DNA of 64,000 nucleotides. Origin: Limnomonas spitsbergensis. Lineage: Eukaryota > Chlorophyta > Chlorophyceae > Chlamydomonadales. Each line of letters opens with the position of its first letter. Position 1 is the stretch's first letter. Under the pieces are notes generated by a model. It was not told the origin of the DNA and searched no databases. It saw nothing but the letters and a program-made list of their open reading frames with translations. The stretch spans positions 496,001-560,000 of the forward strand of contig JAYJMM010000015.1 of NCBI GenBank assembly GCA_037349105.1, given 5' to 3'. The position numbers and the translations under genes are program-made. Shown here in pieces: positions 1 to 64,000 of the stretch.

Positions 1-3000
1 TAGTGTAGCTGCATGGTGAAGGTCCATGCGGTGTAGCTGCATGGTGATGACCCATGTAGTGAAGCTGAATGTTGAAGGCTCATGCAGTGCAGCCGCATGG
101 TGAGGGCCTATGCAGCTCTGATACATGGTGATGGCCCATACAGTGTAGGTGCATGGTGAAGGCGTATACATTGCAGCTGCACGGCGATGGCCCATGCAGC
201 GCAGGTGCATGGTGATGACCCATGCAGAGCAACTGCATGGTCAGGGCCCATGCAGTGCAATTGCATGGTGAGGGCCCCTGCAGTTCAGCTGCATGGCGAT
301 GGCCCATGCATTGTAGCCGCATGGTGAGGGCTCATGTAGCGTAGCCGCATGGTGAGGGCCCATGCAGTGCAGCCACATGGTGCCGGCCCATGCAGTGCAG
401 CCACATGGTGATGGCTCATGCAGTCTAGCTGCATGGTGAGGGCCCATGCAGTCCAGCCACATGGTGAAGGCCAATGCATTGCAGCTGCACGTTGATGTGC
501 CATGCTGTCTAGCTGCATGGTGATGTCCCATGCAGAGCAGCTGCATGGTGAGGGCCTATGCAGTGCAGCCGCATGGTGAGGGCCCATGCAGTTCAGCTGC
601 ATGGTGAAGACCCATGCTTTTCAGCCGCATGGTGATGGCCCATGCTGTGTAGCTGCATGGTGATGGCCTAGGCACTGCAGCTGCATGGTGATGGCCCATG
701 CAGAGCAGCTGCATGGTGAGGGCTCATGCAGTGCGACCACATGGTGACGGACCCTGTAGTTCAGCTGCATGGTGATGGCCCATGCAGTGTAGCTGCATGG
801 TGAGGGCCCATGCAGTGTAGCCGCATGGTGAGGGCCCATGCAGTGCAGCCACATGGTGAGGGCCCATGCATTGCAGCCACATGGTGATGGCCCATGCAGT
901 GTGCCGCATGGTGAGGGCTCATGTAGGTCAGCCACATGGTGAGGGCCTATGTAGTGTAGGTGCATGGTGAAGGCTTATGCATTGCAGCTGCACAGTCAGG
1001 GCCCATGCAGAGCAGCTGCATGGTGATAGCCCATGCAGAGCAGCTGTATGGTGAGGGCTCATGCAGTGCAGCCACATGGTGAGGACCTATGCAGTTCTGC
1101 CACATGGAGAGGGCCCATGCAGTGCAGCTGCATGTTGAGGGCCCATGCAGTGTAGTCGCATGGAGAAGGTCCTTGCAGTGCTGCCGCATGGTGAGGGCCC
1201 ATGCAGGCCAGCTACATTGTGATGGCCCATGCAGTTCAGCTGCATGGTGAGGGCCTACACATTGCTGCTGTATGGTGATGGCCCATGCAGTGTAGCCACA
1301 TATTAAAGGCTCATGTAGTGCAGATGCATGATGAGATCCCCTGTAGTGCAGCTGCATGGTGAGGGCCCATGCAGTGCAGCTGCATTGTGATGTTCCATGC
1401 AGTGCAGCTGCATGGCGAGGGCCTACACATTGCAGCTGTATGGTGATGGCCCATGCAGTGTAGCCACATATTAAAGGCCCATGTAGTGCAGCTGCATGAT
1501 GAGATCCCCTGTAATGTAGCTGCATGGTGAGGACCCATGCAGTGCAGCTGCATTGCGATGTTCCATGCAGTGCAGCTGCATGGCGAGGGCCTACACATTG
1601 CAGCTGTATGGTGATTGCCCATGCAGTGTAGCGTATTAAAGGCCCATGTAGTGCAGCTGCATGATGAGATTACCTGTAGTGTAGCTGCATGGTGAGGACC
1701 CATGCAGTGCAGCTGCACTGTGATGTTCCATGCAGTGCAGCTGCATGGTGAGGGCCCACGCAGTTCAGCTGCATGGTAATGGCCCATGCAGTGCAGCTGC
1801 ATTGTGATGGCCCATGCAGTGCAGCTGCATTGTGATAGCCCATGCAGTTCAGCTGCATGGTAATGGCCCATGCAGTGCAGCTGCATTGTGATGGCCCATG
1901 CAGTGCAGCTGCATTGTGATGGCCCATGCAGTGCAGCTGCATTGTGATGGCCCATGCAGTGCAGCTGCATGGTGAGGGCCCATGCAGTGCAGCCACATGG
2001 TGCCGGCCCATGCAGGGCAGCCACATGGTGATGGCCCATGCTGTCTAGCTGCATGGTGAGGGCCCATGCAGTCCAGCCACATGGTGAAGGCCAATGCATT
2101 GCAGCTGCACGTTGATGTGCCATGCTGTCTAGCTGCATGGTGATGTCCCATGCAGAGCAGCTGCATGGTGAGGGCCTATGCAGTGCAACCTCATGGTGAG
2201 GGCCCATGCAGTTCAGCTGCATGGTGAAGACCCATGCATTTCAGCCGCATGGTGATGGCCCATGCTGTGTAGCTGCATGGTGATGGCCTAGGCACTGCAG
2301 CTGCATGGTGATGGCCCATGCAGAGCAGCTGCATGGTGAGGGCTCATGCAGTGCGACCACATGGTGAGGGACCCTGCAGTTCAGCTGCATGGTGATGGCC
2401 CATGCAGTGTAGCTGCATGGTGAGGGCCCATGCAGAGTAGCCGCATGGTGAGGGCCCATGCAGTGCAGCCACATGGTGAGGGCCCATGCATTGCAGCCAC
2501 ATGGTGATGGCCCATGCAGTGTGCCGCATGGTGAGGGCCCATGTAGGTCAGCCACATGGTGAGGGCCTATGTAGTGTAGGTGCATGGTGAAGGCTTATGC
2601 ATTGCAGCTGCACAGTCAGGGCCCATGCAGAGCAGCTGCATGGTGATAGCCCATGCAGAGCAGCTGTATGGTGAGGGCTCATGCAGTGCAGCCACATGGT
2701 GAGGACCTATGCAGTTCTGCCACATGGAGAGGGCCCATGCAGTGCAGCTGCATGTTGAGGGCCCATGCAGTGTAGTCGCATGGAGAAGGTCCTTGCAGTG
2801 CTGCCGCATGGTGAGGGCCCATGCAGGCCAGCTACATTGTGATGGCCCATGCAGTTCAGCTGCATGGTGAGGGCCTACACATTGCTGCTGTATGGTGATG
2901 GCCCATGCAGTGTAGCCACATATTAAAGGCTCATGTAGTGCAGATGCATGATGAGATCCCCTGTAGTGTAGCTGCATGGTGAGGACCCATGCAGTGCAGC

Positions 3001-5345
3001 TGCATTGTGATGTTCCATGCAGTGCAGCTGCATGGCGAGGGCCTACACATTGCAGCTGTATGGTGATTGCCCATGCAGTGTAGCGTATTAAAGGCCCATG
3101 TAGTGCAGCTGCATGATGAGATTCCCTGTATTGTAGCTGCATGGTGAGGACCCATGCAGTGCAGCTGCATTGTGATGTTCCATGCAGTGCAGCTGCATGG
3201 TGAGGGCCCACGCAGTTCAGCTGCATGGTAATGGCCCATGCAGTGCAGCTGCATTGTGATGGCCCATGCAGTGCAGCTGCATTGTGATGGCCCATGCAGT
3301 GCAGCTGCATTGTGATGGCCCATGCAGTGCAGCTGCATGGTGAGGGCCCATGTAGTGTAGCTGCATGGTGAAGGTCCATGCGGTGTAGCTGCATGGTGAT
3401 GACCCATGTAGTGAAGCTGAATGTTGAAGGCTCATGCAGTGCAGCCGCATGGTGAGGGCCTATGCAGCTCTGATACATGGTGATGGCCCATGCAGTGTAG
3501 GTGCATGGTGAAGGCGTATACATTGCAGCTGCACGGCGATAGCCCATGCAGCGCAGGTGCATGGTGATGACCCATGCAGAGCAACTGCATGGTGAGGGCC
3601 CATGCAGTGCAATTGCATGGTGAGGGCCCCTGCAGTTCAGCTGCATGGCAATGGCCCATGCATTGTAGCCGCATGGTGAGGGCTCATGTAGCGTAGCCGC
3701 ATGGTGAGGGCCCATGCAGTGCAGCCACATGGTGCCGGCCCATGCAGTGCAGCCACATGGTGATGGCTCATGCTGTCTAGCTGCATGGTGAGGGCCCATG
3801 CAGTCCAGCCACTTGGTGAAGGCCAATGCATTGCAGCTGCACGTTGATGTGCCATGCTGTCTAGCTGCATGGTGATGTCCCATGCAGAGCAGCTGCATGG
3901 TGAGGGCCTATGCAGTGCAGCCGCATGGTGAGGGCCCATGCAGTTCAGCTGCATGGTGAAGACCCATGCTTTTCAGCCGCATGGTGATGGCCCATGCTGT
4001 GTAGCTGCATGGTGATGGCCTAGGCACTGCAGCTGCATGGTGATGGCCCATGCAGAGCAGCTGCATGGTGAGGGCTCATGCAGTGCGACCACATGGTGAC
4101 GGACCCTGTAGTTCAGCTGCATGGTGATGGCCCATGCAGTGTAGCTGCATGGTGAGGGCCCATGCAGTGTAGCCGCATGGTGAGGGCCCATGCAGTGCAG
4201 CCACATGGTGAGGGCCCATGCATTGCAGCCACATGGTGATGGCCCATGCAGTTTGCCGCATGGTGAGGGCTCATGTAGGTCAGCCACATGGTGAGGGCCT
4301 ATGTAGTGTAGGTGCATGGTGAAGGCTTATGCATTGCAGCTGCACAGTCAGGGCCCATGCAGAGCAGCTGCATGGTGATAGCCCATGCAGAGCAGCTGTA
4401 TGGTGAGGGCTCATGCAGTGCAGCCACATGGTGAGGACCTATGCAGTTCTGCCACATGGAGAGGGCCCATGCAGTGCAGCTGCATGTTGAGGGCCCATGC
4501 AGTGTAGTCGCATGGAGAAGGTCCTTGCAGTGCTGCCGCATGGTGAGGGCCCATGCAGGCCAGCTACATTGTGATGGCCCATGCAGTTCAGCTGCATGGT
4601 GAGGGCCTACACATTGCTGCTGTATGGTGATGGCCCATGCAGTGTAGCCACATATTAAAGGCTCATGTAGTGCAGATGCATGATGAGATCCCCTGTAGTG
4701 TAGCTGCATGGTGAGGACCCATGCAGTGCAGCTGCATTGTGATGTTCCATGCAGTGCAGCTGCATGGTGAGGGCCCACGCAGTTCAGCTGCATGGTAATG
4801 GCCCATGCAGTGCAGCTGCATTGTGATGGCCCATGCAGTGCAGCTGCATTGTGATGGCCCATGCAGTGCAGCTGCATTGTGATGGCCCATGCAGTGCAGC
4901 TGCATGGTGAGGGCCCATGTAGTGTAGCTGCATGGTGAAGGTCCATGCGGTGTAGCTGCATGGTGATGACCCATGTAGTGAAGCTGTATGTTGAAGGCCC
5001 ATGCAGTGCAGCCGCATGGTGAGGGCCCATGCAGCTCTGCCACATGGTGATGGCCCATGCAGTGTAGGTGCATGGTGAAGGCCTATACATTGCAGCTGCA
5101 CGGCGATGGACCATGCAGAGCAGCTGCATGGTGATGACCCATGCAGAGCAACTGCATGGTGAGGGCCCATGCAGTGCAATTGCATGGTGAGGGCCCCTGC
5201 AGTTCAGCTGCACGGCGATGGCCCATGCAGTGTAGCCGAATGGTGAGGGCTCATGTAGCGTAGCCGCATGGTGAGGGCTCATGCAGTGCAGCCACATGGT
5301 GAGGGCCCATGCAGTGCAGCCACATGGTGATGGCTAATGCAGCCT
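1..5345. repeat. 28-bp tandem array (minisatellite), left end outside window
   Basis: About 190 diverged copies of a 28-bp unit, of the form CATGGTGAGGGCCCATGCAG plus TGCAGCTG. Because 28 x 3 = 84, reading frames stay open with a 28-residue period, so the long minus-strand ORFs here (up to 443 codons) are artefacts. Blocks recur as a higher-order repeat: the same string of variants occurs near 1, 3354 and 4917, and another near 621, 2241 and 3973, giving spacings of about 1.6-1.7 kb. Most units carry ATG followed by GTGAGG or GTGATG on the plus strand, which resembles a 5' splice site. No unique spacers separate the units. Confidence 0.97.
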
Positions 5346-5599
5346 AGCCGTAGCTTTAGAGAAGAGATGGGTGGCGGCAGGGGCGGCGGCTTGACAGATC
5401 AAGGCCTGTTGGATACTGCGGCAAGCCACGCTAGGCATGGAAGGGCCCCGACGAGTGAGAACAAAATATGAAAAGTTACACCTCCCCTACAGGCGGGCGA
5501 GTTATAGGGTTGTTTGATACAGCAGCAATGTGGATATCGGCAGCTAAGAGGATGCCGATGTGCGATACCGCAGTAATCCGGATGCCGACGTGGGATGCC

Positions 5600-6125
5600 A
5601 GCTAGGCAGTGAGGGCCCCAAGTGCGTGATACCGCAGCGAAGGGGATGCGGGATGGATGCGAGCTAGGCATGGGAGGACCCCATGAGTGTGATTATCAGC
5701 TGCATCAGTTTTTCGCCATCGTCCGGCTGCCATTCAGCTTTATTTTAGCAACCTCCAGACTGAGGCCCCGTGCGTGTGATACAGCGGCAGTGTGGATGCC
5801 CATGTCATGCAGCAACAACAAGGATGCCAGGTAGGCAAGGAGGGTTGCCAGCTAGGCAAGTAGGGATGACAGCTAGACAATGATGGTTGCCAGCTAGGCA
5901 AGGATGGTTGTCAGCTAGGCAAGGAGGGTTGCCAGCTAGCAGGCATGGAGGGATGACAGCTAGACAATGATGGTTGCCAGCTAGGCAAGGATGGTTGCCA
6001 GCTCGGCAAGGAGGTTAGGTTGCCAGCAAGGCAAGGAGGGATGACAGCTAGGCAAGGACGGTTGCCACCTAGGCAAGGAGGTTTGCCAGCTAGGCAACGA
6101 GGGTTGCCAGCTAGACAAGGAGGGA
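5600..6125. repeat. ~20-bp tandem repeat (GCCAGCTAGGCAAGGA type)
   Basis: Twenty or more degenerate copies of a unit close to GGTTGCCAGCTAGGCAAGGA, preceded by a looser series of GATGCCGA..GATACCGCAG copies from about 5520. No coding signal is seen. Confidence 0.85.
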
Positions 6126-8348
6126 CCCCAGGTGCTTGATTAGCTGCAGCAGCGGCTGAGTATTGTGTTTCGTGGCTCGGCTTCAGTTCAGCTTCATTTC
6201 AGCTGCCTCTCTACGGAGGCCCCGTGCGTGCCTAGCCATGCTGCTTGGGCCTGCGCCTGAAAGCCGGTCAAGGTTTTGGCCCCAATCGGGGCTCTGGCAG
6301 CCGCGGAGCCGCCTGCCCAAGGCGTATTTCAATTAGGCTGAATAAGACACACTATTCTGCGTAAGAGACACCGAGCAGCAGGGGCTGGGAAGCTGATTTT
6401 GTCGTCTGGGAGGGAAACGTTCCTGTTCTTTTAGTTCTTGTAGAGCTGCTCGTTTTCATTATGCAGCCATTGCCATGATGCACCGTTCTCAACATTATGC
6501 AGCCATTGCTATGAACAGTGTGGTTGCCAGATCGATTGTCACCCCCTTGTGCACCAAGTCTATGCCCAGGTGGACTTAAAGGGTTGGCGCCATCTTTTGA
6601 AGGCTGGGGCTTCTAAAAATCGCCTACAAAATCACGGGGTTCTCAGTTTCATACTTCAGCCACCGCGTGGGGTGACACTGGCGGAGGGCCACTGGGGACC
6701 CTGTTTTGACTTTGTCTGTCTTAGTTTGTGTTAGTGCTCGAACCGGTGTGCAGGCACCTGTCTCTTGCAAGGTACTAGTGAGCTTGCGTTTGAATGTGCA
6801 GCATAGAAACTTCGATGATAAAAGGGTTTTATAATTCCGTGACTCGTGTATCTATTCATCTGTTACTGGGACCCATATTTATTAAATACCGGTAGCTGGA
6901 AACTATTTCTCACAAGGCCTGAATGTCCTTCTGAAGAAGCTAGGCTGCTTGGGTTCCCTGCTTGACGGGTTGGGAGAAATGTGTACTGCAGTGGCTTGCC
7001 TGGGAAATCGTCAGAAGGCCTACAATTCTGTAATCTGTCTTTTCTGGCTACACGAATGTCAGCATTGTCTTTGGGGTTTCATGCTTGATAAGGGTACTTG
7101 AGGGTGCTTCAGCTACGGTTCAGCTACATTCAGGTCAACAGCCCAGGGGCTTCATACCGGTGCTCAAGTACAGCTGATGGCTGGAGGGACAACCGGTCTT
7201 GACCAGAGGGGAAAGGAAGTCCAAAGTAGGTGCCTACATTTTCTTTATATACCCTGAGCAAGGTACTAGCTACGTCCAAGACTGTTTAGCTCAGTCTTTA
7301 GCTAAAGCTACTGTCCGGCCCATGGCCGGGCGTGCTCATCGGCTGGGGCTTGCAAACCAGCTTGGATTGGTGTTGCAAACCCACCGGCCGCAGGCTAGTC
7401 AATGTCTGGTCTGAATCAGGTCAGTCGTAGCTGACCGACAGCCTTTCAAATTTGTTATCATTTGTTTGCTAGGATCTTACAAGGTGCGAGGCCGGCCGCC
7501 CAGCCCTAGAAACCTGGGACGCCAATCCCCCCAAACAGCCCGGGTGCACATCAATAATGGGGCCCTCATTGGCAGCTGAGAAAAGGCAAGCATGGTAGGA
7601 ACAGGAAAGGCATACAACCAACAAGCACTCACAAGGCCGCAATATCTCATGCGTAAACAGTACGGTTACGGCCTGCAAAAAGAAACTGCTACCCCGCCTC
7701 GACACCTTTTGAGCTTAAGCACGCGACCACGAGATATCTTCGCACCCCAAAGCAGCTGCAAACTAACGTCTCCATCAAAACCGAGAAACGGTACCCAACC
7801 TGCAGAAGGAGACATGAGCTGACTGGAGCCAGAACATTAGTTGCCACTAAGATGGCAATAGGCCGAGGAAGCCCAAGGGCATGACCCCCCACCCACAAAG
7901 ACTCACAAACTTGCAGCCATGCATACGGCAAGGCCCAAACTAAACTGAGGCCCTCACAACACGAATGGAAGCCAAAACGACAATCAGGACAGGCACAACC
8001 GAAACCAAGGACTTAGTCACACAGGGGGCGAGAAGGGGTGTAGCGACACGATGCGCAGAAAATCTGGCACTACCGGCACCGACTACCGGTAGACATTTCC
8101 GCTGAAGGCTGGCGTCTCATTTTTTGCATCGCATCTATTGATTCTCCTTGGTACGGCATCTTCAACGGCTCAGTTAATTCACTCGCATTTGCGAGAGGAC
8201 GCCATCGAACCTTCGCCTTCAATCAGAGGGCTTCAATTGTGTATTTTTTCTTGAACTCCCACTGTACCTCGGGTGCGCACTGTCTGGCCTTTTCGAAAAG
8301 GCTGCTGAATGCATACGCAGACGCTGTAACAGCCTAGCTACCAGCATC
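6126..8348. other. Gene-free stretch with dispersed-repeat fragments
   Basis: I see no convincing exon here. Fragments of the dispersed family B (see 15425-15600) lie near 6185-6330 and 7265-7425, and a family C fragment lies at 7480-7720. The last few hundred bases should contain the promoter of the gene starting at 8349, but no motif can be named. Confidence 0.5.
7480..7720 (-). repeat. Dispersed repeat family C, minus copy
   Basis: The reverse complement matches 24540-24720: both contain a GTTGGTTGTATG-like block, CAGCTGCC(A/G)A(T/C)GAGGGCC, GTGCACCC(G/A)GGCTGTTT and a GTCCCAGGTTTCTAGGGC-like block. Two diverged copies in opposite orientation indicate an old mobile element of unknown class. 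Confidence 0.65.
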
Positions 8349-11300
8349 ATGTCTGCTTCTGAAGAATCTTTCAGCTTCAAAGAACTGATCGGCGAGACCT
8401 GCTATACGAAGGACGCCACCGGCGAGGCACGGGAGACCAATCTGTCAATTTTGGATGGGAAGTACGTGGGTGAGTTGCGCCGCACGAGCAATCAAAATCA
8501 GCCGCTGCATGATTGGCACCCCTCATTGCAGGGCGCCTGGGCATTTGAATAACTTTGAAGCTGTTTCCCTCCCTTGCCATACTTCTCCCCCATGCTGTAA
8601 TGTTTTCTATTTGTGCCGGATAGTCCACCATGCAGAGACTCCACGACACAACCCCTCCTAATACATCAATCAAACACTACGAAGCCCCCCCCCTTTCTCA
8701 CCTGCCCTCCTCCATGATGTAAATGCACATATTTCTGAAGGCCCGACAGCACGCCATGCAGTGACTTCACACCCCACCTCATACAAGTGTAAAAAGCCAT
8801 GAAGGCTGGTGGCAAGCCCTCTGACCCCCCTCCACTGCGTTCCCTCTGCCCCCATTCTGCTAAGGCATCTACTTCTGGAGGCCTGACAGCACGCCATGCA
8901 GAGACTCCGTGATACAACCCCTCATCACAAGGCAATCAGAGACTTTCCAATCCCTTGCATACCTACCCTCTCCGCCATTTTGATAAGGTATCTACTTCTG
9001 GAGGCCCGACAGCCCGCCATGCAGAGCCTTAACGCCCCACCTCATCGAAGTGTACGAAGCCATCAAGGCTGGCGGCAAGCCCTCTGACCCCCCTCCATTG
9101 CCTGGCCTCTGCCCCATGCTATAAAGGTATCTACTTCTGGAGGCCTGACAGCCCGCCATGCAGAGACTTCACGCCCCACCTCATCAAAGTGTACGAAGCC
9201 ACGAAGGCCGACGGCAAGCCCTTTGAGATCCTCTTCCTGATCAGCGATAAGCGAATGTTCTCCGAATTCAGCGCCACAATGCCTTGGGCAGGCATCTTGT
9301 GCTCCGGACCCAAGCGATCGGCGCTGACCAAGAATTTCGGCATTGCTTCAGTGTGAGCCATTGTCACGGTTGTATAGAGCTCCTCCTGCCAACATGCCTG
9401 TCTCTGCCATGCCAGCACGCTGCCCAGCAAATCGGCCTGCCCGCCATGCACTGGCCATGCATACTGGCCATGCATACTGGCCATGCGTACTGGCCAAGCA
9501 TGTCGGCCAAACAAACTGGCCATGCATGCCGGCCATGCACACGGACAGGCCGGGACACTCACACAAAACTGGCCCACCATGCCTCTCAAGCTTGCAGCAA
9601 TTCAAGTACTCTTCAGTTTATTTGGGTCTAGCTACGACTTTTGAGAGGCCTAAGGGTAGCCAACACTAGGCAATGGGGACCAGACATTGACCGGCCTGAG
9701 GCTGGTGGCTTAAACGACAGGGCGTAATGCACCCGAGCCACCCAGCCTTAGGCTGTGATGAGGCTGAAATATAGCTGAAATGTAGATGGCGGACGTTTAA
9801 ATAACATTGTTCCTCGTGGCCTCATATTCCCCGGGACATTCTGGGGCCGGCCTAGGACGGGCCAACACATACGGTAGACTTTCCAAGTGTTAACGAAAAA
9901 TAAGCGGGCGACAGATATACCGTAAAACGGGTTTGACTACGCGTTTCATTTTCTGTGGAGGTGCACGGAGTGGTGCGCGACAGCATAATAATTATGGTAA
10001 CAACTATTCAGGGGGGTGGGCGGAGTACGTATTCCGGCACAAAACAACAATTTCCAGCTGCGCGTTTGCCGAGTAGGGTACATTTTGCCTGCACAACAAA
10101 TTTAGTACATTAGTTCTCAACTGGGGTACGCGGACCCTATCCCGTTTACGGTAATTAAAGAAAATGCTTCCCGGGGAGGCAAAAGATAGCTGGCTGTGTT
10201 AGGCCCTAAATCCTCAAGCCTGTGCACAAGGGCTGTTTCAATCGCACGCCCGCAGCAGTTTTTGAAATATTTAATTGCTTAATCAATAAATATTGCGCAG
10301 CTGGAAGGAAGGACAGGTCCGCGCAACGCTTTTAGTCAGTCGTAAATCAGCTCTGCGCAGCACTTACAGCCAAGACGTACAGTCAACTCAGTCAATCACC
10401 TAGTTTGATGCCTGAAAGAACAGTACACGGTCAAGTATCAATAACCGGATGTCGAAGCAATCAGTCACTTTTGATAGTTGGTACCAGAAACTACTCCGTG
10501 CACCCCCCAAAATAGTTGTTTTGGCCCGTGACTGAACGGCCGTGCTCCCCTGATGTTCATTTTTGTTATATCATGCATCAACTGCGCGCTCCCTCAAAAA
10601 ACAATTAATTAACAGGAAAGTCAAACAGCCCCTGATCAGTGCCTCACAGATCCTGCAGTTTTCTGTCTCACCGGGGCGCGTTGGCGTGTTGTTGTTTTCC
10701 TTATTTTCAGCCTCTGTGGGAATTCCCTGGCGGCATTTTCTTAATTTATGTATTTCCCCTTCAGGCCTGCAATGATGATCATCAGCCCGGAACGCAAGGT
10801 CGTGGCACGCAACGCGCGACTGGCCATTCTTGAGAGGCCTGCTGAGTTCCCCTGGGCGGGCGCGAAGGATGAGGATGTCATGCGGTAAGTAATGCTGAAC
10901 AATGGTCAGCTGGATAGGTGTGTACCAAGGGTGTGGACCCAGGGTGTGGACCCAGGGTTGTGGACAAGGAGTGTGGACAAGGGGTGTGGACAAGGGATGT
11001 GGAGAAGGAGTGTGGACCCAGGGTGTGGACCCAGGGTTGTGGACAAGGAGTGTGGACTGGGGGTGTGGACAAGGGATGTGGACAAGGAGTGTGGACAAGG
11101 GGTGTGTACAAGGGATGTGGACAAGGAGTGTGGACAAGGGGTGTGGACAAGGGGTTTGGGCAAGGGTATGGACAAGGGGTATGGACAAGGGGTGTGCACT
11201 AGGAGTGTGGACAAAAGGTGTGGGCCAGGGGTATGGACAAGGGGTGTGGACAAAATGTGTGGGCCAGGGGTATGGACAGGGAGTGTGAACAAGGGGTGTG

Positions 11301-14294
11301 GACAAGGGATGTGGACAAGTAGTGTGGGCAAGGGGTGTGGACAAGGGGTTTGGGCAAGGGTATAGACCAGGGGTATGGGCAAGGGGTGTGCACAAGGAGT
11401 GTGGACACAAGGTGTGGGCCAGGGGTATGGACAAGGGGTGTGGACCGTGCACCCAGGCTCCGAGTGTCTGCTGCTGAGGACCCCTGGGAGGGCGCTGTTA
11501 CAAACTGCCATCCCATAGGCTGTGATCGTACTACTCCGACATAGATCTAGATCTGTGCGAGATACACGTTAAGGTACTTATCCCCGTTTGTAGACGCTAC
11601 AGGCGCACATGACGAAGAGGGTTTGCTGGAGTGTGGAATGTGTCTGGTGCACAATTAATCATTGAATGTGTACTGGCTAAGCGACTTGCGGGCGTGCAAA
11701 ACGGCTGGAATGACCTCTGTCATCGAGGACCTTGGTATTTATGGCAATATTGACATCTGTACTTGTGCAGTGATGCTGTCAGTACGGTGTGCTGTACCGC
11801 GGCAGCATAGTAGCCGTGGAAAGAGTAAGAAATCCTCTGGCAGCCACTTTAAAATGTTTGCTCCCCTCTTTTTCTTTTCCCTGTCCCCAGATTCACAGGG
11901 GGCGTAAAATGTGTAAATACGTTATTTTCTTGAAACCAGGAAAATTTGACTTCGGACTTGTGCAGTGATGCTGTCAGAATGGACACACTGTACCGTGACA
12001 TAGAAGCTGCCGAGGAAAGAGTAATATATCCTCTGGCAGCCACTTGGCTCTCCCCTGTTCCTTTTCCCCTCCCCTCAGTGACACCAAGGTCCTCAACTGG
12101 GTCATTTGATGCTGTAGTGCTGTACCGCAACAGCAACGCTGCCGAGGACTGTAATAAACAGTCCTCTGGCAGCCACTTTGAAATCTTGGCCCTCCCATGT
12201 TTTCTCCTCTTTTCTCTCAGTGACACCAAGGTCCTCACTTGGGTCATTTGTGATGGACCTTGATCTTGCCCCAGGAGTTTGCTAAGTTGCCGAGGACAGA
12301 ATAATAAATTATCCTCTCGCAGCCACATTGAAATCTCGGCTGACCCGTCTTTCTCTCTCTCTCTCTCTCTTTTTTTCCTCAGTGAAACCAAGGTCCTCAA
12401 TTGGGTCATCTTGATGCTCTTCGTCGTAGTCATCATGTCCATTTGGTTTGGCCACGTGTACTTCAGCGACATTCACCAGGAGACAGAGGTGGGTCGGCTG
12501 AGCGAGGGCTGAAGCTAAGAAAGAAAGAAATAAACAACGCCTCGCAGGTGTGTGAGGGTTAAGGAAACAACGCGGCATGGAATGAGGCCTCGTCTGCGCC
12601 GTTACCATGGTCGAACCTAAACCCTACACCCTAAGCCCTGCATGGTGGGTTACTGGGTTGGCCACGTGTACTTCAGCGACATTGACCAGGAGACAGAGGT
12701 GGGTGGGCTATGTGGGGGGTGATCGTAAACCCTTAGCCCTACATGGTGGGTGGGCTACACTGGGGGTTGAAGCTCAACCCTGAACCCTACAGGACATGCA
12801 GGAGGAAGCGCATATACCTAAGTGCATATACCTAAGTTTTAAAAACTGAACCCTAAAAGGCGCGCACAGGAAGTCCTAGCTGGGTTTGTGTTTGTCCTTA
12901 GAACCCTAACCCAGTGTTACAAGCACCGAGTATGCCAGCTGGTTTAGGGTTTAGGGCTTTGCAGAGCTTCTGCCGCCTTGAGCTTCTAACCTGCCTGCAG
13001 GTGCTGTCAATTTCATATTTTTGCATTAAATAAGAATGGTGAGATGGATAATACGGGAACGTTATATGTCTAAGATGTGCACAGTTTGGAAATGTGTGAG
13101 AGAAGAATTGGGGATGGTGGCCGACCCGATTCAAGCCGGTGACGTCGACAACGACGAGTTCTGTTCGCTTGCTTGAGAGGCCGCTCATAAATGCACGTAA
13201 TGGATCTTGCACTGGAGCATTCCATACTTGGGTTGCACTGAACCTTGGAGTGTGCGCCGTAGTCCCTTTGGGGGGTGGCCCCTTTTGGCCACCACTCTTG
13301 TCGATTGGGGAGGAATTCTTGACTGGCCTACGGCCGGTGGCTCGGGCAGCAGGCACCCTGCTGCATTATAAGGCCCCCAAAACTGTAGTTTGTGATTTAA
13401 CTGCATTGTAGCTAGATTGTAGCTGAAGCACTTACAAATTAACAGTCAAATTTGGGTCACTGCCACTTACATGTAGATGCGGCCTTTCAATGGCAGGCGG
13501 TGCTCTTCGAAATTGAGAGGTGACTGTCGCTGCATTTGAGTGTGCGCCGTTCTCCCTTCTGGTGGCCACCCCTTTTGGCCACCAGTCTGGTTGATGGGGG
13601 GAAACCTTCACTGGCCAACGTCCGGTGGCTCTGCCATGCTGCACTTCATAAGTGCTGACGAGGGTACCTGCGCCATGCGTTGCTTGCCCTTGACTTGACA
13701 ATCATAAGAGAAACCAATGTGAGGAAGTGGCTTCTTTTTCTTTGCCTCATGGTAACGGCGTGCTATGGCCCCAAGCTGCGCTGTTTCCTTAACTCCACGC
13801 CCTGGTAGAGCGAAGCTTTCTTTCTTTCTTGACAAGAGGCGCTGAGGCTAAACGCAAATCATGCGCCACGCGTTTTGCTTGCTACAAACCTGAGGGGCTT
13901 AAACCAGAGAACCTCTGGCATCAGCAACTCCATTTTATTTATCTTAATCTGGAGGCGCAAAATCTACTTTGTTTCCTTTCCCTCTGAAAGGAGGTCCCGA
14001 GGTTTACAAAAAAAAACTCTATTGCATGCCCTAATTGAAGTGAGGCACGAAATCTGTCACGTGTTTTACTAGTCTACTTTCCCTTGACTTGACAGGAGCT
14101 GATGATGCCTACTAGGTCAATAACCCATGTGTCTTGTTCGCCCGTTACCGCGCCGTGTGTTCTGCTTGTCCTGGTGTTTGCAGGATTACATGACTCGCAA
14201 GGCGGCCAACGCTGCGAGCAGCATGGGATCAGGGAGAGACGGCGCACAAGCGGACGTGCCTTTGGCGCAGGGATTTGGAGATGGGGAGCTATAG
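8349..14294 (+). CDS. Nucleoredoxin-like thioredoxin-fold protein with C-terminal membrane segment (5 exons)
   Basis: Proposed exons are 8349-8469, 9127-9352, 10765-10884, 12383-12488 and 14184-14294; all phases match and the product is about 227 residues. Exon 1 gives the N-terminal part of the fold (MSASEESFSFKELIGETCYT, then LDGKYVG). Exon 2 gives GIYFWRPDSPPCRDFTP, then EILFLISDKRMFSEF and MPWAGI. Exon 3 gives a nucleoredoxin-type strand (PAMMIISPERKVV), then RPAEFPWAG. Family members act as cytosolic or nuclear disulfide reductases with WCPPC; here the site reads D-S-P-P-C, so the attacking cysteine is serine and normal dithiol chemistry is unlikely. Exon 4 encodes a hydrophobic helix (VILMLFVVVIMSIWF) suggesting tail anchoring. 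Exon 5 ends in an acidic tail. Exons 1-3 are well supported; joining exons 4 and 5 rests on phase and splice sites only. Reading through exon 4 would instead stop at 12510-12512. Confidence 0.8.
8620..9126 (+). repeat. Tandem degenerate copies of exon 2 in intron 1 of the nucleoredoxin-like gene
   Basis: Before the intact exon 2 at 9127 lie at least three decayed copies. They start near 8730, 8865 and 8988, each carrying TTCTGGAGGCC-like sequence, GACAGC..GCCATGCAG, ACGCCCCACCTCAT and AAG(G)CTGGCGGCAAGCCC, at a spacing of about 125-140 bp. A further short piece (CCACCATGCAGAGACTCC) lies at about 8626. All lack an intact frame, and all keep the AGC serine codon where family members have cysteine. 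Confidence 0.85.
9435..9555. repeat. Short tandem repeat, ATGCATACTGGCC type
   Basis: About nine copies of a 12-15 bp unit (CTGGCCATGCATA) begin some 80 bases after the 5' splice site of intron 2 of the nucleoredoxin-like gene. Confidence 0.85.
9660..9790 (-). repeat. Dispersed repeat family B fragment
   Basis: The reverse complement shows the family marks: TCAGCTATATTTCAGC followed by an AAGGCTGG..CCACCAGCC block and CAGGCCGGTCAATGT. Confidence 0.6.
10915..11450. repeat. 12-bp tandem array (GTGTGGACAAGG)
   Basis: About 40 copies of GTGTGGACAAGG with variants GGTGTGGACCCA and GGTATGGACAAG. The array begins about 30 bases after the GTAAGT donor of intron 3 of the nucleoredoxin-like gene. Since 12 is a multiple of 3, all frames stay open, and the overlapping ORFs of up to 293 codons are artefacts. 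Confidence 0.95.
11800..12382 (+). repeat. ~150-bp tandem unit containing reiterated 3' splice sites of intron 3
   Basis: Four diverged units each contain a small hairpin with TCCTCTGGCAGCCAC, a polypyrimidine tract, and CAG followed by sequence like the start of exon 4 (TGACACCAAGGTCCTCA near 12078 and 12221; TGAAACCAAGGTCCTCA at the intact exon, 12383). The first unit, near 11806, has only the tract and CAG. The earlier copies are decayed duplicates of the acceptor plus the first exon bases. Confidence 0.85.
12650..12790 (+). repeat. Decayed copies of the 3' end of exon 4 plus its 5' splice site
   Basis: The sequence GGCCACGTGTACTTCAGCGA and the following GACCAGGAGACAGAGGTGGG repeat the end of exon 4 (12453-12493), about 200 bases downstream. 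A weaker third copy (GTGGGTGGGCTACACTGGGG) follows near 12746. CCCTAAACCC-like motifs are interspersed. Confidence 0.75.
13240..13660 (-). repeat. Two tandem family B fragments
   Basis: Both 13240-13430 and 13535-13660 contain GTGTGCGCCGT, GGCC(C/A)CCCTTTTGGCCACCA and a decayed CCGGTGGCTC block, so the segment was duplicated locally inside intron 4 of the nucleoredoxin-like gene. Confidence 0.6.
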
Positions 14295-14394
14295 AGCAGA
14301 TAATATGGCTCTTTGAGGCAGGCCCGGAAAATTGTACCGGTAGCGGAAATCTACCTTCAATTTGTGGGTGCCTCAGTTACAATTTAGCTATAGG

Positions 14395-14482
14395 GTACGC
14401 TGCTAGCAGCATGGGATGCGGGGGAGATGACGCGCAAACAGACGTCCCTTTCCCGCAGGGATTTGAAGATGGAGAGCCATAG
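14395..14482 (+). pseudogene. Duplicate of the terminal exon of the nucleoredoxin-like gene
   Basis: Starting at GCTGCTAGCAGCATGGGAT, this repeats the 3' two-thirds of the exon at 14184-14294 in the same frame (AASSMGCGGDD, then QTDVPFPQGFEDGEP) and stops at the matching codon. The downstream flank (AGAGCAGATA, CTTTGAGGC, TTTGTGGGTGCCTCAG) is duplicated as well, so the whole unit is about 200 bp in tandem. It lacks a splice acceptor, so it is probably untranslated. Confidence 0.7.
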
Positions 14483-15424
14483 AGCAGATATTATCTGCCT
14501 CCTTTGAGGCGTGCCCAAGAAATGTGTAGTGGAGCCTACCTATATTTGTGGGTGCCTCAGCTACAATCCAGCTACAGCCGGCTGCCTCAGCTACAACATG
14601 GCGTATGGCATGGGGGCCTAAATGAGGAGCCTTGCTGCATGGGCCACCAGCTGTGGGCCGGTCCAGACTGGTTCCCCATTAGCCCATTAGTGGCCTAGCC
14701 TCGACCAGGCTCCCTTTACCCATCAAGGCCTCCCTTGACCCAGGGGCTACCTATTTGGGAGGGGGGGGTAATCAGGATTTCCACCTGTCCATCCAGGAGG
14801 CGGGTACCTGAGCCCTGAGGAGAAAAATTGTGCATTTCATGTCATGGAAGTAGTCAGTGGAAATATCAAAATCATGAAGTTCATGATGTGGAAGCCTTTG
14901 GAATCGGACCCATCGCCATTCAAATAGTTGTTTGTATAGGGTTCAAGGGTCACACTTTTCACACTTCAAACGGCTATCCACTGATAAGGTACCTCCTGGC
15001 AGCATAAACCTGGCTATCTTCGGACACAATTTCTTTATAATGCCAGTCAAATACCGACATTTATAATCCCAAGCAACATGCACAGCCCTTGGACAATCAC
15101 CCACCAGCTCCTCTTCGACACACTCCAGCTCCACCTTCCCACCAGCTCCTCTATCACACACTCTAGCTCCACCTACCTAGTACCCACCAGCTCCTCCACA
15201 TTGCAGCCCCCCTACCTTTCCACCAGTTCCTCCACACTTCGCAATTAGTTTGTGCCATATGTGCCCGTAATCCTCATGATTCCTGCATGTTCAGCTAGAG
15301 CAGCTTGGAGGTTGGTGCGTGGGCATCCTGAAGTGCCAAGTTTGTTCGTGAAGTATGTATGCGGAACGTGCAAAAGGGGTCAGGACCAGTACTGGACAGT
15401 GTCTGTTTCAGTGATTACCAGACC

Positions 15425-15600
15425 AATATCAGCTACAGTTCAGCTACATTGTTTGTGGTCTTTGGCCACAAGCCACTGGCTTGGCCAGCCCTGCTGCTTG
15501 GGCCTCTGGCCGGAGGCCGGTCCAGGTTTGGTGTAAATCAGCCCAGGGGTGGCCACAGCGCGGCCCATCCATCAAAGGTGGTTCGGTACCCACACAAGAA
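15425..15600 (+). repeat. Dispersed repeat family B, one of the better copies
   Basis: The order is TTCAGCTACATT, a GGCCACAAGCCACTGGC block, CTGCTGCTTGGGCC, a CCGGAGGCCGGTCCAGGTTT block, then CCCAGGGGTGGCC. The same module order recurs at 6185, 14555, 25990, 28690, 30570 and 46690 on this strand, and at 9660, 13240, 25280, 33100, 46320 and 62770 on the other. It is probably a non-autonomous element; its ends were not determined. Confidence 0.7.
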
Positions 15601-15828
15601 AACTGGTGCTGGATTACGGTTAATGGTAACGGCGCGGATGTGGCTACGGCCCCAAGCTGCGTTGTTTCCTTAACCCCCAATAGGACGAAGTTTTCTTTTT
15701 TTTCTGGGTTACCATTGGAGTACTTCTTTACTTTCATCATCAATCTATCTGAGGGAGGGATTACTTTACACAGCGGTATTTTATCATATCTGGGGTGTTG
15801 GTAAAACATAGCACGGTTATAAATTAGA

Positions 15829-15900
15829 TTTACTGGTTTAATTAGATTTACTGGTTTAATTAGATTTACTGGTTTAATTAGATTTACTGGTTTAATTACA
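15829..15900. repeat. 18-bp AT-rich tandem repeat
   Basis: Four nearly perfect copies of AGATTTACTGGTTTAATT. Confidence 0.95.
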
Positions 15901-16374
15901 GATTTTCATGATTTATGGGGCATCATATCTCAGGCACACTGGACGTGCGGAACCTTTGCCCTCAATATGCATGCCTGGCACTGCTCCTGGTAGCAATCCC
16001 ATTAATGATCCAAACATTACACTCATGGCAATATAAATAAGTTATAGTCTAACATGACAGAAATCCGAAAACAAGGCACTATGTGCGGTGCGTGGTGTCC
16101 ATGTCTTGTTGTGAGTGCATTGTTTTGAAATATAAAATGGCTATTTGGGAAGGCTCACCTTCATTGCAAGACTGATCGTGAAATGATTCATCCTTGCCCC
16201 ATTCAACAGGCGAGCATGATCTGGCTAATGATCCTATTATTACCAGTAGTAATCCCATGCAAAACATGTATCCATCTGATACTGGCATCAATTATCATAT
16301 TGCCTTATGATAGTTCCCTCTGTGGATTGATAGGGACCTTGTATGTACTAATGACAATGATCTCTACTCTCCCC

Positions 16375-16560
16375 CTATCTAGATCACCGGGTTCCATGGG
16401 CCTCCTATCCCCTCACATAGGAGGGTGGCATGGCTGCGTGCATGCACCATGGTCCTGGCTGTGCATGGTAGCCCGAATTGAGCTTATTCATTCTCTACCG
16501 ATCAACCCTCGCCACGCGGCGGAGCATTCAGCAGGGCCGAGCGGGTAAGTATGCACCGTT
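16375..16560. repeat. Dispersed repeat family D
   Basis: It matches 34320-34500 over GGAGGGTGGCATGGCTG, GCACCATGGTCCTGG and TGTGCATG..AGC..GAATTGAGCT. Its right end (on the minus strand, GTTAAGAACGGTGCATAC, then CGGCCCTGCTGAATGC) also matches 57715-57770. Confidence 0.7.
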
Positions 16561-17250
16561 CTTAACGTATGACACTGAGATTGTCTCAGGGACTTGAGAT
16601 CTTGGTTGCACTCCGGCCACTATTCTTAAGCAAGTGAGAAAACAACTTCACGGTATTTTACATGTATGCCGCTGTCTGTGAGCGCAGCACATTATTCTTG
16701 GATCCATCCCATTATTTGATCAAGTGAGACCAACCTTGCTCCATTAGCTGAATGGAAACTCAGCCCATCCTTCCCATGGGACTGGGCAGCCAGACATTGG
16801 GATGTCTGGCAGCAGCCAGTGATGCACATACATTGCATCCGATTTACTCATTATACCAGTATTGTAATGGGTTTCATTCACATGATGCCGCCATGCACCT
16901 TGAAGTCAAGATACATGACATCATGTAGCATGGTAGCTAAAAGATACGCTTGATCGCTGGTTAACCACCGCATGCAGGCAAAGATTGCAACCGCGATTGT
17001 TGTCAAAAAGGAAGGTTCCGACTGAGTCATGGCAGGATGATGGCAAACTGGACAACTAATCAGGCTTTACGGACTCAGTCCCCATCCAACTAAACCCTGA
17101 CGTACGCCCCTTCTGTGAAGACGACACAAGTACCCAAGCAAGCACACCTGGTCACAAATACCATTCAAGACTAATAATACATTACATATTATTTGTCTGT
17201 TTCGTATTTGTAAAAACTGTGCCAATCAAGGTCGACTTTTGAGGTCAACC

Positions 17251-18542
17251 ATGATGATCACTGGCATGACGACCCCACAACAGATCCTTTCTGTAGCATC
17301 CCATCTCATTAGCATCCTTATCTGGATCTTCACAATTATCGTTAAGCTCGTTCAGCAGACTACGGTGAGGCATGCTGTTTTCAATCCGGTAGGGCCGCGC
17401 CCCATCCATCTAGCTATCACTCGCTCGCAACTAAGATCGTGGCCCAGCCAAAGGCATGCCAACGCATTTACTGTGCTAATTTGTTTCGTGCTTGACCCAT
17501 CCGCTGTTTCTGCAGTCGGTTGTCATCACTGACAATGAGAGGGTCAACGAATCACCCGCCCCGTCCAGCGTTGGAAGCTCTCCAACAGAGGTAAGCAGGA
17601 CTGGATACATGATTTCATTTGCGGAGCCACCTCAATATATCGTACAGTTAGCTGCGGGCTGCTTGAAATTGGTTGACTACCCCGTACCCTTTAAACGTTT
17701 TAGTGCTTGGTACACTGTACATGGCATGATTTGTTCCGACTGAACTAAATTGCGTCTTTGTGGGCGTGTGCGATCAATTGCATACCGGTAGTATCATGGA
17801 GTGCTTATGCATGACGCCAAGGTTGCATCGTCCTGTCAGAATTTCTTGGGTTGATTGAATGCAGCGTATCGATCATCATCATCAACGTCCCTGCGTGTGA
17901 ATGATGCAGTAGATAGACAGCATACCATCGATCAGGGTCAGTCGGCCACGGCGGAGGCAGGTCCCCCCGTCGTCTACAGGATGTCTCGGAGATCCCTGCC
18001 CTCATCATGCAGTGGGGGCAGGAATCCCCGAGGCCTCCGCCGTGGCCGATTCACCGATCCTGGGGCGAAGATCTCCATGTGCGTCAGTCCAGCCAATAAC
18101 CTAGTCCTATACCGAATATAAACACCGCGTGCGCGGGCAGACTGATACAGAACCATGCATGGGATGACCGATTGAGGCGCTGCTACTAGCTTCATTAGTT
18201 CATTCCTGTCATGCCGGCATTTGTATCAGCCTGCTGCCCGCGCGCGCGTACGCAGCGTTTATATGACGGTATGACGACTGAATGAGCGAGTGAAGCTTGC
18301 ATACATTTACCGGCACCTACCTGCCCCTGCATGCGGTCGCCTCGCTGGTCGCTTCATTCACTGTCATTCACTCGCTCCGCATACATTCGTTGCCTGGAAC
18401 ATGTACCATCATTTGCTCGCAGGTTGAAGACGATTTTCTCATCAGCGGCAATGGGAAGATTCGAAACATCAACGTCCAGAGCCTTAACACTTCAAGCCAA
18501 TGTTCGGGCGACGACGTAGACGAAGAGCGGACATCATCGTAA
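17251..18542 (+). CDS. Small single-pass membrane protein, unrecognised (3 exons)
   Basis: Exons are 17251-17364, 17516-17590 and 18423-18542, all in phase 0 with good GT-AG sites (ACG|GTGAGG, TGCAG|TCG, GAG|GTAAGC, CGCAG|GTT), giving 102 residues. Residues 12-34 form one hydrophobic segment (LSVASHLISILIWIFTIIV). The rest is Ser-rich and acidic (SVVITDNERVNESPAPSS, then a tail ending DDVDEERTSS). I recognise no family. A further exon may hide in the 832-base second intron, but reading 17862 onward in phase 0 meets a stop. It could be the C-terminal part of a larger gene with upstream exons I did not find. Confidence 0.5.
17930..18060. repeat. Inverted repeat inside an intron
   Basis: TCGGCCACGGCGGAGGC at about 17942 and its perfect complement GCCTCCGCCGTGGCCGA at about 18034 form a 17-bp stem. 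Further inverted pairs follow up to 18400 (GCGCGGGCAG with CTGCCCGCGC; AGTGAAGC with GCTTCATT), so the intron is rich in foldback sequence. Confidence 0.8.
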
Positions 18543-18600
18543 GCCAAAGCCTAGTACTAGCCTATCTGGATCATGATGCACTCACCCGCCTCACCTACCC

Positions 18601-18709
18601 TGAACCCACCTACCTGGCTGGCCTGTATGTACCAGAGGTCTGTCAGCTACAGTTCTGAACTGTAGCTGGCAGACCTCCGGTACAGGGTAGGCCAGGTGAT
18701 GGGTTCAGA
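18601..18709. repeat. Long foldback hairpin, ~50-bp arms
   Basis: The arm TGAACCCACCTACCTGGC through GAGGTCTGTCAGCTACAG pairs with CTGTAGCTGGCAGACCTC through GGCCAGGTGATGGGTTCA around a 3-base centre at 18655-18657. There are only a few mismatches and small bulges. It lies 60 bases after the stop of the upstream gene and 280 bases before the next start, so it could be a 3'-UTR or small-RNA hairpin, or a MITE. Confidence 0.85.
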
Positions 18710-18988
18710 GAACCTTGCTTAGGGTATATATCTGAACTTGTGTAGGTGGCAAGCGACACAAGCTGGGCTGTGCATTGAGCACAGTGAGGGCGTACTTAGT
18801 GTTCTGATGCATGCTCGCATGACTGGATTTACGTTCATGTCACAAATGGAGTGGTACTAACGGTGTGGACGCGGCGGCCTAGGCCCATGCCGCGCTGTTT
18901 CCTTAACCCTCACGCCGGCCCCTGCGGGGCACAATCTTATTTCTTTCTTTCATGTCACAGTTCCTGTCCCCTGCCTCCATCCCCCTGA

Positions 18989-21900
18989 ATGTTGTCCCTC
19001 CTGCGGCCCAGGTCTGGTGTTAGATCTGTCGGCGGCCATAGTAGCATCATCATCGGCTGCTGGAGCCAAGCAACGGCCAGCCTGGAGGACTCAACGTGCC
19101 TCTCCTCAGCTACCTCAGCGGAGGAGTTTGAGGCGGAGCCAAGGCCGTCAAGGCATGAGCAGCTGCTCACACTCCAGCGTGACGGTGCCTACGTGGAGGC
19201 AAAACACAGCGAGGTGCTCCTCAAGGCTCAACGGCGCACAACGGACGCTGTCACGCTGGACCTTCAACAGGTTAAGAGCGAGTGTAGGACGCTGGTGATG
19301 GAACTGGAGGCTCAACAGCGCAGGACGGACGCTGTCACGCTGGACCTTCAACAGGTTAAGAGCGAGTGCGAAACGCTGGCGATAGCATTCGCGGCTCAAT
19401 GGCGCACGACAGGCGCTGTCAGGCTGGGCTTTCAGAAGGCCAAGAGCGAGTGCACGACCCTATTGATGGCACTGGAGACTCAACGGCACACGTCAGACGC
19501 TGCCGTGTTGGAACTTCAGAAGGCGAAGGCTGTACTGGAGGCCAAGGAGCAGAGCCAGGTCAGGATTCCTCAAGCAGCGCCGCTATGGCCCATGCCCCTG
19601 CCTGTCCCCTCATAATTATTAGCTGCCCCACCTGCTGGTCAGTGAGATCTAGACGTTACTCAAGCAGCGCCGCCATGGCCTCTGCCCCTGTCCTCTAGTA
19701 AGTAGCTGCCCCACCTGCTAGTCAGTGAGCTCTAGGCGTTCCTCTAGGAGAGCCGCTATGGCGGCTGTCCTCTGCACTACTTGAAAAGGCCCACATAGTT
19801 GACGATGGGGTATGGTTCTACAGTACAGGATTTTTCACTTTATAATGACTTGAAAGTTGAAACAGCTCCAGCTGCAACTATTCCCACTTTTATGTTTCAA
19901 CACCCGTACCATCCCACTCGTATGACCCCACCATGCTTTCCTTTTCAGCTGTGCCCTGCTTTTTGTTACAGGCTAAAGCCCTGGCAGCGGCTGGGCAAGG
20001 TCAAGCGGCGGCTGAGACCAAGCTGCATAGGACAACGGCCATAACGGCGCTGCTGGAGGAATACGTGGAGCTCGCTGACCAGCAGGTGGGGCAGCTGAAG
20101 TACTTACCAAGGCTGACTAAACGATAGGGTACGTTTCTACAGGACATAAAGGATTTGTTACTGTATAATTACTTGAAAGTTCAAACTGCTGCAGCTGCAC
20201 TTTTTTCCACTTTCAAGTTTCAACAGCCGCACTGTCCCTCTTGTATGTGCACCTACCCAGGTTGCCTCATCGACAGAGTACTGCATACATGCCGTACCCT
20301 GTTGATGAGGCAAACTGGGATTAGAAGTACCTCTAAGCGTCTGCTATCCCCGGGGTGATGACGTGACGGGAGCCTGTGTTGTTAATTGCAATCAAGAGGT
20401 TATACGGAGATTCCTTAATTTCACGACATAATGGAAACTTCCTAGTCCTTTCCATTTTTTGTGTGCTCTACCCAGTCCTACACTGTACCGTCTGCACTGT
20501 ACTGCACTGCACTATACTGTACTGCACTGTACCGTACTGTATGTATGTACTGTGACACTGCACGGTACCGTATGCCCATCCTGCACTGTACTGCACTGCA
20601 CCATGCGTATGCCTGCACATCACAGATATTTTGTGACACGAAACCTTTTTTGCTCGCTACCGCAGGTGAAGACCCTGATCGCGGACAGGGACGAGATGGT
20701 GGAGCAGGCTGCCCTGAGGAACGAGGAGTGTGCCAGGCTGGGCCTTCAAAAGGCCAAGAGCGAGTGCACGACGCTCTTGATGGCACTGGAGGCTCAACGG
20801 CACACGGCAGACGCTGCCTTGTTGGACCTTCTGAAGGCGAAGGCTGTACTGGAGGCCAAGGAGCAGAACCAGGTCAGGATTCCTCAGGCAGCGCCGCTAT
20901 GGCCCCTGTCCTCTAATAAGTTGCTGCCCCACCTGCTGCTAGTGAGTGAGCTCTAGGCGTTCCTCCAGGAGCGCCGCTATGGCCCCTGTCCTCTAATAAG
21001 TAGCTGCCTCACCTGCTTGTCAGTGAGCTGTAGGCGTGTTCCTCAAGCAGCGCCGCTATGGCCCCTGTCCTCTAATAAGTAGCTGCCTCACCTGCTGGTC
21101 AGTGAGCTGTAGGCGTGTTCCTCATGCAGCGCCGATATGGCCCCTGTCCTCTAATAAGTAGCTGCCTCACCTGCTGGTCAGTGAGCTGTAGGCGTGTTCC
21201 TCATGCAGCGCCGCTGTGGCCTCTGTCCTCAAATAAGTAGCTGCCTCACCTGCTTGTCAGTGAGCTATAGGCGTGCTCCTCAAGCAGCGCCGCTATGGCC
21301 CCTGTCCTCTAATAAGTAGCTGCCTCACCTGCTGGTCAGTGAGCTATAGGCGTGTTCCTCATGCAGCGCCGATATGGCCCCTGTCCTCTAATAAGTAGCT
21401 GCCTCACCTGCTTGTCAGTGAGCTATAGGCGTGTTCCTCATGCAGCGCTGATATGGCCTCAGTCCTCTAATAAGTAGCTGCCTCACCTGCTTGTCAGTGA
21501 GCTATAGGCGTGTTCCTCATGCAGCGCTGATATGGCCTCAGTCCTCTAATAAGTAGCTGCCTCACCTGCTGGTCAGTGAGCTATAGGCGTGCTCCTCAAG
21601 CAGCGCCGATATGGCCCCTGTCCTCTAATAAGTAGCTGCCTCACCTGCTGGTCAGTGAGCTGTAGGCGTGTTCCTCATGCAGCGCCGCTATGGCCTCAGT
21701 CCTCTAGTAAGTAGCTGCCTCACCTGCTTGTCAGTGAGCTATAGGCGTTTTTCTCCAGGAGCGCCGCTATGGCCGCTATCCTCTGCACTATTTGTCAAGG
21801 CCCACTTAACAATAGGTAGATAGGGTATGGTTCTACAGTACAGGATTTGTTTCTGTATAATGACTTGAAAATTAAAACAGCTCTGGCTGCAACTTTCCCC

Positions 21901-23922
21901 ACTTTTAAGTTTCATTAAGTTTCAACAGCCATCCCACTCGTATGACCACACCATGCTTTCCTTACCCTGTGCCCAGCACATTTTACAGGCTAAAGCCCTG
22001 GCAGCGGCTGAGCAAGGTCGAGCGGCGGCTGAGACCAAGCTGCAGAGGACAGCGGCCATAACGGCACTGCTGGAGGAGGGTTACGAGCTCGCTGACCAGC
22101 AGGTGGGGCAGATCAAGGACTGACCAAGGCCATCTAATTAATCTAAGTAAATGATCGGATATGGTGCCACAGGACAAGATTTGTTCACTTATAAGATAAT
22201 CACTTGAAAGTTGAAACAGCTGCAGATGCAGCTGTTTGACTGTTTCCACAATTCCACTTTCAAGTTACTTCTGTCCCTCTTGTATGTGTACCTACACAGA
22301 TTGCCTCATAGACAGGGTATGGGAATACCCTGTTGTACGTACTGCATACACGTCGTACCCTGTCGATGAGGCAATCTAGGATTAGAAGTACCTCTAAGCG
22401 TCTGCTATCCCCGGGGTGATGACGTGACGGGAGCCTGTGTTGTCAATTGCAATCAAGAGGTTATAGGGAGATTTCTTAATTTCACGACCTAATGGAAGCT
22501 TCCTAGTCCTTGCCATGTTTTATGTGCTCTACCCAGTCCTGCACTGTACTGTCCTGCACTGTACTGTATTGTACCGTATGCATGTACTGAACTGCACTAT
22601 ACTGTACTGCACTGTACCGTACTGTATGCATGTACTGCACTGCACTGTACAGTGTGTCTGTACAGCACTGTACTGCAACGTACTGTACTGCAATGTACAG
22701 TATGCCCGTTCTGCACTGTCCTGCACTGCACGGTATGCCTGCACATCACAGACATTGTGTAACACAAAACCTACCTTGCTTTCTTCCGCAGGTGAAGACC
22801 CTGATCGAGGACAGGAACGAGATGGTGGAGCAGGCTGCCCTGAGGAACGAGCAGTCTCGTGCTCGCCTTACAAGGGCTCAGGCCCAGGCGACCGCCTCTG
22901 CAAAGATGGTGGATCAGAGGTACGCGGAGATGGCAGCTATCGTAGCCGGCCACAAGTCTGACATGGAGGAGAAGACGGCCGAAGCGGTTGCGCTGCGGGA
23001 GCAGATGGTCCTGGCCTGCAGTCGCGAGGAGGGTCAGCGGCAGCAGATCGAGGAGAAGACAGCCGAAGCAGTTGCGCAGCAGGAGCAGATTGTCCTGGCC
23101 TGCAGCCGCGAGGCGGGTCAGCGGCAGCAGGTGGAGGAGATGACGGTCGAAGCGGTTGCGCTGCAGAAGCAGATTGTCCTGGCTTGCAGCCGTGAGGCGG
23201 TTCAGCGACAGCAGGTGGAGGAGAAGACGGCCGAAGCGGTTGCGCTGCGAGAGCAGGTTGTTCTGGCCTGCAGCCGTGAGGCGGTTCAGCGGCAGCAGGT
23301 GGCGGAGCTGAAGAGCCAGCTGGAGCGTCAGATGCAAGAGACGGATGTCAAGTCCCGTGCCATTGAAGCGGGCATGGAGGGGCTGTGCGCTGCATTGGTC
23401 AAGTCTCAGGAGGTCGCCGCCGACCTGACAAAGAAGCTCGGTGAGGAAGGCGCTGCCAAGCAGCAGCTGGAGGCGCAGCTGGCGAAGGCGCATAGACACG
23501 CCGCTGCACGGGAGCGGCTGTATGACGTCACATTTGCTGACCAGCGCCTGACAACCAAACGCTTTGCGGACATGCGTCGAGTCGAGATGGCGCTCGTGCG
23601 GGATAAGTGCCTGCTGTCAAATGAGCTGAAGGCTGTCAGCGTTGAGGCAGCAAGACTGCGGATGTTGTATCCCATGGCATGCGGCCGGGAGGAGGATCTG
23701 TACAAGGTGGTGGATGGGCTCAAGGGTCAGCTGGCGCAGCAAACGTTGGAGACGGACGCCAAGATCACGACCATTCAAACGGCAACGAGGACGCTGTTCA
23801 CCGACTGGATGCGATTGAAGGAGCACACCCACCAGCTGTCTGTGGAGCTGCTGAAATCAGAGAACCTTCAGCAGGCGGCTCTGAAGCAGTCCCTGGCCTG
23901 CGAGCTGGTAGATGGAGAGTGA
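18989..23922 (+). CDS. Coiled-coil protein with internally duplicated exons (5 exons, 711 residues)
   Basis: Exons are 18989-19558, 19972-20085, 20666-20872, 21989-22102 and 22792-23922; every junction is phase 0. An in-frame TGA lies directly before the ATG. After a short N-terminus the protein is almost entirely helical coiled coil. Exon 1 holds about four ~30-residue repeats around LDLQQVKSEC and LQKAKSECTTL. Exons 2 and 4 encode near-identical 38-residue segments (AKALAAA..QG.AAAETKL). Exon 3 is a hybrid: its start equals that of exon 5 (VKTLI.DR.EMVEQAALRNE) and its end equals that of exon 1 (KAKAVLEAKEQ.Q). Exon 5 has four repeats of EEKTAEAVALREQ..LACSRE. The hybrid exon shows that a segment running from exon 1 to exon 5 was duplicated in tandem. 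Function is unknown; a structural or cytoskeletal role is a guess. Confidence 0.75.
20250..20312. repeat. Intronic hairpin, copy 1
   Basis: TTGCCTCATCGACAGAGTAC pairs with GTACCCTGTTGATGAGGCAA across a 10-base loop. It is preserved in the duplicated intron at 22285-22382. Confidence 0.85.
20480..20610. repeat. CTGCACTGTACTG-type tandem repeat in intron 2
   Basis: About ten degenerate 10-11 bp units (CTGCACTGTACTGCACTGTA) end some 55 bases before the acceptor at 20666. The homologous repeat lies at 22535-22735 in intron 4. Confidence 0.85.
20873..21765. repeat. 79-bp tandem array starting at the 5' splice site of intron 3
   Basis: Eleven copies of a 79-bp unit containing GCAGCGCCGCTATGGCC, CCTGTCCTCTAATAAGTAGC and CACCTGCTGGTCAGTGAG. 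The first partial copy begins at the donor itself (CAG|GTCAGGATTCCTCA, then GCAGCGCCGCTATGG). Intron 1 holds two copies of the same unit directly after its identical donor (19559-19760), in keeping with the segmental duplication. Confidence 0.92.
22285..22382. repeat. Intronic hairpin, copy 2
   Basis: ATTGCCTCATAGACAGGGTA pairs with TACCCTGTCGATGAGGCAAT. An extra AGGGTA..TACCCT insertion near the tip enlarges the loop. The flank AGAAGTACCTCTAAGCGTCT is identical to that of copy 1. Confidence 0.85.
22535..22735. repeat. CTGCACTGTACTG-type tandem repeat in intron 4
   Basis: Longer version of the repeat at 20480-20610, with CTGTACTGCACTGTACCGTA units, again ending about 55 bases before the exon 5 acceptor. 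Confidence 0.85.
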
Positions 23923-24539
23923 TGAGACGGCGCAGCTAGCCTTCTAGTATTCAGCTGGCAGACTGAGGAGCATGCAATGATGTCTGTATTTTGGCTCAGT
24001 GATCAGATTGAGTTTTGATGAGTTTAAGCTTAAACCAACAGAGCGTCATCATTCGAACTCATGAACGCCTTGCATTAATGTATAAATCATTATGTGATGA
24101 AAGACACAAAAAGTGATTGTTCCTGATTTTCACAATGCTGTTAATAAGCGGCATTGCTATTGGCCTTGTCCAGTCATTTCTGCAGCGAGTTGATTTGGTC
24201 GGTTGATTGCTCAGGACAGTGCTATTTCGGAGTTGAGTTGGTGGCAATCTTTGTATTTTTAGGTGGTAGCGGGGCTGGCAGTGTTCGTAGAAGTCATCCA
24301 GCATACCAGTAGTCAGGCATGCACAATTGCACCTGACCTGCTGGTTTCAAATTGCAATTTGATGTTGTCTGATTTGTGTCTCCTCTCGTACCTTATATTA
24401 GATGCTGCTGTTGATCGGCTAAGGTGATGACATTTGCCGCCCCCACTTCTGGGGGGATCCTGGTAGTGTGGCATGCTTTGACAATCTAGAGAGGTGCCAA
24501 AGGAGGTGGGGAAGCAGTTTTTTCGATATTGATATTTGT

Positions 24540-24720
24540 ACGGTTGGGTTATTGTGGCCGTTTGCATGCCTGCTCTTTGGTTGTATGGCTACCTGTTCAT
24601 GTTCACCTTTTCACAGCTGCCGACGAGGGCCACATGTGCACCCAGGCTGTTTTTGTGTGCTTGCGTCTCAGGTTTTCAGGGCAGGGTGGCCAGCCTCATA
24701 CTTTGTTAACTACGGATTAG
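24540..24720 (+). repeat. Dispersed repeat family C, plus copy
   Basis: Homologous to the reverse complement of 7480-7720. It runs directly into the tail element at 24721, so families C and the tail may be parts of one element. Confidence 0.6.
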
Positions 24721-24830
24721 TTTCCCCTCTTTACTTTGGTTCCTTTCCTTTTCCCCCAACGGGACAGTTGGGGGCCCATGAGACCGAGCCTTTACGAGCA
24801 GGGCCCAGAGGTGTAATGTCAATGACATAC
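24721..24830 (+). mobile_element. Retrotransposon 3'-tail element
   Basis: Contains a pyrimidine-rich lead (CTTTCCTTTTCCCCCAACGG), a GGGGGCCCATGAGACCGAG core, then GAGCAGGGCCCAGAGGTG and TAATGTCAATGAC. The same tail ends the truncated LINE copies at 36640-36760 and 45285-45368. Confidence 0.75.
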
Positions 24831-25109
24831 CCAGTATAAAAACGATAGGAGAAGGATGCAAAAATGGCTCGAAAAGGGACCAATTGCAGCAAATCAACCA
24901 TGCGTACCCCACATTTTTACTCCACAGCTGACCCACTTTTTTCTTCTGTGGTCCACTTCGATATCCCTCTACACACAACATAAGGTCCACCATTCAAGGT
25001 TTGGTCCCCATAGGCCGAACGGCCTAACAAAGGCGGCATGCTGTATACAAAAATGGAATCCTTCCCCTCCCCCCCCCCTTACTCACATTCCTATTGAAAG
25101 AAGGAAGGG

Positions 25110-25265
25110 GTTTCCATTATGCTGCCAGGGCTTGCCCTACCAAAACTGGGCAAGCCCTGGCAGCATAATGGGCATGCCCTTACAGCATATGGGATAATGG
25201 GCATGCCCTGGCAGCGTATGAGCGTACATTGGCAGCATATAGGCAATGGGCATGCCATCGCCAGT
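25110..25265. repeat. Short tandem repeat, GGGCATGCCCTGGCAGCATA type
   Basis: Four to five degenerate units of 25-40 bp, alternating in part with the complementary CCAGGGCTTGCCC, so it also folds back. Confidence 0.7.
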
Positions 25266-25526
25266 ATTTATTTAATTAAACGCGATACCAGCTTTGGCAG
25301 CCCCTGGGCAGCCATCACTGGGCTGATGGGGATCAAATATGGATCTCAGTGTTGTTTCACACCTTGTCGGTAATAAGGTTTCTTTAATTGCTAAATCTGA
25401 AGAGAGCTGGCTGAACTTCCATGTAAAAAAAGGCTGGACTGCCACATGGCCCAAGCAGCAGGCATACTGCACCCGGACCCCATGCCTGCATACGATTCTG
25501 TAGCTGAATTGTAGCAGAAGCACTCT

Positions 25527-26465
25527 TTAACACATAGCGGGATAGCGCCTCACCTGGAGGCAGGCCACCACAGAGGCCCCTAAGAACACGTGATCGGATA
25601 CCCAGGCAACACCCCTGGCTCCGGAGCCAGGATCCCTCCCGCAGCGCTGTACCGCCAGGTGCGCGAGGTACAGCGCAATCCGTACCGCCGCCACCATCAG
25701 GTACATCGCCAGGCAGGACCATGTCAGCGTCGCGCGGGCGGGCATGCCACCAGCGGCAGCAGCGGGGCAAGGAGCACCTAAAGCCGCCGCTTTCGACGGG
25801 GCCGCTCTCGCAGTCAGACCTTGTGACACAATCCTTGATCCATCCATCACGGTCCACCGCAGAATCCAGGGCAGCAGCGGCAGTAGCGGACCCGATTTCT
25901 TGAAGCCCGTATCAAACCACTGCATGAAGTGCTCCACGTCCGACTTGTGGACCGGGAGGAACCTGATCAGGGCAGGTGGCGCCACAGGCAACCGTTTATT
26001 TCAGGGTGGTTCAGTTACATTTTCAGCTACGTCGCGGCCTGCAGCCAAAGGGGGGGACAGGGGCATCAAGGTACCTTGCTGCTTTGGCCATGGGCCATGG
26101 GCCGGTCTAGGTTCGGTCCCCATCCCCAGTTGTGGCTGCCCAGCGGCCATCAAGGGTCACAGAAAGTAAACACTTCTTTTAGCAGAGTCTTTGATTCAAT
26201 GCTGATCAGGTCACCTGAAGTGCGCCATGCCGATTGTTGTCGCAAGGAGCCATACGAGCAGCGGTGCGTAAAGAAGTGCCAGCCATGCGGCCTCAGACGG
26301 CATGAGGAGGCCTCCACTGGGGATCAGCACTGCCCTCTGTTGTTGCTGCTGCTGTTGCTGCTGCTTTTCATCCCCTTGCATGATATTTTCTTGCCCCTGA
26401 CTCCGATTCGTACTACCGGTACTTGTTTTCTTCCTCTTCTCATGCCTCTGGCCCGCATGCTGCAT
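25527..26465 (-). CDS. Putative multi-pass membrane protein, unrecognised (2 exons, possibly partial)
   Basis: Exon 1 runs from the ATG at 26465-26463 to 26215 (CTTCAG|GTGACC). Exon 2 starts at 25962 (CAG|GTTCCTCC); the phase 2 junction restores an Arg codon. If exon 2 is read through, it stops at 25529-25527, giving 228 residues; a good donor (CTCCAG|GTGAGG, exon end 25554) suggests it may instead splice to an exon I did not find. Seen: a Q9 tract, a first hydrophobic segment (WLALLYAPLLVWLLATTIG), a soluble link with VHKSDVEHFMQWFDTGFKK, an Ala-rich region and a second hydrophobic segment (LAMYLMVAAVRIALYLAHLA), then VSDHVFLGASVVACLQ. I do not recognise the family. It is transcribed away from the MRG gene, with 504 bases between the two starts. 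Confidence 0.45.
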
Positions 26466-26969
26466 GCCTGAACGAGGAGGCACTGGGTAGCCTTTGTCCC
26501 TGCTAGTCAATAGACCGGATTAAAGAAAGAAATTATCGCCGTAGCTTGGCTTGAGTAATATGGCAAGGGAAGCACAAAGAGGGAACAAGGAAAGAAAACG
26601 CCAAGGCGTGGATCGAGGAATATGGCTCGGGTTAAGGCATCGTGCACAAGGATGAATAGGGCATTCAGGAGATATAGTACAAAACTAGAAACTCAGGGAG
26701 CGTTTGCCGATGAACTCTGCCGAGTAAGGGAGCTGCCGAGACTCGGCGTAGGCAAACGTACGGTGAAGTGTGGAGCATGACCGGTGAAGAAGGAAGACGA
26801 GCAGGTCGTCCGTTCCACCCACTTGTCCCAATTCCCATTTCGAGGCCAAATAGTATATTACAGACGGTGTTACGCTGAAAAATTGAGGCACTTGCTTTGG
26901 AACGAATCGTCATTTCTCTCTCTGCTCGCGTTATTTGCGGCTTTTGCGCTACGGTTGGATCCGGATCAT
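26466..26969. promoter_or_regulatory. Probable shared (bidirectional) promoter region
   Basis: These 504 bases separate the divergent starts of the membrane-protein gene (minus) and the MRG gene (plus). No tandem arrays occur here, unlike most of the window. I can point to no specific promoter motif; the call rests on gene arrangement alone. Confidence 0.35.
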
Positions 26970-29900
26970 ATGGCCGTCTCCGGAAGTGCAGGACGACTCG
27001 ACACAGGCCCTTTTTCAATCGGCGAGAGAGCGTTCGTGCCTTTCACGGATAAAAATTACAAAGCCAAAGTGCTGAAGGCGGAATTCAGGTAAGACCAAGT
27101 TCATGGCGGCAGCCCGACTGACTGGAGTCATGACCGATCGACTGAGTCATGACCGACGACTCAGCCCATCGACTGGTCCTAGCCTTGTTGCCAGACCCAC
27201 CGGCAATATTCATGAAGATAGTACCAAACCAAGTTAAGGGATATCGGCGGATGCCGCGGTGCCGTCGGAGACCAAATCTTAGCTGAAACTCATTCTGCCC
27301 CTCTCCCATGCGCTCATTGGAAAGTGGCTTGGCTGCCGGGGACTCGCTGCAAAGTGGCCTGGGGATGTGGTCCCCTTGCCTGGAATGGAAGAACATTCCC
27401 AAACGTAATGGCCTATGTCTTCATGGAGCGCTGAGATGCCAAAGGTTCCACCTTAGCCCTGCAGGAAGCGGCCTCAATGGAACACCGGCACGGTCAGGGG
27501 CTTGGGCAGTTGGGCTGCTGCCTGCCCGCCTCCGCCGGGTTCATTTGTTCCCGTTGCCAAGGCCCAAGGCTATGCCCATGCTCCTGGACCTCCTCCTTTG
27601 GCAAGGAAGGGCGGGAGGAGGGGGGGCTCAACCGCTCGACCCCCAATTGATTTAAGTGTTCCGGCCCTAGAACCAGGCCTGTATTGGATGTCCTTCCTTC
27701 TCCAGCCCGTAGCTTCACATGGTGGGCTGTACGGTTTGTCAAAGGGTGCCTTAGCCATGCTTTCCTTGGGCTGCACCCCTGGTTTGCCAGTCATGTGCAA
27801 CGGAGTTGCCACGCCTTGTCCAGTTGAGCGAGGCCTAGTGGTTGGCCTGAGTGGGAATAGGTCTCTGTCTTTTCCCGACCTCTTTCCTTCCTCTGGGATG
27901 TGCAAGTTTGTCTCTTTCAGGGCTGGGCGATCCACCTCCTGCTGTACAGGTGGAGACCCTCACTTAATACTCCCACCCAAAAACGGCCAGCCCCCCAGCC
28001 CCCCAGCCCCCCCTGGTGAAGCACCAGACCAAAGTTCTGACTTAGCTCAAGTGTGGCTGATGTGTGCTAATAAATTAAACAAAATCTATGATGACCAAAA
28101 GGGCGAGGACCCATGAATGGACTACAGTTACAACACACTGTCTATTAACGCCTGCTGCATGTATGGCCCCTGAGCTGACAGACATTATTCATGCACCTGT
28201 TCTGCCTGTTATTTAGTGCTTGAACAGGTTTCAAAGCCCTTTCCTCATGCATGACACGTGAAGTTTCACTGGACTTCAAAAGATTCACACACATTCAAAC
28301 ACAAAATATCCACACATATTCACTGACCAAAAATCCTTCAGGGAGGATGGCCAGTGGTACTACTTTGTGCACTATAACGGCTGGAACAAGAAGTACGACA
28401 CATGGGTGGAGGACGCCGGGATGATCAAGATGACAGCGGAGGGAGAGCTAGGCACTTTGGTGAGTGTTTGCATGCGATTCAGCTACATTTCAGCATCATG
28501 ATGTTTATTTGCATCTGATTCGGCTACATTTCAGCTACACAACTAAGCCTACAGCTTTGGAAGCCTGGTGCAGCAAGGCCTGATGCTAAGTGTTCGGGCT
28601 GGAGGAAGCCGGAATGATCAAGCTCACGCACGGAGGAAGGGATATTAGGCATCTCATTGAGTGGGGGACTCGTTGTGTTTCCTTTTGCTACGAGCCTACA
28701 AACCAGCTACATTTCAGATACCTTGTGGCCTCTGGCCGGCGGTCCCATGCACGGTTTTCCATGCTGCTCGGTCGTATGTCTGCAGGTCGGTCAAGGTCTG
28801 TCCCCAATCGGGCCTTTGAACTCAGTGCCGGTCTGCAGGTCGGTTTGCAGGTCTGTCCCCAATCGGGCCCTTGAACTCGAGCCTTGGCACTTTTTCTTTC
28901 AGTGCGCACCCAAATGCCTTGGGCAGGCCCCGCCGGGCAGCCGCCACGTGGCCGATGGGCACCAAACCATGACCGACAAACGACTGATGGTCCAATCTAC
29001 AGGCTTCCTTAAAGAAGGCCTCCCTGTTTTTAACGCTGTGGTGTAGCTGAATGGTAGCTGAAGGTGCATGAAGTTCAGCAGCATGCCTTGGACCTCACCC
29101 TGCACCTTCAAGCACTGCTGCAAGCAGGCTGTAGGAACAGCACCTGCAGGGTGGGCTGCAAGCGGAAACTGAAGGGCAGACGTGCTACCTTGAAATGTCG
29201 CTGATTTGTAGCTGGGTTATAACTGAATAACAGCTGGATTGTAGCTGAGTTATAACTGGATGACAGCTGAAATGTAGCTGAGTTATACCTGAATTACAGC
29301 TGGATTATATCTGGAATGTAGCTGGAGCTTGAAGAGTGAACAGCCTGCATGAGAGCTCACCCCTCTCCGCTGTGAACAAGTCGGAGGAACTGCACATGTG
29401 GGGTGGGCTGTCGGCAGCCATTCGAAGGGCAAGCACGCAACCCTCAATACTGTGTTTAAGACCCCACCCCTTACCCTGTGCTCCTGCCACGTGATAGGTT
29501 ATGAGTAGCTATCCCAGGGACAAGCATGCAACCATCAATACTGTGCCTCAGACCTTACCTCAGACCTTACCTTTCATGTCTTGTCTCTGCCGCGAGACAG
29601 GCTGCAGGTTGCAATCCCAAGGGCAAGCATGTGTTCATCAATACTGTGTTTCAGACCCCAGCCCTCACCTTACGCCCCTGCCACGAGACAGGTTGCAGGC
29701 AGTAACCCCAGGGGACAATCATGCAACCATAAATGCTGTGCCTCAGCCCCTACCTTTCATGTTTGCTTCTGTTGTGAACCAGGTTATAGGTTGCAATCCC
29801 AAGGGCAAGCGTGCGGCCATGAAGGACAAGTTCTTCAAGAAGCCCGCCCTGGGGTCTGGACTGCTGAGCAAGCCTGAAGTATGTGGGTTATGCATGGGGC

Positions 29901-32900
29901 GCGCATGGCGTTGCCTGGGCATGCATGCGGTGCATGGGGATGTATTTGATGCATGTGCATGCCTTGGCATGCATGGGATGCATGGGGGATACCTGGGCAT
30001 GTATTGGGCACATGCATATGCATGGGGTGCATGGGGAGTGTCAAGCCCGTCCTGGGGCTGGACTGCCGAGCAAGCCCGAGGTATGTGGCTTATGCAGGGG
30101 GCGCATGGGGACGGCTGACATGCATGCCTGCGGTGTATGGGAATTCATTGGCACGCATATGGCACATGGAGAGTGGCTGGACCTCCCTGGGGACTGGACT
30201 GTTGAATGCTGAATATAACCTGAGGTGTATGGATTTGGCAAGTGTGAATTATGGAATGGAATGATGAGCAGGCCCAAAAGGTGTGGGTTTGGAAAGCCAG
30301 AGGTGGGTGGGCTGGGCAGAAGCACGGCTGAGGTGTTCAAGGCTCAAAATCGCAGAAGCGCAATACTGTCATGCCGTGGACTACCACTGTTGGGGCTGGA
30401 TGAGGCCTCGTCTTGAATTCTATTTTATTTTTCTTTCGGATTTTTTTCTTCGGATTTCAGAAAAGTAAAGCACAGTTTACAGATTATCGTCAAGTGTTGT
30501 GCTGACACCGCGGGATCCAGAGTCGTGGCCTTGGAGCTGGAGATGGCGGCACTGCTCTATTAAGGGTGTTTTAATCATAATTAAGCTACACAGTGGCCTT
30601 CGGCCGCAGGGACCATTGGTGCAGCAAGCCCTGATGCTTGGGTCACCGACCGCAGGCCAGTCAAGGTTTCATCTCCAGCGGCCCAACGGTGACCGCCCAG
30701 CTACCTTCCTTATGTGTGGCCTGGCACACACTTAAACTAAGCGCGGGCACCCGTATGTTTCCCCGCAGCACCCCAGCTCTTGCCCCTGATACCTGTAGTG
30801 GTATGCCGCTCGCACCAGCACCCCTGGCTTAACCTTCCATCCCCCACCCTGAACCCCAAACCCTAAAATCCCAACTTATCCTTCCACAATCCACCTAAAC
30901 CCTAAACCCTGGCTACATCTTCAACTCTCTGTGGAGCACAGGCTGCTGTGGTGCTGTTGGACCTGGAGATGCCCCCCGCTCTCAAGAAGGCCCTACTGAA
31001 CGACTTTGAGGCGATATTTGAGGAGGGGCGGCTGCAGCCGCTGCCGAGGCGGCCGTCCGTCGCGGACCTGCTGCAGAGATACGTGTCTGATGTAGGCCCT
31101 GGGATGACGGGGAATGTGTTTGGGGTTAGGGTTAGGTAGGTCAGGGGAGGCGCACTGAGGCGAACACTGCTATACAGGTGTGACGTATCCTAGGAGCCAG
31201 GGATTTTTATGAACTACGTTACTGTGGATTTGTTTTGCCTTCCCTCATAATTAACGTTGTTTGGGGTTGAGGGATCTATGAATTAACTAATTATTGATCG
31301 TGGACGCCGGTTTTCAGTCGAAACTTTAAGAGTTGTCAACCGTTTGCCCTGAGGGCAGCATTAAAATAACTGTTTTTTGATGCCCGAGGGAGGGCAAATC
31401 AAATTTACGGTAGTATGAATGGTAACAGTGTGGTACAGTACCACAGTGGGTTAACCGTCAATTATATCTGACGGTAATTGTTATTTTTTTAATGCTTAAC
31501 CCTCAACTCTTAAGCTTAAAGAAGAAGAAGAACATCTCAGACCCTAGCTTTATCCCCTTCACTAGGCTGGTGTTAGCTGGTAACCAGCTGATCAGAAGCT
31601 GTGGGGTAGCTGATGACCAGCTGATCAGAAACTGTGGGGTAGCTGATGACCAGCTGGAAAGAAGCTGTGGGGAAGCGGGTGACCAGCTGATCAGAAGCTG
31701 AGGGGTAGCTAATGCCCAGCTGGTAAGCAGCTGATTCCGTTTGTATTTTCTCACATTTGCCATCCTGCATGGGTCCCAGGCACAGCAACAGCGCGGAAGC
31801 TGCGAGAACGAGGCGGAGCTGGCGCTTGGACTGCGGACGTACTTTGACAAGTCACTGCAAGTCGTATTGCTGTACCGAGTGGAGCGGGAGCAGGCTGCGA
31901 GGGTAAGAGGCGCCTAGTGGAGGAGGGGGGGGGGGGGGTAAACAGGCCAGGGCATGGCCGTGGAAGCGGAAGCGGAAGCGGAAGCGGAAGCGGAAGCGGA
32001 AGCGGAAGCGGAAGCGGAAGCGGAAGCGGAAGCGGAAGCGGAAGCGGAAGCGGAAGCGGAAGCGGAAGCGGAAGCGGAAGCGGAAGCGGAAGCGGAAGCG
32101 GAAGCGGAAGCGGAAGCGGAAGCGGAAGCGGAAGCGGAAGCGGAAGCGGAAGCGGAAGCGGAAGCGGAAGCGGAAGCGGAAGCGGAAGCGGAAGCGGAAG
32201 CGGAAGCGGAAGCGGAAGCGGAAGCGGAAGCGGAAGCGGAAGCGGAAGCGGAAGCGGAAGCGGAAGCGGAAGCGGAAGCGGAAGCGGAAGCGGAAGCGGA
32301 AGCGGAAGCGGAAGCGGAAGCGGAAGCGGAAGCGGAAGCGGAAGCGGAAGCGGAAGCGGAAGCGGAAGCGGAAGCGGAAGCGGAAGCGGAAGCGGAAGCG
32401 GAAGCGGAAGCGGAAGCGGAAGCGGAAGCGGAAGCGGAAGCGGAAGCGGAAGCGGAAGCGGAAGCGGAAGCGGAAGCGGGAGGTTAAGCAGTCGGGTTAA
32501 GCAATTGGGTAAGTGGGTGTGGGTGTGGATGTAGGATTTGTGGATGCGGAATGAGTGTGTGCGTGTCTGTTGACGGTTCACCGTAGACATAGGCTCACAA
32601 CGGTTGCTGGTCACAACCAACCAGGTGGTTGGGATGTGTATGACTGTATGGAAGTGCTGCAGGTGTGAGCTGACATGTCATTCACACATACCGTGTGCAC
32701 TAGCTGGCGGCCAGAGCCACCCCCTGCAGGCAGTTACTTTCCTCTGCCACCTCCACACATTGCAGGCAGTTACTTTCCTCAACTACCTCCACACATTGTA
32801 GGCATCAGCTGACGGGCGCGTGGCGAGCTGCGTGTTTGGCGCGGAGCACCTGTTGAGGCTGTTTGTGAAGCTGCCTGAGCTCATGGCTGTGGCGGCTGCG

Positions 32901-33881
32901 ACAGAGGAGCAGGCTGCCAACGTGTCGGTCATGGTCCAGGTACTTACTTTTGTTCTTACGCATCTGGAATTCTGGACTGTCCATCTGCCTCCCCATCCCA
33001 TTAGGTCTTTGGGCCCTCCGGACTGAAAGCTATGTGGGAAATCTCGGGTTCCAGGTTTTCCCAACACTTGCACAGGGCCCCAACTAGATGAAGGGGCAAG
33101 AGGTCACCAGTTTATTTCACTGAAAACCAGAGTACCAGACCACCTTTGGCAGGTCGCTGAACGGTCACCACTGGGCCGATGGGGACCAAACCTTGACCGG
33201 CCTACAGTCAGTGGCCAAAGCAGCTAGGCTTGCTGGCTCCTCCCCCCCCCCTGCCCTCCGGGCCGCAGGGTGCGATGAACCAGATATATTGCTGAAACTC
33301 CTTAAAAAAATAGGGTAGGTCACCAGGGCAGCTGTATATCATACAGCATCATCTCAGTTGGCATTCAGCGACTGACGTTCCTGTCTTTCTTTATGTAATC
33401 CTAGGATCGGTTTCAAGACTAGTCGTTTGGTGAAGGTTCGGTACTTACCTTGCTAGGTGTGTGCTAAGTCTCCATCGGCCCTGTGGTGGCCGACTGGCAG
33501 CCACCAAAAGGTCGCAAGGTGGTCGGGTGCGCACAATAATAAACCCTTCGGAGGCCCTCATGATAAATGTCCCGACTCCCTCGATTCCCGCCGGGCTAGA
33601 TGATGTGGATGGTGGAAAATCAGTGATGCACTGACACTACTCCCCAGAGTCCCCGCTTTTTGCTCCCTTGCGTCCTGCACCCCGCTTGCTGCTCCCCACT
33701 TCCTGCTCCCCACTCCCTGCTCCCCCACTCCCTCCTCCCCCTCTCCCCCGCCTTATGGTGTAGCTCACAGCTGCCCCGCTGCTGACTGATGCAGGACTTG
33801 ATGATGTGGATGGTCGACAACTCGAGGTCACTCTTTTTGACATGTGACGACTACGTGAATAGCCCCCAGCCATCGCCATGA
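26970..33881 (+). CDS. MRG15/Eaf3-type chromodomain-MRG protein (7 exons, 269 residues)
   Basis: Exons are 26970-27088, 28342-28459, 29804-29878, 30942-31091, 31780-31902, 32802-32939 and 33795-33881; all phases fit. Exons 1-2 encode the chromo barrel (FSIGERAFVPFTDKNYKAKV, then FVHYNGWNKKYDTWVED) with the aromatic-cage Tyr/Trp positions kept. Exon 3 is a basic linker (KRAAMKDKFFKKP); it uses a weak AAG acceptor, and skipping it would also keep frame. Exons 4-7 encode the MRG domain: PPALKKALLNDFEAI and LPRRPSVADLLQRY, LRTYFDKSLQVVLLYRVERE, FGAEHLLRLFVKLPEL, and LMMWMVDNSRSLFLTCDDY. Family members read H3K36 methylation and recruit NuA4-type acetyltransferase or histone deacetylase complexes in the nucleus. 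The length is short for the family because the linker is short. Confidence 0.94.
28595..28640 (+). pseudogene. Decayed copy of the 3' part of MRG exon 2
   Basis: In frame it reads GLEEAGMIKLTHGG, against WVEDAGMIKMTAEG in the intact exon 140 bases upstream. It has no splice sites of its own. It is a local exon fragment copy in intron 2. Confidence 0.75.
29330..29803 (+). repeat. ~115-bp tandem copies of the 3' splice region of MRG intron 2
   Basis: Four diverged units each have CTGCCACG(A)GA-like sequence, AGGTTGCA, AACCCCAGGGGACAA or AATCCCAAGGGCAAGC, then ATGCAACCATCAATACTGTG and CCTCAGACC. The last unit leads into exon 3 at 29804. Confidence 0.8.
30041..30300 (+). repeat. Decayed copies of the exon 3 / 5' splice-site junction in MRG intron 3
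   Basis: The end of exon 3 and its donor (CTGAGCAAGCCTGAAGTATG, 29862-29881) recur as CCGAGCAAGCCCGAGGTATG at about 30066. Weaker copies lie near 30180-30215 (TGGACTGTTGAATGC, then CCTGAGGTGTATGG) and 30265-30290 (ATGAGCAGGCCCAAAAGGTG). Spacer sequence (GCATGGGG, TTATGCA) is repeated too. Confidence 0.8.
30510..30556 (+). pseudogene. Decayed fragment of MRG exon 4
   Basis: GTCGTGGCCTTGGAGCTGGA, then GATGGC, resembles the start of exon 4 (GCTGTGGTGCTGTTGGACCT, then GGAGATGCCC), about 410 bases upstream of the intact exon. Similarity is moderate. Confidence 0.5.
31962..32477. repeat. (GGAAGC)n hexanucleotide repeat, 86 uninterrupted copies
   Basis: 516 bases of perfect GGAAGC repeat lie in intron 5 of the MRG gene, starting 59 bases after the donor at 31903. 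A G14 run (31925-31938) lies between. The ORFs of Gly-Ser, Glu-Ala and Leu-Pro dipeptides across it are by-products of a 6-bp repeat. Confidence 0.99.
32695..32801 (+). repeat. Reiterated 3' splice region of MRG intron 5
   Basis: CAGGCAGTTACTTTCCTC occurs at 32727 and again at about 32763, each followed by a CACCTCCACACATTG(C/T)AGGCA block. The last AGGCA is the acceptor of exon 6 (32802). Confidence 0.85.
33598..33635 (+). pseudogene. Fragment copy of the last MRG exon
   Basis: GATGATGTGGATGGT at 33600 repeats the start of exon 7 (33800-33814), about 200 bases upstream. It is too short to encode anything. Confidence 0.55.
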
Positions 33882-34084
33882 GCGGCCTATCTTAAAGCGC
33901 ATGGGGGGGCGCATGTCAGTGCTGCTTCCATGAGCGGCTGCTGACGAGAGGGCGCTGAACCGCTGGCACCTGACAAGGCGTTGGTAGTTGATACCGGTGC
34001 ACAGCGAATCTCCAAATGCTTAGCTAATCATATCTAGCTAGGGCTTGGCCTCAATTATATGGGGGCTCTCTCTCCTTCGGACCC

Positions 34085-34215
34085 CTTTCGTCAATGACAT
34101 AACACCTCTGAGGCTCTGGGCCCTGCTCAAAAAGGCTCGGCCGCATGGGCGCCTAACTGTTTCGTTGGGAGAAAATAAATGGAACTGAAGGGAAGAGGGG
34201 AAAGGAAAGATGGAG
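34085..34215 (-). mobile_element. Retrotransposon 3'-tail element
   Basis: The minus strand reads ..GGCGCCCATGCGGCCGAG, TTTTTGAGCAGGGCCCAG, AGGTGTTATGTCATTGAC. It lies 200 bases after the MRG stop codon, in antisense. Confidence 0.8.
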
Positions 34216-34319
34216 AAGAATAGATGGACCCCTTTATTTACGCCAGGGCATGCAAGATTTTCTATCTGAGGACTGGGAAGAAAGGTGGAGGGATTGAATC
34301 TGCCACACGATCCTCTCTC

Positions 34320-34500
34320 CCCCTGTCTAGATCGCTGGAGCCATGTTCCTGCCCCCCTCACACAGGAGTGTGGCATGGCTGCACCATGGTCCTGGATGTG
34401 CATGAAAGCTGGAATTGAGCTGGGGGTGCACTTACTGGACAGGTTTAGAACAGTGCATACCTGCTGGGCCATGCTGAACGCTCAGCCACATGGGGCTGGT
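34320..34500. repeat. Dispersed repeat family D
   Basis: Second copy of the element at 16375-16560, including GGAGTGTGGCATGGCTGCAC and CCATGGTCCTGGATGTGCAT, then AGAACAGTGCATACCTGCTG. Confidence 0.7.
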
Positions 34501-35199
34501 AGGGAATAACTAGGCTCAATTCCAGCTACTGGACAGGTGGAGGAATGGTAGAGGTCTTGAATCCACAGAAACAACATTTGCGCGCTGCTGCCCAGTCTCA
34601 AGCAGCAAAATCACTAAGACCTTCCGTCCACCTTTCCGTTTTCTCGTTGGGGGGGTCTTTGTCCTATATGGCCCTATCTATCTTCCCTCTTGCCTTTACT
34701 TCCTTTCCTTTTTCCTCCCGACGAGACAGGAAATAGGATAGCCCGCAGGCAGGAGGGGAGGCCCTGGCTCCCTGTGGAATTTGTAGTTGAGTGTTTTTGA
34801 AGGCTAGTTTCTTCAGGGGCAGGGGATACGGTTTGCCTGACCTTTTCGTTGATATTCTTGTTGTTTGGAAGGTGAACCTGTTTTCCTTTCTTTCCTCTTG
34901 TGCCGTCTCCCTTGACTTTTCTACCTGACTTCATGTTTACCGACATGGCCGAGCTTAATTTAAGCAGGGGCTGAGGTGTAGCTTTTAGACCTGTCCTAGA
35001 ATACTCTATCCTCACCCTGGTTAGTGGGCACCTGGCCCGTATGTCAAATCTTTTGTTGGACCTCATGTTTACAAATTGATCTGTTTTTTTAACTGATCGT
35101 TTATGTTAAGCCCTGCTTCGGTACCGGACCTGCTTCATCCAATTCTGAAAACGAACCGGAAGTTGGCTGTCTCATTGGACTGCTTTGGGGCTTCATATT

Positions 35200-36760
35200 G
35201 ACTCCCAAAGGTCATGGAGTTTGGCAGCCGCTTAGCAGCACAGCGCCGACAGCCTGCCCATGTTTGCGTATACGGCCCTGACCGTGCCGTGTTGAAGCGT
35301 TTCCAAGAATCCAAGTTCGTGGGCATCACTCAGCACAAAAGCGGCGGCATGAAGAGGGCCATGGAGGGTAGAGAGGCGCCTTTGGCTGCCGCGCTGCACC
35401 GTGTTCGCCGCTGGCAGCCAAGGTGGGCCTAAGGCGCCATCTTCCAACCCGCATCATGTTGGCAGCTGTGTACCATACGCAGCGCCTGCGGCCAACTATG
35501 GCGACGTGGTGTGGGCCACCAGCCACCTTCGGCCTCGGCAATGTCTTTCCAGCAAAATGCAGTCCAGCTTGCTTCAGCACCTACGCCAGGCTGCGGGGCT
35601 ACCTTCATCAGCCGCCAGTTGGGGAGTCCTGAGAGAGCTGCAGCTCCAGCCACTACAGCGAGACTGGTGGACCCATATCCTCCGCTTCTACAATTCAGCG
35701 GTGGCACCGGCGGCACAGCAATACAGCCCTCTCATAGCTCAAGCCATGGCAGCAGATATGCAGCTTGCAGTCAGCCAGGGCACTGGCGGCCGCACCTGGT
35801 GCTCTGATCTGCTGGGTACATTAGAGGAGCTGGAGCGGGGGGCAGCCACCCCCACCTTACCTGAGGCAGCAGCTGCCCTACAGCGCCTACCCGTCACAGA
35901 GGTGTTGGCACTCGTTGACGCAGCCTACGACCAAGCACGGCTGGACGCAAGCGGCGGTGGGGACCCCAGGGAGGCAGGGACCCTACCACCGAGCACAGAT
36001 CTGCGGCGACCTATCGCGCCTGTTTCCAATCCACGGCGGGCGGGTGCCGTGCTGGCGCAAGCCAAGAGCCGCACTAGCCAGAGGGAGTGTGCTTGTGTGC
36101 GCATAAATTTGCGACTGCGGCTCGGCGCGATCAGCACTGCTGATACCAGAGACAGCGCAACGGTCAGCGGCGAGAGGCACGCTGCTGCCAGCGGTGTTGG
36201 GCACGGGGGGATAGCGAGCAGGTGGAGGATGCGCTACATGTGTGCTTCCAGTGCCCTAGTGTCAGGAAGCAGTTACGGGAGCGGGGGTGGGCAGGTCCTC
36301 CAGGCGCTGCCACTAACTTCCACCAGCTGTACCAGGCTGAGCAGGGGTGGGATGCACTTGCTTTTGTGGACTGTGCTGTGGGCATTGTTGAGGGTTAGTC
36401 TTTAGGGATTTTGAGGCGCCGGTGTCGTTTGCCTTTCCGGCCTTCTCTTTTGGTCCTCTTTTGTTGTTTGCCCCCTTTTTATTTCTTCTCTTCTCCCTTC
36501 TGATCAGTGGAGCGCCCTCACGGCCAAGCAGGGGTGGGATACCGGGATACGCTCGCTTTTGTGGACTTTTCTTTTTTTAGAGGCTTTGTTGAGGGCTGGT
36601 CTCTAGTGGACCTCAGGATTGGACTTGGTCTTCCCTGCCTCTCTTTTTCTTCCTTTCCCCCTCTCTTCCTTTTAGTTCTTTCTTTACTCCATTCTAAACA
36701 GTTGGGCCCCTGCGCGGCCGAGCTTTGAGCGGCCCCAGAGGTGTAACGTTATTGACCTAA
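35200..36760 (+). mobile_element. Truncated non-LTR retrotransposon (LINE), copy 1
   Basis: A decayed open frame (35401-36405, plus pieces in the other frames) has the character of the region after a LINE reverse transcriptase: a thumb-like stretch (KFVGITQHKSG), helices (LQRDWWTHILRFYNSA), and near the end, in a shifted frame, a Cys-containing motif (VEDALHVCFQCPSVRKQL) typical of the C-terminal zinc-knuckle region. The ~300-base 3' flank ends in a tail with TTTGAGCGGCCCCAGAGG and TGTAACGTTATTGAC. The 5' part, including the reverse transcriptase core, is absent. A second copy in inverse orientation lies at 44112-44925 and a third at 44935-45368. No intact protein is encoded. Confidence 0.75.
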
Positions 36761-37596
36761 TATCTCACAAAATAAGCTTGAGATGTCCATGGTATGTCAT
36801 GAACATGTCAAGCTCATATTGTGAGATCCCAGGTTATGTTTGGCTGGACACCAGGATAGCTTACAATTGCCTCAATACACTCATCTGTTTCGAGTTGATC
36901 AGCATCTCTCATCATCCCAGCCACATGACGCTACCACGGCCTGCTACCATTAAGGGGCCTGGTCTTTAAGCCTCCAGCTGCCAGCCTAGAGGATTCCCTC
37001 CATCAGTCGAGTGGTAGCCACCCAGCAGCCTGCCATAGGTAGTCTGGTGGGGCTTAAGATTGACTCTGATCTTCGTTTTCGTTCGTTCATCACCTCTGGA
37101 CAAAAACTGTGGACTGGCATGCCCAGGTGTTGCCAATAGGGCCAAGCTTTAGATGGCACACGATCCTTCTGTCCCATCATTACCAGTAGATTAATTGTGA
37201 AAAACATGGCAAACCTTATGCAGGTTACCTAGACAGGACAGGACTAATGTGCAGGCAGACACGAAATATGGTATAGGCCAAATCTTGAGATGAGACTGGA
37301 AGACTAAACAGACATGTAGCCAAATCACGAATCTTCATGCTGAGGTCTACCCCTCTTGTACTGTGTATCATAATGCTGCCAGGTGGATAGCGGAAAGCTA
37401 TTCCAGCCGCTTAAAACACATGCAGACTCCCTCTGGCAGTCCTAGGCGTATAAGGGCCGCACCATGCATGGTGAATGGATAGAAGAGAGCTGGAAAATTG
37501 CGGGTGAACAGCCAGCTGTACGTGCGCTCTATAGGCGGATGATGCAGGCCACTCTAAGCGGACGGGCTCCATGCTCCACGTGCTGTCCTCCGAAAA
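36761..37596. other. Gene-free stretch downstream of the endosulfine gene
   Basis: I see no exon, array or named element. It should contain the 3' UTR of the minus-strand gene ending at 37597. Confidence 0.5.
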
Positions 37597-38192
37597 TTAC
37601 ATGTTCTTGTCCATCGGATCCAGGTGCGAAATTCTCCGTGAAGGTAGAGGCGTAGGCTCCAGCTTCGGCTTCAGCACCTCTTGGGCAGGAGGCACAGCAG
37701 GTCCTCCGTTCGCAGCGGCTTCCTTGTTCATGTTGTAGTCTGCCGAATCGAAGTATTTGTGTTCCTGTTGCGTTCAAAGACATACTTCTGATAAGGAAGG
37801 GCAGACGTTTGTTTGGATAATCAGTGGCAAACGCTCCCTTCACGCACAGCAACATGAAGATCGACATTGCACTCTTCTCAAAACCAAACTTATGTTATTC
37901 CTATAATTCCCAAACAAATAAAAAAATACCTTAGCTTTCAGTAGACTCTTCTTCTTGGGCTTCATGCCACCATACTTAGCAAACATCATTGCCTCCTGTT
38001 CTCGCATTACAGCATCTTGCTTGACCTTATCGGCTGCTTTCTCTGCTTCAATTTCCTCAGGCGATCGCTGCATTGCGTGTGATGAGGGCAGAGATGTTCA
38101 GGCGTGAAATATGCAACATCTTCTTACGCGAAGAGTCACGGATATGAAAGAATATGGAATATGTATGTGCACACCTCGTCTTCATCGGCCAT
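37597..38192 (-). CDS. Endosulfine (ENSA/ARPP19/Igo) family protein (3 exons, 107 residues)
   Basis: Exons on the minus strand are 38192-38175, 38067-37930 and 37764-37597, all phase 0. Exon 1 is just MADEDE, ending at a GTGTGC donor. Exon 2 is helical and charged (SPEEIEAEKAADKVKQ, then KYGGMKPKKKSLLKAK). Exon 3 starts with EHKYFDSADYNMNK, the hallmark of the family: the serine in FDSADY is the site which Greatwall-type kinases phosphorylate to turn the protein into a PP2A-B55 inhibitor at mitotic entry or in quiescence. The tail PLPSRRISHLDPMDKNM carries an RRxS site that resembles the C-terminal PKA site of animal ENSA. Length matches the family. The two introns are short (107 and 165 bases) and free of tandem arrays, unlike those of the other genes here. 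Confidence 0.95.
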
Positions 38193-38938
38193 CTTAGCGT
38201 TGTCCAAATGCCTCCTACAAAACTCTTCCTCGCTGGAGTTCCCCCGAAACTTTTGCAAATTCCTTAGACAAGCGAGCGACTTCAGGAGACGATATGTAGT
38301 CTACAAGTGCACAGAGTCAAATCCCGCTGGGGCCTGACATGACAAGGAATGTGTGAAGGTGTGGCAGCTGGTATCACACTAGATAGGGTGAGCAATGTCT
38401 GTGCCGACCCAAGGAAGAAGTTGGTATCAACCTGTGAGCAACATTCAAACCTGAGCAAACGCAGTTTTCTGCATTTTTTCATAATTCCCAATATATTATA
38501 AAATGAGACTCTAACGGGGCCATGACATTCTGCAGACTGTCCTACCCCTCTTCAGATAAAGGAGAGGCGCATGTACGATCTCTGTCCCTGGAATTGAGGG
38601 GTGCAGCAATATTACAATATCGAATTAGGGTTAGGATACGCGGAGGAACCTCGCAAAACGCAAAACCTTGACTTAGTCTTTCTCGATATTCGTTCCGCGC
38701 TGCTGTCACGTGGAAGAGGTATCCATGGGCCGAAGCCCGTCCAGAAGTGCCTGTCCAGCGGCGATTTCACAGTCGAGCTAGCTCAGCACATGACGAGCAG
38801 GGGCATGACAACGACCGCCTGGGACTAAGCCCTGCTGTTCTACAGGCTAGTGGTGAGAATGCTTTGAGTGATGCATCCGACATTTCCCCTTCCATGCATG
38901 CTCCCATCTAGTGGTCCATGTCCTCCAGTGGTCAAAAT
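38193..38938. other. Endosulfine promoter side and spacer
   Basis: It should hold the endosulfine promoter (minus strand). A 75-codon plus-strand ORF at 38601-38828 shows no recognisable feature and I do not call it a gene. Confidence 0.4.
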
Positions 38939-41112
38939 TGGAGACCATGGCAGCATGCAGCAGCATGGAGGTGCCACTCCTCCCTGTCTCAGCTGCCTAG
39001 GCCTGCTGGAGCCCAGGGCAGCATGCAGCAGCATGGAGGTGCCGCCTCCCCCCTGTCTCAGCTGCGTAGGCTTGCTGGAGCCCAGGGTAGCATGCAGCAG
39101 CTTGGAGGTGCCACCTCCCCCATGTCTCAGCTGCCTAGGCCTGCTGGAGCCCATGGCAGCATGCAGCAGCATGGAGGTGCCGCCTCCCCCCTGTCTCAGC
39201 TGCCTAGGCCTGCTGGAGCCCAGGGCAGCATGCAGCAGCATGGAGGTGCCGCCTCCCCCCTGTCTCAGCTGCCTAGGCCTGCTGGAGCCCATGGCAGCAT
39301 GCAGCAGCATGGAGGTGCCGCCTCCCCCTGTCTCAGCTGCCTAGGCCTGCTGGAGCCCAGGGCAGCAGGCAGCAGCATCGAGGTGCCGCATCCCCCCTGT
39401 CTCAGCTGCCCAGGCCTGCTGGAGCCTAGGGCAGCATGCAGCAGCTTGGAGGTGCCGCCTCCCCCTGTCTCAGCTGCCTAGGCCTGCTGGAGCCCAGGGC
39501 AGCATGCAGCAGCGTGGAGGTGCCGCCTCCCCCCTGTTTCAGCTGCGTAGGCTTGCTGGAGCCCAGGGTAGCATGCGGCAGCTTGGAGGTCTCACCACCC
39601 CCCTGTTTCAGCTGCCTAGGCCTGCTGGAGCCTAGGGCAGCATGGAGGTGCCGCCTCCCCCCTGTCTCAGCTGCCCAGGCCTGCTGGAGCCCAGGGCAGC
39701 ATGCAGCAGCATGGAGGTGCCGCCTCCCCCCTGTCTCAGCTGCCCAGGCCTGCTGGAGCCCAGGGCAGCATGCAGCAGCTTGGAGGTGCCGCCTCCCCCC
39801 TGTTTCAGCTGCGTAGGCTTGCTGGAGCCCAGGGTAGCATGCGGCAGCTTGGAGGTCTCACCACCCCCCTGTTTCAGCTGCCTAGGCCTGCTGGAGCCTA
39901 GGGCAGCATGGAGGTGCCGCCTCCCCCCTGTCTCAGCTGCCCAGGCCTGCTGGAGCCCAGGGCAGCATGCAGCAGCATGGAGGTGCCGCCTCCCCCCTGT
40001 CTCAGCTGCCCAGGCCTGCTGGAGCCCAGGGCAGCATGCAGCAGCTTGGAGGTGCCGCCTCCCCCCTGTTTCAGCTGCGTAGGCTTGCTGGAGCCCAGGG
40101 TAGCATGCAGCAGCTTGGAGGTGCCGCCTCTCCCCTGTCTCAGCTGCCTAGGCATGCTGGAGCCTAGGGCAGCATGCAGCAGCATGGAGGTGCCGCCTCC
40201 CCCCTGTCTCAGCTGCCTAGGCCTGCTGGAGCCCATGGCAGCATGCAACAGCTCGGAGGTGCCACCTCCCCCTGTCTCAGCTGCCTAGGCCTGCTGGAGC
40301 CTAGGGCAGCATGGAGGTGCCGCCTCCCCCCTGTCTCAGCTGCCTAGGCCTGCTGGAGCCCAGGGCAGCATGCAGCAGCATGGAGGTGCCGCCTCCCCCC
40401 TGTCTCAGCTGCCTAGGCCTGCTGGAGCCCAGGGCAGCATGCAGCAGCTTGGAGGTGCCGCCTCTCCCCTGTCTCAGCTGCCTAGGCATGCTGGAGCCTA
40501 GGGCAGCATGCAGCAGCATGGAGGTGCCGCCTCCCCCCTGTCTCAGCTGCCTAGGCCTGCTGGAGCCCATGGCAGCATGCAACAGCTCGGAGGTGCCGCC
40601 TCCCCCTGTCTCAGCTGCCTAGGCCTGCTGGAGCCTTGGGCAGCATGGAGGTGCCGCCTCCCCCCTGTTTCAGCTGCGTAGGCTTGCTGGAGCCCAGGGC
40701 AGCATGCAGCAGCATGGAGGTGCTGCCCCCCCCCTGTCTCAGCTGCCTAGGCCTGCTGGAGCCCAGGGCAGCATGCAGCAGCATGGAGGTGCCGCCTCCC
40801 CCCTGTTTCAGCTGCGTAGGCTTGCTGGAGCCCAGGGTAGCATGCAGCAGCTTGGAGGTGCCGCCCCCCCCTGTCTCAGCTGCCTAGGCCTGCTTGAGCC
40901 TAGGGCAGCATGCAGCAGCTTGGCGGTGCCACCTCCCCCCTGTTTCAGCTGCCTAGGCCTGCTGGAGCCCAGGGCAGCATGCAGCAGCTTGGAGGTGCCG
41001 CCTCCTCCCTGTCTCAGCTGCCCAGGCTGTTGGAGCCCAGGGCAGCATGCAGCAGCTTGGAGGTGCCGCCTCCTTCCTGTCTCAGCTGCCTAGGCATGCT
41101 GGAGCCCACAGC
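38939..41112. repeat. ~70-bp tandem minisatellite with higher-order structure
   Basis: About 31 copies of a unit with GCAGCATGCAGCAGCATGGA, GGTGCCGCCTCCCCCCTGTC and TCAGCTGCCTAGGCCTGCTG. Variants (CTTGGAGG against CATGGAGG; GCGTAGGCTTG against GCCTAGGCCTG) recur in blocks; for example, 39640-39905 is repeated at 39906-40170. As 70 is not a multiple of 3, successive units shift frame, so the many Pro/Cys-rich ORFs are not genes. Confidence 0.97.
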
Positions 41113-41385
41113 AACATGGGCCTTGTACCTGATGGCTAGGGCTGTTGGAGCTCTGGTCATGCTTCAAAGCCTGGTGCTGCTGCCACCCACCTTGGCTTGT
41201 CATCTTTGTTGGACAGCCTCGTCCATTTACATGTGTGCCCTAGGCTCAAAAGGCCTGCTCCTCAGGATAAGGCACCCAACAAGCAGGCCAAGGTGGGTGT
41301 GGTCAAGTCCAATCAGATGAAAGGGAGGTGGCTCAGGCAACATGTGGGGGCTAAGCGTGCTACATTGTCGTGAGCATGCACGCCT

Positions 41386-41940
41386 ATGAGTACCCCATCA
41401 GAGATGGGGTACGAATCAGCTCTTCCCCAAGTTCTCCAGCAAAGGTCAGCGGGGGCCCAGGGCAACAGCCTCAGACCAAAGACCTCCAGGCAGCTGCTTG
41501 AATTCCAGAAGAGGGTCACAAATGAGCTATGTAGGAGGGACACAGCTGCCTTGAGTGAGGCACTGAGTTGCACATCCATGCAACCCCCTCCCTTCACTCC
41601 TGATGTGCAGACCGCCATCAACGCCATCAGCATGGTTCTGGATGCAGCCAAGGCCATCAAGAGGACCGACAGTGCTTCTCCAGCATCAGCTGCTGTTGTT
41701 GCTGTGCCCAGGAGGAAGTTTGCCAGCAAGGCCAAGGAGAACAAGGGCACATGGCAAGGGGAGGGACAGAAGAGGTGTGATGCTTGCAACACGATGCCTA
41801 AGGATGGCGTCGGGTTGTATCAGCACCGGGCCACTTGTGAGGCATACCAGGCAATTAGGCAAAGTATGGGAAGAAGTAGGGTGTGTTGGATGCACATGTT
41901 CTTCAATTCTGCAACATCTACTCATGCTTCAGAATCCTGA
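41386..41940 (+). CDS. Hypothetical 184-residue protein with a Cys/His finger-like motif
   Basis: A single uninterrupted frame from an ATG (an in-frame TGA lies 15 bases upstream) to TGA at 41938-41940. Codon use and composition look coding: a mixed helical N-terminus (TSRQLLEFQKRVTNEL), a long Ala-rich helix (AINAISMVLDAAKAIKR), a basic stretch (RRKFASKAKENKG) and then CDACNTMPKDGVGLYQHRAT followed by C, a C-x2-C-x13-H-x3-C arrangement that could bind zinc. It follows the 70-bp minisatellite by about 270 bases. It might be the last exon of a longer gene or a remnant of a transposon DNA-binding protein. No family is recognised. Confidence 0.45.
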   Translation: MSTPSEMGYESALPQVLQQRSAGAQGNSLRPKTSRQLLEFQKRVTNELCRRDTAALSEALSCTSMQPPPFTPDVQTAINAISMVLDAAKAIKRTDSASPASAAVVAVPRRKFASKAKENKGTWQGEGQKRCDACNTMPKDGVGLYQHRATCEAYQAIRQSMGRSRVCWMHMFFNSATSTHASES

Positions 41941-42699
41941 CTGATGCATTTGGCATTTGAGATCAATTCTGGATTCAGACATGATTAAGAAGTGGATGCT
42001 TACCAGCATATTTGCTATTCTGTTTGCTTTATTCATTTAATTTTGAAGAAAGAACAACCAGAAACGTTGGCAGAAGTTTCCTGTACTTTTTGGAATGTGT
42101 GAATTGGATTTGTCTGATCAGGCCCTGTTGGAGCCTGAGTGTGGATGAGAAGCTTTGCATGAGGCAGGATGGCTTGTATACAAGCACGGCTCGTTATCTT
42201 GTTTCATGGCTGACCTGCAATTTAGTATGTGCATGCATGCTGCCTACAGAGTGAGAGGTGTGACTGTGTGGGAGGTGAGGCCGCTGCCACTTTTTGTCGT
42301 CTGATGACCGACAACTGGCATGCATAAGCAGAATATATTTAATAGCAAGTTCAATAATAATTGTGTTGCCCTCGAGGCCCACTGCAACTCGACAGTTGGT
42401 ACATGCAGCTTCTTCCTCGAGGCAGATCACGTGCTGCAACTTCACCCATAGATGCGCCTACGGTCTAAGAAGCTGCTCTGTTGATATCTCCCTATTTCCC
42501 CCTACTTCCACACATTCTCTCCCTATGTAGTTGCTATTTTCCCGCTCCCCGGGGCCCGGGTGATTGGGTGAAGCCTCCAAAGGGGATCAGAGCCTCAGAA
42601 GCAGAGCTCAGAAGATGGCGATGCATCCAAGATTGGATATAGTAAATGAAAGAAAGACTCGTGGACCATTTTCCATGTCAAATGCTGTTAATCAGACTG

Positions 42700-42790
42700 G
42701 TAATAAAGGACGATACACCTCTGGGCCGAAATAAAGCTCGGCCACTCCGGCAAACTAAGTGTCAGCTAGGAAAGTCAAGGGAGAAGGCAC
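42700..42790 (-). mobile_element. Tail element, diverged subtype
   Basis: The minus strand reads GAGCTTTATTTCGGCCCAGA and GGTGTATCG, preceded by a CCTTCTCCCTTGACTTTCC lead. The same lead subtype occurs at 34880-34960 and 62440-62550. Confidence 0.6.
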
Positions 42791-42939
42791 AAGCAGGGGA
42801 TACAATAATATAATCAGACTTTTTTCTTAATTTTGCATGGGATACCAGCACAACAGTGGCCAGTGAGGTTTGATTTAGCAATTTATGCTATCAGCAAGAT
42901 TTTCTTGTTATATTTCCAGGGTCGGCTACCGTACAACAG

Positions 42940-43045
42940 GTCAATGACGTTACACCTCTGGGCCCTGCTCCAAAACAAGGCTCAGCCGCGTGGGCGCCTA
43001 AGTAAGAGGGGAAAGGGGTAAACAAGAGAAAGGGACAGACAAAAG
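42940..43045 (-). mobile_element. Retrotransposon 3'-tail element
   Basis: The minus strand ends GAGCAGGGCCCAGAGGTG, TAACGTCATTGACCTG, with the core GGCGCCCACGCGGCTGAG. Confidence 0.85.
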
Positions 43046-43269
43046 GCAGCCGTACAACAGGTGACGCGGTCAAAGCGCCTCGCTGGCGCTCCTTAAAATC
43101 TCTTGCAACGCTTATCACCGCATGGGATATTCCCATGCGGAACGATCGTTGCTCATGTGGATGAAGCTAAAGCTAACATTTGCATCTGATCGAGCTTCGG
43201 ATGCATTATCGGTTTGGCCAGGGCAGGCTGCTTAGCCAATGGAGACAAATAAAACTGAGCTGAAGCAAA

Positions 43270-43320
43270 TTCATGTCAATAACCTAACACCTCTGGGCCT
43301 GCTCAAAGCTCGGCCGCAAT
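43270..43320 (-). mobile_element. Short tail element
   Basis: Only the last ~45 bases of the tail are present: CGGCCGAGCTTTGAGCAGG, CCCAGAGGTGTTAGGTTATT on the minus strand. Confidence 0.75.
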
Positions 43321-43644
43321 TCATGTAAAATTGTCCGAAAAGAAGAGCCGTGCCTGATGGCAGACACCTAAATCTGGTCATATTTTTCGGTCCTTTGTTG
43401 CTTCATATAAACAACATATTTACTGATGTGCTGTCACAATTTTCAGGATTTCTCATGCTTCCATCTCAAACAATGACCTACTCACAGGAAATCGGTTACC
43501 CAGAGGCACAACGTCATTAATCACAGGAACTCGGGAGCACCTGCCTGAAACGATTCAGTCCTTGATTGCATCAGGGAAACTGCTAAGGATCTCTGCTTGA
43601 GTTCAAAACATGCCTTGAGCATGAAGCTTCTTCAACTTCAGATT

Positions 43645-43722
43645 GTCTTTCCCAGCTGACCTTTTGTTGGCCAACGTGGCCAAGCTTCTTTTCAGCATGG
43701 CCCAGAGGTGTTATGTCACTTA
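43645..43722 (+). mobile_element. Tail element, subtype with CCAACGTGGCCAAGCTT
   Basis: Ends TTTCAGCATGGCCCAGAGG and TGTTATGTCACTTAC. Confidence 0.75.
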
Positions 43723-43734
43723 CATAATCGGTAC

Positions 43735-43815
43735 ACATTATTTCCTCCCAATTGGGCGCCCACGCGGCGGAGCCTTTTTGAGCAGGGCCCAGAGGTGTAA
43801 TGTCATTGACTACAG
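43735..43815 (+). mobile_element. Retrotransposon 3'-tail element
   Basis: Contains TTTCCTCCCAATTGGGCGCC, CACGCGGCGGAGCC, TTTTTGAGCAGGGCCCAGAG and GTGTAATGTCATTGAC. It follows directly on the element before it. Confidence 0.85.
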
Positions 43816-43949
43816 ATGGTCGTCACTGGTGGAATCGAGCTCTTGGTAGGGAAGTCAAGCCCTCCGTGCCTCATGCATGCTGACAGCCAGCATTCCAGTG
43901 CTATGCGCATCATGCCATGCACCCATCACTGGATGGTGAGTGCCACAGG

Positions 43950-44111
43950 CCAATAACGTTACACCCCTGGGCTCTGCTCATGTCAATAACGTTACACCCC
44001 TGGGCTCTGCTCATGTCAATAACGTTACACCTCTGGGCCCGATCAAAGCTCGGCCGCATGGGCGCCCAACTGTTCAGAAGGGAGAAAAGAAGAAACTAAA
44101 AGGAAGAGGGG
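43950..44111 (-). mobile_element. Tail of LINE copy 2 with its last 33 bases tandemly triplicated
   Basis: On the minus strand the terminal module GAGCAGAGCCCAGGGGTG, TAACGTTATTGACAT occurs twice after a GGGCCCAGAGGTGTAACG copy. This is terminal reiteration, as non-LTR elements without poly(A) often show. Confidence 0.85.
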
Positions 44112-44925
44112 GGGGAAGGAACAAAAGGAGAGGCCGGGAAGGCAAAGAAGACCAAGTCCGACATCTGAGTTCCACTAGAGATTAGCCCCCAATAAAGCCT
44201 CTAAAAAAGAAAAGTCCACTGAAGCAAGCGTATCCCACCCCTGCTTGGCCGTGAGGGCGCCCGCTGATCAGAAGGGAGAAGAGAAGAAATAAAAAAGAGG
44301 GGAAACAACAACAACAACAAAAAAGACCAAAAGAGAAGGCCGGAAAGGCAATCGACACAGGCGCCTCAGAATCCCTAGAGACTAACCCTCAACAATGCCC
44401 ACAGCACAGTCCACAAAAGCAAGTGCATCCCACCCCTGCTCAGCCTGGTACAGCTGGTGGAAGTTAGTGGCAGCGCCTGGAGGACCTGCCCACCCCCGCT
44501 CTCGCAACTGCTCCCTGACACGAGGGCAATGGAAGCATACATGTAGCGCAGCCTCCACCTGCTCGCTATCCCCCAGTGCCCGACACCGCTGGGCGCTGGC
44601 AGCAGCGTGCCTCTCGCCGCTGACCGTTGCATCGTCCTCTGGTATCGGCCGTGCTGATCGCGCCGAGCCGCAGTCGCGAATTTATGCGCACACAAGCACT
44701 CCCTCCGGCTAGTGCGGCTCTTGGCTTGCGCCAGCACGGCACCCGCCGCGGACTGGAACCAGGCGAGGTAGGTCGCCGCAGATCTGTGCTCGGTGGTAGG
44801 GTCCCTGGGGTCCCCACCGCCGCTTGCGTCCAGCCGTGCTTGCGTCCAGCCTTGCTTCCGCCCAACAATGAAGTTGGGAGAAGGACAGCGAGATGCTAGT
44901 GCCACAGGCGTGCAGTGCTGCACGC
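44112..44925 (-). mobile_element. Truncated non-LTR retrotransposon, copy 2 (inverted)
   Basis: Matches copy 1 from about 35930 to 36600, including the shared frame ending GGMHLLLWTVLWALLRVSL and the 3' flank with ACTTTTCTTTTTTAGAGGC. Short internal duplications (GCTTGCGTCCAGCC, twice) and gaps distinguish it. It has no intact ORF. Confidence 0.8.
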
Positions 44926-44934
44926 ACCATACAC

Positions 44935-45368
44935 TTTTTTAGGGTGTTGGGCTAGGGGCGCCGGCGAGCGTGTGGAAGATGCGTTGCATGAGTGCATGCT
45001 TTTAATGCCCCAGCATGCTGGATCAACTAAGGGAGCGGGGATGGGCAGGTCCTTCGGACGGTGCTAGAGACTTCTTCCAGTTGTCCTGGGGCAGGCCTGG
45101 GTGGGATGCCTTGGCTTTTATTGGAAGACGTACCGTAGTAGATATCATTAAGGCGTAGACGTGTTTCAGAGGCTGGAACTTCCTTTGTCCTTGTTTTCCA
45201 TCCTTCTGTCTGTACCTTTACTTTATTTCCCACTTTCGGCACTTTTCCTCCTTTTTTTATTCTGCCCCCTGATCTTGTTTCATTCTTTCCTCCCAACCCT
45301 GTAGTTAGCGCCCACGCAGCCGGGCCTTTTTGAGCAGGGCCCAGAGGTGTAACGTCATTGACATAATT
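44935..45368 (+). mobile_element. Truncated non-LTR retrotransposon, copy 3
   Basis: Matches copy 1 from about 36195: GTGTTGGGC, GTGGAAGATGCGTTGCATGA, GGGAGCGGGGATGGGCAGGT, CTGGGTGGGATGC. It ends with a full tail at 45285-45368 (GCGCCCACGCAGCCGGGCC, GAGGTGTAACGTCATTGAC). It abuts copy 2 head to head (5' ends adjacent). Confidence 0.75.
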
Positions 45369-46137
45369 TTTAGGAGTGCAGAATCATGGCATTGGTAATG
45401 CTGGTTATACAACGTTGGCGATAGTGAGTGCATAATGAGAAAGCAACAGCACCCAATCTGATGAAATATTTCAATGCACCATTACACAATGATTGCACCC
45501 CCTGATTGTGCCAGCAAGCAGCACGCATGTATTATTCGTCTCACGTGCACTGTGCAGAAGGGAAGACAGAAGATAGGCTGCAACTTCAATGCATGCATTC
45601 AGAAAGGCACGATCTGTCTAGACAGGAGACACCTATCCAAATCTCCGACCTCAGCAGAACCCATATACTACTAGGTAGGGGCAAGCCTCTGAGTATGAAC
45701 GGCCCGATGATGGACCTCTGTAGAGGACGCTGGTCTTGGGCAGAAAACCCTTGTCTCAACGATAATAAGGAGGATGATTGGTAACCGGCAACCGAAGTTT
45801 TCGAATGTAATCTAGCTTCATTCTCCCTCAAGGATCCCCCCGCTAATATCATCGACACGGATCTGCGGGTCTCCCCTCGCTTGCAACGGCTACCCTGGCT
45901 TCCCACCTTGGACTGCCCCTCCGTGGACTTCCAGGGATAATTTAAACAAGAACTTAGCGAGTGCTCATTAAATCTGCTCTACTGGATGTGATGAGTTCCC
46001 CAAAGAGACACAAGTCGGGGTAAGTGGCAAACGGGACCTTGATGACGCCGATTGGATCGGATCAGCGACCAGGCGTCGATATGTTCATGAGACATAGGTA
46101 TATGAAAGATCATAACTGACGCTGGCTTCGCCTCATC
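45369..46137. other. Upstream region of the transporter gene
   Basis: No exon or array is seen. The promoter of the gene starting at 46138 should lie here. Confidence 0.4.
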
Positions 46138-49100
46138 ATGGTCAGCGTGGAGCACCTGGCATCGCCCCGGGCCAGCATAGAGCATGCCTCGGTGAGCACG
46201 CCCAAACATGCTCAGCCCTGTCCATGCCATGCGATGCAACCTCACTGGATTGTCCTGTCCATGACATGCGATGCAACCTCACTGGATGGCCTGCTTTTGT
46301 TTAAGTACGTACAGTACCAGACTTGTATTGGAAGACCGCTGAGGACCAAACCTGACCAGCCAGCGGCTGTGTCACTGGGTGCCCAGGCAGCAGGGCATGC
46401 TGCAGCAGGCCCCCACGGCTACAGGCCATGATGAACCTGAACTGCAGCTGAAGTGCCATGAAATATCCAGTGCTGAGTGGGGTTCAGTCACAATCAATCC
46501 ACAAGTCCCTTAACAAACACGAATCTGCGGCATCTGACTGCATACATCCCAAAGGCCAACGTTAAGCTGCCTCTTTTGAATGCTGCGTCCCAGGATGAAC
46601 AGTCTGACTCACAGTCCAAGGTGGAGGCACAGGCTGGATTTGTGGCCCAGGTTTCGTCAGTCCTCTTCTGTGAGTGAAGGCTGGCGCCAGGCAGTGTTTA
46701 TTTTTCGTGTCTCGGCTACGTGTCAGCTACACTCCGACCTCTGGCCAGCAGCCCCACCTGTGGCCAGCCATGCTGCTCTCGCCACCAGTCATAGGCCGGT
46801 CCAGGTTTGTTACAAATCTGGCTTTTGACAGCCGCAGTGGGGTTTGCCGAAGTTGGACTGGTAACCGGAAGGAAACAGTGGTGCTAGGAGGGGCAGGGTT
46901 GGGTCAGGAGAGGAAGCGAGGCTTGACTGGAGCCACATGCCTTTGTCTGTCTAGCTGGGCTGGGATGTCGTCAGTGGCCCCCCTCACTGTCGAATATGAT
47001 ATATCATATCATATGTGGATATATCATATATCATATGGGTCTTATGCATGCCATGCATATTACCATGTAGAGCCGCAAACTCGTGCGACCGGCCTCGCTG
47101 CATAAGGCCCAGTATTTTTGTTCTCTAGATAAGCAATTCATAAAAATGCCTGAGGTGAGAAAGTGTGGAGAGGGGTTGGGGGGATCCTCTCTCAGGCTGA
47201 GGACCCCCCCCCCCAACAGGAGCGCTGCATTATGAATGCCCCATTCCAAACAAACTAATCTTTGACTCCCGTCTGCCCTCCCTCTTCTCCCCCCGCGTGC
47301 AGACCTCCTTGTCTCCACTGCGATGTCCTTCATCAATAAATGGGCGCTGCAGCTGTTCCCCCTCCCGACCACGCTGCTGCTACTGCAGGTGACCTTGGCA
47401 TTCGAATGCATACCTGCTGCTACTGCGACCGTTTCTGCTACTGCTGCTACTGCTACTACTGCTACTACTGCTGCCATATCTGGTGCTATTCATGTTGCTG
47501 CTGCTACTGCTGTTGTTGTTGCTACTGCTGTTGCCACTTCTGTTGCTACTACTGTTGCTGTTTATGCTACAGTTGCTTCTGTTTCTGCTACTTATGTTGC
47601 TACTGCTGTCTTTGTTTCTGATACTGTTGCTACAGTTGCTACTGCTGCTGGTACTGCTGCTGTTGTTGCTGCTGCTGCTTTCCTACTGCTGCTGCTGTTC
47701 TTACTCGTGCTGCTGCTGCCACTGCTGCCCGTCCCGCTTCCGACCCACTGCCGCTGCTGCAGATGACGGCTGCGGGGATCATTGTGATGATGCTGTCGGC
47801 GGCGGGGGTTGTCAAGTTTGAACTCTGGTCGTGGTACAGGTGAAAGACAAGAATCGGAGTTTGAATTCTGGCCACGAGACATAAGCAGTAAAGGAAAACG
47901 ATTTTGAACCCTAATCGTGGTACAGGTGCAGTACCATAATTCGAATTAACTCTGGTTGGGGACTCGTGGTACAGGTACAGTCCAAACATTCGGATTTTAC
48001 CTCTGGTCGCTGACTCGTGGTACACGTGCAGTACAAGTATGTGTGTTTGAACTCTGATCATGGACTCGTGGTTCAGATGCACTGGAGGAATACGAGTTAG
48101 AACTCTGGTCATCGTACAGGTACAGGGTGTGAAAACGAGTTTGAAGTCTGGTCGTGGTGCAGGTGCAGGTGGGTTTTTTGCACAAGGCCCACCCCTCCGG
48201 TCATCGCCATGATGTAGCTGAATAGTAGTTGAAGCTTTGTATACAAACACGGGTCCCAAACCTGAACACGGGATCCTGAATCCAGAGCAGCGCATCGCTG
48301 TTGGGTATTGCCAGGGCCTGCCTGCAGGTTTACGAGTTTACAAAACCCAAACGCTGAACATTAAACCCTGCTGGGAATCGCCAGGGCCTGTCTGCGGGTT
48401 AAAGATTTTAAAAACCCCCAACACTTAATCCTAAACCCTGTTGGGCATTGCCAAAGCCTACCTGCGGGTTAAAGAGTTTACAAAACCCCAACACTTAACC
48501 CTAAACCCTGTTGGACATTGCCAGGGCCTGTCTGCGGGTTTAATAGTCTATGCAAACCAAGCACGTACCCCTTAATGCTGTTAGACATTGCCAGGGCCTG
48601 CCTGTCGGCTGCATCTGCCTCTTCTTAGTCCAGTGCCACAGATAAAAACAGCAACAGATGCAGCTTGTCCCATGGCATGCGTTTCCTCGGTGCCCAGTAC
48701 AAAGCAAGGCTCTGAAATCCCTATTTTGATGTGCTGGATTTGGCATGCACCACCACCATCGGATGCACGGCAGTTGTAACCCTAAAACCGGAACCCTAAA
48801 CCCTAAATCTCCCTAGTGTGCGCAGGTGATGGCAGCTGCACCGCAACTACCACCTAATGGGCTGTAGTAATACTCTAGACCCTTAACCCTGCATTTGAAA
48901 CCCTAAACCCTTAATCCCTCCTTGGGAGAACGTAGGGGTGGCAGCTACAGGGGAGTCGGGGGGACACCCCCTGATGGATTGTACTTACAACCCTCCACCC
49001 TTCCCCATCCCTCATTGGATGAGCAGGTGTCGGCAGCTGATGAGCATCACCGTCTTTTATGTGGCGAACACGGCGCTGTCCTTAGGTGGCCTTGCTAAGA

Positions 49101-52100
49101 TCAATATCCCCATCTACACCACGCTCAAGCGCCTGACGCCCATCTTCGTGCTGTTGCTGAAGGTGAGCCTCGGGCAGAGTCTGGCCGTGCACATGCCCTT
49201 TTTACTTTTCAGGACAAAGGCAGGCCCCCCTTTAAGATGATGGGTGATGGGTTACACTTTTGAAGAGTACAGGGTTTCACTTCTTTAAGGTTGAAGAGTA
49301 ACACTCCACATCTAGGGTGTGGGGTTAGGGATTACAATACCCAACTTTTGACTATCGCTTGGCCATCCCTTCCACACCTCAGGTCAAAATTGCATGCATG
49401 CATGGGAGGCATGTTTGAGGGGCATGCATAAGGGGCTTGAATGAGGCGCATGCATGGGGAGCATACGTGAGGAACATGCATCAGCAAGAGCGTTTGGAAC
49501 AGATGTTAGGACTGTGCATGATGAACAAGTATAAGGTGCATGGGGAGCATACATGATGGGCGTGCATGAGCAGGAGCATTTCGAGCAGATATGAGGACTG
49601 TGCATGATGAGCGTGTATAAGGTGCATGCATGGGGAGCATACATGATGGGCGTGCATGCGTGGGGAGCATGCATGATAGGCGTGCATGAGGCTCATGCGG
49701 TGAGAGCACGTATGAGGTGCATCTATGGGGGGCATGCACAAGGACCCAGCTCCCCACCCCAGCCTCCCTGATCCCCCTACTGCCCCCCAATGCACAGCTC
49801 GTCATGACCCGGCGGGCCCCGCCCTGGCACGTCAGCGCGTCGGTGCTCATGGTGGTCTTCGGCTGCGTCATTGCCGGCGCTGGTGACCTGGCGTTCGACC
49901 TGACGGGCTACGTGTACTCAGTAGGCAGCTGTGCCATGCAGGTGTGACGCAAGCTCCCAAAGTCGGGACCTGGGTGTACTACAAGCCTGATGGCCATGCA
50001 GGTGTTTCAGCCTGCCATGCGCCATGCAGGTGTGATGGCATGCCCTGCACCATGCAGGTGTGATAGCATGCCCTGCACCATGCAGGTGTGATGGCATGCC
50101 CTGCACCATGCAGGTGTCATAGCATGCCCTGCACCATGCAGGTGTGATGGCATACCCTGCACCATGCAGGTGTAAAGGCATGCTCTGCACCATGCAGGTG
50201 TGACGGCAAGCCTTCCTAGACAGAACCTGGGATGCATCATATGCCTGATGGCCATGCAGGTGTCTTGGCATGCCCTGCGCCATGCAGGTGTCACGGCATG
50301 CCCTGCGCCATGCAGGTATCACGGCATGCCCTGCGCCATGCAGGTGGCACAGCATACCCTGCGCCATGCAGGTATCACGGCATGCCCTGCGCCATGCAGG
50401 TGGCACAGCATACCCTGCGCCATGCAGGTGTCACGGCATGCCCTGCGCCATGCAGGTGTCACGGCATGCCCTGCGCTATGCAGGTGGCACGGCATGCCCT
50501 GCGCCCTGCAGGTGACACGGCATGCCCTGCGCCATGCAGGTGTCACGGCATGCCCTGAGCCATGCAGGTGTCACGGCATGCCCTGGGCCATGCAGGTGTC
50601 ACGGCATGCCCTGCGCCCTGCAGGTGTCACGGTATGCCCTGAGCCATGCAGGTGTCACAGCATACCCTGAGCCATGCAGGTGTCACAGCATGCCCTGGGC
50701 CATGCAGGTGTCACGGCATGCCCTGCGCCATGCAGGTGTGACGGCATGCCCTGAGCCATGCAGGTGTCACGGCATGCCCTGCGCCATGCAGGTGTCAAGG
50801 CATGCCCGGGGCCATGCAGGTGTCACGGCATGTCCTGCGCCATGCAGGTGTCAAGGCATGCCCTGGGCAATGCAGGTGTCACGGCATGCCCTGGGCCATG
50901 CAGGTGTCACGGCATGCCCTGCGCCATGCAGGTGTCACGGCATGCCCTGAGCCATGCAGGTGTCATGGCATGCCCTGCGCCATGCAGGTGACACGGCATG
51001 CCCTGCGCCATGCAGGTGTCACGGCATGCCCTGCGCCATGCAGGTGTCTCGGCATGCCCTGCGCCATGCAGGTTTCACGGCATGCCCTGAGCCATGCATG
51101 TGGCACGGCATACCCTGAGCCATGCAGGTGGCACGTCATGACCTGCGCCCTGACACGGCATGCCCTGAGCCATGCAGGTGTCTCGGCATGCCCTGCGCCA
51201 TGCAGGTGTCACGGCATGCCCTGCGCTATGCAGGTGGCACGGCATGCCCTGAGCCATGCAGGTGGCACATCATGCCCTGCGCCCTGCAGGTGACACGGCA
51301 TGCCCTGAGCCATGCAGGTGTCACGGCATGCCCTGCGCCCTGCAGGTGACACGGCATGCCCTGCGCCATGCAGGTGTTACGGCATGCCCGGGGCCATGCA
51401 GGTGTCACGGCATGCCCTGGGCCATGCAGGTGTCTCGGCATGCCCTGCGCCATGCAGGTTTCACGGCATGCCCTGAGCCATGCAGGTGGCACGGCATGCC
51501 CTGCGCCCTGACACGGCATGCCCTAAGCCATGCAGGTGTCTCGGCATGCCCAGCGCCATGCAGGTTTCACGGCATGCCCTGAGCCATGCAGGTTTCACGG
51601 CATGCCCTGAGCCATGCAGGTGGCACGGCATGCCCTGCGCCCTGCAGGTGACACGGCATGCCCTGAGCCATGCAGGTCTCACGGCCTGCCCTGCGCCCTG
51701 CAGGTGACACGGCATGCCCTGTGCCCTGCAGGTGTCGCGGCATGCCCTGCGCCATGCACGTGTCTCCGCATGCCCTTCGCCATGCAGGTGTCACGGCATG
51801 CCCTGCGCTATGCAGGTGGCACAGCATGCCCTGAGCCATGCAGGTTGCACGTCATGCCCTGCGCCCTGCAGGTGACACGGCATGCCCTGAGCCATGCAGG
51901 TGTCACGGCATGCCCTGCGCCATGCAGGTGTCACGGCATGCCCTGCGCCATGCAGGTGTCACGGCATGCCCTGCGCCATGCAGGTGTCACGGCATGCCCT
52001 GAGCCATGCAGGTGTCACGGCATGCCCTGAGCCATGCAGGTGTCATGGCATGCCCTGAGCCATGCAGGTGTCTCGGCATGCCCTGAGCCATGCAGGTGTC

Positions 52101-55100
52101 ACGGCATGCCCTGAGCCATGCAGGTGTGACGGCATGCCCTGCGCCATGCAGATGTCACGGCATGCCCTGCGCCATGCAGGTGTCACGGCATGCCCTGCGC
52201 TATGCAGGTGGCACGGCATGATCTGAGCCATGCAGGTGTCACGGCATGCCCTGCGCCATGCAGGTGTCTTGGCATGCCCTGCGCTATGCAGGTGGCACGG
52301 CATGATCTGAGCCATGCAGGTGTCACGGCGTGCCCTGAGCCATGCGTGTGGCATGGCATGCCCTGAGCCATGCAGGTGTCACGGCATGCCCTGCGCCATG
52401 CAGGTGTCACGGCATGCCCTGAGCCATGCAGGTGTCACGGCATGCCCGGGGCCATGCAGGTGTCATGGCATGCCCTGCGCCATGCAGGTGTCAAGGCATG
52501 CCCTGGGCAATGCAGGTGTCACGGCATGCCCTGGGCCATGCAGGTGTCACGGCATGCCCTGCGCCATGCAGGTGTCACGGCATGCCCTGAGCCATGCAGG
52601 TGTCACGGCATGCCCTGCGCCATGCAGGTGACACGGCATGCCCTGCGCCATGCAGGTGTCACGGCATGCCCTGCGCCATGCAGGTGTCTCGGCATGCCCT
52701 GCGCCATGCAGGTTTCACAGCATGCCCTGAGCCATGCAGGTGGCACGGCATACCCTGAGCCATGCAGGTGGCACGTCATGACCTGCGCCCTGACACGGCA
52801 TGCCCTGAGCCATGCAGGTGTCTCGGCATGCCCTGCGCCATGCAGGTTTCACGGCATGCCCTGCGCTATGCAGGTGGCACGGCATGCCCTGAGCCATGCA
52901 GGTGGCACATCATGCCCTGCGCCCTGCAGGTGACACGGCATGCCCTGAGCCATGCAGGTGTCACGGCATGCCCTGCGCCCTGCAGGTGACACGGCATGCC
53001 CTGCGCCATGCAGGTGTTACGGCATGCCCTGGGCCATGCAGGTGTCACGGCATGCCCTGGGCCATGCAGGTGTCTCGGCATGCCCTGCGCCATGCAGGTT
53101 TCACGGCATGCCCTGAGCCATGCAGGTGGCACGGCATGCCCTGAGCCATGCAGGTGTCACGGCATGCCCTGCGCCCTGACACGGCATGCCTCGAGCCATG
53201 CAGGTGTCTCGGCATGCCCTGCGCCATGCAGGTTTCACGGCATGCCCTGAGCCATGCAGGTTTCACGGCATGCCCTGAGCCATGCAGGTGGCACAGCATG
53301 CCCTGCGCCCTGCAGGTGACACGGCATGCCCTGAGCCATGCAGGTCTCACGGCCTGCCCTGCGCCCTGCAGGTGACACGGCATGCCCTGCGCCATGCAGG
53401 TGTCGCGGCATGCCCTGCGCCATGCACGTGTCTCCGCATGCCCTTCGCCATGCAGGTGTCTCGGCATGCCCTGCGCTATGCAGGTGGCACGGCATGCCCT
53501 GAGCCATGCAGGTGGCACGTCATGCCCTGCGCCCTGCAGGTGACACGGCATGCCCTGAGCCATGCAGGTGTCACGGCATGCCCTGCGCCATGCAGGTGTC
53601 ACGGAATGCCCTGCGCCATGCAGGTGTCACGGCATGCCCTGCGCCATGCAGGTGTCACGGCATGCCCTGAGCCATGCAGGTGTCACGGCCTGCCCTGAGC
53701 CATGCAGGTGTCATGGCATGCCTTGAGCCATGCAGGTGTCTCGGCATGCCCTGAGCCATGCAGGTGTCACGGCATGCCCTGAGCCATGCAGGTGTGACGG
53801 CATGCCCTGCGCCATGCAGATGTCACGGCATGCCCTGCGCCATGCAGGTGTCACGGCATGCCCTGCGCTATGCAGGTGGCACGGCATGATCTGAGCCATG
53901 CAGGTGTCACGGCATGCCCTGCGCCATGCAGGTGTCTCGGCATGCCCTGCGCTATGCAGGTGGCACGGCATGATCTGAGCCATGCAGGTGTCACGGCGTG
54001 CCCTGAGCCATGCGTGTGGCATGGCATGCCCTGAGCCATGCAGGTTTCACGGCATGCCCTGCGCCATGCAGGTGTCACGGCATGCCCTGAGCCATGCAGG
54101 TGTCAAGGCATGCCCGGGGCCATGCAGGTGTCACGGCATGCCCTGCGCCATGCAGGTGTCAAGGCATGCCCTGGGCAATGCAGGTGTCAAGGCATGCCCT
54201 GGGCCATGCAGGTGTCACGGCATGCCCTGCGCCATGCAGGTGTCACGGCATGCCCTGAGCCATGCAGGTGTCACGGCATGCCCTGCGCCATGCAGGTGAC
54301 ACGGCATGCCCTGCGCCATGCAGGTGTCACGGCATGCCCTGCGCCATGCAGGTGTCTCGGCATGCCCTGCGCCATGCAGGTTTCACGGCATGCCCTGAGC
54401 CATGCAGGTGGCACGGCATACCCTGAGCCATGCAGGTGGCACGTCATGACCTGCGCCCTGACACGGCATGCCCTGAGCCATGCAGGTGTCTCGGCATGCC
54501 CTGCGCCATGCAGGTTTCACGGCATGCCTTGCGCTATACAGGTGGCACGGCATGCCCTGAGCCATGCAGGTGGCACATCATGCCCTGCGCCCTGCAGGTG
54601 ACACGGCATGCCCTGAGCCATGCAGGTGTCACGGCATGCCCTGCGCCCTGCAGGTGACACGGCATGCCCTGCGCCATGCAGGTGTTACGGCATGCCCTGG
54701 GCCATGCAGGTGTCACGGCATGCCCTGGGCCATGCAGGTGTCTCGGCATGCCCTGCGCCATGCAGGTTTCACGGCATGCCCTGAGCCATGCAGGTGGCAC
54801 GGCATGCCCTGAGCCATGCAGGTGGCACGGCATGCCCTGCGCCCTGACACGGCATGCCTCGAGCCATGCAGGTATCTCGGCATGCCCTGCGCCATGCAGG
54901 TTTCACGGCATGCCCTGAGCCATGCAGGTTTCACGGCATGCCCTGAGCCATGCAGGTGGCACGGCATGCCCTGCGCCCTGCAGGTGACACGGCATGCCCT
55001 GAGCCATGCAGGTCTCACGGCCTGCCCTGTGCCCTGCAGGTGACACGGCATGCCCTGCGCCATGCAGGTGTCGCGGCATGCCCTGCGCCATGCACGTGTC

Positions 55101-58100
55101 TCCGCATGCCCTTCGCCATGCAGGTGTCACGGCATGCCCTGCGCTATGCAGGTGGCACGGCATGCCCTGAGCCATGCAGGTTGCACGTCTTGCCTTGCGC
55201 CCTGCAGGTGACACGGCATGCCCTGAGCCATGCAGGTGTCACGGCATGCCCTGCGCCATGCAGGTGTCACGGAATGCCCTGCGCCATGCAGGTGTCACGG
55301 CATGCCCTGAGCCATGCAGGTGTCACGGCATGCCCTGAGCCATGCAGGTGTCACGGCATGCCCTGAGCCATGCAGGTGTCATGGCATGCCTTGAGCCATG
55401 CAGGTGTCTCGGCATGCCCTGAGCCATGCAGGTGTCACGGCATGCCCTGAGCCATGCAGGTGTGACGGCATGCCCTGCGCCATGCAGATGTCACGGCATA
55501 CCCTGCGCCATGCAGGTGTCACGGCATGCCCTGCGCTATGCAGGTGGCACGGCATGATCTGAGCCATGCAGGTGTCACGGCATGCCCTGCGCCATGCAGG
55601 TGTCTCGGCATGCCCTGCGCTATGCAGGTGGCACGGCATGATCTGAGCCATGCAGGTGTCACGGCGTGCCCTGAGCCATGCGTGTGGCATGGCATGCCCT
55701 GAGCCATGCAGGTGTCACGGCATGCCCTGCGCCATGCAGGTGTCACGGCATGCCCTGAGCCATGCAGGTGTCATGGCATGCCCTGAGCCATGCAGGTGTC
55801 TCGGCATGCCCTGAGCCATGCAGGTGTCACGGCATGCCCTGAGCCATGCAGGTGTGACGGCATGCCCTGCGCCATGCAGGTGTCACGGCATGCCCTGCGC
55901 CATGCAGGTGTCTCGGCATGCCCTGCGCTATGCAGGTGGCACGGCATGATCTGAGCCATGCAGGTGTCACGGCATGCCCTGAGCCATGCGTGTGGCATGG
56001 CATGCCCTGAGCCATGCAGGTGTTACGGCATGCCCTGCGCCATGCAGGTGTCACGGCATGCCCTGCGCCATGCAGGTGTCACGGCATGCCCTGCGCCCTG
56101 CAGGTGTCACGGTATGCCCTGAGCCATGCAGGTGTCACAGCATGCCCTGAGCCATGCAGGTGTCACGGCATGCCCTGCGCCATGCAGGTCTCACGGCATG
56201 CCCTGAGCCATGCAGGTGTTACGGCATGCCCTGAGCCATGCAGGTGTCAAGGCATGCCCTGCGCCATGCAGGTGTCACGGCATGCCCTGAGCCATGCAGG
56301 TGTCACGGCATGCCCTGAGCCATGCAGGTGTCATGGCATGCCCTGCGCGATGCAGCTGTCATGGTATGCTCTGCGCCATGCAGGTGTCACGGCATGCCCT
56401 GCGCCCTGCAGGTGTCATGGCATGCCCTGCGCCGTGCAGGTGTCTCGGCATGCCCTGCGCCATGCAGCTGTCATGGTATGCCCTGAGCCATGCAGGTGTC
56501 ACGGCATGCCCTGCGCCATGCAGTTGTCACGGCATGCCCTGAGCCATGCAGGTGTCATGGCATGCCCTGCGCCATGCAGTTGTCACAACATGCCCTGAGC
56601 CTTGCAGGTGTCACGGCATGCCCTGGGCCATGCAGGTGTCACGGCATGCCCTGCGCGATGCAGGTGTCACGGCATGCCCTGCGCCATGCAGGTGTCACGG
56701 CATGCCCTGAGCCATGCAGGTGTCATGGCATGCCCTGAGCCATGCAGGTGTCATGGCATGCCCTGCGCCATGCAGGTGTCACGGCATGCCCTGCGCCATG
56801 CAGGTGTCACGGCAATACGGCATGCTTTGGGATATAGAGGGTGTGGATGGCCATTACTGGCACATGTAACGGCCTCCTGGAGGGATGGAAGCCTGGAATT
56901 CACCTAAATTCCCCTCACCCAGTCATCATCACATATGAGGAGGCGGCCTGGATATGGGTGGGTAGCGGTGGGTCCCTGCGTGGATTTTGATCCTGGAGCC
57001 TGGGGGGCTCTGTGGTCCCTAGTTCTTATTTGGTGTATGCAAATATTGATTCTTGATGGCCGTGACCACTGAACTCTTGACCTCATGAACCTTGATATTG
57101 AAAACATTTCTTCCTGAACCCTTGTACCCCTGAAACCCTTGTACTGCGGGACCCTTGTAATCCTGACACTTGTACTCCTGATCACATGGACTGCTGAACC
57201 TTGAATTCCTTATCCCTGGACCCCTGAACCCTGAACACCGGATCCCTTGAACTTCTGAACTCTCGTACCCTTCCACTCCTGAACCCTTGAAATCCTGAAC
57301 CCTAAAATTCTTAACCCTTGAAGTCCTGACCCCTGAACCCAGTACTGCTAATCCCTGAACTCCTCATTCTCTGTTCTGCTGAACCTTTACCCTACCGTAT
57401 TAGTGAACCTTGAACCGTCAACCCTGTTTGCACAGGCTGCATATCTGGTGTTGGTGGAGACGCAGGGTGCAAAGGGTATCCCGGCCTCAGAGATGCTCTG
57501 GTATAATGCCGTGTCCTCGTTGCCGCTACTGCTGGCGGCGTCGTGGGCCTCGGGGGAGGGTATGGTGATCCGCTCCTCGTTCGCCGCAGCGGCGTCACGG
57601 CACGGCGCCCCGACAACCCTGCTGGCCATCGTGCTGTGCTCCTCGGGTGTGTGGGTGGGTGGGGGTGAGGCTTGGTGAGTGTGTGTGTGTGGGGGGGGGG
57701 GGTAGGGTGCTCCACGGGTTAAGAACGGTGCATACCTGCTGGGCCCTGCTTGACGCCCGGTCTTGTGGGGCGTCACGGATGCTCCACGAGTGAGTGTGAC
57801 TGTGTGTGGAAGTGCGCTCCACGGGTGTGTGGCTGGAGCCTTCAGTTAAAAAAATGCTATAATTTCGCTGGTATGTGCGGTGTGTTTGTGTGTGCTGTGC
57901 AGAGCATGTCAGGGTACTCCATGCATGCATAAGCACGTGTATGTGCATGTGGCTGCAAGGGTGTTCTACATGTGCATAAGCACGTGTATGTGCATGTGGC
58001 TGCAAGGGTGTTCTACATGTGCATAAGCACGTGTATGTGCATGTGGGTGTCTGGGTGCTCCAGGGGTGCGTTTGCCCTTTGTGCCCCAACCTGTGCTTGT

Positions 58101-60235
58101 GTGGTTCTTTCCCCGATTATTCCATCCTGCCCCAACCTGTGCTCCCTACCCCTGTCCCTGGTCAGGTGGCATCATCCTCAACTTCTCCATGTTCCTGGCG
58201 ACGGTGGTGGGATCGGTAAGGCCCTTGCCAGGGATCTATGAGGATCTAGCAGGATTCTGGATCGGGGATCGGGTACACTCTAGCCTGTGGATCCGGATCT
58301 GGGTTTTGTGTGGCGCTTGCCATGGATCTAGATCTGCGATTGGTGAGATGCTAGGAAGGGATTGTGATTTGGGAATGGCGAGGTGCCAGCAGGGGATCTA
58401 GATCTGGGATCGGTGAGGTGCTGGCAGTAATCTAGATCTGGGATCAATCAGGCGCTAGCAGGGATCTGGATCTGGGATCGGTGAGGTGCTAGCCTGGGGC
58501 TCTACATCCGTGATCGGTGAGGTGCTAGTAGAGATTAGATCTGGGATCAGGGAGGCACCAGCCAGGGATCTGGATCTGAGGTATGTGTTGCACTGGTCAG
58601 GGGAAATAGATCTGGGATCTGCCGTTGGTTTGAGGTATGGCGGGGAGAATAATTGGGGCAGCAAGATGCTGCGACCTATCCTGACATTGTACTTTGGCTG
58701 TGTACAAAACGCATTGGCTGTGTGCTCTTGCCTCCCCATGCGCCCCATGCCCTTCAGTTAGCTTGCACCCTCATGTCCACCCAAGCATCTTATGGTGCCT
58801 GGCTCCCGCCTTTTAAGCATTATGTTTGCTGGTTAGTGGCAGACACGGACCACCTTCCTTGCAGCTTCCTTGCAGCCAGACAGATATGGACCACCTGTCT
58901 TGCAGCTTCTTTCCAGGCATGTACCACCATCCTTGTAGCTTCCAGGCATATGCAACCTTCCTTGCAGCTTCCTTTCAGCCAGACAGACATGGACCACCTT
59001 CCTTGCAGCTCCCTTGCAGCCAGACAGACATGGACCACCTTCCTTGCAGCTGCCTTGCAGCCAGGCAGACATGGACCACCTTCCTTGCAGCTGCTTTGCA
59101 GCCCTCCAGGAATATGCCACCATCCTTGTAGCCTCCAGGCATATGCAACCTTCCTTGCAGCTTTCTTGCAGCTAGAAAGATATGGACCACCTTCTTTGCA
59201 GCTTCCAGATGCCCTCCCGTGTCGAGTCAAGTGCTGTTGGGTGCAACGTCAATGCAACCACACAGTGGCCTTTTTCGAAAGGGCCAGGCAGTGTGGACAG
59301 CAGGTACAGAGTCGGACCTATCCTGAACCCTGAACGCAGGCCCTATTCATGACCTTGGTGGGCAACATTAAGACGGTGCTGGTACTGGCGTTGGGCTTTG
59401 TGCTGTTAGGAGGCGCAAAGCTGACCCTGCTCATGGCTCTAGGTGAGCTGAGGGTGTTTTTAAGGTTGGGGAGGGGGGTAGTTTTTAAGTGTTCAACAGA
59501 TATTTTTTGTATTTGTAAAAAACAAAAGGAGCTATGGATAAGATGAATTCGGACTGGTACTACAGTACTACAGTACTGGTACTACAGTACTACAGCACTG
59601 GTACTACAGTAGTCGAGTCTAGGGGGATGTGTATGTCAGGAGATGGGCTTGAGTTGAGATGGTGTGTCGTTCTTTGCATGAGGACTAGCCAGTTAGCAAA
59701 CCAGTATGGAAGTGTGAACTATTGGCCTGCCCCAATACAGGACTTGGTTTTTTTGTTGACGAATATGAAGGGGAGCTAGAGCTTGGATTCTGCCACATCA
59801 CGTCTGGGAAACAGTTTGAACATGCAATCCTGCTTTGTCTTTCTTTCCCAGCCAGTTGTCTGTCCCTTCACTTTATTTCCCACTTTTCCTCATTTCTACC
59901 TCCTGCCCCCCTTGTGTTTGTTTGTTCTTTTCTACCAAACCTTCAGTTAGGCGCCCACGCGGCCAAGCCTTGTCGACCAGGGCCCAGAGGTGTGACATCA
60001 TTGACATGCATTCCTGCTTCAGACTTGCATTCCTGCTTCACACTTGCATTCCGCAGGTATTGCGGTGAACTTGTTGGGCGGTGTTTGGTACGGATCCCTC
60101 AAGTTCAAGCCGCCGCCGCTGCAGGCGGAGGAGGAGACTGCAACGCTACTAGGCAGCGCCCCCTCGGTGGGGAGCGGGGCGCAGGTGCACATCAACGTGG
60201 GGCACCACCGCCACCCGCCGTCAGCCCCCGTGTAG
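46138..60235 (+). CDS. Nucleotide-sugar transporter, SLC35D-like, DMT superfamily (10 exons, ~371 residues)
   Basis: Exons are 46138-46191, 46594-46669, 47303-47388, 47763-47839, 49027-49162, 49798-49941, 57436-57646, 58166-58215, 59340-59442 and 60057-60235; all phases agree. Family marks: VSTAMSFINKWALQLFPLP in helices 1-2, NTALSLGGLAKINIPIYTTL and LKRLTPIFVLLLK in the middle, GAGDLAFDLTGYVYS, and LVGNIKTVLVLALGFVLLG near the end. About ten hydrophobic segments are present, as expected. Such proteins exchange a nucleotide sugar for the nucleoside monophosphate across Golgi or ER membranes; the substrate cannot be read from sequence, but the middle motif is closest to UDP-sugar carriers of the SLC35D/plant UGNT1 type. 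Exons 1 and 2 rest on splice phase only. Introns make up 92% of the gene and carry most of its tandem arrays. Confidence 0.92.
46960..47045. repeat. AT-rich palindromic repeat
   Basis: ATATGATATATCATATCATA and GATATATCATATATCATAT form a long self-complementary stretch in intron 2 of the transporter. Confidence 0.8.
47404..47762. repeat. CTG/GTT-type trinucleotide array in transporter intron 3
   Basis: Degenerate GCTACTGCTGCTACTGTTGC repeats fill almost the whole intron from about 15 bases after the donor to the acceptor. The end of exon 3 itself reads ACGCTGCTGCTACTGCAG, so the array resembles an expansion of the exon end. The polyleucine and polycysteine ORFs are artefacts. Confidence 0.9.
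47840..48175 (+). repeat. Seven tandem copies of the exon 4 / 5' splice-site junction
   Basis: The junction reads GAACTCTGGTCGTGGTACAG|GTGAAAG (exon end 47839). About every 45-55 bases the intron repeats it: TGAATTCTGGCCACGAG, GAACCCTAATCGTGGTACAG, TGGGGACTCGTGGTACAGGT, GAACTCTGATCATGG, AGAACTCTGGTCATCGTACA and, at 48133, GAGTTTGAAGTCTGGTCGTG. Several copies keep a CAG|GT donor. Confidence 0.93.
48295..48610. repeat. ~70-bp tandem repeat with CCCTAAACCC motifs
   Basis: Five copies of GCCAGGGCCTGCCTGCAGGT, then TTTACAAAACCCCAACACTT and AACCCTAAACCCTGTTGG. Confidence 0.9.
48815..49030 (+). repeat. Reiterated 3' splice region of transporter intron 4
   Basis: GCGCAGGTGATGGCAGCTG (48823) and GTAGGGGTGGCAGCTACAGG (48930) are decayed copies of GAGCAGGTGTCGGCAGCTGA, the acceptor and first bases of exon 5 (49027). 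Each is followed by CCTGATGG or CCTAATGG and CCCTAAACCC-like sequence. Confidence 0.75.
49390..49740. repeat. Degenerate GGGGAGCATGCATGA-type repeat
   Basis: About fifteen units of 20-30 bp (GCATGCATGGGGAGCATACA), some in a larger block of ~110 bp (AGCAGATATGAGGACTGTGC), fill intron 5 of the transporter. Confidence 0.88.
49942..56812 (+). repeat. 6.9-kb 28-bp array seeded at the exon 6 donor of the transporter
   Basis: Roughly 240 copies of a 28-bp unit, GCCATGCAGGTGTCACGGCA plus TGCCCTGC. The exon 6 junction itself reads GCCATGCAG|GTGTGACG, matching the unit at 16 of 17 bases, and the array starts at that point without a gap. Two early copies carry a longer shared insert (ACCTGGG..GCCTGATGGCCATGC) at 49970-50010 and 50225-50260. 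Further in there is a higher-order repeat of 1668 bases; for example, 52183, 53851 and 55519 start equivalent blocks. The last copy ends where GGCAATACGGCATGC begins. Confidence 0.96.
57100..57400. repeat. Degenerate CCTGAACCCTTG repeat
   Basis: About twenty-five poorly conserved 11-14 bp units (CCTGAACCCTTGTACTC) run to near the acceptor of exon 7. Confidence 0.85.
57647..57705. repeat. GT/G-rich simple repeat starting at the exon 7 donor
   Basis: GTGTGTGGGTGGGTGGGGGT, then TGGTGAGTGTGTGTGTGTG and a G10 run begin at the first base of intron 7. Confidence 0.85.
57905..58060. repeat. ~58-bp tandem repeat, three copies
   Basis: GCATAAGCACGTGTATGTGC, then ATGTGGCTGCAAGGGTGTTC and TACATGT; the first two copies are almost identical and the third diverges at its end. 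Confidence 0.95.
58216..58625 (+). repeat. Tandem copies of the exon 8 / 5' splice-site junction
   Basis: The junction is GGTGGTGGGATCG|GTAAGG, then CCCTTGCCAGGGATCT. Eight to ten units of about 45 bp follow, with consensus GATCTGGGATCGGTGAGGTG, CTAGCAGGGATCTA. Many units keep ATCG|GTGAGG, which is a better 5' splice site than the real one. Confidence 0.93.
58840..59215. repeat. ~45-bp tandem repeat rich in CCTTCCTTGCAG
   Basis: About nine units of ATGGACCACCTTCCTTGCAG, CTCCCTTGCAGCCAGACAG. Each holds one or two pyrimidine-tract/CAG motifs that look like 3' splice sites, all upstream of the true acceptor at 59339. Confidence 0.92.
59558..59612. repeat. GGTACTACAGTACTACAG simple repeat
   Basis: Alternating GGTACTACAGTACTACAGTA blocks, partly palindromic (AGTACT), in intron 9 about 115 bases after the donor. 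Confidence 0.9.
59835..60006 (+). mobile_element. Retrotransposon 3'-tail element inside transporter intron 9
   Basis: Pyrimidine-rich lead (TTTATTTCCCACTTTTCCTC), TTAGGCGCCCACGCGGCCAA core and CCAGAGGTGTGACATCATTG end, inserted 50 bases before the last exon. Confidence 0.85.
60004..60056 (+). repeat. Reiterated 3' splice region before the last transporter exon
   Basis: GCATTCCTGCTTCAGACTT, GCATTCCTGCTTCACACTT and GCATTCCGCAG follow each other; the last is the acceptor of exon 10. Confidence 0.85.
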
Positions 60236-60384
60236 ATGATGATGACTGGGCGGAGTTTTTCTTTTTGAATTTAGGGCTCCTTCATGCCCGACAGGTAGAT
60301 GCCTGGCCGATACTTGTCATATCCTGGGGGAAGAAAAGAGGTCCGGATGGGTCAAATCCCAGGTAAGAATAGGGGCCTAGCTTG

Positions 60385-60450
60385 GGCGCCTAACTAGTAG
60401 GGGCAGGAAAAGGGGGAAATAAAGTGAAGGGACAGACAAAAGGCCGCGGC
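60385..60450 (-). mobile_element. Tail element lacking its terminus
   Basis: The minus strand reads TTGTCTGTCCCTTCACTTTA, then TTTCCCCCTTTTCC and GTTAGGCGCCCAAGCTAGG; the final GTGTAACGTCATTGAC is missing. Confidence 0.65.
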
Positions 60451-60859
60451 TGGGCGAATTGCGGGGACAAGGGCCCGACTGACATAGAGCTGGACAGCTG
60501 GTGGACCTAGCAAGAGGACTTGCTGCAACCTGCCGGCCTAGCCTGGTAACTGCCGACAGGGGTGATGCCCTGACAAGGGCAAATCCCGCAAAGTCGTGAC
60601 TACGATCGGCTGGCTAAGGCCTTACACCCACAGCCAGTTATGTGCACATAATCGCCTGGCTAAGTCGTTTCAGAGGCCTGGGCTCCCTTCTTCTTTATTT
60701 GTTTTCGCCCAGCCTTTTAAAGTGCCCGTCAGCTTTATTTCCTCTTTCCAGGGTTTTCCTGGCTTTCTGTCCACTGGCTTTCTGTCTATCCCTTCCTCTG
60801 TGTTGAGGGCTAGGGTCTGGACGGCTTGGAGTTTCTCAAGACTTCCTTTCTTCGGGGGG

Positions 60860-60992
60860 AAGGTATATTTCCTTCTCCCTTTTCGGTCTGTTCCTTTCCC
60901 CTCTCCTTGAAGTTTCTTTTCCTCCCGACTAGTCGGGAACCCATGCGGCCGGGCTTTTTCAGCATGGACCAGAGGTGTTATGTCATTGGCAT
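60860..60992 (+). mobile_element. Retrotransposon 3'-tail element
   Basis: Ends CCCATGCGGCCGGGCTTTTT, CAGCATGGACCAGAGGTGTT, ATGTCATTGGCATAATC. Confidence 0.85.
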
Positions 60993-61114
60993 AATCACCG
61001 GCACTCATTCTCCGCCACGATTTGAAGGATTGCACAAATGGCAATGGCATCGTTTTTCAACATTGGCTAGTTGGGTGCAGACATCCACAAGTACAGAAGT
61101 ACAAGATTGTTACC

Positions 61115-61205
61115 ATCCTACCTTTTGTTCTCCCAACCAAGCTGTTGGGCGCCCACGCGGCTGTGCCATTTTAAGCTGGGCCCAGTTGTGTAATGACATC
61201 AACTT
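61115..61205 (+). mobile_element. Retrotransposon 3'-tail element
   Basis: TTTTGTTCTCCCAACCAAGC, TGTTGGGCGCCCACGCGGCT, GGGCCCAGTTGTGTAATGAC. Confidence 0.85.
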
Positions 61206-62439
61206 GTCGCGGTTGAGGACTGCACCTAATGAATGTCTGGGCTAACAAGCCACTCGTGAGAACTAGTGCATGAAGAGAGCCAGGCAGCGCACAAGTAAAC
61301 AGTACAAGTGTGAAGACATCCACACCAGTGAATTCAGGTAAGTCATACAAGTCAAGAACCCGAACAATAAACCTCTTGTGCAGTCACACATGTTGTGCAC
61401 CCATACGTCATGACCGACTTTCATGCGCACTATTCCACTTGTCAGAATTATGTGTTGTTTTTAGGACAGCAGTGCATCACATTTAACGCATGGGACATGT
61501 GCCCACAAACTGGAACGAGCTCTAAAATAAGCTAGGGAAGCGCGAGGGGGAAGCGAGCAAAAAAACATTGATCCCTCTGGACAATCAACCAACACAAAAC
61601 CACAAACCGGTACGAGTTGCGTAAGAATTAACCCAAAACGCAGAAGATAAGCCCCAACCACGAAACATGACGTGGGTGCAAAGGATAAGTTGAACACCGC
61701 CTTCAAAATCAGAAGGACAGAAGAGAGTGTTGAAGTGAAATGTGCGAAATAAACAGTGCAATGAGTAGCCTATTTTGTGCTCGTACCCGTTTGTGGGCAC
61801 CTGTCTTATGCATCAAATGTGATGCTCCGCTGGGCAGTACAAACTTCACAAAACTTAACCGGCAAGTGGAATTTCGGTACGGTGTTTAAGAGACTTGTTA
61901 AACGTACGCATTGTCTGTGCAAAACAGCGAGATAAGGGTGCGGACCTTCAATATGTAAGAATAGAAGTACGGTACTGTTTTCAAAAATGATGATACGTTG
62001 GCCAAATTGACATCTCAGTCATAACGGATGCACGTAGAACAAGAGGACAGTCGGCAAATACATTGCTCCCCTAAAACTGAGAAATGAAATCAGGCATCTC
62101 AAGCGGCACGGCAGAGACCTCTATCCCATCCACGAGGAGTGGAGCAAGCGGAGTGAGCATGTGGAGTGAGCACGAAGGGTCCAGCACGTGCGTGTAAAGT
62201 ATGCCATCATCCTCTTCTCCTTGACAAACGTCGGCCATAGCTCGTGCTGTGCCATCAATTCCGTAGGAGACGTATTATTTTCAATTGTGACGCCCTTGCC
62301 CGCTACTGTAGTTCGCATGAAAACTATGCTCTCTGACTCACTGCAGTCGTCCACCAAGAACTTGATCTGGTGCAATCACTTGCCGTCGGGGATACGGTTT
62401 GATTGCCTGATCTTTGTGTCATTTTTGTTTGGTGGGTGA

Positions 62440-62552
62440 ACTTGCTTTCCTCTTGTGCCTTCTCCCTTGAATTTCCTAGCTGGATTTTTGTCTGCCGACG
62501 TGTCCGAGCTTCATTTCAGCATGGCCCAGAGGTGTAACGTCATTAACTTGCT
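62440..62552 (+). mobile_element. Tail element, subtype with CCTTCTCCCTTGAATTTCC lead
   Basis: Ends GACGTGTCCGAGCTTCATTT, CAGCATGGCCCAGAGGTGTA, ACGTCATTAAC. Same subtype as 34880-34960 and 42700-42790. Confidence 0.8.
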
Positions 62553-63419
62553 GTTGGGGTCCAGCTTGCCCATCCGGAAGCCCGGAAGGTGCTCTTGACA
62601 CTGACGTTCACGCCCATGAGCTAGGACAGGGTCTCACTGACCAGAGCCGCATAATCTTCCCCTGGCCCACCCTCAAGAAGGCCTGGCATAATGAAGCTGG
62701 ATTCCAAACTGTCGTGCATGGCTAGCGGCGCAACGCCGCTTCTTGCAGCCATGCTACTGCCGTTGCCGTTGCTGCCATTCATTCACCACTGGGCTGATGT
62801 GGATCAAAATTTGAACTGCCTACGGCCGTTCGTTGGACAGGGCTGGGCTTGCTAGTCGCTCCACCAGGTCCCCCCTGGCCTGGTCATACGCCGTAATGTA
62901 GCTGAATTGTAGCTACCGGTATGCACCTTCAATATAAACAGTGACACGCAGGGCAGTAGACCAACTAATAAGAAATCAGCAGGTCCCGATCTTTCCAGGT
63001 ATCGATCTCCCTTAAAAACGTACTTTTACTCTCCAACGTTTCAGTCAAATGACATGGCATTACTTGCCAACGTTGGCAAGTGAGTGACGTCATTTTTTCC
63101 TAAGTCCGTCATCTTTGACGAGGAGCGCATGCCATTAAATACTTGTATTACTTATTATTTATCGACCTCGATTACGATCGTACCAAGTGCCCAGAGGGCC
63201 TCCATGGAAGCGAGGGTGTTGCAGGCGAGCGTCGACTAATCGCTGCTGCAGCCCATCCTGAGGCGCGATTATCTAAAGCTGCAGGTCCTACTTTTTCTGG
63301 TATGAAGCGTGCCTGTGCCTGCTACAAGAGCACTCACTGCATTTTGGTGTGCAGTTTCGGCCCACTTGCACAGCATTGAGCCAGCTAACACATCATCCCA
63401 CCCTTTTGGGCAACATCTT

Positions 63420-63790
63420 GCATGCATGCGCAGCTTCCACCAGTACTGGCAGCCCCCGAATGCATGCCCAGCCCCCCGCATGCATGCACGTTACCCCGCC
63501 CGCTTGCATGCACTACCGAACTACCCCCCGGCCGCATGCGCACCGCTTGCATGCACAGCTCCCACCCTTATGCACACTGCCTACATGCACACACCCATGC
63601 CCACATGCACAGCATCCCGCCTGCTTGCAGAGCGCCCCACACGCATGCGCATTCCTTGCATGCACAGGTCCTTGCTTGCATTCACATCACGTAGCCGCGC
63701 TCGCGACCCTCCACCTGCATTCTCTGCTCCTTCCCACATGCAAACACCCCGCCCGCATACGCACTACCCCCCGCCTGCCAATATCGCAGC
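63420..63790. repeat. Degenerate GCATGCAC/CCCCGCCTG repeat
   Basis: About fifteen poorly conserved units of 20-27 bp (CCCGCATGCATGCACGTTAC, CCCGCCCGCTTGCATGCAC). Overlapping ORFs in all three frames are artefacts. Confidence 0.8.
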
Positions 63791-64000
63791 ATCTCTCGTG
63801 ACTGTATGTTAGAGAACCCAGCCAAGGATCCACGAGTCATGAACATTCTCACTGGCTGCAGTTCACGGGGGGATCTGGTCCGCATCTGCGAGAATACCGG
63901 CGATGATTTCACTGCGTGATCCGTGACAGAGGAGGGGCTAACGACTCACAGCTGCTCTGCAAAGAGGTGTGGCCAGACATGCGGCCATATCTTGTGGGGG

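Follow-up and report, generated by a model that had tools for sequence, protein, structure and literature searches.

Background

The closest known systems to the pattern described here are the repeats of Daphnia neointrons and the Rogers-type tandem duplication. Hellsten 2011 and Gao and Lynch 2009 are reportedly cited for intron gain by tandem duplication. In Daphnia pulex, internal direct repeats lengthen the neointrons and have been attributed to the repeated repair of staggered double-strand breaks. According to that report, repeats are present in 55/90 new introns and 100/617 established introns, those shared with exons measure 4-12 bp, and the growth in length is viewed there as a passive trend (PMC4202315). 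The introns of the alga studied here resemble these neointrons in having direct repeats that add length, but they are established introns, and their repeats extend from tens to more than 100 bp, include whole junctions and build arrays of satellite scale. In the Rogers-type duplication, as presented for potato RdRp (PMC4974935) and in a review (PMC3443670), exon and intron sequence is likewise duplicated in tandem and rendered harmless by splicing; however, that process yields a new intron, whereas in the alga length is added to an intron already in place, without the creation of another exon boundary. An 83-bp duplication within an existing intron is also mentioned in the potato RdRp paper, without a detailed description (PMC4974935). 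Furthermore, direct repeats of 5' versus 3' intron borders, with a mean of 11.4 bp, have been read as insertion scars (Rogers and Bendich 2025, PMC11782384). The alga also shows repeats at intron borders, but they are copies of one border located within the intron.

The alga is Limnomonas spitsbergensis, and the window is the whole stretch of its DNA that was analysed, 64,000 nucleotides long. Introner elements supply intron sequence throughout the genomes of algae; different introns have such sequence in common, and each element carries its own donor and acceptor. The arrays described here, in contrast, are private to each intron. Intronic minisatellites and satellites are tandem arrays that vary in copy number. 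Compared with ordinary intronic satellites, the unit in this alga often holds the splice site of its own intron, with GT or AG intact in most copies.

Gene models, samples and test designs

Four genes with 25 introns were modelled in the window (Table 1): a nucleoredoxin-like gene (NRX), a coiled-coil gene (CC), an MRG gene and a TPT-family transporter gene (TRP). The splice borders are GT-AG in 25/25 introns. The reading frames of NRX, CC and TRP have one stop each, which is terminal, and the MRG frame is open across 265 codons with a stop a few bases beyond the modelled end. A Pfam scan of the other three genes besides CC gave Thioredoxin_8 for NRX, MRG and Tudor-knot for MRG, and TPT for TRP. 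Exon 1 of TRP was not located and the start of exon 2 is not fixed; TRP was aligned to two Chlamydomonas eustigma proteins with 64-66% identity and gap-free exon joins.

The sample was enlarged with 82 introns from 13 further genes of the same genome, giving a total of 107 introns in 17 genes. The added introns comprise 58 from CCT/Cpn60 and 24 located at neighbouring exon-match pairs (24 pairs kept of 37, the other 13 being omitted because the profile gap was too large or the matches overlapped). Splice sites in the 13 added genes were chosen by a matrix trained on the 25 window introns, and some were set by hand. The automatic models of paralogue pairs were also corrected by hand: spurious small exons were deleted, split exons were merged and one acceptor was shifted. 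The introns of the paralogues MRG-B and TRP-B are described outside all counts.

In design 1, the copies of an intron's own junctions were compared with 100 pieces of equal length taken from the other introns of the window. In design 2, a junction 40-mer was compared with the adjacent 1 kb, with 60 controls; for the window and CCT/Cpn60 samples this target extends beyond the intron where the intron is short, and three repeat blocks were omitted from the window tiles. The target was confined to the own intron in the offset-profile test and in the test of the 24 introns. The offset-profile test included 82/83 introns (one shorter than 140 bp was omitted), the high-identity and TRF-boundary tests included all 83, and coverage by position was analysed in 93/107 introns (200-5000 bp).

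Table 1. Genes, intron arrays and tandem copies in the window
Feature	Position	Strand	Exons	Evidence and remarks
NRX gene, 5 exons	8349..14294	+	8349-8469, 9127-9352, 10765-10884, 12383-12488, 14184-14294	GT-AG, single open frame; Thioredoxin_8 1.7e-15
NRX intron 1, ~120-bp units with copies of acceptor and exon-2 start	8735..9126	+		Exon-only probe 55 (control max 19); limits by eye
NRX intron 3, ~140-bp units with copies of acceptor and exon-4 start	11720..12382	+		Exon-only 44 (18); limits by eye
NRX intron 4, copy of exon-4 end and donor, then related 48-bp copies	12650..12800	+		Exon-only 55 (18); TRF 12698-12791
Tandem copy covering the end of the final NRX exon, its stop codon and 3' flanking DNA	14397..14516	+		Source 14209-14325, offset ~188 bp
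CC gene, 8 exons	17251..23922	+	17251-17364, 17516-17590, 18423-18538, 19012-19558, 19972-20085, 20666-20872, 21989-22102, 22792-23922	GT-AG, single open frame
CC intron 6, 79-bp x 11.4 array	20880..21784	+		TRF
MRG gene, 7 exons	26970..33848	+	26970-27088, 28342-28459, 29783-29878, 30942-31091, 31780-31902, 32802-32939, 33795-33848	MRG 8.5e-34, Tudor-knot 4.2e-10
MRG intron 2, ~115-bp units with copies of acceptor and exon-3 start	29480..29782	+		Exon-only 46 (control max 16); limits by eye
MRG intron 3, copies of exon-3 end and donor	30040..30260	+		Exon-only 41 (22); limits by eye
MRG intron 5, 36-bp x 2.2 copies of acceptor region	32725..32804	+		TRF
MRG intron 6, copy of acceptor and exon-7 start	33595..33640	+		A40 33 (control max 22), exon-only 33 (20); limits by eye
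TRP gene, exons 2-10	46549..60235	+	46549-46669, 47303-47388, 47763-47839, 49027-49162, 49798-49941, 57436-57646, 58166-58215, 59340-59442, 60057-60235	GT-AG, one open frame
TRP intron 4, ~51-bp units with copies of exon-4 end and donor	47840..48170	+		Exon-only 40 (control max 19); array also in paralogue on C123
TRP intron 6, 28-bp x 244.7 satellite	49942..56814	+		TRF from 49993; unit matches exon-6 end and donor
TRP intron 7, one or more copies of exon-7 end and donor	57647..58070	+		D40 33 (control max 21); one above threshold, others by eye
TRP intron 8, 34-bp x 7.4 array with exon-8 end and donor	58216..58578	+		TRF
TRP intron 9, 19-bp copies of intron tail before acceptor, without exon sequence	60003..60056	+

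Junction copies in the window genes

The initial annotation had described intron arrays derived from splice junctions in all four genes. In NRX, the proposed copies of acceptor plus exon start score above controls in intron 1 (A40 50, control maximum 21) and intron 3 (A40 49, control maximum 18), as does the copy of exon end plus donor in intron 4 (D40 52, control maximum 31). The proposal also held for the MRG donor copies of intron 3 (D40 55, control maximum 21) and acceptor copies of introns 2 and 5 (A40 31 and 35, control maxima 22 and 20), and for the TRP donor copies after exons 4, 6 and 8 (D40 36, 42 and 27, control maxima 18, 26 and 19). The donor of TRP intron 3, with low complexity, is above controls too (28, control maximum 24). 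A donor copy near 28590 in MRG intron 2 is visible by eye and was not significant (score 18, p 0.07).

The acceptor copies proposed for TRP introns 4 and 9 have A40 scores weakly above controls (26 vs 23 and 27 vs 25, respectively), and the exon-side probes are negative (14 for the exon-only probe of intron 9); the acceptor score of intron 4 ties its control in design 2. Regarding CC, the array in intron 6 had been thought to start at the donor. It begins some 8 bp into the intron, includes no exon sequence and spans the GT in 0/10 copies, which excludes it as a copy of the junction. Its donor probe reached 21 versus a control of 20 in design 1 and was not positive in design 2.

The satellite in TRP intron 6 keeps the GT intact in 196 of the 202 spanning copies found. 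The TRP paralogue has several arrays in common with the window TRP, with diverged units, and the copy number has changed between the two: the 28-bp array measures 0.48 kb in the paralogue and 6.8 kb in the window gene. Moreover, a copy of the exon-7 start is present in the paralogue and absent from the window TRP.

Tandem copies are not limited to introns. The copy at the end of NRX (local alignment score 127 over ~117 bp) spans the stop codon and has no splice site inside, which shows that a splice site is not required for reiteration. TRF also found 84-bp repeats within CC exons 4 and 8, and these two features together show that the process is not splice-specific.

Excess of own-junction copies

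Degenerate direct copies of an intron's own junctions were found on the intron side of 28/107 donors and 34/107 acceptors, while on the exon side they were found at 4/107 donors and 0/107 acceptors, with about 2 expected by chance. By sample, the donor and acceptor counts are 7/25 and 7/25 in the window, 18/58 and 20/58 in CCT/Cpn60 and 3/24 and 7/24 in the remaining introns. Eight of the 25 window donors and 8 of the 25 window acceptors exceed every control in design 1, and at least one own-junction copy was counted by hand in 13/25 window introns in design 2; a hand count from the own-copy lists of the three samples gives 49/107. As the initial annotation anticipated, own-junction matches exceed those of other introns' junctions. 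Though this excess was found, a comparison of own with other junctions is unable to separate seeding from random hits.

The copies are in direct orientation. With the target within the own intron, they were found at offset 0 for 23/82 donors and 25/82 acceptors, and inverted copies amount to about 4% over all offsets (chance 2.4%). Inverted copying was at control level in the offset-profile test and in the coverage test. Own direct repeats occupy 27.4% of the bp of 82 introns (without TRP intron 6), versus 3.2% for inverted repeats and 3.3% for the cross-intron control, which falls to 0.9% in the 58 CCT/Cpn60 introns; once TRP intron 6 is included, own direct repeats reach 35.6%. Many of the examined introns have grown by the side-by-side copying of short stretches of their own, junctions included. 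The difference between own and cross-intron repeats agrees with the proposal that each intron has a private repeat, and such private arrays would tend to escape a library of interspersed repeats.

Specificity of self-repeats to introns was also considered. Intergenic pieces of the window contain 6.6% (25 pieces of 800 bp), yet six random 5-kb stretches contain 20.4% overall (0 to 74%), and intron-specificity is therefore not established.

Position of the copies

A bias of the arrays towards the 5' splice site had been suggested. This was not found: coverage by fifths of the intron is flat (0.235, 0.223, 0.238, 0.246 and 0.219 in 93 introns; p=0.73 for the first versus the last fifth). The own-copy rate at the junction is lower than at 60-180 bp inside the intron, both for donors (27.8% vs 38.5%) and acceptors (26.3% vs 30.6%). 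Into the exons the rate declines over about 60 bp, with donor values of 28%, 20%, 13%, 6%, 0% and 5% at offsets 0, -20, -45, -60, -75 and -90, and there is no donor peak at the junction. The acceptor profile shows a local excess, with 30.5% at offset 0 versus 17-21% at 10-45 bp inside, which is conjecturally put down to a slower decay of the exon-derived originals and to low-complexity pyrimidine tracts. High-identity copies, considered young, are less common at junctions than inside (4.4% vs 9.2% and 4.9% vs 6.7%, 83 introns). In the CCT/Cpn60 sample the junction rates (31% and 34%) are higher than the one-sided interior rate (21%) and equal to the either-side one (34%); in the window, the junction rate (28%) is below the either-side interior rate (45%).

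Uniformly placed tandem duplications were simulated, in simplified form, in 16 settings with interior rates roughly matched and 1.1-2.1 TRF arrays per intron, versus 0.52 observed; an earlier set had interior rates below those observed. The simulated profiles resemble the observed ones. The simulated junction/interior ratios are 0.50-0.77 for donors and 0.48-0.89 for acceptors, and the observed values are 0.72 and 0.86. Concerning array content, 14/56 TRF arrays (25%) carry a donor copy, two of these rows being from the low-complexity TRP intron 3 and two from TRP intron 4, and 6/56 carry an acceptor copy. The simulated shares are 7-16% and 8-23%, respectively, so the donor share is above its range and the acceptor share is inside its own. 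A simple formula predicts about 3.1 junction-carrying arrays per end plus 0.9 false positives. The simulated counts are 1.0 to 3.2 times the formula, which is mostly too low, and most, not all, of the donor excess is thus removed; given the donor share, donors may still be preferred, by a factor of about two at most. TRF boundaries straddle the junction in 6/66 arrays versus 5.4 expected, a count that is weak evidence, as it omits arrays starting inside the intron, such as that of TRP intron 6, and includes none of the window's arrays.

Some arrays reach satellite size (28 bp x245, 41 bp x56 and 122 bp x48). In the 107 introns both arrays longer than 2 kb contain a junction or begin at one, as does the array of this size in the MRG paralogue; the junction is a donor for the 28-bp and 41-bp arrays and an acceptor for the 122-bp array. 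Judging by unit and intron length, the chance of junction involvement is roughly 7%, 25% and 16%, respectively, by our own arithmetic, the first array having been picked by the initial annotation.

Regarding these data, copied stretches placed at random come close to accounting for the whole pattern, and junction seeding is not needed for most of it. The proposal of intron growth by reiteration of junctions is partly supported: direct, mostly tandem self-copying is frequent and includes junctions, and a special mechanism that starts at them is largely superfluous.

Copied splice sites as decoys

Of the junctions with copies that span them, 20/21 donors have one or more copies with the GT intact, and 24/30 acceptors have one or more with the AG intact. 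Where an intact copy exists, the best one scores at least as high as the true site in 10/20 donors and 17/24 acceptors. On average, decoy donors are slightly below true donors (4.86 vs 5.61, p=0.053), and decoy and true acceptors showed no difference in score (3.47 vs 3.70, p=0.62). Free use of the inner copies should have led to the loss of their GT and AG by selection, yet these are still present. For the modelled frames to hold, the outermost splice site must be the one used. This is consistent with the homology of TRP to C. eustigma proteins, and we infer the same for the genes without a homologue comparison. The arrays thereby provide a natural experiment in how splice sites are chosen.

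No selection against the decoys was seen: per intron, 90% of the copies retain the GT and 80% the AG, versus 75% and 73% for neighbouring dinucleotides.

Probable origin by tandem duplication filtered by splicing

Local tandem duplication combined with a splicing filter probably accounts for the junction copies in introns (probability of about 0.7). Many local head-to-tail duplications of ~20-150 bp would start at roughly random positions, and a duplicated segment across a splice site would give two donors or two acceptors in the pre-mRNA. If the first donor or the last acceptor were chosen, the mRNA would remain unchanged, the extra copy would be intronic and the intron would be longer by one unit; the choice of an inner site would add coding sequence and be purged by selection. 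A junction-crossing unit would therefore be harmless when the outermost site is used, with the extra copy becoming intron. Later, the copies could decay neutrally or occasionally expand to satellites. The duplication itself could be due to slippage, unequal exchange or staggered-break repair, and the neutrality of the process is presumed.

Another reading is rather doubtful, namely that arrays containing splice sites are favoured, donors above all; it draws on the donor share of arrays above the simulated one and on the junctions in the three multi-kb arrays. The spliceosome would then follow a strong outermost-site rule and pass over intact decoys by the tens to hundreds, and splicing or transcription at the junction might promote expansion. 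Slightly less probable is growth seeded at junctions, in which a process tied to splicing or transcription (R-loops, spliceosome-bound nascent RNA, template switching) would preferentially copy junctions, mainly donors, into the intron. The frequency of own copies at donors and acceptors, the donor share of arrays above the simulated one, the local acceptor excess and the junctions in the multi-kb arrays are all in its favour, but there is no donor peak, the junction/interior ratios and the number of acceptor-carrying arrays are within the simulated range, young copies are less common at junctions, the straddling boundaries are close to expectation (weak evidence, as stated) and a tandem copy is found at a stop codon.

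It is very unlikely that the introns were created or multiplied by duplication of exonic AGGT segments (the Rogers model), with the arrays as relics of new introns. In favour of this, many junctions are AG|GT-like and exon-derived copies lie inside introns; however, the copies contain the intron side of the junction too. Moreover, 29 intron positions are common to both members of three paralogue pairs (the pair models having been built to share them), whose exons are mostly 80-92% identical, and these introns would be older than the pairs.

Marginally weaker still is an artefact of the assembly or the gene models, through long-read tandem errors or decoys taken as true sites. The matrix-chosen and partly hand-set splice sites of 13 genes could lead to it, as could the assembly from PacBio CLR reported for this genome (PMC11228838), but the independent TRP paralogue shares several arrays, whose units have diverged, and the alignment of the TRP exons to another species is gap-free at the joins. 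Finally, the insertion of introner-like or transposable mobile elements can be practically dismissed: interspersed repeats are reported to be about a third of the genome (PMC11228838), but the arrays match their own intron and not others, inverted copies are at control level and the units differ from gene to gene.

Intron length and genome scale

According to a published account (Plant Cell 2021, PMC8226300), it is not known what drives the unusual intron length of Chlamydomonas and its volvocine relatives. Between homologous introns of L. spitsbergensis, the difference in length correlates with the difference in arrays (Spearman 0.53, p=0.003, n=29), and the detected arrays cover ~2133 of the 9077 bp of length difference, that is, only part of it. 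Array coverage is higher than 10% in 48/93 introns and null in 38/93, and private self-repeat makes up 29.6% of intron bp in these 93 introns.

The published repeat table of L. spitsbergensis gives 0.10% for satellites and less than 0.01% for simple repeats (PMC11228838), and in view of these low figures the intronic self-repeat DNA may be unclassified or missed. The same source reports 18,277 genes, with ~5.7 introns each and 788 bp per intron, and 15.5 Mb of annotated LTR elements (PMC11228838). If 29.6% holds genome-wide, an extrapolation from 17 genes, there would be ~24 Mb of intronic self-repeat, more than the annotated LTR elements.

Introns sampled and their own-junction copies

The assembly used here comprises 260,226,709 bases in 124 contigs (window, C15:496001-560000); the published genome of this Arctic snow alga, Limnomonas spitsbergensis, has 124 contigs, 260.248 Mb and a GC content of 54.15% (PMC11228838). 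The four window genes, nucleoredoxin-like (NRX), coiled-coil (CC), MRG and the TPT-family transporter (TRP), were modelled by reading and by script, and all 25 introns are GT-AG. A single stop ends each of the NRX, CC and TRP frames; that of MRG stays open to the end of the model, its stop lying just beyond. Pfam supported three of the four genes in a scan covering NRX, MRG and TRP. Moreover, the alignment of TRP with two Chlamydomonas eustigma proteins is gap-free at the exon joins, which fixes the true junctions among the repeated ones. A CCT/Cpn60 exon search gave 72 matches in 14 loci, where three paralogue pairs with mostly 80-92% identical exon DNA yielded precise models with 58 introns. 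Seven further genes contributed 24 introns, 13 exon pairs being dropped. The CCT/Cpn60 pairs (L044/L045, L047/L048 and L049/L050) encode near-identical proteins with mostly unalignable introns, which suggests a trace of an old large-scale duplication in the genome.

Degenerate direct copies of an intron's own junctions were common. In the window, 8/25 donors and 8/25 acceptors matched their own intron better than any of 100 length-matched control pieces taken from other introns, an excess of the kind that the initial annotation had anticipated; with junction 40-mers against the adjacent 1 kb and 60 controls, 7/25 and 7/25 beat every control. Most of the individual copies it listed were recovered, those at the acceptors of TRP introns 4 and 9 being weak, and the CC array said to start at a donor is not a junction copy. 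On the intron side, 18/58 donors and 20/58 acceptors were positive in CCT/Cpn60 and 3/24 and 7/24 in the further genes; pooled with the 7/25 and 7/25 of the window, the totals are 28/107 and 34/107, against about 1.75 by chance. The exon side gave 2/58 and 0/58, 1/24 and 0/24, and 4/107 and 0/107 (same chance level). By hand count, 49/107 introns carry at least one copy.

Own direct repeats cover 27.4% of the base pairs in 82 introns (inverted, 3.2%; cross-intron control, 3.3%). The figure is 6.6% for intergenic DNA in the window and 20.4% across six 5-kb stretches taken at random (range, 0 to 74%), so that the intron specificity of such repeats is unproven. Across 29 homologous intron pairs, array difference and length difference are correlated (rho 0.53, p=0.003); about one quarter of the latter is accounted for by detected arrays.

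Random placement versus junction seeding

Probes of 30 bases were stepped by distance from the junction in a profile set of 82 introns. On the donor side, the own-copy rate was 28% at the junction and 26-45% inside the intron, and in the exon 20% at -20, 13% at -45, 6% at -60, 0% at -75 and 5% at -90. For acceptors the rate fell from 30% at the junction to 17-21% between 10 and 45 bp into the intron and was 26-35% deeper; exon positions -45 and -90 gave 23% and 7%. The average for inverted copies was about 4% (chance, 2.4%). Pooled junction rates (-10 to +10) were 27.8% versus 38.5% at 60-180 bp inside for donors, and 26.3% versus 30.6% for acceptors; high-identity copies were also rarer at the junction (4.4% versus 9.2% and 4.9% versus 6.7%). 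Interior tiles had copies at 31% per side and 45% on either side in the window (n=990), and at 21% and 34% in CCT/Cpn60 (n=1613). Coverage is flat along the intron, contrary to the proposed bias of arrays to the 5' end.

Intron growth was simulated under 16 settings (interior rates 26-40% donor side, 30-54% acceptor side), tandem duplications being placed uniformly and subject to decay while exons changed more slowly. The junction/interior ratio was 0.50-0.77 for donors and 0.48-0.89 for acceptors (observed, 0.72 and 0.86), with an exon tail resembling the observed one; a lower-interior-rate simulation gave 0.46-0.97 and 0.35-1.02. A TRF-boundary count has 6 of 66 straddling versus 5.4 expected, but arrays beginning within the intron escape it. 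Acceptor copies occur in 6/56 arrays (simulated, 8-23%) and donor copies in 14/56 (simulated, 7-16%). By these contents and the simulations, random hits suffice to produce the bulk of the pattern. Growth seeded by junctions, as first proposed, is thus not needed for most of it; the donor share of arrays stays above simulation, and a donor preference of at most about twofold may exist. Furthermore, the NRX stop-codon stretch is duplicated about 188 bp downstream, hence a splice site is not required for copying.

Local tandem duplications would thus arise at random positions, a splicing filter then acting on them. Provided that the outermost site is used, this explains the intron-side bias, the profile and the exon tail, and also why copies run in direct orientation and why decoys (intact extra splice-site copies) survive. 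It does not by itself account for the donor share of arrays, the small local rise of the acceptor profile or the junctions in the multi-kb arrays described below.

Decoys, paralogues and large arrays

Among the 107 introns, spanning copies are present at 21 donors and 30 acceptors, with at least one intact site at 20/21 and 24/30. At 10/20 donors and 17/24 acceptors the best copy equals or exceeds the true site in score, approximate values since the matrix was trained on only 25 introns. In a per-intron count, GT is retained in 90% and AG in 80% of spanning copies, no lower than for neighbouring dinucleotides (75% and 73%); in the TRP satellite, GT is intact in 196 of 202 such copies found.

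A close TRP paralogue on C123 (exon DNA about 80-97% identical) shares several arrays with the window gene (51, 70, 28, 34 and 41 bp). The 28-bp array of intron 6 occupies about 0.48 kb there versus 6.8 kb in the window, and exon 7 has its first 80 bp copied only in the paralogue. In the MRG paralogue, which is more distant, other arrays occupy the same intron positions, among them a 122 bp x48 array in intron 5; its unit takes in the acceptor together with about 45 bp of exon 6. One CCT gene has a 41 bp x56 array starting at its donor. Three multi-kb arrays were encountered, two of them within the 107 introns and the third in the MRG paralogue, and each carries or begins at a junction.

The closest known cases are the internal repeats of Daphnia neointrons (PMC4202315), intron gain by tandem duplication (PMC4974935; PMC3443670) and repeats at intron borders (PMC11782384). 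Junction-carrying arrays inside established introns were not found described in searches of open-licence papers, which does not prove absence.

Other repeats in the window

The repeats within CC exons, together with the block duplication, indicate that tandem duplication shapes the CC protein too. The dispersed element is perhaps a non-autonomous transposon.

Further repeats and candidate elements in the window
Position	Feature	Location	Basis
1-5342	28-bp x 191 satellite, 78% matches	left edge, outside the four genes	TRF
19222-23340	84-bp repeats	inside CC exons	TRF
19222-23340	exons 4-6 resembling exons 6-8, a tandemly duplicated exon-intron block	CC	by eye
31962-32479	perfect GGAAGC hexamer x 86, 100% matches	MRG intron 5, near donor	TRF
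near 35300-36400	reading frame, perhaps of a retroelement (candidate)		
38939-41108	69-bp x 32 array with nested 334-bp higher-order repeat	between MRG and TRP	TRF
42700-45400 and 59940-61200	dispersed element, recurring text like GGGCCCAGAGGTGTAA.GTCATTGACAT, both orientations		by eye
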